Source: Odontesthes bonariensis
Lineage: Eukaryota; Chordata; Actinopteri; Atheriniformes; Atherinopsidae
Reading direction: 5' to 3'
NCBI RefSeq assembly: GCF_027942865.1
Contig: NC_134520.1
Location: 3,222,501 to 3,286,500 of the forward strand
Length of the DNA stretch: 64,000 nucleotides
The translations under genes and the position numbers were made by a program. Shown here piece after piece: positions 1-64,000 of the stretch. The notes under the pieces are model-generated. The model was not told where the DNA came from. It saw nothing but the letters and a program-made list of their open reading frames with translations, and did not search any database. Each line of letters starts with the position of its first letter. Within the stretch, counting starts at the first letter, position 1.

Positions 1-900
1 CCGCAGTTATGCATGCACAGCTGAAAGGTCTCATCGCAGCAAACGTGTTGAGGTCTGGACTTTCACTGGACCATTATAACATCTGGATTCTTTTCTTTTA
101 CAGACAGTCTGTTGTAGATTTGCTGCTGTGTTTTGGATCGTTGTACTGTTGCATGACCCGAGTTCAGTCATGTTTTAGCTGCCAGACAGATGGCCTTGCA
201 TCTGATGAATATTTTGGTATTCAAGATATTCATGGTTGACTCAATGACTGCAAGGTGTCCAGGTGCTTCTACTGCAAAACAAGCCAAAATCACGACTCCT
301 CAACCACCGTGCTTCACAGTTGGTATGAGGTGTTTGTGCTGATATGCTGTGTTTGGGTTTCACCAGTCGTGGAGCGGTACATCATGGCCAAACATTTTTG
401 TCTTATCTGTCCAAAGGACATTTTTCCACAAGTCTTGTGGTCTGTTCAGATGCATCTTTGCAAACCTAAGCTCTGTGGGTCCTCTGGCTTCCTTTCCACC
501 ATCCAAAAAACATCTATAGAGGCTGAGATGTAGCATATTTTGCTTTTTTTTGCAGTCTCTCTGAGCGCTGCATGGTCTGACCTTGGGGAGAACTTGTTTG
601 GACATTCACTCCTGGAAAGATTGGTTACTATTTTGAATATTTTACACTTAAAAATTTTTCTTACTGTACCAATGAGCTTATAAACCTTCCCAGATATATG
701 GGCAGCAACAACTGCTTCTCTAAGATCCTTACTGGTGTTTTTCTCCCTTGGCATTGTGTTAACACACACCTGAATGCTCCAGACCAGCAAACTGCCAGAA
801 ATTCTGCTTTCATGGTTGATAATCAGTTAATAAAGTACATCTGATCAGCATCACTTGGCTGTTATTTACCCTCTTAATTCCTATGAAATCAGTAAGGATG
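1..900 (-). mobile_element. Tc1-like transposon remnant, truncated by window edge
   Basis: On the minus strand a broken Tc1/mariner-type transposase can be followed from an ATG at 754-752 down to base 1. The N-terminal part reads MPREKNTSKDLREAVVAAH, a typical Tc1 helix-turn-helix start. In a second frame (605-360) the catalytic-domain segment WKNVLWTDKTKMFGH is visible; in intact relatives this contains the first aspartate of the DDE triad. A third frame near 240-1 resembles the C-terminal part. At least two frameshifts and several stops separate the pieces, so it is inactive. The terminal repeat probably extends right to about 850-900, but I did not resolve it. The left terminus is outside the window. 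Confidence 0.75.
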
Positions 901-3900
901 CTTTTGCATTTTATCTTATATTTTCTAGTAATAACAGTGTAATATGTGTCATGTGCTGTTGTTGTTCACCTAAGGTTGTATTTACCTCATTTGATTACAT
1001 TTTTTTTGTTATGTTCTGATATATTTAAAGGCCTAGAATACTTTCTTTTTCACATGACTGCATGGCACTCAAGAGGATTGTACAGTATAGTTTTTGTGGT
1101 AATGTTATAGTAGCCTGCTCACAGCTTATGGTCTTTAAGTTGTGGGTGACAGCAAGGCTAGTAAAAAAAAAACCTTTCCTTATCTGTGAGTATGTGAGGG
1201 TCCTCATCAGTGGGTGTACACATGGTTCTGTGAAGATGTCAAAAATAGTTGCTGAATAAGTCTTTAAAAGAATATACCACCAATCAAATACACAATAATT
1301 TGAGGGGTTTTGGGGAAAGGGGAACATTCCTGTAGATGCCAAGACGCACACCCACAGAACTCCTTATAGACTCCATATAAAGTAGAAAGTACGAATATAA
1401 GAACAGCTAATCGTCCGTGGTATCCATTTACACATCCTCAAAGTATAAATAAACATAAGAGTCATCCATAAATGACTCATTATGTCCAACTTTACTCTCA
1501 TTCTGGAAATTAATCTGAACTTTATGCTAAAACATAAATTGCTTGCAAAGTTTCACATCAAAGCGTTTACGTATTCACATGATTTGTTGCTGCGTTCTCA
1601 CACACTCACAAGAGCTGCAGGCTGACATCAAGCACCCAGCTTTAGCTGAAATACTAAACTGTCTTTGTTTTCATGCAAAGCTCAGCTCTTTCTACCTTAA
1701 AGTGAAAGATCAATCAAATGGACAAAGGGACACTGATCATTAGCGTACCAGCATTAAGCCAGAGCCCCTTATTAGCATGTTCAGTTTAGACCCACTCTTA
1801 CTGTACATGTGTTTCACTAAAAGCTGAGGTGGAGCGTGTTAGGAAGATAATGCCTTATGAGATGGCGTGACAGCTTCAGAAACGATCATCCCCAGACCTA
1901 TCCAATGTGGAAAAGGTGAAGCGGCCGTTACAATTTATGTAACTTTCTGAAACAGACTTTTCTGTCACTTTTTATATGGACAACTGAGTGCAACATTTAA
2001 GATTTTTCCCTGAAGCAACCGTCTAAAAATGTGCGCGGTTACCCCCACATTTACAGGTGGTGTTACAGCTTTCCTCTGCAACTTTCCACACCGTCGAGCT
2101 TCTTTAAGAGACCACATCTATATCAGCAGCTCTGTGCAGGCAAACCTGTGCCCAGCAAAACCTCCCAACATCACCGTTCCCGCAGAGATCTGCCTTGTGT
2201 GGCTAAAATCCTTGTTAGAGGTGCAGGAAAAATAGACCAGAGGTAACCCCAGCTCGAGGTCTTCTTAGTATTTGTCTACGCTACATATCCAAAGGGGGGG
2301 AACGAAGCGAAACAATGGATTTGAGTGTCACATGCAACATGTATCACATGGCCATGGTTATATTTTCCACATTAGCTAACAGCTAACAGACAACGCTCAG
2401 GTGACAAACCACTGTCTACATAAATGAATGTAACTTTAAGTGAATCTACAAACTGCCTTTATGTGCGAGACCTAAACCCGACTTTGTGTATAAGAATGCC
2501 TTCTTACCGTCCTTCAGTTGCTCTGTGTGCGAGGGTATCTGTGAGTGTGTGGCCGCTCCACCTGCCTGCTGTCACTGCATCTAGGGCATTACCTGGAGTC
2601 AGGTGTCAGATGCAGTAAGTACTCAGTTGTGTGTGCATGGCGCGTTTGTGTGTCGGGTGGACAGGAAAACAGCTCTGTAAACATCTCTGAATGTTCTAAT
2701 ACAGATGAAAATGTCGGTGCAACTGGAATGAAAACTCACACCAGCGTGGGCTCGTGGGTGCACATGTGCGTGTTGGAGAGGAGCGCATGTACAGTCTGAG
2801 GAGAGGAGGTGTGTCGGCGGGGACAGGGGTAGTGCTGAGCGAAGAAGGACGGGCGTTCTCCTGTGTCTGTTGGTGCTGCTGTGCTGAGGAGGCACAAAGT
2901 GACACTTTGTTTCCCCGCCAGATAGCCAGTGCGGGAGAACAGGGTGGCATTCTTCATTTCAAATGGCTGATGCACACAAAGGCTTTCATTGTGGCTCAGC
3001 AGCAGCATACACATGTGCGATTATAATAATGGTTTGTAATGCAACAAACTGCAGCTGTTTAATAGCGTTATGGCCACAGTCAGGTCTGTGAGGCTCACAG
3101 CCTTTAGAGCTGCCCCCTAGCTGCATTAAAACGCATGCATTTTTTTTTTTGAAGCAGACACCATTTACATTAATCTCTAATCGACAAACAGAAGCCTATT
3201 TCATCAGTTCAAGTAGCGTCGTTATCAGACGACCAAATGAGATCCTCATTTTGTGCTTTTCCTTTATCTGCTCTGGAATCATAACGGCTGTAAGGCATCA
3301 GCATAGTGTTACTGTGGAATAAGGGCCGCTCCCTCAGTCTCCAATTTTTGGCAGGATCACACTGCAGTCTCACAGGGATATGGTAATGATGGGGCTTTTA
3401 CCACCCTGGCTGCTGCCTATAATACAGCAGCACAGTACTTCAAAGACAGACGGCTCTCTGACTGACAACACGCAGGAATAGAAACCCGTAGTGAAGCAGC
3501 GCAAACAAGCTCTCACACAGAAATTCTCACACACAGAGACCCAGGCAGCAGAGACTCTTCATGACTCCAGTTTTTGAGAAAAAAAAAAAAAATGGCCACA
3601 CACCCTCAGCTATGCTAAGTGGTACTGCGTGCACCTGACATGTGGTCATTTAGAATTCTCACAGAAAGGGAGTGGAAATCCCTGAATATACCTCTTTGGA
3701 CTTTTTAACCCATAAAATCCCATGTCAGTGTTTGTGTTCATGTTGCATAGGTGGAAGAATCATAAGGATTGCCTGGGGTGAAACACCACATATAAAAACT
3801 GATTCCAAGCCCGAACAGCTTAAAATGAACAAACCCACCTGTATGTGTTGCTATGTATTAAAACCACCCATTTAATCTACAACCTGCTGCCTCTCCTTGA

Positions 3901-5990
3901 TATTTCTGTGACCTACATTCCTAAAACATGGCAGTAAAATAATGTGAGCAGGAGTTTAAGCTGAATACGCACATATTGGGTGAATCATTTGTAGAGAAAA
4001 TGTTTTATGCAATGTATAACCAGGGAGCCAATTTCTGAAGAGTTGACGACTAGTTGCATCACACGGGACTGAATAATTAGGACAGTCCTCAAAAGAAATC
4101 ACATTGTAGACTGTAATTACAGTTGTTTTTTTTTCTTTTTAAGGAGAGCAATGTAAATGTCTATATGCCGGGTTGTGACATCTTTTTCATTCAGAACTGC
4201 CATAACTGTCTAGAATCAAATTTCCACATTTTTTGGGGCATTTTTTTTATGACATCTGAGTATCTTACTGGTTTTGAAATCCAAAAGTCACCGGGTGTTA
4301 CATTCTGACCACGGACGCCATATTACGGCCAACTATTGATCCAAATAGGTACTGTTGATTATACAAATCAATGACGACCAAAGCAATGCGCAGTATTTTA
4401 CCGAAGTTGCCATGCTAAAACGGTGACAACACAGAAAAGCACCAACGTCTATGCCCAAAGAGGATTTCAACTAACCTGTGCCAGCTATACTGCTTAGTTA
4501 CCGCCGCACAACACAATGAGTATTCGACATTGTTATGTTGGTTTACCGCCATTTCATTTGGTCTATTTTATAAATCAAAACTGAAAATCAGATCAGATCA
4601 TTTAATTTTCAGTATTCAGCTTTGGTTTTTCACTAGATCAACGGAATCCAAGTGCCTCAAAATGGTAGACAAACCAAATGGTGACATAATGGTGCTATGC
4701 TCATTCTCGATATATAATGTACATTTTTCATATAGAAAGGGAAAATAGTCTGGAAATACAAATATCCATCCATGCATAACCAATAAATAACCAACAACTA
4801 TTATCTCTTTGGGTATGCATCTGGGAATTAAAATTTCTATATGTCCATCAGATCAGACTAGACGTTCCAATGCATTGTGCTGTTTGATAATAATAATAAT
4901 AATGCAAAGCCGACAGGTATGTAAGCATTTTACTTCAAAAGAAAAAAGTCAGGTGTTTCTAGTTCTATGTTGACATAATGTGACTGCCAGTGTGCTGATA
5001 TATGTGGTAACAAACAGCAGACAGAGAGTCAGACGGGTCTGCTTTGTGGCGATTAAAATCAAGTCAACAGTTACAGTTTTATCAGAGGTTATTGGGTGGG
5101 ATACGACTCAGATCTGGCTTCGAAAAAGCACTTGACAGATGTGTCTGGAAGATATCAGTTAGCCACTGTTTAGTGGCGCCGCAGCTGTTTACAGTGCAGA
5201 TGAGTGCAGATGAGTGCATCTGAAGCTCCAAACCATCAGGCTGGGTGAATATGTTCCATCAGATGGCGGCTTTTACAGCAGCAGCTCCCCTCGGTCACCT
5301 TTCAGCAAGGAACATACAGGAGCTACCTGAGTGTACATGACCACCTCTGTGGCTTCACTTGCTTTCTAAAGCCTCCAGGTAGGAACAACTCCATACTACC
5401 TCTGCCTTTCAGTCAGGTAAGAATGAATAGAAGAATTTAAAAGAGGCACCAGCAGCCTGTGAATTCATCCCTGTCAAACTGCCATCTGTTCTTCCTGCCG
5501 TTTGCCTCAGCACCAAAATGCACTGATGAAGTAACGAAAGCATTGATTTAAAAGCCTTTAGATGATAAATAAATCCACCATAATTTATTTTGGGTTTTTT
5601 CCCCCACATGTAGGCCCCCACCATATGGCCTGCGCATGCTTGACATTTCAGATGGTGGCACGGAGTATCGTATGGAGGAAGACATCGATTGTGGAGGTGA
5701 AGGACGACATCAACGTAGAACCTATAGGCACCAATCAATACGTAACCGTTAATGGCAGATTAGCGCGGATGCTGCCGGATTACAGCCTATTAATTGCAGT
5801 CTGACAGGCGCACGGAGAACAAAGAATCCGGCCTCTGTTTTTCACACATATTTTCACAGATGACACCCAAATGGCGTTCAATGGATGAGCCGCGTTTTCG
5901 GAAGGTTTTAAAAGTAACGAATAGGCCCAATTGGGCCTGTAGACATGGTGTTAGCGCATTTCATAGGATCAAATTGCAAGTCTCAGCTCA
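901..5990. other. Intergenic, no gene seen
   Basis: About 5 kb of AT-leaning sequence with short, unconserved ORFs on both strands. None has recognisable protein motifs or paired splice sites that I could join. It contains homopolymer tracts (3140-3151, 3580-3593) and a short direct duplication of GCAGATGAGT near 5200-5217. Confidence 0.5.
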
Positions 5991-5995
5991 TTAAC

Positions 5996-6015
5996 AGCGC
6001 GCGCGCGCGCGCTCA

Positions 6016-6062
<47 letters not shown>
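5996..6062. repeat. Compound (GC)n-(CA)n microsatellite
   Basis: An alternating GC run of about 16 bases (from 5997) is followed by CTCACAAA and then more than 20 CA dinucleotides to about 6061. Both parts are alternating purine-pyrimidine, a Z-DNA-prone arrangement at the edge of the CpG-rich stretch that follows. Confidence 0.95.
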
Positions 6063-6065
<3 letters not shown>

Positions 6066-6159
6066 TGTGGGATGGATGGAGCAGAAGATCTGAGTAGGTC
6101 AGTGGTGAATGAGGAGAGCGCTACAGTGACAAGGTCACCTGCGTCGTGAAAATGGACAA

Positions 6160-6650
6160 AACAGTCAGCATAAACACAAGCAATATGGTAGAAAAGGGAG
6201 AAAAATCCCACCAGTTCCGTTTGAGAACGCGATTCCTGCCCCCCTCGGATCGACGCTGAGGTGAACGCAGCTCCGGCAGCTCCGAGCCCTTTTGTGTTGC
6301 TGATGCTGCGGGTGCCCGACAGGGAGACGCACGCACCGACTCACAGCCCAGCACAGCTGCACGCGTGCGAGACGGAGATGGAGGAGGGAGGGTGTGGCTG
6401 CGAGAGGAAGGCGACGCTGTCACGAAGCGAGCACGTTACCGAGGACTAACGTAAGCGCGTGCTCATGGGAAGGCGTTAAAGAATCGAGATGAATGGAAAA
6501 CTCTGCTGCGGCCACCCCAAGGAAAACGACAAGCACACCCACACACGCGCACGCGGTGGCGGCTCTCCTGAAGCCTGCAGGCGTATTGTGTCTGGATGTG
6601 ATCATGTAACGCGGTCTCACAACCATCACTCCACAAGTCAGCCACTCTGC
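6160..6650. promoter_or_regulatory. CpG-rich stretch, candidate promoter
   Basis: GC content and CpG density rise clearly above the surroundings, for example 6230-6330 and 6360-6470. On the plus strand a good splice donor, AAC|GTAAGC, lies at about 6449-6455 and could close a non-coding first exon. Open frames exist on both strands (plus 6261-6449, minus 6423-6121), but I recognise no protein in them. It could serve chst14 1.7 kb downstream or a minus-strand transcript leaving the window. Neither is demonstrated. Confidence 0.35.
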
Positions 6651-8302
6651 TCTGTGTGTGCTCTTCTGTAACTACAGTAGCTTTTGGTTTAGAGGGTGTT
6701 AGTCAAATAACTCTTATCTTATTTGCATGGCTATTTCAAACAAAAATGAGAACATTAGGTGGTTCTAATATTGGCTTTTGGAAAGTTGCCTGTTAGACAC
6801 GACGGTAAACTAAACAACTTTGGCCTTGGGATTGATAGTCATACATGTATGGAAACGTGTAACAAGCAGTTTTCACTATTTCTCTACAAAATATCAGCAA
6901 ATGAATCCATAGTGAAGATATGTCCGTTGACCCTGGAGGTGTTTTATGGGACTTGATAGGCTACAATACAAAATTAGAATAAAAGATCAGTGAGAGTGCC
7001 AGAAAACACCGGCAGATCTCAACGTTCACAATCATGCTATTTAAGGATTTTATTCACATATAGGCTAATATGCTTAAAAATAGAATGGCAATAGGGCTAA
7101 ATTATTGCAAGAGCACATACAAAGGATTAATATGGTCATCTGGTTTAAATGTATGCCACTATACAAACTTAAACCTACAGAGGAACTAGTTCAAATGTAT
7201 TTAACCTATGTGCAGGTTCATGTTTAGCATTTAAGTCTTACTACTATCTTTAATTAGTTCTGATAAGTAAAAGACATATTTCCTGATCATTTCGATTAGA
7301 TTATTTGAGGAATTCGAAAAGAAGCAGACCAGTCTTCAGGTTAATCGAGTCAAGATCAAAAGTAAAATGTTGCCAAGTTGCAGTGTGCAGATGATGTCCC
7401 ATTTTTTGACCTTATGACATGTCTATGAGAGACCAAAGTCACTGGGAGCTGATTGTGATGCAGTTCAGAGTCTGGACTCTAATTTAAAACGACCTGGAGA
7501 AGATAAAAGAGGGAGCTGCTGGCCCATGCAGAACGGTTCAGGTGTTTTCTGTCTTCAGATGTTGCTTTATGAAAGTGTGCCCCCGCAGGAGCTACTGCTG
7601 AGCTGCGTTTGCCAAGATTAAGTGTTGAATCAGACTCTTGCTGTAAAACATGACTGGCTGAGCAGATGGATGAATTGGGAAAGGGTGGATGCAGGTTTTA
7701 TTTTCTTGTTGCCAAAAAACAAATGTTACAAAAAAAAAAAAGTACTGCAACAAATTACTTGAGAACAAATGTGACCAAACTGGAATCAAATGGATCAGGA
7801 TGCTGTTAGAGTGGAACTGTTCTGAGAGGATGCACACAGGTCAACAGAGTTCCGCTCTAAAAGCTGCGATTCAAACATTTTTGAGGACCTATGGAATCGT
7901 ACACTTAGGCGGATGCAGACACGAATGGCCCCAGAACTACATCTCCCAGCTGGCTTACTCAAAGAAGGAGGCGCTGAGGACCAGAGCGTCCTGCTTCCGC
8001 AGTGCTGTTAGCTCAAACACTAAGAGTAAACTCCGAAACTGATCAAGTAACTGATCAACTCGATACAGATCTAGCAGTTTAAAGAGAAAAAAAAAAGAAA
8101 ACAAACAAAAAAAAGTTTACAGTTGGGTTTTATTGTGACATCTCAAACAGGAAATGCCATATAATTGCAAACTGCCAGCACGTCCGAACTTAAGTATGGG
8201 ACGTGGTAGGTAGCTTAACAAGGGGTAAAATTTCACACGTAATACTCAGCGTCTAACCAGATCAAGTTGATAGGGACCAGAGAGGCGAACAGGGCACAAA
8301 GG
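6651..8302. other. Upstream region of chst14, no gene seen
   Basis: AT-rich flank without recognisable coding exons. The last 300 bases before the chst14 ATG hold poly-A tracts (8086-8115) and probably the 5' UTR or proximal promoter. No TATA box is obvious. Confidence 0.4.
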
Positions 8303-9835
8303 ATGGTCCCACGAAGGCAGGACTACGGGACGAAAAGGAGCGACGGAGCGCGGAGCGGCTCGGTAATAAACTTTAAGACCACGGTGAGCTCGGGCTCGGT
8401 CCGCCGCAGCTCCGCCGTGCTGCCGTCGGTTCTAACCTTCCTAGTTATTGTTGCATCCGGAGGCCTGTTGCTCATGATAGAGAAAGGAATGCTGAACAGC
8501 ATGGAGACCCCTTCTCCCCGGGGTGACGGTAAGCGGCTGGACTTTATCCGGCAGACTGGGAAACACGGTTCAAACGGCGCGGACGTGGAGTCTCAGGTAA
8601 AAATAACCAAACGCACCATGACGCGTTTATTTTTCGGAGGGAGAGAGCTTCATGCAGCAGGCATTTCCCCCTTAAGTCTGGTTTCCCCAGTGGTCAGACC
8701 TGCTGATTGAAGGCTCCATTGGCTCACTCACATTTGTGAAACGTGAAGCTTTTTTTGTTTGTTTGTTTCAGTTATAAGTGTCCTCCTTCTTTTTATTTGC
8801 TCACCCAACACCGCTAACGTTAAGTGTCCTCATTGACATTTTCCTGCTGGGCTTTAAATTGAAATGTCGTCTCAGGTTCTCCGACCATTTTTAGGGCAGT
8901 GCTGTCATGAAAAGTTAAACGTCTGCATCTTTCCAGCTCTTGTACGAACTTGTAAGCTGATAAGTTTATGCCAAACGGTTTTTAAGCCCCTTTTTGTTCG
9001 CATTTAGATCCTCCAGGAGATCCGCAACCGGACCATCAGGACCATGTGCGGCCAGAGGAACGTGCCCCACAGCATCTGGACGCTGAGCCCCCTGCAAAGG
9101 AAGACGCTGCTGCAACACGTCCTGGTGAACGACGAGTACCGCTTCCTTTACTGCTACGTGCCCAAAGTGGCCTGCTCCAACTGGAAAAGGGTTCTGAAGG
9201 TCATGAGCGGAGCTCTGGAGAGCGTGGACGTCAACGTCAAGATGGACCACCGCAGCGACCTGCTCTTCCTGTCCTCCCTGAAGCCGGAGGAGATCCGCTA
9301 CCGCCTCACGCACTACTTCAAGTTCATGTTCGTGCGAGAGCCCATGGAGCGCCTGCTCTCCGCCTACAGGAACAAGTTCGGAGAGATCGAGTCCTACCAG
9401 AGAAAGTACGGCGCGGAGATCGTGAAGCGCTACAGGAAAGGCCGCGCAAAGGACGCGTCCGCGGCGGGCGATGACGTTACCTTCGCGGAGTTCGTCCGTT
9501 ATCTGCTGGACGAGGACGTGGAGCGCATGAACGAGCACTGGATGCCCGTGTACAACTTGTGCCAACCGTGCGCGGTTTCTTACGATTTCATCGGCTCGTA
9601 TGAGCACCTGGAAAAGGACGCGGAGTATGTGCTGCAGCGCGTCGGGGCGCCTCCCTTTGTGCACTTTCCCGAGAGGCAGACGTGGTATAAGCCGGTCACC
9701 ACGGAAACGTTACACTACTACCTGTGCAGCCTGCCTCAGAAGCTTCTGAGGGAACTCCTGCCGAAGTACATCTTAGACTTCTCCCTCTTTGCTTATCCCC
9801 TGCCCAACACGACCACTGCACACTGCCGGCATTGA
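8303..9835 (+). CDS. chst14: Carbohydrate sulfotransferase 14 (dermatan 4-O-sulfotransferase 1)
   Basis: Golgi type II membrane enzyme that transfers sulfate from PAPS to O-4 of GalNAc next to iduronic acid in dermatan sulfate. Two coding exons, 8303-8596 and 9008-9835, join in phase 0 (CAG|GTAAAA ... TTTAG|ATC) to a 373-aa protein; human CHST14 is 376 aa. Residues 38-58 form the signal anchor, ending in [10 protein letters not shown] as in the family. The 5'-phosphosulfate loop [12 protein letters not shown] is at about 148-159, and the 3'-phosphate loop [17 protein letters not shown] at about 206-222. The conserved C-terminal [17 protein letters not shown] is present. The ATG at 8303 was chosen because the longer frame begins at a TTG and MVPRR aligns with the family start. 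Reading through the intron meets a stop at 8708-8710, so splicing is required. Codon third positions are GC-rich in exon 2. Confidence 0.95.
8597..9007 (+). other. Intron splitting the chst14 coding region
   Basis: 411-bp GT-AG intron between residues 98 and 99. The donor is CAG|GTAAAA and the acceptor is GCATTTAG. Conserved protein sequence resumes at ILQEIRNRT directly after the acceptor. From general knowledge the human CHST14 coding region is uninterrupted, so this intron is a lineage difference. Confidence 0.8.
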
Positions 9836-10149
9836 AAGGCGCAACTTTTTTAAAGCTTTTTGCAGATTATTTTTTTTACGAAAGGAAAAAAAAAAGGCAC
9901 TTTTTTTTTTTTTTTAAATTCTGGGGGAAACCCAACAGTATTTTGAGAGCTGTTACATTCTTTATCGCTGGGAAAGACTTCAGACCACTAAAAACCAATT
10001 CAGTGTTTAAACGATGGAAATGTTGACGTGAACAGGTGAACCTTTGATGTTTTTGATAGTTTGTCACCCCTCTTTTCCATCTTCCACGTGACATTTGACA
10101 TCTAAACAAAACTGGAAATCAAAGTTCTCCTGTGTGGTTTTTAAATCTC

Positions 10150-10155
10150 TTTATT
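10150..10155 (-). terminator. Candidate poly(A) signal of cep135
   Basis: TTTATT on the plus strand reads AATAAA on the minus strand, 479 bases past the cep135 stop. Its use would place the cep135 3' UTR across the chst14 3' UTR on the opposite strand. Confidence 0.45.
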
Positions 10156-10592
10156 TTATGAATAATTTAATCTCTTTTCTTTAAAAAAAAAAAACAACAA
10201 CAACACCCCATGAACATTAAACATGATGCACAAAACGTCTTGCATACCAAACATTTGTTGCCACGTGTATCAAGTTAGAAATGCTGCGAATCGTTGGTCC
10301 CAGAAATGAAATCGCCCAGCTGAGAGTGCGTTAGTGAGAAGTTGGGTCTAAAGTTTGTCTGAATAACACTAATGGTTTTGCGTGTTCTGCTTGTCCAGAC
10401 TGACTCCAGTCGGACGGAACAACAAAGCGTTTCTCCGACCCGCTCGTCAGCGCCTTCATTCGACTTTAATCCTTGAAGCTTACGCTCCTGAAAAAGACAA
10501 CAGAAAGAGGGTTTGAGCATGTGGTGGAACACGGAAAAAAGAGCCCAACACGTTTTTAAACACTGCTCCGTCAGATTTCGGGATGTTTGCTG

Positions 10593-10598
10593 AATAAA
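10593..10598 (+). terminator. Candidate poly(A) signal of chst14
   Basis: AATAAA on the plus strand 758 bases after the chst14 stop. An ATTAAA variant at about 10216-10221 is an earlier alternative. If this one is used, the 3' UTR runs to about 10.61 kb, just short of the cep135 stop codon on the other strand. Confidence 0.4.
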
Positions 10599-10633
10599 AG
10601 CCGTTTCATCACCTTCACATCTAAAGCCTCCCC

Positions 10634-13600
10634 TTACTTGTCTGTCGACCTGTCGCTCGAGCGGTCCAGAGTTCGGAGGATGGAGCGGTCTACGGAGGTG
10701 TGGTGAGGGCTGCTGGAGACGTTGAGGGATGAGGAGCTTTGCAGGGAGGAGAAGGACAAACCCTGTCTGCGCATCTCCTGAACTGCCCTCTCACTGAGGA
10801 CAGAAGGGCAAAAGGTGTCAAAAGCATCCCCACCATGTCCCGGTAGTCTTGCACAAAGAGCGACTGAATGATTTTGGTTACCTTTGTGAACTATTTTTAA
10901 AGATGGAGCAAAAAATTCACCAAACTCTCTCGCAGCTTAACAAATCTTTTCATTTCCAGCTGCGAAGCATCACCTTCTACAACTCCTCAGTCAATAATAG
11001 CTCCCACACTCGGGGAAACGTGTTTTAAAAGATAAAACTATAAAAGTGTCTCGTTTCCCCCCCAGTCTGATTCCCCGTGAGGAACATGCTTCATGTGAAA
11101 AATAGTCTGGACTATAGCCGAGATTACAGGATAGATTTATTGGGGGGATACATGGGTAAAGGTAATGTTAATGGTGTTGAGTCGTCTTTTAAGACAAATT
11201 GTAACTACACCGTGGGAAATGTAAATGGGTGGGTTTGTTTTTTTCTTTTTTAAAAATCATGTTAAATAATATCTTATGTCATAAAACAACCTGCAAATCA
11301 GTTGAAAGTAAAAGCTTCAAAGCGTCAGAGTGGAGTCAAATGAGCTCACCGTTCAAAGCGCTCGGTGGTCAGTTGTCTCCTCAACACGTCCATCTCCGTC
11401 TGCAGCTGAGACACTTTCCCACGGAGCTGGGACACCTCCCTGGCGTGCTCTGCACTTTTTTTTTTTTTGCACACGCGCAAATAATTTTCAACCACTTCTT
11501 TGGGAAAGACATTTTTTTTTTTTTTTTTATTGGTTTAAAACCAGTACGCCGAACTGGGTTTATTTACTTTTTGCTGTCTGCCAGGGCGAGCCTGTCGCGC
11601 AGGACTTTCAGCTCCAACTCCCTCTCGCTGGCCGTCAGATGCGTTTGGAACTCTTTTTGCCGGTTGGTGGAGAGCAGCGTCTCGAGGTTGCGTACAGTCA
11701 ACCTCTCACTGGCTAGTTGCTTCTTCAGTAGCTCCCCCTCCGACCGAACATCCTCCAGTTCTCCCGTGACCTAAGAACAAAAAGCGGCTGAAAAAAACCG
11801 CAGCGCCTGCGCGCACACAGTGGAATGCAAGCGCCTTTCCACACCATGAGAGCACGTATAGAAACGAGTCCAAACGGTAGCGGGCCTTACCCTCTCGAGG
11901 TCCATGCTCTTGGCGGTGAGCTGACGCGCGGTGAGCTCCTTCCCCGAGTCCAGTTTGACACAGAGCTCCCTGACAGAAGCCACATCTGAGAGGAGGACAG
12001 CCTTCTCCTCCTGCGCTTTGTGTAGCTCCTCCTCCAGTCGGGACATTCCACGAACCAGCGAGGACACTTGGGCTTCATATGCCTGCAGTGCCTGCATGTG
12101 CTTAGAGGAACAGTGGAGTGGAAAGGTTTGTTTCTTGTTTGTTTCAAATCTGTATACAGAATAGAGTTTCACAATTAGCTACAACACTACGATTTGAAAA
12201 GGGGATGGAGGAAGCTTTGCTTTTAATATTCCAACCCCTCACTCAACCGCTCACAACAAAACAAACAAAAACACAATTCACTACAATAACTCAACACAAA
12301 CACAGGACAAAGACAGAGACACAGACAGGCCCAGACAAACTCCAACCCCCCCACAGAGTATACGTGTGTTTTTACATATACATATATATATAGCCTACAT
12401 ACACACATAACATACACAAAATCGGTATATTAAGGAAAAAAAATAATAAAAAAACAAATAATAATAATAAATTAAAAAAATAGAGAACATGTCACATCAT
12501 ACTACATCAGTAGTGGTAGTTGTAGCAGCAAGAGTAGTAGTAGCAGTTAAAAAAATAAAATAATAACAAAAAAATAAAACTACCAATAGTTACTACAATA
12601 GGTTTTTGGGCATCAGTCACTCTCCTCCTGGTATTCCCCCCCCCCCCCCCCCGCCCAAAAAAACCCAACAAACTTTCATCTAGGGCAGAGATACTCATTG
12701 CGCGGCTCCTCAGGCTTTAATTGGCGGCTCGCACTCGCATAGTAGCTTATAACAATATGGTAACAATAACTAGGCCTACATTTTTCAAATAGCCTAACAT
12801 ACAGTGAATTCTGCACAGTATTAAGTATTTTTATTAAGTTTGCGTTTTTGTAGTATTAAGTAGCAGTAGTAGTAGTATTAATGTAGTAGGCTATTAGTTA
12901 AGGCTTAATGGTGTTTCCTAAAGGGGGCTCTGTTAAACCTGCCAACGCAGCCCGCTTAAACCACCGTCACACTTGACTGCAGTGCGCGCTAGCTCCTTTA
13001 GCCAGCGCAAGATGCAGGCACAATGATCGGTTTTTAATTAAAAAAGGGCAAAAACCAAACGAAAATCAGCATGAAGACGCCAAAGAGGGGACGAGCAGGC
13101 AAACGTCGGGAGTACCGCGAGATGCAGGCACGATGGATGGGTTTTTAATTTAAAAAGGGCAAAAACCATGCTCATCTTGAATGTCTCACTACGATTACAA
13201 CAACAAACTACAAATACAACAGGAAGAAAGTCGAGGACATGCACGCCAGCTTCCGCTCATCCCAGTATTAAGGTAAATGTGGTCTTAATTGAAAATATAT
13301 TGGCTGTGTTGTTTCTTTTGTTTGTGGGATGTTTTATATGTAGAAATGCGTATTTGCAAAAGGGGACTTAGTATGTTGTTGTAAAAGTGGCTCTTCCCTT
13401 GAGGGGCTGTACTAGCAGTTGGCTGGTTAACGTTATCTGCTAGCTCAGATACATTAATAGCTAACTGGCTAGCGTTGGCCGGTTGAAACACTCCGGCGAT
13501 GGAAGGAGTTTGATCCTTCGCTTTGATATTATTCATGTGCTTGGGGGACTTGGCGTGAGACTAAAGCCTTCAAGCCCATGGTACCAAGCTGAATCCTCTT

Positions 13601-16600
13601 TTTGCACACTGTGCAAAAAGCCTCGTCTACATTATTGTCCACTGGTTTTAACCAGTGGACAAAATGATTATTTCTCGCGCCACGCTTCATTACATTTACA
13701 TTTCCCCATAATCCCAGCAAGAAATGGGAAGCAAGGAAAAGCAAACAAATGTTAAAAAACAACATAACGGCGTAAGTTAAACTTTCTTGTTTTCTGCTGA
13801 GATTTGCCTTGATTTTTCATGCTTCTGCTTGGCTTGTTGCTGCGGTCTGTGTCAGTGCTGTAGCAATGTGATCGGACCCGGGCGGAGCGGTAGCGGCAGC
13901 GTTGCGTTCTCAATGATTGGTTCCGCCACTCTTTATTTAGGCTACGTTATTTAGGCTTTTCAAAATAATAGTAGCCTTGTTGACAAATGAAACGTTTGAG
14001 GAGAATGCGATACGGAGAAGTTACTGCACAAATTTTAAGACCCAGATATCAAAATTCAAGACTTTTTCAAGTCTTTTTAAGGTATTATTTCCAAATTCAT
14101 AAATTCAATGCTTTTAAGACTTTTTAAGACCCCGCGGGAACCCTGCTTGAATTTCCTCTGCCAATGTGGCTCTTGTGGAAAAAATTGTGAGTATCTGATC
14201 TAGGGTCTCACCTGTTGGATCTCTCTGTCCTGTTGTCCAACGGTTTCTCGGAGTTTTCTGCGTTCCGTGTCGGAGGAGAGCAGCTCCAGGCGGATGGAGT
14301 TACTGAGGCCTTCAGCCTTCTGCAGTTTGTGATCCCGCTCCTCCACCTCAGAGTGGGCCATCCTGAACCGCTCCAGCAAATCCCTGTTCTCCTTCTCCTG
14401 AGGGTCAACACCGAACAGTCAGCAGGGGAGCTCTGCGGTGCGCGTAAAGAGCTCTAATGACTCGCAAGCAAAACAACCCCTTGCCTTCGTGGCCATCAGT
14501 TTCTCTATTCTGGACACTTCGGAAATGTAAGAGTGCATCCTCAACTTCAGCTCGTCCTTCTCGTGCAAAGCCTCCTCCATCTCCGCATGCACAGCCTGAA
14601 CAAGGAGGGAAAAAACACCAAAAACTTCCATTACTTTCTCTTTAGTTTTGGTCTATGACACAGAGGACTTGGCGCTCGGCTGTGAAAATCTGATGATCAT
14701 TTACTTGGTTCTCTCTGGTCATCGTGCTCAGGTCATCTTGCAGCCTCCTGTTCTCTCTGATGATGATGTCTCTGTCCCTCCTGAGTGCAGCCAGCTCCTC
14801 CTGACATGTATCCAGCTGCCTCCTCAGACTGCTCACCTCCCTCTCACGACTGTTTGATGCTCCCTGCAGCTGACTGAACGGGTTGAAGTCACAGGCATCA
14901 CAACAATCTCATTAGTGAAGGGAAAAAAAAAAAGAAGAAATAAATCAGATGTACTGAAGCCACCATGAGAGCACTGCACTCACGCGAGTGAGTTGTCCAT
15001 GTTTTTGACTGTGAGTCTCACATCCTCAAGGGTCTTTTCCTGCGTGAAAAGGCCAAATAGAATGCGCCTCGTTAGTAAAACCACCGGACTTTACAGACGG
15101 GAACCTTAGGGCCCTATAATTTCACGGAATCGGCCGATTAAAACGGAATATATTTTTAACGCTAAATATCGTAGAATTTGATATATTTCACTGAAATGCT
15201 GTTTTCACGTGGAAGAGAAACATATGTCTGGAGAGACCTGCACAGAGGGAAGCAAATCTGGGTGGCACAACAAGCCCCCCTCCAGACTAAGCCCCTGCCC
15301 CCTTCGTATATTATAACAGCACGAAACTCCTTCAATTCACCAATAATATTGGTGAAATGAAGGAGTTTCGTGCCTTATTTAGAGGCTGTATTGGCCTTGC
15401 CCCGTTTACTCTCGTTATAATGTACGCGGATACGACTCAGAGTGACACCAAAATGTTATCAATGAGTAAATGAACGTATGTACAGCTAGAAATAAGGTCC
15501 AGGTTTCCCTTTAAGTAACTTGGTTAAGTTAAATTTGAAGACGTTTAAAATGTTTGGTTGTTGTTTTATGTCAAGTCAGCTAAAGTTTCATTACTTGCTG
15601 CTTGTTTTTGATGTATCGAGGAAAAATTTGGGGGTTTTTTTTCACCTCAAATTTAGGTTAATTTCTATTTAATTTGTGTACATTTTAGTCATTCGCATTA
15701 AAAACACACCGTTTTTGGTAGTAAAATAAGAGTAACACCTCAGCCTGACTGAAAGTGAGCGAGCGAAACTGACGCGATACGACAACGAAATTTCGCGAGG
15801 GTGTCCTGATATGCAGCGTGACGATTTTGTCGGGAGTGATACTATTGGTTCAGAAAGTACTCACTTGAAACACTGAGTTCTCTGGCTCAGATCTTTGTGG
15901 TACAGGTGTTTGGGGTCATAAACCATGGGGTGCTGTTCCACGGTAAAGATCAGCTTCTCCTCGTCCATTATTCCCTGAGTGATGCTGACCTGTTGCTAAC
16001 TAGCTTGTCAACAGGAAGCAGCGCGTTCATTTCAACCAATAAGAAGTGTTTAGGGGCGGGACGCCGCGGCGAAATGTCGTCCACATACAGACAGCGCGGG
16101 CGATTTTATAAGGGGTCTGCGTCATCGCTGGATGGAGCGACATCGCTCGCGGCATGTCAGGACAGGCTGATTGAAAAGTACGCTTTCTAATCACTTTTTA
16201 TCAATTCAGTCAGAATGAGGTGTAAAAGGTAAAAAAATAAAAAATACAGGAATTCGTGAAAAAAGAAAATCAAACAGATTTTATAGGGCCCTAGAACCTG
16301 TCCTTTCACAGATGGTTGCGATCGTAGTGAGGTTTGTTGGGACTGCTACCTTCTTGGCTAGCTCCTCTTGGAGAACCACTAGTTTTTCAGTCTTTTGATC
16401 CACGTCATCCTGCAGAACATCCTTCTCTCTGTCCAGGGTAGACAGTGACTTCTGAAGGGCAGCCACTTCCTCTTTGTGCTTGATGCTGCGCTGACTCAGC
16501 TCCGCTGGGAGTGGAATAAAAATAAATTAATTTCAGCCAACGGCTGAGCAGTCTTAGCGGAAACGACGGAAGCAGAACTCCACGACGGAGCAGAAGACTC

Positions 16601-19600
16601 ACCAAATCTCCGCTCGAGGTTTTCAATCTGCTCGTGGGCGGCGTGCAGCTCATTCGCCTTTACAGAGAGCCTGTGTTGGGTATCGGATAACGTTTGCTCC
16701 ATCTGCTCCTGTAGCAGCCTAAAGATGTGGGCGAAGAAAAACAAAACAAACAAAAAAAAAGTGTCAGCTTTTTTAACATGCACGTGGAAATAATCCCTCA
16801 GCATTAGGGCGATTGAGGATATCACCTCAGAGCATTCGCCTCTGCCCTCTGCTGGGCGGCCTCCTCTGCATTGTGGACCAGAGCAGCGGACCGTACCGTC
16901 AGCTCCTCCTCCGCAGCCTCCCTGCTCTCCTTCAGCAGACACAGCTGTGAGCGCTGGTCGAGCCGCTCTCGCTCCAGCTGCACCCCAAAACATGCGCGGC
17001 ACCAGCGGAGCAAAAGGGAATTACTTTCCAATCACTAGGGAGGGAGAAAAGGCTCCAACAGTTATGTCGGGACGTCAGACTCACACTTTTGATGGTGTTC
17101 TCCAGCTCGAGAATCCTCCTCTCCTCCACTTGTCTGTCCGTGAGAGCGGAAGTCTGGGCGATCTTCGGATTAATATAGCGTTAGTCACAACGTTCTCAAT
17201 CGAGCGACTTGTTTACACCGACAGCGATTTCTCAGGTGAGCTGAACATGTACCACCAGTATCATTTTGAACTGAATAAACCAACCGATTGCTCCATCTTT
17301 GAAATGTCACAGAACATTTCCAAAACTGCTGAGTAACTCCATTTGAAAGTTAAAAACTTTTTCTTAAAGTTTACAAGAAACCCAGTCAGGGGACATTTTC
17401 CCTCCCGAAAATCATTGTGAAATCCTGACAGTTAGAAATCCAACGAGTCAAACAAGCAGTGGATGTATTTCCTAAAACAATGACGGGTGCCCTGCGGCTG
17501 ACTTATTGTCTTTTTAAGCTTCACAATCGTGCATCAGAGTCACGTGTGCGATGCAAGTGGGCCGACCTTTAATCTCTCCATCAGTGCGTCCCTCTCAGCG
17601 GTCATCTGCTCAATCTTCACCTCTGCCCGCGTCATCTCCTCCTGCAGCTTTAAGACGCCTGAAATGTCGGCGCTACGGGCCAACGTGAGGTCATCTTGAG
17701 CCTAAAGGGGTAACAATATGTGGTTCCTATGACTGTGAATCGCTTGTATTTATCGTTGTCATGTCAAGTGCACACCTGCAGCAGAATATCTGGGGAAAAA
17801 AACAAAAAGAAGAAGGTGTACCTGCTTAAACAGGGTTTTGAAATGGTCCCTCTCGTTGCTGAGGACCTTCACATTGCTCTGAATGTCCTCCACGTGCTTC
17901 TCGATGTCCAGCAGAGCCGCCCTAAGCTCGTCCCTTTCCTTCATTATGTGAAACAGTTCTGCCTCTGCAACGCCGCTCTGAATCATGCCAAACCATTACA
18001 ATATCAACATTAGAGTCTTTGTTTCTGTTTTTCTAAACTTCTGCTTTATGAAACCCATCTGTTTGGTTTCTTTGTGTCGTCATCTCTTACCTTGCTTACT
18101 TTAGACCTTGGACTCCTGCCTCTGTCTGGACTACGAATGGGGCTCACGCCCGGAGAACCAGCTCCTCTGGCTCTTTTGTAGCGCTCGGCCTCTTGGCGAT
18201 AGTAATCTCTCTCCTCCTCAAGACTCTTGACAAAGACGTCTAGACGAGATGGGGATCGCTCTCTTCCACAGACACCGTGTTTGGCACGCATGGTCTCTAG
18301 CTCCAGTACCAGGTCTTTGTCTATGAAAACAGCAGCGATTCACTAATACAAACCGATGTAAACGAAAAGAAGGCCGACGGAACGAGCTTTAGCAGCTGAG
18401 GTGCACCAAACTGTTGCCTACCAGCTGCCAGCATCTGCTCCACTTTGTCCTGCAGCCTGATTTTCTCGTCCTCCAGGAAATTCACCAGTCCCTCCATCTT
18501 CTCGTTCTGTTGTTTGAGCTCCGCCAGCTGATCCCTGAGGCGGTCCTTTTCAAATTCACCTTCAGATGTCTCCTGAATTCAATCATTCCAAAGACATATC
18601 ACATACAGTTCATATAAATCACATACAGTTTATATAAAAAGTTTATTGAAAAAGTATAGCGTCCTTTTACATTATAAACTGGAATTCAATTGGACGTTTT
18701 ATGTAGTGGACCCACACAAAATAGTTTAAATTAGTACATAATTATGCATGCTTAAATTTACCACTTTTTTCTTGTTTGCTTCAAATAAGAAATGTTTCGC
18801 ATCTTAGTGGTCGTTGGCCTGTTGCGCAAATCCAATGATAAAACTTCCCCCAAATGTCAATTTAACACCAGGTTGTAGGGCAACCAAGTAGGAAAGCTGC
18901 CAGCGATGGTGAATACTTTTGCGAGCCACTGTACAGCAGCTCAGAACGTGCTGGATCAGAAAATAAAGAACTGCTCATACTACGTATCAAACGCACCCTT
19001 CTTGCCGTTGTGATAATATCCTCCAAATCTTTGATGATTCTCTGCTGCCTTTGAATTTCTTTCTGTTGGAACAACAGATGGTCAGTTCAAATGCACAACA
19101 TTTCATTTGTCTTTTTTAAACCTCACGCACAAAGTTTTCTCTCTTTTAGTCTCACTTTAGTTTCTTGCAGCTCCATGTCAGCGGTTTCCAGTACATGCTC
19201 CTTGTCTATCTCCAGGCGCTTCGCAAGATCATCTATGTGCGTCAGCTCTTCACACAGTTCCAGGTTTTTTAATGACAAATTGGCCACTTCGGAGGAGGCG
19301 TCCTGCTTTTTCCGCTGCAGTCCGCTGATTTTTTGCTCCAGAGTTCTGTTGGTTTCCTGTAGGTACTCAATCTATGGGGTGTAGAGCATCAGAGTACAGC
19401 TGGTGAGTATCTTCAGCCACTCATGGCCCTTATCTATGAGATGACTTTTTAATACTCCATCTGCGGTGAGGTGTGATTACCTGCAGGTTTAGATGAGCGA
19501 TCAGTTTCTCGTTGCCGACGCTCTGAGCTTCAAGTGTGATGACATCATGAGGTCGTCCTCCGCGAAGTACATGATTCAGACGCTCCATTTCTTTGTTCCT

Positions 19601-20780
19601 CTCCTCCACCTATTTAAGAAACACCTCCTTACAGCCAAAGCAACTCCTACCACAGCATTTTTACATCACATTACCTTCCTTACCTGAGTGTTTAGATGTG
19701 TTATACATTCTTGGGCCTTTTCAAGGTCTAGTTTGAGCTTAATGATGTCTTGTTGGAGTTCATTAATCCTACAAATGGAAATGACCACGAGGCGAGTTAA
19801 ATATTGCAGACAAGCTACCACCAATCTTGATAATACAGTTGAGCTTGACAAAAAGAAAGCAAACCTTCCATCAGCCAGCTGCAGCAGGTCTGCTACATAT
19901 GGATCATCGGGCTGCAGAACAGGATAAGCAGACGTGGAGGAGGGAGGAACGAGCTCATCGATCTGCATTCTCTGTCGCCTAAAAGGAATACTGCGCTTTT
20001 TCCCACCTGAAATAGTAAAAAATAAAGAAAATGCATACAGATGAAAAACATCACTTTCAGAAGCCTGTCAAAGAGCTTCAGACGGACGCCTGCCATCACC
20101 TGGTGTCTGCACAACGGCCTGCATGTTCTTCTCCTGCAGCTGCTGGATCCGCTCAGCTTTAGCTTTGCTGTCCTTCTCCAGGCAGCGAACCTTATGCACA
20201 TACTGGTTGTTTAAAAACTTCAGGTCCGACGTCTCATGGTCTAGTTTCCTAATGTGAGTTTTGAGCTCTGGAAACGGGACAGGATGGGGTGGGGTCAGCG
20301 CACTACTCATTCTTGCCTAAAGGTTATAAATGTAAGAAACATGTTCAGACTCTTGAGGAAGAGGAGAGGCTGTCTGGTCCTTACCTCTGGTGAAGCGATC
20401 TTTCTCCTCCCTCAGTTTCAGGAGCTCAAGGTGCAGCTCATTGTTTTCCCTGACCACTTTGGCATTCTCGTTCCGGTAGGGCTCCAGGAGAGCGTCAACA
20501 TTTCGGCTTTCCTTCTCAGTTTTCCCTGCTGATAGTTTGGCATTGCGCAGGCTCTCGGTTGTATGCACCAGATCACTGAAATAGAGAAGGACGGATTACT
20601 TTTGATGACCTGGGACTTGTTTGCTAACATTGGCAGAATAAGGGGTGGTAGATACACAGGGTTCCACCTGAACAGTCTCTCCACCAGCGGCAGCGACTCT
20701 ATCCCGAGGGGCTGTCGGTAGCCCAGCTGATCCAAACGTTTCCGTAAATTGACGAATTTCCTCTCTGCGCTGCTGTTCAT
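10634..20780 (-). CDS. cep135: Centrosomal protein of 135 kDa
   Basis: Centriole cartwheel and pinhead scaffold, almost entirely coiled coil, needed for centriole assembly. Twenty-four coding exons were joined in frame: 20780-20668, 20575-20385, 20267-20100, 20006-19865, 19768-19684, 19609-19481, 19371-19156, 19062-18997, 18572-18422, 18320-18091, 17977-17822, 17701-17567, 17162-17085, 16977-16826, 16718-16603, 16504-16350, 15039-14984, 14873-14705, 14595-14485, 14397-14212, 12100-11891, 11770-11568, 11454-11350, 10793-10634. They give about 1160 aa; human is 1140. Hallmarks are N-terminal KRLDQLGYRQPLGIESLPLV, DLKFLNNQYVHKV, QPDDPYVADLLQLADGR, RSPSRLDVFVKSLEEERD, ENRRLQDDLSTMTRENQ, LCVKLDSGKEL and C-terminal ERAVQEMRRQGL. 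The intron after exon 19 has a GC donor (AAG|GCAAGG). Exon 10 has two usable donors. Exon 23 seems to start at AAAG|TGCAG after a purine-rich tract, the least certain junction. Confidence 0.95.
12423..12660. repeat. AT/TAA-rich low-complexity tract and C homopolymer
   Basis: Irregular AAT/TAG repeats from about 12430 to 12600 are followed by a run of about 16 C at 12637-12652. It lies in the 2.1-kb cep135 intron between exons 20 and 21. Confidence 0.8.
13005..13169. repeat. Two diverged direct repeats, period about 111 bp
   Basis: The motif GATGCAGGCAC-ATG-GG, followed by TTTTTAATT and AAAAAGGGCAAAAACCA, occurs at about 13010-13057 and again at about 13121-13169. Both copies are in a cep135 intron beside the hAT remnant. 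Confidence 0.75.
13270..14145 (-). mobile_element. hAT-type transposon remnant with BED zinc finger
   Basis: On the minus strand an open segment near 13730-13530 reads RGARNNHFVHWLKPVDNN, then a CTVCKK zinc ligand pair. A one-base frameshift precedes the HAKSPKH ligand pair. The downstream frame (13536-13285) continues with KAKDQTPSIAGVFQP. This C-x2-C...H-x-H layout is the BED finger of hAT transposases. At 14145 the plus strand ends in GCGGGAACCCTG, reading inwards as CAGGGTTCCCGC, a hAT-like terminal inverted repeat. I could not find the partner terminus or an 8-bp duplication, and no catalytic domain remains, so it is a fragment. Confidence 0.7.
15319..15373. repeat. Hairpin with 23-bp arms inside copy 1
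   Basis: The arm GCACGAAACTCCTTCA... pairs with its complement across a 9-base loop AATAATATT, with one mismatch. It may be a nested small palindrome or a replication footprint of the host element. Confidence 0.85.
15865..15968 (-). pseudogene. MADF-like first exon carried in the transposon
   Basis: The ATG at 15968-15966 opens MDEEKLIFTVEQHPMVYDP, followed by KHLYHKDLSQRTQCF. It ends at TTCAA|GTGAGT, a strong donor in phase 2. The acidic start, the hydrophobic I-F-V-E and the P-x-(V/L)-Y-D pattern are the signature of MADF (Myb/SANT-like) domains, which are short DNA-binding modules often found in fish transposon accessory proteins. A TGA follows directly if it is not spliced. I did not find the rest of the domain in this copy, so it is a partial gene: either the accessory ORF of a deleted autonomous element or a captured host exon. 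Confidence 0.6.
18600..18948. mobile_element. Tc1/mariner-derived short interspersed element
   Basis: The plus strand ends at about 18920-18942 with GTGAATACTTTTGCGAGCCACTGTA, here paraphrased as 'gaatacttttgc' plus 'gccactgta'. This is the terminal motif of a very widespread family of non-autonomous Tc1-like elements in fish. The other end near 18600-18640 is not sharply defined. It lies in the cep135 intron between exons 8 and 9 and has no coding potential. Confidence 0.55.
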
Positions 20781-20781
20781 A

Positions 20782-21200
20782 GCTGTGGTGTGGTCAGGCC
20801 GCTAACTCCGACAACTATTTACAAACTGAAGGAAAGGGGTATTTTATTGTTCCAATGCTGCGCTAAAAAAAAAAAAAAACCCGATACGGTCGCTGAAACG
20901 TTAAAAAAAAAAAAAAAAATAGCTCGCGAAGCCTGTTTGGTGTTTACTAACGTAACAAGCTTAACGACAATGAGACAAGCTAACAAAACATTAGCATTTT
21001 AAGCGTTAAATATCGAGATACTAGCTTTTAAAAGTCCGCAAGTCAGTTAAACTACCACTTGACATTTGGCTTTTGTTCAGTACAACAAAACTTGCAACTT
21101 ACCGGTTGGCCATTTATCGAAAATCGTTTCCCTGACCGCTAATGTTAGCTAAAACGTCAACGTAACGCTTCTTCATACGTAATCGTCTCGTCGCGTGGAC
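20782..21200 (-). promoter_or_regulatory. cep135 5' UTR intron and promoter region
   Basis: On the minus strand a donor CCG|GTAAGT at 21103/21102 and an acceptor CCACAG|CT just before the ATG (20784/20783) define a likely 5' UTR intron, so transcription starts at about 21.1-21.2 kb. Long A/T homopolymers lie in the intron (20864-20879, 20901-20918) and another just upstream (21240-21254). Confidence 0.45.
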
Positions 21201-21533
21201 CAACAACCTCTAACAGGTCATTATCATGATACATTGGCCTTTTTTTTTTTTTTTAAACCTTAGATCATGAAAAGCCTCTACATGAACATTTTTCCGCGGT
21301 AAACAGTTTGAAAAGAGCGCCGATGCTCTGAGGTTTGGATTTGTCACCATGGAAGTAGAAAAAAAAATTCAATGGAACATCTGGGGCAGCTTCTTTTGTC
21401 AACCGGCGTTGTCCGATAAGAAGACGGACGGGCGGAGTCGGCACAGATCTTTAGCTCAACTAACACAGAAGTAGCAAGTTATGTTATTAACAGTCAAATT
21501 AATACTCATTAACTTTAAATCGTGGGATGCAAA

Positions 21534-21539
21534 TTTATT
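21534..21539 (-). terminator. Candidate poly(A) signal of exoc1
   Basis: TTTATT on plus is AATAAA on the exoc1 strand, 263 bases after its stop codon. About 330 bp then remain before the inferred cep135 start region, so the two genes are closely tandem. Confidence 0.45.
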
Positions 21540-21801
21540 ATGTACACATGGCAAATAGAAAAAAAAAATATGGCAGACATTTGGTATGTAGAGCAGAGAA
21601 ATTGGGCAGTGAAGCAATAACTGCGTCACTGTTCGATGTGCACTTCCCTTTCATTAAAATACACAAACACACGGTTCATATTTCAACACAAATGTTCATA
21701 TTTCAACAAAACATTACAGGATAGTTAATGGGTAGCTAGTGTATCTTCAGCCAGAGTGAGGCAGTAGTGAATCATTTCAGGGACAGTGCATAGCAGCTAA
21801 A

Positions 21802-24800
21802 CTAGTGAGACTGCGCAATGCTGGAAAAGTACTCCAACATGTCCTGAATGGTGAACTCCATGGTGATTCCAGACCCAGGGTAGCATCTGCCTATCAAATC
21901 TTCAAAGTGCTTGTATTGACGGATGAACTCGTCTTGCATGGAGTGCCACACCACCTGGTGGAGTTAACGAGAAAGTGCAACAGGGTGGAATCAGCATGAG
22001 GAGTGTGACGTGCTGGGCACTTTTATCTAATGAAACGATGCATCTCTCACCTGTAGCAAACTTTCTTCTTCGCACAGATGTTTGTCCACCTTCTTGTAAA
22101 GATTTTCCAGGCCCTTTTTCACCTCTTTGCCGGGGTACTCTTTGATAACTTTGCGCAGCTCTTGTTTGTTGAAGGCCAGGTGGTAGCTCACCTCCTCCTC
22201 GCGGACGCCCTGTGCAACGCGCGTTTCCACCCCTTCAAAGAAATGCTGCGAGACGGATGACAGTTTATCTATGAGATCACCTCTGACCTGTTAGATTCCT
22301 CTTACCCACATTCAGGTAAAAGAAAACGTTTACATTTTGTGATACACGACCCTCTTACATTGAGTTTTTCCAATGGCTGTCCCAGAGAGTTGATGACGTA
22401 GGACTGTCGGTGGTCGGTGTATTTGAGCTTGGCCTCCCGTCTCTCCGCCTCCAGGCAGGAAATCTTCAGACGTGACAATGTGGAAAAGATGTGGTGGAAA
22501 TTCTCCATCATCACAACGTCCCGTGGCGTTTTCTGGCTTTCACTGGCTACTTTCTCCACTGGAAAGACAATATTCACAACTTTAACCACCACGTCACCTG
22601 TAGCATTTCTTTTTTTTTTTTTTTTCTTTTCTTCAATTAATAGCAGCCTCACCGTTCGTGAAGACGGCCCTGATCAGCTTGACATAAGCTTTATCCAGGT
22701 CCCCACGGCGCTCTGCATTACGAAAGATTGTCTCAGCAAGTTCAGCAAACTCCTCAAACCCAGTGACAAAAGAAAGAATGCCGACTTTGCTTTTCTTAGA
22801 GATCTTCACTTCCTCCATCTGCCTGATCTGACCCGACTGCGTTAAAAAAAAAGAAGACACATTTACATTTTCAACAGGACATAAAGACGCTGACCCCACT
22901 TCAGTTGAAAAAAATAAATAAATCAAGAAATAAAAGTTTCCATTTCATACTTTTTTTTTTCTAAACTTTTCCTCACTTGATGCGACTCAACTCACAATGC
23001 ATTTGTCAAAGTTCCTCTTGACAGTGACCAGCACATTCCCGAGAGTAGTGCTGAGAAAAGAGGCCGGGTCAACATTCTCAGCTGTCCACACGTGGTGACT
23101 CATCTTCACCAACATGTACAGAGAGTGGAAGCTGTCGATCTTGTCACCCAAAGCGATCAGGCTGTTGAGCTCAGTCTCGATGCTCTGGAAGATTTTATTC
23201 ATCATCAGCCGCACCAGGTCCTTCCTTTAGTCGTGAAAACAAGTAAACGAGAACCATGTAAAAAAACGCCATTAGAAAAATTGCTTTGGGATGTAAAGAT
23301 TGATCGTATTTTACACCAGAAATGTTAACAGGCATGTCAAATTACTGACTCTGATGACATGGAGTGTCTGTGTTCTGCCTGGGGGGGTATTCTCGATGGC
23401 GTGCTTCCATCTGACTCCTCAGTTTCAGGCTGAGGGGACAAACAGACATAAAGCCTAACAAATCTGAACAAACATCTGGTGACATATTACATGAACGATG
23501 CTATATTTGAAAGCCGGGCCAGCAGCTGTCAGTGCTGCAGAATTCCATGTTTTCGGTATGGGGGGGTGAATGTTCCCGTTTCAAACGGTAAAACCACTGG
23601 TAAAGCTACAGATTATTCATTTGAATGACATTTGATCATTCTGTCAAAGCATTTTCCAATAATTCCAGATGTACCTGAGCAAGAGGGGGCATAACAGTCT
23701 GGTGCTGCTGCAGCTTAAAGAACTTGCTGATGAAATCTTGCTCTGCAAGACACAGAGGCTCCAGCTCACTGAGGACCTGCTCGAATATCTGCAGAGACAA
23801 TTGAAGAAAAAAAAAAAGTTTTTAAGAGTACACACACAGGCTTATTCTCATTCCACATTTGAACTTTGTGTCACCTTGTCAAACTTGGTCCTGTCTGCCA
23901 CGTCCAGGTCGGAGGCGGACATGTTGCCCATGTCCAGCAGCGAGGAGGACTGGGAGCGCCGGCTGTTGGAGCCCTGCACCGTCAGCTTGTTCAGGCTTGA
24001 GGTCGAGCCTGTGAGCTTCCCAGAGCTGCCGTGCAGGCCTGATACGGCACGGCAAACACAGTGCGAAAGGTCACGTTAGGTCATGTATGAAGTGAGCGAG
24101 TAGATTTCAAACTGCAGACGAACGCAAGTCAATTACGACACTTTGGGTTATCACAAATCATCAAAAATAACGTGGGTGTAAACGGTTAGAATATTTTTGG
24201 GGTATTCATCGTTAAAAATCAGAGAATGTGATGATGCATTAAACAGCGCTGCTGGAGATTTAGCACAAACCAACCAGTTACGTGGCGAGGTAATGGTTTG
24301 TAGGGCGAAGGATATCAGCGTAGGCAGGAGGTTTAAGGAAATATTAGTGCGGTCAAGTAAGGGGGCACAGTGATGAGAAGCACAGGGGAAGTAAACTGAC
24401 AGCTCCATCCAAAATATCATACTTACTTTCAGTTTCCTGTTTGAGCGCACTCTCTTTCCGCGGAAGCGTGGCTGCAGCCAGTTAGAAAGGCAGGCATCAG
24501 AGACAGACACAGGTTAGGCTTAAAACATGCAGCGTGGCAGGGGTGAGGCAAGATGTTAGATGTACAGTTACATATATGCTGACGTGCACTGCAGTGGCTT
24601 CGGCAGACAAACCTTTGGAAAACAAATTCTCGTTTTGTTTTCAGAGGGAAAAGCTAAGTCAGAGTGCGGAGAGCAGAGTCCTACAATTCTGCCAAAACCA
24701 AAGCTAAACCAAAGGTTCTGTCCACATATTAAAAATGGGAGCACTGAGCATGTTTAAAACCCTGCGCAAAGGGGAAAAGAAGACATTACTGAAAGAGTTG

Positions 24801-27800
24801 ACAAAAGAAAACCACTTTGGAGGCACATACAAGTTTGGTAATATAGGTTTAGGGATTGGAAACTCCCCGTAACACCACCACATCACCTGCAGAACAGAAG
24901 CACGAGTTACATCAAGCCTCAAACCCTCCTGTAAATAGCAGCTCTTACCAAACTTGCCCTTCGCTTCTTTGGATGTGCCCGCCATCTTCATCTTGGCAAC
25001 CTCAAAGAAGTCTTTGATTTCTCGCTCATAGAGTCTGCTCATATAATCAACGTAAGTCTACAAAAGAGAGGAGACCTCCGTTAGAATTTACAAACGATAC
25101 ACTTAAATACACAGTGAAGACATCAAAAGAAATAGTGGGATACGAACCATTAGCTAAAGAGATTAACTTTGTTTGTCGTCATATCAAAACACATTTGCAG
25201 TTAGCACAGTAACCAACCAAAATCTTACACATCAACCACCTTATCCAAGTCTGGGCAGGAAATGAACTAAGCACACATTCAGAATATATCAAACTAATTC
25301 TTGAAATATTTGATGGGACAACTGCACTGACCCTGGAAAGGCCTTCGTACTTCTCCCTGTGGGTGTTCTTCAGCCACTCCATGAGCTTGGCGTAGCGCAG
25401 CAGGTCCCTGTGCAGGGGGCTGTGTTTGGGCAGAGTGAGCTCCGTCGTGTGCTGTGACAAAGTGGAGCTCTGGTCGTGGCCCTGAAGGAAAAGAGCGAGA
25501 ACAGATAGTAAGCGATATATCCGGTTCAAGTGCATCTTAGAGGCCTACACCGAATCGACAAATGGCCGTCTGGAATGCCCGTTTCTCTTGTCTTTTTGGG
25601 TGCGTCACGCGCGGATGGCGTCGTCGGACCCCGTCAGCGTCTTTATTTCCCCCGGCCGATTCAACATGCTGAATTGGAGTCGGGTTCATCAGTGAAAGGT
25701 CACTCTGACTGGCCGTTTAGTGTAATGAATGAAATCTGTAGTACATTAACATGAAGTTAACTGTGTTATCATTTGATGCGTGAAGCACAAATGCCTAATA
25801 TAAGCATGTGTGTACAAAACAATAAATCCAATTTGCTTCACTTATAATGCAGGTTTTTGGGTCTAAACACACACTAAAACACACCTAACAGAGCTGATCA
25901 CATGTTCGATACTAAAAACTGAACTGATGACAGCTTTACACAAGCATTGTTTTTTTTTTTTTTCTATAACAGTAGAAGTACAGACGCCTGTTTCGCTCGG
26001 CACTGCAAAGTTACATCCTCTTAAGCAAGTGTATATTGTGTGTCTGAGTTAACAGCTGGAGTTCATCTTTGCTGTATTTTCAAAGGCTGTTTCCTAACAT
26101 CAGTTTGGTGTCTGAGAGCGTTTAAAGCTGTTGAAATCTTATTTCAAGTCCCATTCCACCTTGCCGTCTATCACAAACATGTTTAGAGGATGCGATGTTC
26201 ATAATGTAGAGGATAAACTGAGATCTTCTACAATCTCAGCTTTACTCGCCGAAAAGCATCTCTCTGACTGCCATACTGATGTTCTTCTCATGTCCCCATC
26301 AGCGTTCGCATGTTCAGTCTTTACTGCTTTAACCAAAGACATGCACAGAGAGCAGTCAGGCACAGAATTTTATGATGAGAAAATTGCAGCACAGCCATGT
26401 GAGCACCCAAACATGAAAAGCCCTTAGCCGAGTCAGTTGGTGAAAGAGGAGAAATGTGGGCGGAGCCTCCTCAGCTCTGAGATCAAATGGGATGTTAGGT
26501 AGTGAAAATCATACCTCATGCACTAGACAATGCACGGTGGAAGGAAAAGCCTGAGGTCTCATGGCATGTACGCTGGAGTGAGTTGTGAGAGGTCAAACAT
26601 TAGCAAAGAAGGGGCACGTGGGGGTTGTTGTGAGGGTACTCACTGGAAGTGACAGACAGGAGGACCTATAGAACTGAGGGATGGTCATTTTGAAGTGACT
26701 GAAGTGGTTGAACTGACACAGAGACAGAAAGCAGAGTGGGATGATTCAAAGTAAGCAACAAAGAGTCAAGAACAGGAGGGACACAGCTGGAAGGAAATGA
26801 CACAAGGAAGCCCCGGAGGAGTGTTTGGGCTTAACAGGAAGTCCATAAGGAGGGAGAAAGAGCCTGGAAGAGAACACGGGAGACTATGGCCCACCATTTC
26901 ACAGCTGTCTGACGCAGGCTAGGTGTGGGGGCAACACAAACCTGGGCTATATTTCTGCTCCCATTACTTTGTTCACAAAAAATAAAAGCGGTTTTAGATT
27001 GTTTTAGGATCAATTAATTTGTAGCTTCAAGTCTTTACCAACAAACACACGCTCAAATATGTTTTTAAAATGTATATATTTACAGACGGTCATATTGAGC
27101 AATGCTAATACGATGCTTGTCAGGACGTTTGAATCACGAGGAACTCGTTACCTGATGAACAAACACATTATTAAGGTGATTGGTGAGGCGGCGAGCGAAG
27201 GTGTCCCTCAGTTCAGTGAACAGGAGCAGTTGCTGCTTCACAGCCAGCAGCTTCTCGTGGCCTATGGAAAAGAAGATGACGCTGCTTTCATTTGATTGAC
27301 TGCTTAAAAAAAACAAAAAAAAACAGCTGCAGGTAGATTTCATTTGGGCAGCAAGTAATCAATACTGCTTAGAGTGGAAACTAACCGGGTCGAAGGGCCA
27401 CGTTCATGCACTGCAGAAGAGCTTCTGAGGCGTTGATGCAGGCCTCAATACCTTTCGGGGTGGTCAGGTCTCCGTCTTGCAAGGCCCTGATGTGTCCTTT
27501 TGACAAGTCCATGTAGTTCTACAAGAGGATCGATCAAAGAACACAAACATTAACAATACAAAACAATAAAAAAAGTTTTGTTTTAATAAACAACATACAT
27601 TTTTTTTGGTTTTTTTCCCTGTAAAATCAGGTTTATGTGCCATAAAATATACCCAAAGTGAAATGCTCTTCTCAGCACTCAACAGGTCACCACACCTACC
27701 AGGTGGGTAAAAGTACAGAATGGTAAAATGCCTCACCACTAAGAACTGGATCTCATCCAGCAGTTTGCCGTTGTTGGTGTTGCTGATCTGGATGAGGCGG

Positions 27801-28548
27801 TTGCTCTGGGAGATCTGGTCCATCTGCTCCTTGACGCTCTGGAGCATCTCCTCGTAGCTGCTCAGCTTTCCCTCGATGGTGTCCACCTCCCCCAGCGCCT
27901 CATCCAGCAGCTGCATCAGGATATTCACCTGCTTCTCTGACGCCATGATGGACTGAATGTTGGCCTACAAGATTGAGAAGTGTTAGAGATGAATAGGGGT
28001 TGAATGTCTCTTAAGAACACGCCACATCCTGAAACTGAGAAATAAAAAAAGTCATCTTGGAGGATCCTGTTTAGGCAAGTTTCTGACATAAATTCACCGC
28101 AGGCGTTTTACTCACCCCATCTAAAACCTGCAGCTCCTTGAAGAGCTTCTCTGCAAAGGCTTCAGCATTGGAGATGGCGTACTCGCAAATCTCCATCATG
28201 CCCTCGATGTCCTGCTCCTCGCGGGTGCTGAGCTCCTGGTAGTCGTCCAATGCGTCCTCGTCGCCCCCCGCCACACTTTGGCTCTCACCGCTTGGCACTG
28301 ACTCTAAGTCCACGAAAAGACACGAAAAGAGAACACGCAAGCCGTGAGCACAAGCACAGACTTCCAGCCACAGTCTGGTATGAAAACCTTTCGAGAAGAA
28401 CCAACTACGGACGCGGTGGCGTTCAGTAATCGGAAATGCTATCCGAAAGTTTTCATTGTTTTATCTGGAAAAACTGCAGTAAAAGTGTACAAAAAGGGAG
28501 CAGGACAATGAGCACATAATGGAAAACAATCTGAGGCCGTGGCCAAAA

Positions 28549-28590
<42 letters not shown>

Positions 28591-29950
28591 GAAGCACGTC
28601 TAAATTCTGAACCGAGTATGTTTATTAGCTGAACATACTTCTTAACATTTACACTTGAAGATAAAATGATTAAATATTAATAATCTGCAAAGTAGAGCAA
28701 CATGAACTAACATGAGGACAAAGCAGACGCAGGATGCACTAATGAGCATATGTAACTAAATAATTATATGGAGTGGACAAGCTGAGAGTAAAGTAAAAAA
28801 CAAACAAAAAAAAAACATTATAATGTGTGTTATAAATTACTGAGTAAAGTTAATAATGCCCTAAATGTTTAATGGCATGTTTCAAATGACAGAAATCCAC
28901 AAGGAAGTGAGCGTCTCTGATGAGAATGAGTGTTTGAAGTCATGAAAAGACAATGGAGAGGAGTGAGGAGGGGGATGTTTAGTCCTACCAACCTTCCGCT
29001 TTAGGAAGTTCTGGCCAGAGAAAGTGTCAGAGAGAAAAGTGAGAACAAAGAAGAATTTAACACAGGAAACCATACCACAAAGCAAGATACAAAGAAGAGC
29101 CTGAACAGCTTCAAAATACTCTTTTTATAAAAAAAAATATATTAAATCTACCAAAATCCAGGTGACATTTGCCCTTCTGAGAATAATAACAACTAAATGG
29201 AACCTTGAATTTTGAAATTAAGATACTTCCAACATGCACATTACAAAAAAAAAAATTAGAAAATTAAAAACCACCTTCACAGAAATATGATCAAATGACG
29301 GAAAGGTGCATGCAGGCGCAGGGCTGGCTGAGGATAGATGGCTTACACACCTTCAAGCAGCTGAGAGCTGACATTCACAAACTCCATCTTCCTCCTCAGA
29401 TAACGCTGGTTCAGCTTCCAAATGCAGGAAATGAAGGAGTTTTTCTCAGCCGTGCTGCTCGCCAGCCAGCGGTACACCTTCTCAAAATGAAGATCAAACT
29501 CGGGATTCTCCTAAAAGCGAAAGCATATTAGTCCCGACCGTGGGATGAAGAAAACTTAGAAGACAAGAGTTACAGAGGGGACAATTCGTATGTCTAACCT
29601 TGCTGGCATCTTTGGCATCTACTTGCGTCAGGTCTCTGAGCTCCCAGGTCTGCTGCCTCTTGTAGAAGTCCCCTTTGTCGGATTTTTTCACCTTAACCAC
29701 TTTAACCTGGACAGGCCTCTCTGTGGTAACTAGAAGAAAAGATAGCACACTTTCAAAAAATATCCGCCTTTGTCATTAATCATCATCTCCAGCTTTTTTT
29801 TTTCTTTTTTCTTTTTACACCTGTACCTGTAGCACACAAGAAGCAGTTCTTCTTCTTCTTTCCTGCTTTGCAGACATTAACAATGCCAAGGAGCCGCTCA
29901 TCGTTGGGTGTGAAGATGTCCCGCTGGAGAGCGTGCTTGATGGCTGTCAT
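21802..29950 (-). CDS. exoc1: Exocyst complex component 1 (Sec3)
   Basis: Subunit of the octameric exocyst that tethers secretory vesicles at the plasma membrane; the N-terminal PH-like domain binds PI(4,5)P2 and Rho GTPases. Eighteen coding exons were joined in frame: 29950-29827, 29729-29599, 29510-29351, 28303-28116, 27964-27737, 27518-27386, 27261-27152, 25481-25332, 25057-24949, 24471-24427, 24038-23875, 23788-23675, 23429-23350, 23224-22996, 22836-22653, 22558-22359, 22245-22051, 21954-21802. They give about 898 aa; human is 894. Nearly identical blocks include [93 protein letters not shown] and [20 protein letters not shown]. The C-terminal half is the Sec3_C helical-rod domain; about residues 170-260 are coiled coil. 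The 45-nt exon 24471-24427 ([15 protein letters not shown]) is a probable cassette exon. Confidence 0.96.
26644..26712 (-). other. Predicted 69-nt in-frame cassette exon of exoc1
   Basis: In the 1.67-kb intron between exons ending at 27152 and starting at 25481. A long pyrimidine tract and CAG acceptor (CTTTCTGTCTCTGTGTCAG) precede 23 open codons reading [16 protein letters not shown] and onwards, followed by a consensus donor CCA|GTGAGT. The flanking exons both meet in phase 0, so inclusion keeps the frame and adds 23 residues between VFVHQ and GHDQSST. No transcript evidence is available here. Confidence 0.6.
28552..28588. repeat. (AT)n microsatellite
   Basis: About 15 AT units preceded by a poly-A run, within the exoc1 intron between exons 3 and 4. 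Confidence 0.95.
28993..29010 (-). other. Predicted 18-nt microexon of exoc1
   Basis: In the intron between exons 29510-29351 and 28303-28116. The acceptor CTTTCTCTGGCCAG precedes 18 nt and the donor is AAG|GTTGGT. Both flanking exons are in phase 1, so inclusion adds six residues (LPKAEE in the joined frame, between QLLE and SVPSG). I recall mammalian Exoc1 variants with a very similar LPKVEESVPSG stretch, which supports it as a conserved microexon. Confidence 0.65.
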
Positions 29951-30249
29951 GGTGGATGCTGTCTTACAGAACATAACAGGTGCTGATTACTGTGGCCATC
30001 AGGGACACACGCATCCATTACATGTCACTAAGACTAGTCGTTAATATTCACCGACATGCCGTTGAACTTATTTGCTCAGACGTGCACTGGACGAACCAGA
30101 ACATACGAAATTACAGACAGCATGACAGTACAAAAACAACAACAACAACAACAAAACGCAGATTTAGTTAAACACTGGTTTTATGTTTTCTTCTTTTTAT
30201 TTGGACCATTGTTGTTTTGCACCTCAGAGGATTCGTCGGTGTTCCTCAC

Positions 30250-30282
30250 CACCACGAAGTTATCAAAAGCATCGATCATTTT
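30250..30282 (-). other. Possible upstream exoc1 exon with in-frame ATG
   Basis: The acceptor TTATCAG precedes AAAATGATCGATGC, and a good donor GTG|GTGAGG closes 33 nt. Reading from its ATG gives MIDAFDNFVV. If spliced to ACAGCATCCACC before the exoc1 ATG (acceptor CTGTAAG at 29963/29962) the frame continues into MTAIKHAL. It could be a 5' UTR exon or add 14 residues. Confidence 0.35.
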
Positions 30283-30540
30283 CTGATAAAGAAGATATTA
30301 TTTAGTGAGGTTATTAGATTTGTGTCTTTTGAGCATTCGGTGCTTTACAAGACACCCGTGGCTGTTTATATTAAGCATACGAGGCAGTGACCATAAACCA
30401 CATAGACAGTATTTTGAAATATAAAAGTCGTCTTCTGGTGGAGTTCTTCCCAGTTTATGTCCACACCGTCCTCTCCGCGGTTAGCTTGCTGACTGCTAAG
30501 GACCTAGCTAAAAGTGGTTAGCATCAACCAAGAAACTTAC

Positions 30541-30690
30541 CAACACCGAGGTTAGTGTGGCTACATTCGCAAAACGTTTAACCAGACTGCTGTCAGCTTT
30601 ATCAATCAAAGAGCCTTACATGTATCTTCAATTAGTTGAATATCGCAAAAAGCCGTTACCTTATTAATATCAACCCACCAGCCCTTCAAA
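30541..30690 (-). promoter_or_regulatory. exoc1 5' UTR first exon and promoter
   Basis: A consensus donor GTTG|GTAAGT at 30541/30540 on the minus strand, with an alternative AAG|GTAACG near 30657, marks the likely non-coding first exon. The sequence upstream (30690-30740) contains GC-rich patches. The transcription start is not resolved. Confidence 0.4.
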
Positions 30691-30740
30691 GCACCGCCCT
30701 CTCACTTCCTGGTTGTCGGCCGCAGCTGTCATGTGACACT

Positions 30741-32035
30741 GTCAACATCCAGAGAAATCCACACCCACTACTCTTTACAATATCCTCACATGAAGAGACA
30801 GCACCGCAGACTGAACAAAATCCAAAGCCTGGCACTAACAAATGATAAAATTTGCATTTATGATGACTTGCATTCAGCATGCTATGTGTAAATAATCTTC
30901 TTGGCTAAACTTGAGACTTTTGTCAAAGAAGTTCCTCTTTTTGTGTCATTATGCTCAAAAATAGCTACAGTGTCTTCACTCTGGTAAATGATCTGGTCTC
31001 CAAAAATTCATTGGAATCCTTTGATCCAAATTAAATATGTGTCTCAAAGTAAAATGTAAAGATAACTGGATGTATGTATGTTATATTTAGATCAGTTCTC
31101 TATTTTTTGTATGCAAATGAATGGTACATTTCATTATTTTTTAAAACTATTTTGTATATTTCCACACTCTAAAATCTGACATCTCTTCCTGATGATGATC
31201 CTTATCATCATTATCAATCAAAAATTAGCTTTTCAGAACACCAGGTGGCATTGTTAATCCATAAAATATTTGATATTTCTCTAAAGACCCGGTGTTATGC
31301 TACATGCGTGCTGTTCTTACACATGATATATGCATGTGTGGCTGTTGTCAGTGTTATATAGATGCATTAGTCATGCGTTGCAACAATAAAACTGATTAAC
31401 TTGGCCCTGGGTTTATTGGAAGTCTACTGTGGCCATTAGGAGATTTTAAGCAGACCAATAAAGAAAGAAGTCAAGCAAGTGTCAACACAGTGAGTCAGAT
31501 GTGATGGAGATGAAAATCAGAGATTAAGAAATGATCTGCACACAGTGCCTTGAGGCACATATTCTGTGTTTCACGTTATTGTGCAGAGACAATGTTGGAT
31601 TTCCCAGTTGATGAACGTGGCACACTCTGTCATCACCAGTTAAATTCAGCATCTCTTCCAGCTTGTGACGCAGGCTTCCAAACAAAGCCCTCCAATGTGG
31701 ATATTTCAAAACATGTCCAACTTCTATGATCTTTGTTTTCCTTTTTCGTCACTTGTTATGTTTCATGAGCTCTGTCTCCTGTGTTCATTGTACAGCAACA
31801 AAAAAAAACATACTTAATTCAGGCAAACCTAAAGGCATGAGTGGAGGTTGTGTCAAATGGTCTCTGTGGTGTCTTTTGTCTGGAGCGATGTGTAGCATTT
31901 CTTTTCCTCCAGCTGCCAGGAATGTTAACACACGAGGTAGCTCATAAAGACATGATGTGTCACACAATTACAGGGTTATTTTAAATTTAAAAAAAAAAAA
32001 ACTGCAAAAAAAACCAGACTGTCAGACTAACACAG
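30741..32035. other. Intergenic, no gene seen
   Basis: AT-rich upstream flank of exoc1. It holds short unrelated ORFs, a poly-A tract at 31989-32000, and nothing else I can name. Confidence 0.4.
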
Positions 32036-32640
32036 AAATCACTGCATGATCTCTGGAGAGCTTCCAGAAATCATTGTCTGTGAACAGAGTTAGCTGTGTC
32101 AGCAAATGCAGGTTAAAGGTCTGTCATGTAAAGAAGAAGCCATATGTGAACATGACCCAGAAACCCCACCGTGTTCTCTGGGTCAAAGCCTGTAGGTCTG
32201 ATGGTATGGGGGTACATTAGTGTCTTTGGTACAAGCAACTTGCACATCTTGAAAAACACCATCAGTGCTGAGAGGTATATACAGGTTTTAGACAACATAT
32301 GCCCCCATTAAAATGACGAGTTTCTGAGGGAAGGCATTGCGTATTTCAGCAAAAATATGTTAAACCACATACTGCTTCTATTACAACAGCATGGATTCGT
32401 AGTAGAAGAGTCGTTCGGCACATCATCAAATGCAAAATAGGACCCAGGATGGTTGAGCAGCCTGAATCCTAAATCAGACAAGAAAGGTCCAACAGCCTCC
32501 TCAGCTCCAAGACATTTATACACTGTTGTTAAAAGAAGAAGGGATGCTACACAAGAGGGGATGTTGGGCAGTTAAACTGCTCACTTTCAACATTTGATAT
32601 GTTTTTTTTTTTGTCCAAACTTTTCTGGGATCAGGTTGAA
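32036..32640 (+). mobile_element. Second Tc1/mariner-like remnant, internally deleted
   Basis: The plus strand keeps decayed pieces of a fish Tc1/mariner transposase. An early catalytic-domain piece lies around 32100-32185. It is followed by the region corresponding to LMVWG (about 32195-32215) and ERYIQVL (near 32270), and then the block around the second catalytic aspartate and HTAS (32335-32410). The 3' part (32500-32570) reads ACACTGTTGTTAAAAGAAG, typical of the C-terminal coding end. The segment carrying the first catalytic Asp is deleted and multiple stops are present. It is clearly a different family from the copy at the left edge. Confidence 0.7.
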
Positions 32641-33646
32641 AATTAGTCTAAATAATTTTTTTTTTCACTTTTCTTTTTCTTGTGAAGAAAGATGACTAAG
32701 TGTATGTGTTGGGGCTATGAGGTATGTAAGATTATGTCCATTTTGTTCCTAATATGTGCAATCTACATCTGAACATCACACACAACAGATACTCAGACAT
32801 GACCATATAGACTCTTCTGGCATGCCACGTGATGAATTTCGCTGATTATTTCATGTTTTCCACTGCTCTGGTAATTCTGTCTATATATATATATTTTTTT
32901 ATGAGCAACACGTTTCGACGTGTGCAAAAAAGAAAGCAAAAGAATTTTTGGCTATTAAGATATCAAGCAAAAACATGTTTCTGGGCTTATCGTGGTTGAA
33001 AACTTTCAGAGGAGATAGACAAACAAAGTGGGAGGGGGAGAGGGTTCTCTTCTAAAGAAACCTGTTGTGTCAGGAGGCCAGAGCACCCATGAAGGAGCCC
33101 CATAGATGACACGCAGATGTGCCTTGCAAACAAAGGAGGTGTTCGCGCTGGTGCTACAGTGTCAGGGGAGGGTGATTACATCTGTGTGATCTACATTTGA
33201 CATTCACATTGGTGATTGACAGCAGATAGCATTTTCTATTTTGGTTTGGAATCAGAAATGTTGGAGTTGCTATCTGGATGGCATTTTCTGCAGCCTTTAA
33301 TATGCTGGAAGAAGGCATCATCAGCATTGTTTTAGACCCTGTTTATTGAACTGCCAGCACACACACACACAAATGTACAAATCTGCATACACGCTGACGT
33401 AAAAATCAAAAATCTCCCACTGTGACCTGTGTGTTTACTTTGTTTTCTACGGTCATAGCTTTAAAAAGTCTTGAGCTCAATCAGCAAACTGAAATGAAAA
33501 TGTGTCCTGAACTCAAAATACATACATTTACTTTACACGTCCTTCTGTCATGATATTCTCTATTGACTCTGATCGTGCAACTTTACTTGAAAATTTGGAG
33601 ATAAAGTTCATCAAAGATCATGACTGAACCAATACAAACAAACACA
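32641..33646. other. Intergenic, no gene seen
   Basis: AT-rich with short (AT)n and (CA)n tracts at about 32880-32900 and 33357-33370. No coding signal. Confidence 0.4.
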
Positions 33647-34350
33647 TCATAGGAGCAGCACAGCTATATGAGAGCCCGCGTGAATGTTTTGCCCCACTTT
33701 GGCAACCTCAATCCTGAGGTGAGGTCTTTGCTCATCACTCAGATTACACATACAGAAGAACACGTCAGTCAACCAAAGTGAAGCAAGCACGAGAGCGGCT
33801 ATTACAAGGTACATGCAAATCTCTTTGCTTGTTATCTGGATCAATCATGTGCGGGATTTTGTTTTAGAGTAATCATGTAATTTAAAGTGAGTGCATGCAT
33901 GCGTATTGTGTGCTTATTCTTTATTGGGCCACCTGAAATCAGTTGACCACGAGAGAACCTGGATGCGATATGCCAGGTGCAGCTCAAAATCCATAAGTCC
34001 AGAATTTGTAGAGGAGGCATTTGTCATGCGCAGGTTGGCAGTCGTCATAGCTGACCAAACAGGAGAAGAGCAGGGAAAAAGGTAAAAGAAAAACGAGTTG
34101 AGGGTTAGGTGAGGGTTGGACTGAGAGCATTAAATTATAGAGTAATAGGACAATTATGAATAAAAATAAGCCAAAAGGAAAAAACATTAAAAATCCTGAT
34201 ATCTGTTCTGAGCCCACATAACAACGACTCTGGATTCAGACCTGCTGCTAAGCTGAGCACTTTCTGTGTGGTGTTTGGAATCTCATCCAATGTTTTATTT
34301 TTTAGATTCTCAATAATCATATTGTCGAATGTTAGCCTTTTAGTTTTCAT
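33647..34350 (-). CDS. Tentative three-exon gene for a small single-pass membrane protein
   Basis: I do not recognise this protein. Three minus-strand segments join in frame. Exon A is 34350-34242, opening MKTKRLTFDNMIIENLKNKT. Exon B is 34050-33959, containing MTNASSTNSGLMDFELHL; it follows an excellent pyrimidine tract and GGTCAG acceptor. Exon C is 33835-33647, from ITSKEICMY to the stop. The product is about 129 aa. A hydrophobic span of roughly 20 residues (MYLVIAALVLASLWLTDVFF) starts exon C's membrane segment, preceded by Asn-rich, potentially glycosylated sequence and followed by a polar tail with CMCN and DEQRPHLRIEV. Phases (1, then 0) are consistent. Weak points are both donors (G|GTCTGA and CAG|GTTCTC), which are far from consensus, and the lack of a known homologue. 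It occupies the position where human has EXOC1L but does not resemble it. Confidence 0.33.
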
Positions 34351-36790
34351 TTGGTGAACTGGATGGTTTAAGCTACTAGTGTAGACGGTCCATCACATTC
34401 AAATAGCTCTGCACTGTTTCTTCAGTTAGTACGTTCCCTGGTAAAACAGCTGGAGCAGCGCTGTTGAGTTCCAGTGGGTTAAAGAAATACGGCATAAACA
34501 GACCTTTTTCACAACCGCCATTCTGACATGACACAGCAAGGAAACACAGGCGCTATCAATCCCATAATTTGAGGCTATGTACCAAATGGAACAGAATTTT
34601 CATTAATGTCATTAACAATTTCACTGTTTACCTACAATTTCATATCAAAATGGCCACTGTGGAAATGGTTAATTGTTGTCATTCTAATGGAAAGGTGCAA
34701 CAATTTAAAGGAGTTTGATGTAGTTATAAAAACCTGTTGGCTGATTTTCTGGTTGAGTCACTGAAGCCCACGCAGGTGTTTCCACTTGTTGCCTAATTAG
34801 GTCTCTAATGTGTGGATGTGTACAGACCCAAAACAGTTTAAAATGCCCTCATTATCACATTTTCTTAATTGTGTTATTGCGGCACAACACACAAGTCTGA
34901 GGCCAACAAGCACCATATGAGCACAATGTCGAACCCCATTAGAGTGTGGAATTATGTCAGAATGTGCCACTCCATTATAAGACTGAACTCTTTTGGAAAG
35001 TTAAACTGCTGGGAGAAATCTGTTAAAATGTCAACATTTAGTCAAACATAGAGCCCCGCTGGTGAACTCCTAAGAACCTTACGCTCTTTGACAGAACACG
35101 AGGAACAACAAAATCCGATCAAACCTGGAACTCTTAGAATATGGAACTCGTAAATGAAGTCAGATGTTTGAAAGGGCCATAATTACCAACAGAGGCTATT
35201 CCAGCTGCAAAGCAAACACAACATTTGGAAATGTTATGAAAGTCAATGCTTATTTTTATGTCTACAATGGAACAAATGATAAAACTAGAAACTGAAGAAA
35301 GGCTTTACCATGAGCGATGTTGGATGTTATGTGAAATAATTACGTTCTTATCTCACACAGTGGTTTATGGACCACACAATGGAGAATCGCTGACCATATA
35401 ATGTACTAACTACGTAACAGGAACGTAACACCCATCACAAAAGAGTGAACTGTACACATGCTACAGTAGATATGGCTGTGTGTCCGAGTACCTTTAAAAA
35501 ACCCACAACAATCTGTTATTTTTAAATGCGTTTGAGTCGAAGAGGAGATTACAGCTCCTCATTATATCTTTCTATTTTCTTTTAATATATCTTGCACCAT
35601 ATGGTTTATAGATCTGGGATGTGTTTATTTTGCATGATCCATTAGGTGTTGACTTACACAAATCCCAAACAGGAAATCATAACGCACTCTGCAGTGGCAG
35701 CACTTTCAAGCTCTGAATGATGTTTCGCGTACGTCATGTCAATGGAGCATTACTCTCATTTAAACCAGAACATTTGTTGGTACATGCTTGCCCCAGATCT
35801 CGATTGGAAGCTGAATTTGGGGTGGATATCTTTGTGAAATCTGTGACAGCAAACATTCATCGTAGCAAAAGGGGAAGTGGGTTGTTTATTGATGACATTC
35901 ATTTAGCCGACTGTGCCCACACAGGAAATTGTAAATGTGCCAGATGAAATATATTGATACGTATAACGTTGTAGTGAAACATAATTCCACAAAAACACTT
36001 GCTTGGATCTCTGTTACGTGATGCTAGTGTCCCATGTAACATTATTAGTAAGCAAATTCCAAGATCAAAATGCATAGATCATCTTTGCATTGAGATTACA
36101 GTATATTTGTGTGGTTAAGATAACAATGTCCTTCAGCTGATATGTAATATTACATTTTCTGATTAGTTTGAAATTCAAATCACGGAATATTCTAGCTTTG
36201 TTTTGAAAGTCTGCCTGTACACATACATTTGTTTCGATTCATAAAGTTTAACTAGGTTTAGGACAAGGTGGCAGCTTCTATTAAATGCAAAAAATTAAAT
36301 TTAGAAAAAAATGTATTCAAATATTTCATCGCAATTTGTAGGATGGGTGACAAAAATTCTGTTTTTAGTGATTCCAGCCATTTTGCTACCCAATAAACAA
36401 AGAGTCTTGATATATCACATAGAGTTAACTAATGTTTATTGTAGGAGGATATGACTTGTTAATGAGTTACTCGCCCCTCTAATTTTCCAGTCATAAACAC
36501 CAGTCAAAACCCAGATGTGTTTCGGTCGGTCGCACTCTGTGCTCACCACTCTAGTCCCAGTGTTTAAAATGAAAGTTTCTGGTGGACAGCTTGAGAGGGA
36601 TTATTTTAAATGTACATTAAAATTGTAAATAAAAAGGCTAAAGCCATTAGTTTGTTAGAATAACTTGAAAATGAAAAAAGAGAGAAATATCCACCTGTAC
36701 ATTTTTATCTCAATAGTTTGGTTTCAATATGGAATAAAAGTACTGTATACGATTTGTTCATGACACGTTTTTGCAACCTAATACCCGTTG
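34351..36790. other. Intergenic, no gene seen
   Basis: A 76-codon open frame at 35717-35947 (+) has no recognisable motif or splice context. The rest is AT-rich. Confidence 0.4.
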
Positions 36791-37709
36791 TACGGTGGCC
36801 GAGAAGGGCAAAACAAAATTACAAACTCTGAAACACTTTTACATTTTGGAAAACAAAATAACATTTCCCAAAACAAATTAACATTTCAGAAAACAAATTA
36901 ACATTTCAGAAAACAAAATTACAAACTCTGAAACACTTTTACATTTTGGAAAACAAAATAACATTTCCCAAAACAAATTAACATTTCAGAAAACAAAATT
37001 ACAAACTCTGAAACACTTTTACATTTTGGAAAACAAAATAACATTTCCCAAAACAAATTAACGTTTCAGAAAACAAATTAACATTTCAGAAAACAAATTT
37101 ACATTTCGCGAAACACTTTTACAAGTTCCGAAACAAATTAACATTTCACAAAACACTTTTACAAAGTCGACAATATTACGGAAAGGGAGGTTCCAAACCT
37201 CCAAGCTCCGAGGTTGACCCGGAAGTTATAACGGAAGCCTTCGATTTGAATTCATAGTGATCCAAGCGTTTCAAAACGCTGCTATATCAAATCGAAGGCT
37301 TCCGTTATAACTTCCGGGTCAACCTCGGAGCTTGGAGGTTTGGAACCTCCCTTTCCGTAATATTGTCGACTTTGTAAAAGTGTTTTGTGAAACAAATGTT
37401 AATTTGTTTCGGAACTTGTAAAAGTGTTTCGCGAAATGTAAATTAGTTTCGAAACTTGTAAAAGTGTTTCGCGAAATGTAAATTTGTTTTCTGAAATGTT
37501 AATTTGTTTTCTGAAATCTTAACTTGTTTTGGGAAATGTTATTTTGTTTTCCAAAATGTAAAAGTGTTTCAGAGTTTGTAATTTTGTTTTCTGAAATGTT
37601 AATTTGTTTTCTGAAATGTTAATTTGTTTTGGGAAATGTTATTTTGTTTTCCAAAATGTAAAAGTGTTTCAGAGTTTGTAATTTTGTTTTGCCCTTCTCG
37701 GCCACCGTA
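36791..37709. mobile_element. 919-bp foldback element with tandem-repeat arms
   Basis: The whole element is a nearly perfect inverted repeat. It starts TACGGTGGCCGAGAAGGGC and ends with the complement. A perfect 6-bp duplication, CCGTTG, lies at 36785-36790 and 37710-37715. Each arm consists of a subterminal array of short units of the form AAAACAAA(A/T)TAACATTTC, ACAAACTCTGAAACACTTTT and ACATTTTGG. A non-repetitive inner arm then carries GGAGGTTCCAAACCTCCAAG and continues to a short centre near 37255-37275. It has no ORF. It is a non-autonomous DNA transposon, with the same target size and TA-terminus as the TAGGGCCC and TACGGAGC elements. Confidence 0.92.
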
Positions 37710-37715
37710 CCGTTG

Positions 37716-40330
37716 TAAAACACCGTCATTTTTAGCCTCTGGAAATTACATCTCAACAATTCTCAAATTGCCATGTGATTTTGATAAATAATGCAATCAG
37801 AAACAAGGTTTAGGTAAGGTTAAGCTTTCTGGAGAAGCAAATCAGAGTAAATTAAATTTGGGCTTGGACCTCAGTCCAAGTAAAGCAAATTCAGAGATTT
37901 GCACAGATATATGTTTAATGAAACAATAGTTGCTTAAAACATGTTAAAGCCAGAGAACGGTGTTTCAGTGAATTGTGGTTGGTCTATTAAACTGTTATAC
38001 ATAATTTTTCTGCTAAGGGATTTTAGGGAAAGCATAAAAACACAAATCAGTGATGCAGTGGGACTGAGTATTTAAGTCAAGCAAAACCTGACAACTCTAT
38101 CCCTAATACTCTACTGTTATAAATAGACCTACTATGATGCACTGGACGTGAACTAGCAACTAGCTATTAGCAACTAGCTAGCTTAATGTTCTGCCTTCAT
38201 TATAGAAATGCATCCTCTCTGGATGCCAGAATTAGCTGAACTGGGGCTGGCAGAGGAACAATGAGAACACAAAAACATGTATGGTGCACAGCAGGGATAG
38301 AGAGTTGAGGATCACTACCAACACCTGCCTCATTATTCACCAGGTACTTTTATAAAAACATAGCTGGCATTAATACATTAACAGATTCCCCCACCCCCTT
38401 TGTTGACTTTAAAATACATTTAAACATGTTGGTATAATCAAAATTGTGCACGTATATGGTCAACTAGACTTAAACAGGCCAAGGCACTCTAATCCATGCT
38501 CTACAGTTCCTCACCTGAACTTTTACAAATAAATTTCAGAGGACATAAAACACACAAAAGAAGAAACAGGAGCCAGTAATAAAGTGTAATCACATAGGCC
38601 AACAAATTATTATTTTGTTAAGACAGTAAAGTGTAAAGCACTTAAAAAATGTACAAACCTATAAAGGTGTCCAAATTATCGGGTGACGTGGGACTGATTT
38701 GCCATCAGCGAAATTGTTTGTCAATTGTTTTGGTCTGAAAAAGAAGCTCAGTATTTGGAAGCTAAAAGTGGCCATATCACCATCAATCACACTGTAGAAA
38801 CTTTGATTAAAAAAATCAATTCAATCTATCAAACTCAATGTTGAATCTTGAAACCAGTTTTTGTTTTTGTGTGCTTTGCAGGTGTCGTTTTTCAGGTTTT
38901 TGCTGCAGGATCATCAACCAACTTGACCAGCTGGAAATTACATTGTGGTATAATGACTGTACACATTCTGTAACGACATCTGTGTATATTCTCAGTGATC
39001 CAGCATAGGGAAGCTTGTTCTGATCTGATTTTTCTTTAAGAAAGATTGCAGCACACTAACAAATGACAACTTCAGCTCGGTCAAATAAAAAAGTAATACT
39101 AATGACAAAAAAGAAATAAATAATATGCACACAACGTCATCACATTTGCAAAGGTGCGTGTGGTTGTTATTCATATGAATACTGAGGGAGATTTCAGATT
39201 TGTTATCGAATATCATTTCTGAATCCATCTTTGAATAAAGAAGGAGAGCACAGTGAAGTCTTTAATCTGTGTTGGGGCTTCGAGGTGTAACAATTATTGA
39301 ATCATTCGTAAATAACCTCCCCTAAGTTACCTTTGGGTTTTAACTATAAAAGAAATCTAATTAGACCAGCACATGTAAATGCCAATCAATTTCCTAATAA
39401 CAGAACTCTTTAAAGGTCATGACATTTGAAGTCCTCTCCAGAATGATGGACCAAAGGGAACTTTCTCAGGAGTTTTCAGGAAGCAAGAACCACAACAAAT
39501 GATGTTACAGGAGCAAGTTAATGCCAGCAAACAGTGTCATTTCTCCTCAAAAAGCCTAAATAACGCATGCGTCCAGTGACTGATCCTTAAAAAACACATA
39601 TCTTGGCAAGTAAATGCTATGCTTGCCGACTGACCATACACTGCTTAGTCCTAATTCATTACAAACAGATTAGCGTGGGAGGATGACATGGGTGGAAATG
39701 AGCGAGTTGACTCCTTGAACTGCTCAGTGATCACTGCACTTGTGCTATTAAGCCAACTCGCATAAGTTTTTATAAGACAAAGCTGTGATGGGGGCGGGTT
39801 TGTGATTACAGTCCTCTGTCAAGCGTATGGGGTGTTTACACAGAGATCTGTCTCATAAAATGAGTTTTTAAAGATATAGAATAACATTTCCCTTTCATGA
39901 CAGGTAACGAGGGCAGTCAATCAAAATGGTACATTTACATCGTATGTGCTACAGACAATACATCCTTTTGTTCCGTGTTCAGAATCCTTATGGAATATCC
40001 CAATGAATCCAATAAATCTTCTTGCAGAATCTGTGTCTCCTCACTGGTGCAACAACTTATCTTGTAGTGCTAACAGAAGTCCAAACTCCCCACCAGCCAA
40101 AGGAAAACCGTGCTATATAATCATCTCAGTTCACCTTATTTTAGTCATAAAAAACTAGACGGGGCTTTTTTGTTTTTTAATGCTGTCTGGCTTATCATAA
40201 AAGAGCTAAACTGAATTAAGAACCTTTAGTATTTCTGCTTTCACATACACACTATTTAACAAAGCCTGATAAATTACCAGAGTGCTCTGATAAAAGATAA
40301 TTCAGTAATGACTCATAATGATTCAGAGTG
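37716..40330. other. Intergenic, no gene seen
   Basis: AT-rich, with scattered short ORFs and no recognisable protein or RNA gene. Confidence 0.4.
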
Positions 40331-42115
40331 CATCATAGCACAGAAACTGCACTGCTGAAAGTTACCAATGATCTCCTCTTAGCCTCTGATAGCGGACTTG
40401 TGTCTGTGCTTGTCCTGTTGGATCTCAGTGCTGCATTTGATACGGTCGATCACAGTATCTTATAACACAGACTTGAACATGTTATTGGGATTAAAGGAAC
40501 TGCATAAGGCTGGTTTAAGTCATATTTATCTGACAGATTTCAGTTTGTTCTTGTAAATGAAGAATCTTCCTCACACACCAGAGTAAGCTATGGAGTTCCC
40601 CAGGGTTCTGTGCTTGGACCGATTCTTTTTACTTTATACATGCTTCCATTAGGTAACATTATTAGACAGCATGGCATAAATTTCCATTGCTATGCTGATG
40701 ATACTCAGCTGTACTTATCTATAAAACCAGATGAACCCAATAGGTTGGTCAGACTACAAGCATGTCTTAAAGACATAAAGACCTGGATGACTCAGAACTG
40801 TCTGCTTCTAAATTCAGACAAAACTGAAGTCGTTATCTTTGGACCTGAGCGTTTCAGGGAGAAATTGTCTAGCTATATAGTTACTCTAGATGGTATTTCC
40901 TTGGCTTCTAGTTCTACAGTGAGGAACCTTGGAGTTATTTTTGACCAGAACTTATCATTTGACTCGCATATAAAACAGGTTTCTAGGACTGCCTTCTTTC
41001 ATCTTCGTAATATTGTTAAAATCAGGAACATCTTGTCTCAGAGTGATGCAGAAAAACTAATTCATATATTTGTTACTTCAAGATTGGACTACTGTAATTC
41101 TTTATTATTGGGCATATTCTCTGAAAAGCCTTCAGTTGATCCAAAATACTGCAGCCAGAGTTTTGATGAGAACTAACAGGAGAGATCATATTTCTCCAGT
41201 TTTAGCTTCTCTTCATTGGCTCCCTGTTAAATTCAGAATAGAATTTAAGATTCTTCTCCTTACATATAAAGCTCTTAATGACCAAGCTCCATCATATCTT
41301 AAAGATCTCATTATAAGATATTTTCCTAACAGAGCACTTCGTTCCCAAACTGCAGGTTTACTTGAGGTTCCCAGAGTTTCTAAAAGTAGAATGGGAGGCA
41401 GAGCCTTCAGTTATCAGGCCCCTCTATTGTGGAATAAGCTGCCAGTAAATGTCCAGGAAGCAGACACCCTTTCCACTTTTAAGACCAGGCTTAAAACTTT
41501 CCTTTTTGATAAAGCTTATAGTTAGGGATGGCTCAGGTGATCCTGAAACATCCCATAGTTAAGCTGCTATAGGCCTAGACTGCTGGGGGGCCTCATCTGT
41601 CACACCTTTCCTCACTTTACTCTCTTTATGTATATGTGATATTATTGTGGTCATTAACTCGTGTTTCCCTGTTCCAACAGATATCCTTTGAATGGTGTTA
41701 CAGTGCCGCCGCCGCCACGGCCCCCCCCCTCCCCCCCCCTCCCCCCCTTTCTGTCTTCTCAAACCCCAGCTGGTCGAGGCGGATGGCCACCCTTCCTGAG
41801 TCTGGTTCTGCCAGAGGTTTCTTCCTGTTAAAAGGGAGTCGTTTCTCTCCACAGTCGCCTCAGGCACGCTCAGGCCGGGAGATTGGACCGAAAAACAAAA
41901 GGTTTTCAGTGCAATCTGTTGGTTTTCTTAGCTAGGAAATTGTTTTTGAATTGGCTCTATATGAACGAATTGGATTATTTTATGAATTATGATTATTATT
42001 AATTAATTGAATTCCAATTGGCTTGAATTGGACTTACTATTTAAGTGCCTTGAGATGACATTTGTTGTATTTGGCGCTATATAAATAAAAATGAATTGAA
42101 TTGAAAAATTGAATG
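40330..42115 (+). mobile_element. 5'-truncated L2/CR1-type LINE
   Basis: The reverse-transcriptase part of a non-LTR element. It includes the conserved D block with the sense of [13 protein letters not shown] (in a frame with stops near 40430-40470), [16 protein letters not shown] (about 40590-40630), YADDTQLYL (about 40690-40720) and the C-terminal [17 protein letters not shown] to FKTRLKTFLFDKAYS, ending at 41525. The frame is broken between 40610-41176 and 41070-41525 by a shift near 41110-41150, and stops interrupt the 5' part. The endonuclease domain is missing. The 3' UTR includes a C-rich tract (41720-41750) and ends in GGCGCTATATAAATAAA followed by GAATTGAATTGA, the typical short-repeat tail of this group in fish. 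Confidence 0.88.
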
Positions 42116-42854
42116 ACAAAAGTCATTTCAACATATCTTTTAAAAGCTTAACAAAAGCTGAATGTGAATAAATAATTCACATAATTATATTTCAAATACT
42201 TGTTGGATGGTCTGGGCAGTGAGATTGGCATGACTAAAAATTGGAAGTCTATTTTTTCATTTTTTCAATAAAGAGCACGATTCCTCCTTTAAAATATATT
42301 TTGAACTTCACTAATATTGTTGTAAGCAACGGCTGAAGATGTGATTAGTCGACTTGAATTCTAGCTTCAGCTGTTTGGTGTGCCTCATTACAAACACCAG
42401 CAAGGCTATTATTAAGTTTCATTGGGCAGGAAAGGCCTCTGCTCTGCTTGAACAGGATATCACACTGCAGTAAAAAACTAGTAAGAAGTGATTATGATAT
42501 TGAAAATGTAATAAAGCCAATAATACAATTAACTGCTCTTCATAGCATTTTCTTGCTAAAATATCATATCACATTACTGCTATTAAAGAATGGCTCAAGT
42601 GCAAAATAACATTTTCCATCCCACTGATGCAGTGATGTTTTGCGCATGAGCGCATGGAAATTAAATCAGATTCGGTTTAAAGCCCCGCGTGACGAGCGCC
42701 ATGAAAATTTTATTAATTTCTGGCTTCATGTGTTCACCTCCTTTCTTTTGGATTTTTCTAAAACTCTTTTTCAAATCCTTTCAAATTGGCATTTATTTAT
42801 TTGATACATTCCTAATATATCAATTTCAACTTTCACACACATCATAAAAGTTAC

Positions 42855-42960
42855 AATATTTTTATGCATTTAGCAGATGCTTTCATCCAAAGCAACTTAC
42901 ACTCATATCCCAGGTAGGCAGGTAGCATAGGAGGGTCTTGCCAAAGGACTCATACCAGAA
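42855..42960 (+). repeat. Fragment of a common teleost interspersed repeat
   Basis: GCATTTAGCAGATGCTTT followed by CATCCAAAGCAACTTACA is a motif found in thousands of copies in many fish genomes. Only about 100 bp is present. Its class is not clear to me. Confidence 0.5.
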
Positions 42961-44010
42961 GTATTTTGCTTTCATGAATATTTTGTTTTTATGACATCCC
43001 TCAACTGTAGGGAGAGAGCAAAAAATTGACCAAATTCCCTTGTGTTACTTTGAAACTGATCATTTCTTTTTTTTAAATATATATGTATGCTTATTGGCTC
43101 ATATGCTCAATGTTGGTGTGCAAAGGTGGAACGGGGACAACAGACATATCACAAACATCTCACAACAACTTAAACAAGTGAAAGTCTGCATGAAGCAAAA
43201 ATAAATGTTCATACTCAGATAGTCACATCACAGACAAAAGAGTTGTTAAAACAATTACTAAGTTAGAAAATAAAAGAAGAATAAAGTAGGTTTCAAAATC
43301 CCAAGAAAAAGAGCAGCGTACTTTAAAACGTCAGGGGTATACCAGCACAACCCCCTGATTGACAGATCTCAGATCAGTTCAAACATCAAACAGAGCGGAG
43401 TTAATTTTTACCAAAGGAAACTGCTGAGATGTGAAATCACAAACACACACTGCTGATGTGAAATATTTCAGTCACCTTCCAACTCTGCACTAAGTTACCA
43501 ACATCTTACATTCTGCAATTTACACTTATATGACATACATGTCCATCAGGAGATTGAGCTGAGATAAATGGGCGCAGCGTGAGCACACCGGAGAGGCAGG
43601 GAGAGACTCAGCGTGGCAGTTAACTTGCGGCAGTGTTGAAAAAACCCCAAACATTTAGATGACTGTTAGCAGTGTTTCTCAACTCTCTGTTACAGTGACT
43701 CTTCACGAAATAAATCTGCTGAGTGTTCACAGCCATTGTTTTTCCAGAAACTTTGGTTTTCTGAGTGTGTTGTCATCGAATCTCCCCAATGCACCACTGG
43801 CTCTTTACAAAATGAATCCACTCCAGTAAGTACGCGCACATACAGGTCTGCAACAGCCACAGTATTAGATTGTGAAGTTGGCCCCTCAGGCAACTGAGTA
43901 GAAATCTGATGAAATCAGAAAATTAATCCAATCCGTTTTTCTTATTCTCATTATCCCTCTGCAATTTAAATAGACGGCTCAAGATCTGCAAATTGTGGCA
44001 TCAGGACAGC
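42961..44010. other. Intergenic, no gene seen
   Basis: AT-rich sequence with no supported coding exon on either strand. Confidence 0.4.
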
Positions 44011-44011
44011 A

Positions 44012-44420
44012 CTTTTCTATAGAATAGAATAGAAAAATACTTTATTCATCCCCCAGTGGGGGGAATTCAAAATTAGTCCAGTAGCTCAAAATTTAGAAAT
44101 AAATAAATAAAGTATTGACAATGATTGTATATTCGAACAATAACAACAAAAACAGTAAAAATTAATAATGATAAAAGAATACATAAATAAATAAATACAT
44201 TTGAGAAAAAACATGTCAGCAGTCACTGTTAAAAAGCCGTATGGCTGTGGGGACAAAGGACCTCCTGAACCTTTCAGTCCTGCATCGCAATGAGATGAGT
44301 CTCTCACTGCAGCGGCTCGTCTGTCCTGCCAGGATGCTGTGGAGAGGATGTTTATTATTCTCCAAAACAGAAAAACTGATGAAATTCCATGATGAAAGAA
44401 ATGACAATTAGCTTGCTATT
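44012..44420 (-). mobile_element. 5'-truncated LINE 3' end
   Basis: On the minus strand the last codons of a non-LTR ORF2 remain (CRTERFRRSFVPTAIRLFNS, roughly 44290-44230), in a frame shared with ARMLW-type upstream sequence. They are followed by a 3' UTR that ends CCCCCCACTGGGGGATGAATAAAGTA and a (TTCTA)n tail at 44013-44035. The hairpin-like CCCCCACTGGGGG next to AATAAAGTA is a recurrent 3' end of fish LINEs. No reverse-transcriptase motif is retained. Confidence 0.7.
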
Positions 44421-45320
44421 TTCTAGTCCGAGGCTCACGCATTTGTAGCGGGTCCATTCATAATGTTCAAATGTTAGGGGTAGGGTAGGCATTTACTCGC
44501 CTAATATACACAACCCCTCGGAAATGGAAATAGGATTTTAGACACCCCAAAAATGCTGAACAGAAAATCAATAACAAAGATTTTTAACAGTCAAACTCAA
44601 CAATTTCGTCAAACACAAGTCAGCAAGTATTTACCAAAACCCTTGACATGCTTCCATACAAATCACAATTTATTTATTTTTTTTACACACTCTAATAAAC
44701 AACAGGTTATAACAAGGTGAAAAGAAGCATCCCAGAGCATCTTTCAGGAGTAAAGTTGAGGAGTTCAATAATTCAAAAAAGTTGTCACAACGCAACAATT
44801 TCATGGTTTTGGGGAAGAGCTTGCTTATTTAGGCAAGGCAGTACAAAACTACATTCTCCACTTAGTACAACACACAGTAGGCTGCTGGAGTGCATATTAA
44901 ACTGTCCAAATATAATTCAGTGAACACATTTGGCACATAAATGAAAAGTAAAACGAGTTCCCAACAGTTAGCAGTGTTGTTTAGAGAAGGACACAGCGGT
45001 ATACCTGAAACCTGTAATGGTCACCAAATTCCAAATAAACACACATTTAACAATTAAAAATAAACTTTTATCTTACAATGACGAGTCTTTATGACTTTTA
45101 AATCAAGGCAGAAAAAACGTGAACAATTTCTCAAACCCAAGACTTCTATTTTTATTTACGTCTCATACAGTGTAGATAAAAATGCAGTTGAAAATGTAGG
45201 CCTACGTAAGTATTATCCACAAGTATGTAGGAAAAAATAAAAGTTTTCACTGTGTTCACTATGTTCGTTGTCGCTTTAGGTAGTTTAATCTACATAGAGC
45301 TTTTCATCCGTTCAGAAAAC
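44421..45320. other. Intergenic, no gene seen
   Basis: AT-rich flank of the TACGGAGCCCC elements. No coding signal. Confidence 0.4.
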
Positions 45321-45680
45321 TACGGAGCCCCTAAAGGGACATGGAGGGATTTTTTTTTTTTGCGAGATCTCGCAAAAGTTTTTTTCCCTCGTCAGTGAAC
45401 CGGAAGTAAAACAGACACAGCGATTTCAGATGTCTCTCAGTTATGTCAAAGCCATGTCTACGTGCAAGAATGGATTTGATGTCTTTATATGTTAGGCCAA
45501 TACTAAAATAGAAATCAATAAACTTCTCCCACGGATGATGGGTAGGCTCCTCCATCGCTGTGTCTGTTTTACTTCCGGTTCACTGACGTGGGAAAAAAAC
45601 TTTTGCGAGATCTCGCAATAAATTTTGCGAGATCCCGCAATACTAAAAAAATCCCTCCATGTCCCTTTAGGGGCTCCGTA
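45321..45680. mobile_element. Inverted-repeat transposon, TACGGAGCCCC family, copy A
   Basis: 360 bp with inverted terminal repeats of about 105-125 bp, beginning TACGGAGCCCCTAAAGGGAC. Inside the arms is the palindrome TTGCGAGATCTCGCAA (twice in the right arm, once degenerate). The flanks GAAAAC and GAAACA are an imperfect 6-bp duplication. The unique core encodes the start of an integrase-like transposase on the minus strand (see 45425-45555). This makes it an internal-deletion derivative of an autonomous element rather than an unrelated MITE. Confidence 0.88.
45425..45555 (-). pseudogene. N-terminal fragment of integrase-type (IS3EU-like) transposase
   Basis: The ATG at 45555 opens MEEPTHHPWEKFIDFYF, then SIGLTYKDIKSILARRHGF and DITERHLKSL, before the frame enters the terminal repeat (formal stop just below 45331). 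The pattern 'FYF-x-GL-YK-I---L---HGF-I--R-LK' is the N-terminal helix-turn-helix of rve-integrase proteins that are abundant in fish genomes and that I associate with IS3EU transposons. The DDE catalytic core is absent. Confidence 0.65.
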
Positions 45681-45794
45681 GAAACAGCCCCTGTTGTCTG
45701 AATTGTTACTGTATTTTCAAGCTAATTCAAGACAAAATATAGCTGATTTACTCATGAAGCAACAAAAATAACAATGTGAAAAGTTTGTAGTAAC

Positions 45795-45925
45795 TACGGA
45801 GCCCCTAAAGGGACATGGAGGGATTTTTTTTTTGCGAGATCTCGCAATACTTTTTGCGAGAACCCACAATACTTTTGCGAGATCTCGCAAAAAAAATCCC
45901 TCCATGTCCCTTTTGGGGCTCCGTA
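45795..45925. mobile_element. Inverted-repeat transposon, TACGGAGCCCC family, copy B (MITE)
   Basis: 131-bp element with the same TACGGAGCCCCTAAAGGGAC termini as copy A, which lies 114 bp away. It has a perfect 6-bp duplication AGTAAC at 45789-45794 and 45926-45931. Its interior is little more than three tandem versions of TTGCGAGATCTCGCAA. Confidence 0.93.
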
Positions 45926-45931
45926 AGTAAC

Positions 45932-46596
45932 AGTAAGGGTAAGACAAATGTTTTGTAGAAAAATTGACAATATGTGCTTCTAGATCATAGGGGAGTAGAA
46001 GTATAACAGTTAAGTAGCTAAACTGTTAGGCTTGTTTTTTTTAATGAACGGCAGTACGACCGTGAATGCAGCACATTTAGTTACAATCCGGTGCTAAATG
46101 ATATACAGCAGACAGGATATGTCAAAGGAAAAAAAGTGTTCATTTTTAGACCACACAGGGAGTTTCGTCTCAGCGTCCTCATATTTCCATACAATTAGGA
46201 TGTCAACTGAAAAAATTTGTTCAAATAACATACCGCCCAGTTAATGTGTTGCAGCTACAAAAAGCTACCGGATGTTAGAAATTATTAAGGGAGGACAAGG
46301 ATGGCTTATGAAAAAAACCCAGATATGTTTATTGCTTGAAACTTTTCTGAAGGTTTCCAGCTGGATTGGACCCTTTACATTCGTCATTATACCTGCCTGC
46401 AACATTTCATTCCGCTGACCTGTCGATCCCCAATCTTAATAAGTTCCCACGCGCGCAGAGCCTCTCATGACGCAGCCACGAGCATCTGTGGAGGGTGTGC
46501 GGCGCGAGCCTTCATATTTCTCTGACGTGAGACAGTAAGTGTCACAAGAGCTTGAAGTCAAATAAACAAAAGACGACAAAGGACAGACAGAGGGAG
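45932..46596 (+). promoter_or_regulatory. nmu upstream region
   Basis: The last 150 bases before the nmu ATG are GC-rich and contain TGACGTGA (46523-46530), one base from a consensus cAMP response element. The transcription start probably lies between 46450 and 46560. No clear TATA box at the usual spacing. Confidence 0.35.
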
Positions 46597-46837
46597 ATGA
46601 AGACGTTCCAGTGCCAAAGCCAGCCTGCGCAGCGCGGAGACCCCAGCAGCCTGCACAGCCTCAGCGCCATGAGTCCCCTCAACACGGCCAGCATCACTCT
46701 CGCAGCCCTGCTCATCCTCACCATACCAGCCTGTACGAGTGAGTCAAGTTGTATTTGAATTCATCACATGTGCTCATTGTGTTTTTCTTTTCTTTTCCTT
46801 CAAGAAGCCAAAAGGCTTAACTTCTTGATTAGAAGGA

Positions 46838-46925
<88 letters not shown>

Positions 46926-49900
46926 GTTTTGTAAATGATGTGATGCCAAGCTTGACCAGACAGTTTGGCTAGAAAAAAAAATAAAAAATCAAACTTACAC
47001 TTATTGGTCTTTCAACCTCTGACTCTTTGTGTTTGACATAAAGTCACAGATGACTGACAGGAACACGGATGCTGACTGACAGGAACACGGATGCTGACTG
47101 ACAGTCACTTCACCCCCTTGTGTCTAAGCCATCATTGCATTTGCCTCATAAGTTTTTAAGTTTCAACATCTCATGCTCAACACCGCAAAATTATTCTTTG
47201 TTGAAATGTGATCCTTGAAAGTCGAAGAATTCCTTTATTTTTCTCCCACTTTACATCAGCATGTCGGACGATAACTCTGCCCGTGTCGCTCAGAAAAATG
47301 CTCTCACCCTGCTAATGGATGATCCACTGCAATCATGTTGAAGCGTACAGAAAATGTTATTCATCATTACTCCACTAACTACTGCTTCCACAGTAGCACC
47401 GTGCAATACTGCTGCTCTCTCAAACAAAGTAAACTGCTACAGTTGGACGGAAACGCTGTATATTTAATTTATTAACTGCTCGTTTCTGTGTTTTGCTGTG
47501 CGAAACAAAAGGTGCTCCAGCAGATCTTAAGCAGGCCACGACAGATCAGAGGCAGCTACTTCGCCAGGTACTTTTTTAAAATTCTTTCTTATTCACTCTG
47601 TCTATCCTGTTGGCGCATTCCTCCTTCATCCTCTGTGCTGCTCCACAGGTAGACGCGGTGTGCTCTTCCTACCTCTCTGCAGACCTGAAGTCCAGGGTAA
47701 GTGAGGTGTGAGGTAGTGGACATATAGACATTACACATTCATCCAGCTCTTATCATTTCTAACAGCTTCGGTGTTTTTTTTTTTTTTTTACAGGCATCTG
47801 ATGTCTTAGGAGAGCTCTGTGTGTTGATGCTCGTTCAGAAGTCAAAGGTACCCCAAATCTGACGCTTTCGTCTTTTCTCGGAGTGCCTGATTGCAAAATT
47901 GTAACAGATGACATAGCAGCTTTTCCCACAGTTTTGCCGTGCTCTACCAAAGGATAAAGGGTTGAATGCCATTTTGTTCATATTTCAGGAGCTGAGAGTG
48001 CAAGAAAATAGTAAAAGGGTGAGTGTGAGTCTGACCTCACTGTGTGAATCCTTTTCCCTGTGATACGATTAAACCTAATTTGTAATGCTTTGTTTGTTTG
48101 TTTGTTTGTTTGTTTGCGTGCGTGTGAGTTTTTGTTGTTGTTGCCCTTGTTTTACGTTCTGCACTGTATGTGCAGTTTTTATTTCCTTACTCTACACCGC
48201 ACGGTTCTGTCTTGTCACAGGGGGAGGTAAGTATATGAAAAGATAGAACTGGACTGCTACGAAAACCCCTCGTTGTCCTTTGTAACTACTTTGTATGTGA
48301 GCTGCACTGCTTTTAAAAGCAGTTGGAATCTGGATTCATCACCCTGTCAGCGCTATTAACACGAGCAGTTAAGGGTATCCGCATGTCAGTCCCCAAACCT
48401 GAATGAATCCACGTGCCGGCGATCAAAGAATGATTGTGCGCATGCAACCAAATGCTTGGACAGATGCACAGACCTGACACGCACAGATAGAGAATGAAAT
48501 CTTGTCCTGGGGCTTGTCTCACATCTACTGTGTGCTGCATGTGGGGCAACGTGTCGCGTAGGGAGGCGACAGCATGGCTGCACAGCCAGCTTTATTTGTT
48601 GGTTGCATGAGATAATGAATGAATTGTTTGCCCCCCCCTCCCCCCCCCGTCTTTTCCAAATTTCTGTGAAAAAAAAACCCAAAGTGGGTAAGAATCCAAA
48701 TTGTGAACGAAGCCCTTAAATTTTCTGCATAGCAGTAAAAGAAATAATGTATTGGAGTGGAGTCAAATATCACAGTCTTCTTGTTATTTATGGAATATTA
48801 TTATGGGATGTTATTTATGGAGTTTGAACAATATTAAACATCTAAACACGTGAACAAACAGATTCACTGACAGAGTTCAATAAAGAATATTTAATTTAAA
48901 ATGAGGAATGCTTTTATGTATTCCAGATGATACATTTATTCATCTGAACTGATCTTTTTCTCTTTTTTTTTCTTTGATGCTACATCTCTTTTTATTTACA
49001 AACAAATGGGCGCGGTTAATCAGACAAAGCAGCAGCTACAGTTAAACTAAGATACATAATCCCATAACTCTAACCCGTTCATTAGAATATAAGGAATTGA
49101 AATAAAAAAAAAGAGTGAGGAATTCAGTTTGGAAATACACTTTTTTTTTAACAAAACATTTATTTACACAATTCAATCAAAAACATGCCACACAATATCA
49201 GAAACAAACAAATACAATAATCACATCAATAACCTATTTGGAAATAGAAACAAAAATGTCCCTGAAGTCAATCAAATGAGCCATTTTCAAAATATAAAAC
49301 ATTTATTTATCAAACTATAACTAATTGCACATGCTATTATAATGTATTGGTTTATTTATTTTAGGATTAGTTTGCCATCTTTATTTATTTGAGTATCTCT
49401 ATATGTGAACATCCAACGGTACACATTCAGTTGCCTCATTTTATTTTAAAGGGTGTAAAATAACAGGCTGTGATGTGTTCATTTCAGCGCTGACATTAAT
49501 GTTGAAATGACTGCAGCGCGGACACACTTGCGTTTCTGTTTTGCATGCTCTCGTATGTAGACAGGAGGACAACACTGTTCATCTCTTTATTGGTGTAGAA
49601 TTCACATTGTTTCACTGTTGTTGATGTTTGTGTGTCTGCCTCTGTCTGTGTGTGTATGCGTGTGTACTTAGACGTCTCAGTTGCACCCTCTGCTGCATCT
49701 AGTTTCTCAACTCCATACCAGAGGAGAGAGAGGACTCTCTATGCGCGTATGTACCACCCGCATCAGTTCTCCTTTTAGTCTTTCTTTATTTGGTTACAAA
49801 AACTTTAGTTTCACAAAGTTGTAAAGAAGGAAATACTTTTGGGGTTTTTTTTTGCATGCAAAAACTGAATGCCGTAAGAGATGAAAACTTTCTTGAATTC

Positions 49901-50624
49901 CTGTTTTGGTGGTTTCTTAACACACTTTTTGATCACAGTTATGCATACGCAGCTGCTTAAAAGCATGCATTCAGATGTCTCAGGTGCTAAAGAACAACAT
50001 AGAAAGAGCTTCTGAAGATGATAACAGCGGCAATGGAAATGTTGCACTGTACTGTTGTTAGTTTGCAGCCAGAGATGATTCTGAAATGTAAGTGCTTCAC
50101 GTTGCAGTTGATCTAAACGTGTTTTGCCTGTTCTTAGCTCACATGTCGATAATACTGTTCAGCTCAGTCTACATTAGTTGTTCTTTCCCAAGCTGAGAGT
50201 AATTATGGTCTGAAATTGGTGCACGTATCCCCACTGCTATCCAGCAAAGTGGATACAGTGGAACTGTGGGCGAAACAAACGTGGTGATTATTTTTTTGAG
50301 AATCCAGATGTGTCCAGAGTGTTTGAATGTGTGTGTGTGTGTGTGCTCCGCCCGTGCAGTGGCGTTGTAGTCAACTTTGAGAAAATGGGGAATAGGGCTG
50401 ACAAGCTTGTCTGTGTGGAAAGTTCAATCCTGTGGCTTTTGTGTCCGTGCAGGCTGAACTCCAGGGACCCGGGGGAATCGAGAGCAGAGGCCACTTCCTC
50501 TACCGGGTATGCGTGTTTGTAATGTCATATAATGTCCGAATGCTCTACATAATATGATGAACTTATGAAACTGTGTTTGCACTTACAGCCACGAAATGGA
50601 AGAAGATCCTTAGAATATGAATGA
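46597..50624 (+). CDS. nmu: Neuromedin U precursor
   Basis: Secreted neuropeptide precursor whose amidated C-terminal peptide acts on the NMUR receptors. Nine exons join in frame: 46597-46738, 47512-47567, 47649-47696, 47794-47847, 47989-48018, 48176-48226, 49672-49746, 50453-50506, 50589-50624. They give 181 aa; human is 174. A signal peptide core (ASITLAALLILTIPAC) lies at about residues 30-46. Met25 (46669) is an alternative start that would place it nearer the N terminus. Conserved precursor blocks are VDAVCSSYLSADLKSR, ASDVLGELCVLML, the SKR cleavage site (108-110) followed by FLFPYSTP, and LHPLLHLVSQLH. The active peptide FLYRPRN (167-173) is followed by GRR, giving the amide and dibasic cleavage. 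R164 just before GHFLYRPRN offers a single-basic site for a short form. The peptide is split by an intron between FLYR and PRN, as in the family. Tyr replaces Phe in the usual FLFRPRN. Confidence 0.95.
46838..46925. repeat. (CTAT)n microsatellite
   Basis: About 22 uninterrupted TCTA units in nmu intron 1. Likely length-polymorphic. Confidence 0.98.
47049..47103. repeat. 22-bp tandem repeat, 2.5 copies
   Basis: The unit TGACTGACAGGAACACGGAT plus GC occurs twice identically, followed by TGACTGACAG. It lies in nmu intron 1. Confidence 0.95.
48084..48118. repeat. (GTTT)n microsatellite
   Basis: Seven TTTG units between nmu exons 5 and 6. Confidence 0.9.
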
Positions 50625-51219
50625 GGGAAAGGTAATAGTCCATTGCTTGTCTTTGACAGTCTTAAAAAGACATGCCACGATAACATTTGACAGATTCAAC
50701 AAAAGTTATCAGTTGGGGGGCAGAGGTGGGAAACATATTAACCGAGTCTTTTTTGAAAAAGACATCCTGAATAATTTGAGATAGTTATAGTGTGTGTATT
50801 CTCACACAAAGTCCGTAATTGCTGTTGAAATCCAGTCTTCATCCTCATAGCATTTGTGCTTCATAGCACCAGGCTGTTTACAACATTTGTATTTTCGTAT
50901 GTCCTTGTAATCATCTCCTAATTGTGTATATTAATGTGGTTTAGAGTCTCCACCTCTGAGGATTAGTGTATAGAGATGACACAGACCCCGAGACCCGAGT
51001 CGCTGAACCCTGACTAATCCAGACTTCAACCACTGCCCTCTGCCACTGCTGTATAGTGATGCTTGAATGTACACATTATCAATTAAAATGCCATTCGTTT
51101 GTCCAGATTTTATGCTGCCCTACGTGTGGTTAATTTGCATTAAAACTGATACTGATAAGATGGAGTTGTGTAAATTTGATTCGCAACACTTTGGGAAAAG
51201 TACTCTTTACTCTTTGAAT

Positions 51220-51225
51220 AATAAA
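51220..51225 (+). terminator. Candidate poly(A) signal of nmu
   Basis: AATAAA 596 bases after the nmu stop. Further AATAAA-like runs follow at about 51300-51310. No earlier canonical signal was noticed between the stop and this point. Confidence 0.45.
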
Positions 51226-51249
51226 GGTACAACTGTTAGTCTCCAGTGC

Positions 51250-53060
51250 TGACATGAGATTAATAGTCAGTTTTTGTATCCTGTCACTATAAAGTAAAAA
51301 AATAAAATAAAATCACAACAGTGGAAAAAGGTTGTGGTGCTTACAGAAAAATTTGTATGCAGATACAGTATATATTTAATAGATATATAGTCTGTTTGTT
51401 TACCTCATTGTTTGGTTTTCATGTGCATTTTGATGGATTTTATATGCAGGATTCAAACATTTTCTTCTGGCTTAAATGTGTAGTTACTTGTATCGGCAGC
51501 AGATGTCACCGTCATCACTCAATTCAAGTTTCAGGTTTGGTCAGTTCATTCTGCAGAATGAGACTTTGGCACCATTCTTACGAGCTGATACCAATGTCAA
51601 ACACAGATGTTACTCTTGAAAAGACGGCAGATCAAAACATTGTGTGAGACAGATGAAGAAAGGCTAAACTAAATGAATGGTCTAGTTTTATCTCTGTGCA
51701 CCATTGCAGGAGTTCTTTAAAATTCTAGCTGCAAGAATCCACCACACTGAGCGTGAATACTTCAAACGCCTTGTAGAACCGAGGCAAGGTTAAGAAAACG
51801 AGTGTAGGCCATTTAAAGGTGGAACGTTTTCCAATCCCAGATGCTTAATTAGTTTGAAAGCTAAGCAACACGCCCTAAAACAGCGTGTGCTACTGAGTTA
51901 GATATCAGGTACTCTGGCCAACTCAATAAACCAAACCCTCTCAATAAGATTTCAAGTTCGGACTTTAATCAATACAGTAAGACCGGCCTCCAGAGTGTTT
52001 TCTGTGTGCACACAATGTGACTCCCCTGAAAATACAAACAGGTACTGTAAACAGTTTGGAGACATTTATGTGAGCAGTAGAAAACATTTTCCTTCATTAT
52101 GATGAGAGCATGTATGTATAATATCATAAGAGTCAAATATAAGCCTCATATATGGGGAGAGGTTTTAATACTATACCCGGAATAGATGAGTGGTTCTTTG
52201 AGTACTTCTTAAACATAGCCTCTTCCTATAGTCCTCCACTGCTTTCCATTCCTCTACAGTTTAAGATGGATATGGACAGTTTGCCCAAGAGTCTTATATG
52301 GTAGGAACATGGTAGGTCTAGATTCTATCATTCACATTATCCTTAATCCCTTTCTCCAACTGTTTAACCTAAGATCTGTCTACAGAAGATGTATTTTCTA
52401 ACACATTTAGTAAAGCAAATAGATACTTTTAGTTTGCATATTAACTTTTCTTTTGTGCATAAACTAGAGAAATTCATGCGTCCTCTTCCCCCTTTGACAA
52501 AACCCTTTTGTCTAATAGACCCTTGTGGCTAAAAATGGTAATACAGTGTTTGCAACTTTGTCTGTTTCCATGGTGATGGGTACCACGCCGCAGATGGGGG
52601 AAACACGAAGACACTCATCCAATATAATTTCCATCTAAAACAAGTCAGATTTTTCCAGAAATACACACACATATATACAAATATATATACATATATATCT
52701 ATATATATATCTGTGTCTGCATATTTGCGTGTAAAGATGTAAAGGAAAAATGTATGCCAAGTCCTACCGTACTACACAGAACTTATCTCTTTGTTTCTAT
52801 TCCTTGATCCTTTTTTGCTGTCAAATGACTGGGAATGACAGATACACTTTATAAAAGAAAGAAAGAAGCCTAAATGGCCTGGCTTTTGATTGTTATGTCT
52901 ACAAGTGGTTTCAGTTGAACAGGTTAAGCTACATTAGAGGAACACAAACTATTATTACATCAGTACAAGTCCTATTAACTAGACTAGAGTCTATCCGTTT
53001 GAGTATGGGTAGTGCACCTATGTCAAGATATCAATCAGCATTCTCAAACCGAGCGTGTGT
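51250..53060. other. Intergenic, no gene seen
   Basis: AT-rich, with an irregular (TA)n tract near 52670-52715. No coding exon recognised. Confidence 0.4.
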
Positions 53061-53068
53061 TTTAACAG

Positions 53069-53199
53069 GAGTACAGCGGTAGGCCTTTTTGGCACCCGCT
53101 CCAACTCCAGTCGGTCTTCCTTCTCAGCCCTGCGCATTCAATCGTCAGCAGCGCCACTGGGAGCAGGGATATCCTGATGAAAGAGGAGACTGTACAGGG
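53069..53199 (+). other. Possible first exon of an unidentified gene
   Basis: GC-richer, CpG-containing 131-bp segment between a TTTAACAG and a consensus donor CAGGG|GTAAGT at 53199/53200. One frame is open throughout and contains an ATG 25 bases before the donor (MKEETVQG). CpG-rich sequence with CTGGCCGGCCGACCGGC follows at about 53650. It may be the 5' end of the next gene to the right, whose coding exons are then outside the window. I cannot name it. Confidence 0.3.
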
Positions 53200-56100
53200 G
53201 TAAGTGTCACAACTTAACCGGTGAAGCCACTCGTATTTTTTAACGCCGTTTATCGGCAGCTTCTGTGTATACTGTTGCCAGGTGTGAAAGGGAGAAAAGA
53301 GCAGGTTTGCGTTTGCTTGTTGACAGAGACTGGCCAAAGGCCCAGTGACCCACATTCTTATCTAATGCTGCATGTTAGCTTGCTAGCTGTAGCTCGAAGT
53401 GGGTTGACATACAATACATACAGCACCTTATTGAATACGAGTTAAAAGCCTGCTCGTTCACATTATTAAGTCGCTTACCAGCGGAAAAATAACTGCTATC
53501 ATTCTTTCTCACGCGGACTAATATGTCTTGGTTGCGCGTGTCATACGTTGCATTGTGGCAAACTATTTGGGTTGTTGTTTTTTTTTGCTGTTATTGACGT
53601 TAGCAAGTAAGCTAGGTGGCGATAGCTTTCTAGAAATCTCTTCCCGGTTCGCTGGCCGGCCGACCGGCATCACTCGGCAGCACCAGATGGACAGGTAGAT
53701 GTCTGTACCTACATTTGTAAGTGGAAGGCTGACTTAAGTCTAGTTGACCATGCTTTAGAGTCGTAGCTCTCAACATAATTAACATAATTTCCTCATATTT
53801 ACGCCTATTTGTCCCTCAAAGGGATATTCCCCCCTTCTCCCTTGTTAACGAACGTGGCAGCTGCGCTTCTCTCCAGAAGCCCAGTCTTGTTTTAGCGCCG
53901 ATCTATTCTGCTCGTCTCTATAAAAGAAATGATGAAAAACTGTTACGTGTTCAACTTGTCAAGGTTTCCCACCAGCTTGACAGCACAGCTGTATCTTGTT
54001 TGAGAGGCGCTTTAATGCACCTCAATTGCGACTGGGAGCAAACTAACTTTTGCCGTCTTGTGCGCGTATCGAAATTGACTCGCTTGTAAGCGCACTAAGT
54101 GACTTTGAAATAAGCAGGGCACGAGGAATGGTTGCTTTATGTGACAATGAGCATGTTTAAGATTTTGATTTTCTCGCTATCGTTCCATGACGAGGTTTTT
54201 TTAAGTGATTGCGCAGCAATTTATTGAGACAAACGAACAACGACCGTATGAGATCCCTGAGTTAGAGTCCTGTCGTTTCGAAGCTTGGACTGCAGCTCAT
54301 ATTTTTTCTTTCGCTCAGTCAGATTACATTGATAAAAGTGCTCTTAGTATCGTAGGAATTTTGTTTATTTATGGCTTGATTTGTAATGAACAAACCAGGG
54401 ACGTTGCTAGGCATACAGCTGTACAGGGGCACAGGCCACCAACCAGAACCCCACCACCAACACTGCCTTACAGAAAATGTGCCTGTAGCCTACTGGATGT
54501 ATAAGAACATTTATTCAAATTTGTATGAACCTCAACAGGTTTAACAGAGCTATAGGCTATCTAAGCAAATAAAAACACTTTTGAGTTCAACCATTTAGCT
54601 TTTCAATTCCTCCTTCTGTAGCTCATCAAACATAATCAAGTCAGCCTTTTACACAAGAGGCAATATTTCTAAAAAAACACAGTATGTACAGTATTACAAT
54701 TTTCAACAGATACAAAATAATGAACAATATTTCAGTCCAGGTACTGAACATTTTTTAATCTTACTGTAACACAGTCAATAAATACTTCTACAAGAGGGAA
54801 TATTGCAAAATAAAAAGTCAAAAACCTTTAATTAAGAGTACCTGATATGGTCTGATAAGTTATTCCCCTGATTGAGTAGCCTTTTAAACTAGCCTACCCA
54901 CATTTTATCCATTTATAATGCCCAAGATAGTTTAGTAAATTGGGTATAATAGGCAGAATAGGATATTGTCTTGCGTTTTTCATATGCCATGGAACCAGAC
55001 ACTGTTTAAGCCTAAATGCAAACTTTGTCTATTTGGCGTAAGAAATTACAGTGGCCCATAGGTAGGCTTCTCACCTCCCTCCACTTCATTCTCAGTTCCC
55101 CTTGTTGCTTCTCTGTCCCCGACAGAGACACATCAGTCTAGCGTAGTCTGAAGGATGTATGTGGGAATATTTACAGGGGCACAACGCATGTTTAAAAAGT
55201 GTCTGGTGACCTGGAACAAACTATGGTGCGTTTTATTTGTGCTGATGTGCGTTAGCTGTTTTTAATGTGAAGTATGTTGCAACAGAAAATCTAAACGCAG
55301 AAGAACCATATCGTCTGGCACACTGAAATGTTTTTGTTCCTTTTTATATTAGTACAGTTCACTGTGATGATTCATTGTGTCATCAGAGAAGTGCTATAAA
55401 TGAGCATCAATCTACTGTCACTGCAGAGATCTTTGCTTTTGATTTCAAGAAGAGTTTGTGAGAAATGACCATCACTTGAATGCGAAACAACTGCATTTAT
55501 CTCGCAGCTTCTTGTGATTTAAAAATGATTAAATTAGGCTTGTTTACACTTTCATGACACTTTAAATTGCACAACCAAAGAAGTTGGTGAAAGCAGTGTG
55601 CTGCTTTGACATTGTTAATTAACAGAGATGGATGGGTAAAATGGCCTGACCAATGTGTTGCTCAGTTTACATGATGTGTATTTCGATATCAGCTTATATT
55701 GCCTTGCTCTGCAAAAACTAATTGAAAGTGTCTGTCATTGGTCATTAATGTTTTCAATGATCAAATTCAGATTTGGTATGGCTTCAATGATCCAACCCAG
55801 GTCAGACTGGTGGTAGTTTGCACCTTTGCTTTTGAAGAGGTGCTTAATTTTTTTCCATGTCGAGCAGATGGAACTTTTTTGGAGCATGAAAAAATACTTT
55901 GACACCTATTACTCCCTTGCTGGCACCACAGTGCGCCGCAGGTGAGCGGAGGAAACCAGGACAGTTTCCTTCTCTCACCTGTCCTCTGCTTTGGCAAAAG
56001 CTTATCAATATCCCCTGACTATTGTGTTGCTTGGCATCTTGTACACACTGGAACATGTTTGTAAAGGTTTTAGAACTTTGAATGTATCAGAAAACCTTAT

Positions 56101-56562
56101 CTGTGCAGGCACCTATAGATTGTCGCTGTGTTGTCAGCTGTTGTGCATAAAAAGTGTTCAAACATGGCAGCAGAGAACGGCACATTTGTTTGCACTTGAC
56201 AGAGGAGGTGGAACTGATGAAACCGCCAGCAATGAGGAGGGAGAGGAACACTCACTGATGACATTATTATGTGCCATGCCTAATAATGTAATTACACTAT
56301 GCCTGTCATATGGGCCTCTTCTGATGCAGAGGAGCCTGTGTTGATTCAGATGTGATGTTTTCTGGCTTTGGATGAATTCAGGAAGCTTTCAGTCATTAAC
56401 AGCCTTCTTTATCATGGCTGTTAATGACTGAAAGAATTGTTGACTATCAACTAGGGGTACTTGTTTCTTGTATCCCTTGTTGATGGTGTTTTTCAGCAGA
56501 CTGGCGTGCTCCTGGTTTTGATGTGAACTGCTCTGCTGCTGGGCTGAGCAGTAAGTTGAATT
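53200..56562. other. No gene seen; possible intron
   Basis: Mixed sequence with single, unsupported ORFs (54205-54504, 55991-56344). A perfect 19-bp-arm hairpin sits at 56386-56434. If the 53.07-kb exon is real, this is part of its first intron. Confidence 0.35.
56386..56434. repeat. Perfect 19-bp inverted repeat with 11-base loop
   Basis: CTTTCAGTCATTAACAGCC and its exact complement are separated by 11 bases. The length is below a typical pre-miRNA, but the stem is mismatch-free. Confidence 0.9.
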
Positions 56563-56566
56563 TTAA

Positions 56567-57439
56567 AGCGATACTCTGGAGTAGATTCAACCTGGGGTCA
56601 TTTGAACCGTGATATCCAGCCAAGTAGCCCACCCGCAGTTTTTCCGATATTGGCTGAACATCAGCTGAGTTACTGAGTTATCCCGAATAGCTTCGTACAA
56701 GGGTTAATGGATCCTGGCAGTATCTCCAAAATTACTACACTAAAATCACATGCCATGACACCAAACTTCTACAGTAGTACAAATATGGTCTGTACTCACA
56801 AAACGATGCATTTGGAAGTTTGAAAATAGTCCAGGAGTTGATTATTATCAACACAAGCCTGATAGCTTTTCTGCTGCTAAAGCTGCGTCGACGTCACTTC
56901 TGGGAGCTGGGAGCTTCAAAGTAAGATGAGGGTTGATCTACTACTGTAGACAACAAAGTATATGCTATATTCTACATGTTTTTTTATGAATTTTTATGTT
57001 GTACAGTTGTGAATTTATTTTATCAATGGAGAAATTGAGCAGCCTTGCTTTGTTGTCTACAGTAGTAGATCAACCCTCATCTTACTTTGAAGCTCCCAGC
57101 TCCCAGAAGTGACGTCGACGCAGCTTTAGCAGCAGAGAAGCTATTAGGCTTGTGTTGATAATAATAAACTCCTGGACTATTTTCAAACTTCCAAATGCAT
57201 CGCTTTGTGAGTACAGACCATATTTGTACTACTGTAGAAGTTTGGTGTCATGGCATGTGATTTTAGTGTGGTAATTTTGGAGATACTGCCAGGATCCATT
57301 AACCCTTGTACGAAGCTATTCGGGATAACTCAGTAACTCAGCTGATGTTCAGCCAATATCGAAAAAACTGCGGGTGGGCTACTTGGCTGGATATCACGGT
57401 TCAAATGACCCCAGGTTGAATCTACTCCGGAGTATCGCT
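56567..57439. mobile_element. 873-bp foldback MITE flanked by TTAA
   Basis: Inverted arms of about 387 and 390 bp begin AGCGATACTCTGGAGTAGAT and match with only a few differences, around a unique centre at about 56954-57048. TTAA lies at both boundaries (56563-56566 and 57440-57443), the target of Kolobok and piggyBac transposases. The AG... terminus is not the CCC-type start of piggyBac, so Kolobok is the likelier source. It has no coding capacity. Confidence 0.88.
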
Positions 57440-57443
57440 TTAA

Positions 57444-58967
57444 ATTTCAGTTGTGAATTGAATAATAAATCCGAATGATTACAATAATCAAATTACCGTG
57501 ATAATTATGTCACATGCAGTTTTCATATTGTTAAGAACAAACGACAAAAAGATATTGGTCAGGGCTGCTAATTCTCACTCACTGAGCATTATGAGGGCTT
57601 CTCGGATAAGATGCTGTGACACGGTACAGCTGTATGAGTCCGTCTACACAGGGAAGACGGTGTGTCTGAGAAGTCTGACCTGGCCTCTCTCCTATAGGCT
57701 TTTTTAACTTTGTACCACAGACACAGTGTGTTTGCCACAGAGCTTGAAATAGAGCTGGTTTGCTACCGGGCTGCTAGTGGTGTTGCTTGGGGCTTTTTCC
57801 TCATGCAACCTGATTGTGGGAAATTTCGGCACTTTTTTTGGGTCAAAGTTGAGAGCGGGCCAGAGAGGAGTCATTGCCTTTTGCTTAGTCGGCTAGAAAT
57901 CCCAGCTGTGGCAGTGATCCGTGGCCCTCGGGAAGACTGTCTGCCCTGGCGTCTTGCGACAAAACGCATCAAAAGACATGGGCTCATTGGACATGTCTGC
58001 CTGTGCTCCTGATGTCTCTCGGATAAATGGTTGGAACAGCGTCCCACTTTCTATTTAGTTTATTTACAAAAACAACTTGGATAAGACACGGAGGCTTACA
58101 GTATCTGATGTCATGCTATCACAGACTTAAGCAGAGGATGTTAGCTTCTCTTATAACTTGCTTGAACTCCACCGAGCAAGCAGTCAGGATTACCTGAGTG
58201 ACTCTTTCCTCCAACTAGTTTGTTTAGGACATGGCTGTCTGACCCCTCCTGTGGTGATGCTCTGACGATTCAAAGGAGAAGTCCTCAGCCATTGGGTTGA
58301 AGGCTAATTTTACTTATGTTATGTATTTTAACAGGTAAATAACACCCCATGAATATGTTAACAAGGTGAAAAAGTTGATTCTTAGCCAGGAGGGCCTTTA
58401 AAATGATATGCCTGTGAGGCATCAAAGAGACCACGAGAGGACAAGGAGGTGATGTGAGAGTAAAACTGAGAGGAAAGAATTTGTGATGTGGAGAATTGCT
58501 GGAGTCCTTTTTCTGTCCGGCTGAATCTTAGTGCGGAGCCACCGTCAGTCCCATGGTTTTTGTACACTGATGTACTGGCAGCCTGATGGTGCAGATGGAG
58601 ACCTATGATAGAGGTGGCTGGACCGAGTAAACTGCCATCTGCTTTGAATCTCATGCACTCTGCCAGAGTGCACGTTTGTTCATACTGGTGCATCAGTCAG
58701 TCATCACAAAGTCAGTCTAGGCAGCAATGTTAACTGCATTTCTTTCTTTTAGTTTGGAAGAACTGTGGATTCCGTGTGTTGAAAGGGTGGAGTTTGTGCA
58801 ACTGCCATTTACAGAATAATTCCCAGTGATGAAGATCATAATGGATACAACCTACTCACTTTATTAGAACTGCAAAAACTTCCCTGTGACCTAAATGATA
58901 AATAATGGTGGAATTGAGCAACTCCTTCATGGTATGTAAATGGACACACTGGTTTTAATAACATCAA
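57444..58967. other. No gene seen
   Basis: Contains isolated open frames (57498-57707, 57710-58012) without motif or splice support. A pyrimidine tract with TTTTAG at about 58740-58753 could be an acceptor of a non-coding exon, but nothing confirms it. Confidence 0.35.
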
Positions 58968-58973
58968 CATAAT

Positions 58974-59646
58974 TAGGGCCCTATAAAATCCGTTTTATTG
59001 TTTTCCCAAATTCAGTTTTTTCCGTTTTTAATTTTTGGGAATCTTTTTTCTTTTACCTTTTACTCTTATTTTACTACCAAAACTAGTTTGTTTTTAATGT
59101 AAATGACTAAAATGTACCCAAATTAAATAGAAATTAACTTAAATTTATTGAGATGAAAAAAATAATAATTTCCTCAATACATCAAAAACAAGCAGAAAGT
59201 AATGAAACTTTTGTTGACTTGTCATAAAACAACAACCTAACATTTTAAACTTCTTAAAATTTAACTTAAAAAGAGTTACTAAAGCTGTAGCACTAGTTAG
59301 TCCTTGTGAGTTAGTACCTTGTCAATTGAGTGCTAGCAAAATTTGCAGAACAACAGTTCACCTGTCACATAAAAGTCATTTGGGTATTGCTCGGCTCTGA
59401 AGGGTTAGCGCTGAGTTTCAGAGTTTTTTTTGACGACAAAGACAGAGCCGTGGGCAGCCGCTTTGCCATGTTTACATTGTTTTGAAGGGAAAGGGGCTAC
59501 GTCTGTGGAGGGGGCTTGTTGTGCCACCCAGATTTGCTTACCTTTGTACAGTTTTCTCCAGACATGCGTTCCTCTTCCACACGAAAACACCATTTCAGTC
59601 AATCATGTCAAATTCTGCGATATTCCGTGGAAATTATAGGGCCCTA
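58974..59646. mobile_element. Inverted-repeat transposon, TAGGGCCC family, copy 2
   Basis: 673 bp with the same TAGGGCCCTATAA termini as the copy in cep135. A perfect 6-bp duplication CATAAT lies at 58968-58973 and 59647-59652. It is in the opposite orientation: its right part shares with the left part of copy 1 a stretch that, read on the minus strand here, translates KGKQIWVAQQAP. The MADF-like exon of copy 1 is absent. Confidence 0.9.
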
Positions 59647-60079
59647 CATAATTGGATTGATATACGTTGTAAGTAAGTCCTGTAAGTAACCTGCTTATCG
59701 ATGGTTTTAGGAAACCTACTTTTAACAGATTTTTTTTTTCTTCGTTTTGTCTCTCTCCTCTTTAAAATCAAAATCTCAATTCTGACCAACAAAACCTTTC
59801 TAGTTTTTCTGAGAACTTAGCAGCCCCTTGTTGGGCTGGCTTTGTTACCTCAGGGGAAACTTCCTGCTGATTTGAGTGCTAAGGGAGACCAAGACCTCCT
59901 TGCTTCAAAACCCTTGAAATAGTTTCTTCTAATATATGACTCGGATCACATTAGGCACGGTTGACCGTGTGTTTGCTGCAGTCTGTCGGAGCAGAAGTCA
60001 GTCTTTCTCAGAAATGTCCTTTAGTCTTTTGCAGTTGCATCAGTCCCTTGTGCTCTTTAAAAAGAAAGCCATATTGTAT

Positions 60080-63000
60080 TGTATCAAGATGGCGGCATAG
60101 GTGTTTGTTTGTTTTGTCCCTGTCTCAGTAACCACAATATATAGCCTATAATGTGTTCCAAAACGTGTGTTTATTGTTTACTCGCGTTTGCTTACTAAAC
60201 CACACCGATACAGTTGGCGCATAGAACTTTGAAGAATCGATGGTAGCCTAAACCAGCAAAAAAATGACTTGGATTACTTTGATCTACCTGTTGGCGTTCT
60301 TTCCGACTTTCAACTCGGGAGGCAGCGCTGATCATGGCCTGGATTGCTGGAATGCCTCTGCGAGGACTGTTACGATGCCGATTGTGGCTGGATTTCCCCC
60401 TTCGTCTCTCCGATGGACTGTATCGGACGGTGCGGATAAAATCTCGGGAGTGCGGGAGTCTGGACTCTCTCCCCTGTGGCTGACTGGGCCTACACCTGCG
60501 GTCCGAGATGGCCGCCGCCGGCAGGATGGGAGTGTGAATGCCTGGATGCTTGTTCTGCTGTTGCTGGCAGGAAATGTTCACCCTAACCCAGGCCCTGGTC
60601 AAATTGAGCTTGAGACTCCATCCGATCTCAAAAGCTCAAACGGGCTACGTGTCATTCATACAAACGTGCGCAGTCTAATTAACAAAATAGAATCCGTGCG
60701 TATTTGGGCAAAGTCAACTGACTGTGACATAATGGTTTTAACAGAGACTTGGCTGAACTCCTCTATCACAAATGAAATGATAAACATTGATGGCTACACC
60801 ATCTTCCGGTCAGATCGCATGAAAAGGGGAGGGGGCGTGGCAGCCTACAACAAAACAGCACTTGAGTGCTCAATCATCGAGTCTGTCACTAGACCAAGAT
60901 TTTTTGAATTATTGGCAATAAAACTTATTATGCCAAACAGTGCCGGCCTTACAGTAATCGGGTGTTATCGCCCACCGTCTGCAACAGCTGAGGCTGCAAC
61001 TGCGCTATCTGAAGTGCTGCACAAATACACGGGCAACGAGCTCCTACTGTTGGGAGATCTAAACTGGGACTGGTTGTCCGCATCGTCAAACGCGCTTAAG
61101 GACATTTGTGATGCGCTGCATCTTGAGCAATTAGTGCATGCGCCCACGCTGATTAATTTAAAAGACATGAACAAGTCAACTTTATTGGATGTCATCCTCA
61201 CAAATACCCCACATAAATATACTGCTGTTGGTATATTCTGCAATGATATCAGTGACCACTGCACAATTGCTTGTGTTAGAGATTGCAAGCCACCAAAATC
61301 TAGTCCAAGATATGTCTTCAAACGGGACTATAAGCATTTCAATGAGCAGGCCTTCCTGCATGATGTTTTTCATAGTGATTTGCACTATGTGTGTAATATG
61401 ACTACTGTAGAAGAGGCTTGGGACTTTTTTAAAGCAACTTTTCTTTTTTTAATTAACAAACATGCTCCATTGAGATCTTTTAGAATAAGTGGTAAAAACA
61501 ATCCTTGGTTCAAAGATGATATTGCTGTGGCCATTAGAGAAAGGGACAGAGCCTGGGCAAATGCTAAGAAACATAATGACCCCAATCTGTGGTTGAACTA
61601 CAGGACTCTCAGAAACAGGTGCACAAGATTAGTGAAGAACGCAAAAAGTGGTTATTACCTTGAAATGATAAATGAAAATCTAAATGACCCTAAAAAGTTT
61701 TGGAAACTGATCAAATCTACTGAAGGTACAATGGCGCCACCTACCCTTCCAAACTCTCTTTCATGCAGTAAAGGGGAAATTTTAGGGAAACAAAACATTG
61801 TAAATGCCTTCAATGAGCACTTCATAAATGCAGGGGTTATGACTCAGACTAAAACTGATATAACAAATACTGACCACATATGTACTGCATCTAATACTAG
61901 TTATTTTAATTTTACTCATATATCCACCTCGCAGGTACGAAAGGCGTTGGCAAACTTGGATTGTAAAAAATCAGCAGGTCCTGATCAAATTGAACCATTC
62001 TTTTATAAAACTGCTGCACTTTTAATTTCTGATGCCATTGCTGCTATTTTTAACCTTAGTTTAACAAGTGGATGTATCCCAGAATCTTGGAAATCAGCTC
62101 AAGTATTGCCACTTCTAAAAGGGGGTGACCCGTCTATCTTAGATAATTATCGACCCATTTCTAGGTTGTCAACCCTAGCTAAAGTGTTTGAATCTCTTGT
62201 CAGTGAGCAAATGAAACACTACTTAGCTGAAAACAATATTTTAAGTTCAACTCAATCAGGCTTTAGGCAAGGTCATAGCACTGGAACTGCCGTGACATCT
62301 GTTTTAAATGATTTTATTTCTGCCTTGGACACAAAAAAATCATGTTGTGCACTTTTTGTTGACCTCTCCAAGGCGTTTGATACTGTTGATTTTAAAATAC
62401 TATTGCATAGACTTAAGGCTATAGGTTTTAGTAGCCCAGTGTTACAATGGTTTTCAAATTATTTAGTTGGCAGAACACAGTGTGTTGCCCTAGAGAACCT
62501 TCAATCACCCTTACTTACCATAAAAGCAGGTGTCCCGCAAGGATCAGTTCTTGGCCCAATCTTGTTTTCTCTGTATATTAATGATATAGGTAAGGGCCTA
62601 AATCCAGCTAAGGTACATCTATATGCAGATGATACCATTCTATACACTGTTAGTACCTCAGTGCAAGATGCCTTGGATTCTTTACAAACGTCCTTCATAT
62701 CCATTCAAAATGCATTATTGCAGTTAAAATTAGCACTAAACACAAATAAAACGAAGTATATGATTTTCACACGATCAAGAGCATGTCCTGATGGTAACTT
62801 AACAACACTTGATGGTACCTTCCTGGAGCGGGTTATTTCTTACAAATATCTTGGTATTTGGTTAGACCAAAAGCTCACATTTGAAGTGCATATCAATAAT
62901 CTTTTAAGAAAGCTAAGGCCTAAGGTTGGTTTTTATTTTCGTATGAAAAAATGTTTTTCATTTTTAGCAAGAAAAAGGCTGGTCCAGAGTACTTTTCTCT

Positions 63001-63703
63001 CAGTGTTGGATTATGGTGATACAATTTATATGCATGCGCCCTTATGCTTCCTCAAGAAGCTGGACGCAGTTTATCATTCTGCATTGCGATTTGTAACAGG
63101 TGCCCCCTCAAGAACTCACCATTGTGATCTATACTCTAAAGTCCAATGGCCATCTCTGTATTTAAGGCGTAAATTGCATATGATACTTTTTATTGCTAAG
63201 GCATTGTTGGGTAAACTTCCCCATTATATCTGTAATTTATTGACTCTTCGCACTTCATCTTATGGTACACGTTCCTCACAAAAGTTGTTACTTCAGTCTT
63301 GCACTCCTCTGAATTAGGAAAGACAGGCTTTTCTTTTTATGCTCCTCACCTATGGAATGAGTTGCAGAATATATTGTGTATGGATTCTCTGCCCTCTTTG
63401 CAGACTTTTAAGAGGGAAATGAATGCTGTTTACACAGAGGAATGTCATTGTTTTTAAACATACACCACATAACCTTGATCTGATGCTATGTTTTATGTAG
63501 GCCTAAGTTTATCATTATTATTTTCTCTCTTAATGTATTTTTTGTAAGTTTATTTTCCTTATTATATGTTTTGTGTCTGTCTGCGTCTGGAACTGTATGT
63601 AAGCTGCCATTTTGACCAGGACTCCCTGGCAGAAGAGACTCTTAGTCTCAATGGGACAATCCTGGCTAAATAAAGGAAAAGAAAAAAAAAAAAAAAAAAA
63701 AGT
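60080..63703 (+). mobile_element. Nearly full-length LINE (L2/CR1/Rex1-like group)
   Basis: The element starts with a short 5' UTR containing CAAGATGGCGGC at 60085-60096, carries one long ORF (60264-63317), and a 3' UTR that ends with 'gagactcttagtctcaatggg', TAAATAAAGG and an A-rich tail at 63679-63702. No clear target duplication was found. The arrangement and the single apurinic-endonuclease/RT ORF place it in the L2-CR1-Rex1 part of the non-LTR tree. I cannot assign the exact clade. Its low decay suggests recent insertion. Confidence 0.85.
60264..63317 (+). CDS. LINE ORF2: endonuclease and reverse transcriptase
   Basis: 1017 codons without a stop. Residues 1-22 (MTWITLIYLLAFFPTFNSGG...) look like a signal peptide. 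A second hydrophobic run, WMLVLLLLAGNVHP, leads into NPGP at 108-111, a 2A-like motif. The apurinic endonuclease follows: HTNVRSL, catalytic E161 in TETWLN, GDLNWDW with D265 and N267, and SDH at 330-332. The reverse transcriptase has KSAGPDQI, NYRPISRLSTLAKVFE, QSGFRQGHST, the D block with FVDLSKAFDTVD (D700), [16 protein letters not shown], and YADD at 787-790. All catalytic residues seem present. The stop at 63315-63317 is premature. After a short A-run at 63280-63283 another frame continues with a conserved-looking tail (FYAPHLWNELQ, SLPSLQTFKREM) to about 63457, so one base has probably been lost and about 55 C-terminal residues are out of frame. Confidence 0.9.
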   Translation: MTWITLIYLLAFFPTFNSGGSADHGLDCWNASARTVTMPIVAGFPPSSLRWTVSDGADKISGVRESGLSPLWLTGPTPAVRDGRRRQDGSVNAWMLVLLLLAGNVHPNPGPGQIELETPSDLKSSNGLRVIHTNVRSLINKIESVRIWAKSTDCDIMVLTETWLNSSITNEMINIDGYTIFRSDRMKRGGGVAAYNKTALECSIIESVTRPRFFELLAIKLIMPNSAGLTVIGCYRPPSATAEAATALSEVLHKYTGNELLLLGDLNWDWLSASSNALKDICDALHLEQLVHAPTLINLKDMNKSTLLDVILTNTPHKYTAVGIFCNDISDHCTIACVRDCKPPKSSPRYVFKRDYKHFNEQAFLHDVFHSDLHYVCNMTTVEEAWDFFKATFLFLINKHAPLRSFRISGKNNPWFKDDIAVAIRERDRAWANAKKHNDPNLWLNYRTLRNRCTRLVKNAKSGYYLEMINENLNDPKKFWKLIKSTEGTMAPPTLPNSLSCSKGEILGKQNIVNAFNEHFINAGVMTQTKTDITNTDHICTASNTSYFNFTHISTSQVRKALANLDCKKSAGPDQIEPFFYKTAALLISDAIAAIFNLSLTSGCIPESWKSAQVLPLLKGGDPSILDNYRPISRLSTLAKVFESLVSEQMKHYLAENNILSSTQSGFRQGHSTGTAVTSVLNDFISALDTKKSCCALFVDLSKAFDTVDFKILLHRLKAIGFSSPVLQWFSNYLVGRTQCVALENLQSPLLTIKAGVPQGSVLGPILFSLYINDIGKGLNPAKVHLYADDTILYTVSTSVQDALDSLQTSFISIQNALLQLKLALNTNKTKYMIFTRSRACPDGNLTTLDGTFLERVISYKYLGIWLDQKLTFEVHINNLLRKLRPKVGFYFRMKKCFSFLARKRLVQSTFLSVLDYGDTIYMHAPLCFLKKLDAVYHSALRFVTGAPSRTHHCDLYSKVQWPSLYLRRKLHMILFIAKALLGKLPHYICNLLTLRTSSYGTRSSQKLLLQSCTPLN

Positions 63704-64000
63704 TGCTGCATCGAAGACTTTTTATAGGTGTGACATCTTAGGTTGTTGCTGTATACAGACGTTGATGCTCAGCTTGTCCCGATAAGCTTTAATTCAGTAC
63801 ATCATGCAGCAGGGGAACATCAGCTCATTGATATATCACATAAAACATTGTCACAGCATATTGACGTGAGCCTTATTACTTATGTAGAAAAAAATGTTTT
63901 TTGTTATGTCTGTTGGACACAAGAAGCTCTCTTTTACTTTAAGTGTAAATGTTGTACAGTATCATCTGCTGATTAGATTTTAGACAGCTTATACTGTAAG
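63704..64000. other. Right edge, no gene seen
   Basis: Flank of the LINE. A 77-codon open frame at 63743-63976 has no recognisable motif. Confidence 0.4.

Follow-up and report, generated by a model that had tools for sequence, protein, structure and literature searches.

In this study, we tied two groups of short inverted-repeat elements that lack a complete gene, families B and C in a 64,000-nucleotide stretch of the Odontesthes bonariensis genome (hereafter the window), to transposase genes in their own genome. Genes of the rva_4 type are enclosed by identical B ends and, in another place, follow a C end; the ends and the 6-bp duplication rule recur in many copies. B and C are very probably internal-deletion passengers of the IS3EU type. 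For family A, which bears the same footprint, an IS3EU enzyme is the leading guess, with an atypical hAT as its chief competitor. These results associate the Pfam domain rva_4 with a footprint of TA..TA ends plus 6-bp duplications. They also show a limit of footprint-based classification, as A bears this footprint although no enzyme could be demonstrated for it. The preliminary description of this DNA had proposed that one IS3EU-like superfamily mobilised all three families. This proposal is partly supported: the rva_4 links favour it for B and C, and it has about an even chance for A, for which no enzyme link was found.

The five elements of the window are best explained as members of three families of inverted-repeat DNA transposons, all of them non-autonomous:

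15107..16293, no strand: family A copy A1, 1187 bp, TAGGGCCCTATAA..TTATAGGGCCCTA, duplication GAACCT at 15101-15106 and 16294-16299
58974..59646, no strand: A2, a 673-bp copy of family A, flanked by the duplication CATAAT (58968-58973 and 59647-59652)
36791..37709, no strand: family B copy, 919-bp foldback, TACGGTGGCCGAGAAGGGC..GCCCTTCTCGGCCACCGTA, duplication CCGTTG at 36785-36790 and 37710-37715
45321..45680, no strand: C1, a 360-bp copy of family C, TACGGAGCCCC..GGGGCTCCGTA, flanked by an imperfect duplication, GAAAAC/GAAACA
45795..45925, no strand: family C copy C2, 131 bp, duplication AGTAAC at 45789-45794 and 45926-45931

The coordinates and TA..TA ends first given for these elements were correct in all five, as were the duplications, perfect at 6 bp in A1, A2, B and C2 and mismatched at two of six bases in C1. 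The inverted ends of the window copies span about 13 bp in A and about 36 bp in C. Those of B are perfect across all 60 bases compared, and its outer arms of about 214 bp are 98% complementary. A1 and A2 share homology on the minus strand, and C2 is a minimal derivative with both C termini and without the transposase piece found in C1. The three families had been called unrelated. A does stand apart, with 7-8 of the first 19 terminal bases agreeing with B or C, but the word overstates the difference between B and C: both have TACGG..CCGTA ends, and 13 of their first 19 bases agree.

We scanned the window for inverted ends of 10 bp, allowing one mismatch and a separation of 80-4000 bp, that start with TA and are flanked by exact 6-mer repeats. 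With a low-complexity filter, which removed A2 (CATAAT), the window gave three cases and each of five first-order Markov resamplings gave none; all four perfect cases were recovered when the filter was left off. Non-TA starts at 6 bp gave 11 cases in the window versus 0-5 in the resamplings. Many of the listed non-TA cases sit in the palindromic arms of B, of C1 and of a palindrome at 56557-57449. A2, alone among the window elements, can also be read with an 8-bp duplication, a reading that we took as chance because A1 and two other loci (L004 and L071) do not share it.

In the 945-Mb genome containing the window, to which all genome-wide searches refer, 6-bp duplications proved general in each family, which was one of the tests that had been proposed. 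The B termini (TACGGTGGCC..GGCCACCGTA in the window copy) gave 81 matches, 41 forward and 40 reverse, against none for a reversed-pattern control; 80 start with TA and one with TG. They resolve into 38 convergent pairs and five unpaired matches, and the duplication is perfect in all nine complete copies examined among these pairs. One pair of 15,299 bp (contig C6) may represent two separate copies and was excluded from the chance estimate given below. For the C terminus, TACGGAGCCCC, 27 of 30 fetched loci carry both ends; L021, L027 and L033, with no nearby second end, were dropped from the duplication count. L021 is a longer C copy with a one-mismatch duplication. Among the 27 copies, eight have a perfect 6-bp duplication and 17 have at most one mismatch, none is perfect at 3-5 or 7-10 bp, and per-base identity at 6 bp is 0.75 versus 0.33 for shuffled partners. 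The other ten, including C1, show 2-6 mismatches in the expected 6-mer. Family A (terminus TAGGGCCC) has 6-bp duplications in five of five complete copies, four perfect and one with a single mismatch. Its 22 examined loci (L066-L085, L004 and L037) gave clear end pairs in three; 18 were truncated, too diverged or not resolved, and L066, which would be a sixth complete copy, was not counted for the rule because its search required matching flanks.

The full-length, integrase-bearing relatives that had been expected between identical termini exist for family B. Two complete elements, of 9,656 bp (contig C18:2013712-2023367, perfect duplication CCATAA) and 9,402 bp (contig C28:23589889-23599290, perfect duplication GTTGTG), enclose an rva_4 core; the match at the B loci exceeds the Pfam curated cut-off and covers positions 2-110 of 194. 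The rva_4 profile gave 422 candidates, of which 150 were scored, yielding at least 141 places. From the 141 listed, about 0.011 rva_4 places would be expected by chance inside the 37 shorter B pairs, a figure that might be some three times larger because the places exceed those listed. When a 150-aa piece of the B transposase was used as query, 97 matches were obtained, three at 95% identity or more and the next at 62%. Each of the three has its start 321-358 bp in from a B terminus and is oriented towards the interior; beside the contig C16 copy, the opposite B terminus was searched for and not found.

The B piece resembles the rva_4 protein of L088, our reference from a locus without established ends, at 40% over 134 aa (E=7e-24). 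The catalytic residues of L088 are D165, D224 and E265. In the 150-aa piece (L108), whose N-terminal end is possibly incomplete, the first catalytic position is residue 139, and the HHCC motif is absent from all four sequences tested, this piece included. In the contig C18 copy, the D that L088 has at the first catalytic position is replaced by E, so that this copy may be dead.

Could the B elements simply have swallowed an unrelated integrase gene, with rva_4 as a bystander? Nested insertions are common here, as the inserts in A1 and L066 described below illustrate, and the B elements are known from their ends and transposase region, not from whole interiors. Furthermore, plain proximity can mislead, since a third B/rva_4 neighbour (contig C18:1799057/1809548, 10.5 kb apart) was rejected as lying outside the B element at C18:1797154-1799326. 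However, all three gene copies that share 95% identity or more are placed and oriented alike with respect to a B end, and a different rva_4 lineage likewise sits behind a C end. We disfavour the bystander reading as very improbable. Still less credible is a derivation of the B elements from Polintons. These carry an integrase and, according to the available part of a survey (PMC10045372), produce 6-bp duplications; the long inverted repeats and the 9.4-9.7 kb length would suit them as well. For the protein-primed DNA polymerase B of Polintons, none of 64 DNA_pol_B_2 matches (all 44 candidates scored) falls in either 9.4-9.7 kb element, and the ends are TA..TA.

Family C provides the second link to rva_4, through a gene fragment within C1:

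45424..45555, minus strand: rva_4-type transposase N-terminal piece in C1, 44 codons, Pfam Clr5 E=1e-4

One member had been said to encode an integrase-type N terminus. We take this to be the C1 piece, which encodes a helix-turn-helix akin to rva_4 N termini (22.8 bits for Clr5, cut-off 22.3). The 44-aa C peptide, as read in L007 and L009, differs from that of C1 itself at two residues. It matches contig C29:24764644-24764775 at 98%, with an rva_4 core on the same strand at 24764009-24764404 and a C terminus that ends 142 bp upstream of the N-terminal piece. This core scores above the curated cut-off over positions 10-135 of 194 only, and the gene piece holds a TGA stop. The second C terminus of the contig C29 element was sought and not located; L091 was considered as its 3' end and rejected, as no C terminus was seen there and the sequence is of another kind, hAT-like by eye. 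On contig C4, a C terminus match and a C peptide are separated by 71 bp, and the peptide extends into a stretch that weakly resembles a transposase (38%, E=3e-5). The full-length partner expected for C is present in part, as one C end followed by the N-terminal piece and an rva_4 core; a C element that is complete and has its gene intact was not found. The C peptide also resembles L088 (41% over 39 aa, E=2e-6), and the gene behind the C end is related to the B gene but of a different rva_4 lineage. The exact 24-base C terminus had no match in viral_contigs, and no transposon paper, judged by title, was among the matches listed for the B or C terminus strings in the literature.

For family A, the proposed test for an integrase-bearing full-length partner found none. 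Between A ends, we found no transposase of its own, and the coding pieces viewed in A1 and L066 belong to nested inserts. A1 had been described as one element; its ends and coordinates hold, but a second element is nested within it:

15736..16222, no strand: nested Harbinger-like insert in A1, 487 bp, CACCTCA ends, 3-bp TAA duplication, outside family A

Harbinger elements make 3-bp target duplications, and the insert has TAA/TAA flanking its own CACCTCA inverted ends. It carries a MADF-like fragment (E=0.0058, below the curated cut-off), which was rejected as the enzyme of A because it sits in this insert. L066, a 3.7-kb A copy, contains an ORF that is hAT-like by eye and matches no Pfam family. 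This ORF was set aside for now, as it lies in an apparent nested insert with the edge sequence CAGGGGCGCC..GGCGCC. In L070, a Harbinger-like frame was noticed by eye, again with no Pfam family. Self-comparison of the 22 A loci gave common pieces of up to about 490 bp, in which a coding remnant could have escaped notice. Among the 141 rva_4 places listed, none lies within 15 kb of any of 31 A places or 21 A termini.

This distance from rva_4 speaks for the reading in which A is an atypical, hAT6-like element and the window holds two superfamilies with the same footprint. TAGGG is a usual start of hAT elements, and A begins with it and lacks the TACGG start common to B and C. In addition, hAT families with 6-bp duplications appear in the available part of one study (PMC12730594). 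On the other side, the L066 ORF sits in an apparently separate insert, no other hAT-like gene was noticed between A ends in the copies viewed, and TA..TA ends with 6 bp match IS3EU as given in the accessible part of PMC10045372. We regard a hAT6-like A as plausible, though with the balance somewhat against it. The same match, present in five of five complete A copies, speaks for assigning all three families to IS3EU, to which we give an even chance. Against that assignment, A has no transposase link; its source may be lost from the genome, since longer matches to A2 are only 73-90% identical. More tentatively, and at a rather low probability, A with an unrecognised or atypical transposase and B and C with rva_4 may have converged on the TA-end, 6-bp footprint, the 9.4-9.7 kb B elements being large vertebrate IS3EU elements with several kilobases of uncharacterised cargo.

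For B and C as IS3EU-type passengers, a mechanism can be proposed from gene content and end structure. The transposase would be an rva_4 enzyme (rve-type, DDE) whose N terminus forms a helix-turn-helix, supplied by larger relatives elsewhere in the genome. It would bind the ends that these relatives share with the B and C passengers. Binding may occur at subterminal arrays of 20-22 bp, of which the window copy of B has two:

36841..37155, no strand: subterminal array on the left of the B copy, 15.8 copies of a 20-bp period
37394..37670, no strand: subterminal array on the right of the B copy, 13.9 copies of a 20-bp period

These are possible, putative transposase-binding arrays. The enzyme would presumably cut at TA..TA and join the ends to the target with a 6-bp stagger, the fill-in of which would leave the 6-bp duplication. 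B and C would thereby be mobilised in trans.

Among known systems, IS3EU offers the closest likeness. In the part of the survey available (PMC10045372), complete IS3EU families always have TA..TA ends, usually with 6-bp duplications, and an rve-type transposase without HHCC whose first catalytic D lies at 100-300 residues. B has the TA..TA ends, the duplication and the rve-type transposase, and both the B piece and L088 lack HHCC and have the first catalytic position in that range. C has TA..TA and the 6-bp duplication (both ends in 27 of 30 loci), and A has these two features only, as an rve-type transposase was not found. Our IS3EU assignment was made by ends, duplications and profile domain, and what is known of the two full-length B elements (9.4-9.7 kb) comes mainly from their ends and transposase region. 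Fungal IS3EU termini read TAYGG..CCRTA in the accessible part of PMC12730594, and the B and C ends match this pattern. The TET-bearing fungal families described there all carry an alpha-kinase; in contrast, none of eight genome matches to this domain (all 13 candidates scored) falls inside the B elements, including the two full-length ones. The same source gives 6-bp duplications for hAT6 families. A resembles hAT6 in its duplication and its TAGGG start, and differs in that no hAT transposase is linked to its ends.

The bacterial relatives are more distant. Second-lineage rva_4 cores resemble IS481 (L087, E=5e-4) and IS3 (L086, E=0.047), both far below the curated cut-off, and L088 matched no family in the same profile test. 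IS3 and IS481 ends are TG..CA (PMC10045372, in part), not TA..TA. The Pfam entry PF24764 (rva_4, Integrase core domain), whose curated cut-off is exceeded at the B and contig C29 loci, names a domain alone, which is here tied to the ends of two families and a 6-bp duplication. As IS3EU has already been reported from zebrafish, with 17,838 copies (PMC4746887), and from killifish (PMC12763893), in the parts of these papers available, our findings extend known biology.

All five elements that the preliminary description had placed in the window were recovered from the sequence with the same coordinates and the same TA..TA ends:
15107-16293, family A, copy A1
36791-37709, family B, a 919-bp foldback element
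45321-45680, family C, copy C1
45795-45925, family C, copy C2
58974-59646, family A, copy A2

The 6-bp duplications reported to flank them are perfect in four elements, whereas that of C1 has 2 mismatches. A scan for exact 6-bp duplications combined with TA-starting inverted ends detected three cases in the window but none in any of five Markov resamplings; its low-complexity filter masked A2, which appears when the filter is removed. The window also contains a second large palindrome (56557-57449), whose 402-bp arms are 98% complementary and 89 bp apart, with TTTAAA at both outer edges; a TTAA-type insertion is suspected. A 1021-aa open frame with endonuclease and reverse transcriptase domains (60252-63317) was read as a LINE-type element, and a reverse transcriptase fragment lies at 40508-41176. 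Two frames are pieces of host genes:
9008-9835, plus strand, Sulfotransfer_2
27464-27964, minus strand, exocyst Sec3 coiled-coil

The 6-bp duplication proved to be general when copies were collected from the genome (945 Mb in 187 contigs, the window being C20:3222501-3286500), where some searches scored only the best candidates and thus give lower bounds. For family A, all 33 candidates were scored, and the duplication is present in five of five complete copies (A1, A2 and the first three loci below), whose ends were located independently of the flanks. The fourth locus was left out of this count because it was selected by a search that demanded matching flanks; the other 18 of the 22 fetched loci are truncated or diverged, or their ends could not be made out.

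Family A copies outside the window
L004: complete, 1,411 bp, duplication CTTTAC
L071: complete, 981 bp, duplication CATGGT
L072: complete, 721 bp, duplication with one mismatch
L066: degraded ends, 3,674 bp, duplication with one mismatch

In family B, the duplication is perfect in all nine copies read, namely the window copy and eight further complete copies drawn from 38 pairs of termini. Family C has at least 131 matches (best 40 of 139 candidates scored), and 30 loci were read, 27 of them with both ends. Among these 27, only length 6 stands out, with a per-base identity of 0.75 vs 0.33 for shuffled partners; perfect duplications are absent at lengths 3-5 and 7-10. The 6-mers are perfect in 8 copies and have at most one mismatch in 17, the remaining 10, including C1, having 2-6 mismatches. 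The duplicated sites are biased towards C/G-A-W-W-T-C/G.

Family B can be tied to an enzyme. Its terminus pattern occurs at 81 places genome-wide (41 forward, 40 reverse), and the reversed pattern, used as a control, at none. These termini form 38 convergent pairs of 474 bp to 15.3 kb, the longest of which is doubtful, and 5 are unpaired. The Pfam integrase core profile rva_4 (PF24764) has at least 152 matches (best 150 of 422 candidates scored), and 141 places among the matches listed were used in position tests. Two B pairs, on contigs C18 (9,656 bp, perfect duplication CCATAA) and C28 (9,402 bp, perfect duplication GTTGTG), enclose an rva_4 match close to the right end. By chance, about 0.011 of the 141 listed matches would be expected inside the 37 shorter pairs, or perhaps three times as many if all 422 candidates are real. 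A query of 150 aa from the C18 gene gave 97 matches; three of them (on C18, C16 and C28) reach 95% identity or more, and the next best reaches 62%. All three are oriented inwards, starting at a distance of 321-358 bp from a B end, and the opposite terminus of the C16 copy was not found. Over 134 aa, the query shares 40% identity with the rva_4 transposase of the reference locus L088, which has D165, D224 and E265. A 20-bp unit makes up the arms of B, repeated 15.8 times in one and 13.9 times in the other. In the 9.66-kb element, rva_4 (L108, C18:2022560-2023010) reads HAEGYDK vs HVDSYDK in L088, with E at the first catalytic position.

Neither DNA polymerase B (DNA_pol_B_2) nor alpha-kinase matches were found inside the two large B elements. 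Elsewhere in the genome, 64 DNA_pol_B_2 matches on many contigs (position list only) often lie in open frames about 1,200-1,400 aa long, which suggests Polinton-like elements with open polymerase genes.

In family C, C1 retains on its minus strand (45424-45555) a stretch of 44 codons encoding part of a helix-turn-helix protein, for which the Clr5 match (E=1e-4) is just above the cut-off; the piece is detectable by one motif in 12 of 30 loci. Its L007/L009 version, 2 residues different from C1, was used as query and gave at least 139 matches (best 150 of 178 candidates scored). On contig C29, a 98% identical peptide lies 142 bp behind a C terminus (125 bp in C1), with rva_4 about 240 bp further on the same strand; this transposase piece carries a stop. 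On contig C4, the peptide lies 71 bp from a terminus match and continues into weak transposase similarity. The peptide is 41% identical to L088 over 39 aa. The terminus pattern has 71 forward and 92 reverse matches, 100 of them listed, vs 0 for its control, and one long copy holds 44.9 copies of a 22-bp unit. The genome searches yielded no complete intact family C element.

Other rva_4 genes were seen. A second lineage (L087, L089) adjoins arrays of a 22-bp unit; the D-D-E spacing in L087 is 56 and 32, and in L089 the arrays flank rva_4 on both sides as inverted repeats, with ends beyond the stretch read. On contig C3 (33.18-35.89 Mb), 28 copies among the matches listed span 2.7 Mb, nearly all being frames of 367 aa that contain a TAA stop and in many cases TAG as well, several in pairs about 50 kb apart; the pattern suggests that a larger block carrying a dead copy was amplified.

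No enzyme was tied to family A in the copies examined. None of 31 A places and none of 21 A termini has one of the 141 listed rva_4 places closer than 15 kb, and the only pairs formed by the 21 termini are the four complete ones already known, of 1.4 kb or less. A MADF-like fragment in A1 was rejected as part of the element, as it sits in a 487-bp insertion nested in A1 that has separate ends and a TAA duplication; a hAT-like frame in L066 belongs to an apparent second nested insert and matched 0 Pfam families. Since identity to A2 is 73-90% in the longer matches, family A would seem to be old, and its source may be lost from the genome.

The suggestion that one superfamily mobilised all three families is supported for B and C, which are tied to rva_4, and is about as likely as not for A, for which no link to an enzyme was found in the copies examined. 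B and C are probably deletion products of IS3EU-type transposons that kept their ends, their copies being moved, on this model, by the transposase of larger relatives. The 20-bp (B) and 22-bp (C) subterminal arrays may be its binding sites, and a 6-bp stagger at strand transfer, as described in PMC10045372 for enzymes of the integrase type, would give the duplication.

The same source describes IS3EU as having TA..TA ends, a duplication of usually 6 bp, no HHCC, and a first catalytic D 100-300 residues from the start. Fungal IS3EU termini are TAYGG..CCRTA, and hAT6 also makes 6-bp duplications (PMC12730594). The superfamily is listed for zebrafish (PMC4746887) and killifish (PMC12763893). A literature search for the three termini and for IS3EU showed no description of these families among the papers listed; Repbase may name them. 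Family C shares the ends and the duplication with IS3EU, its enzyme being seen beside one end only; family B, compared with the published description, agrees with IS3EU in every feature examined.
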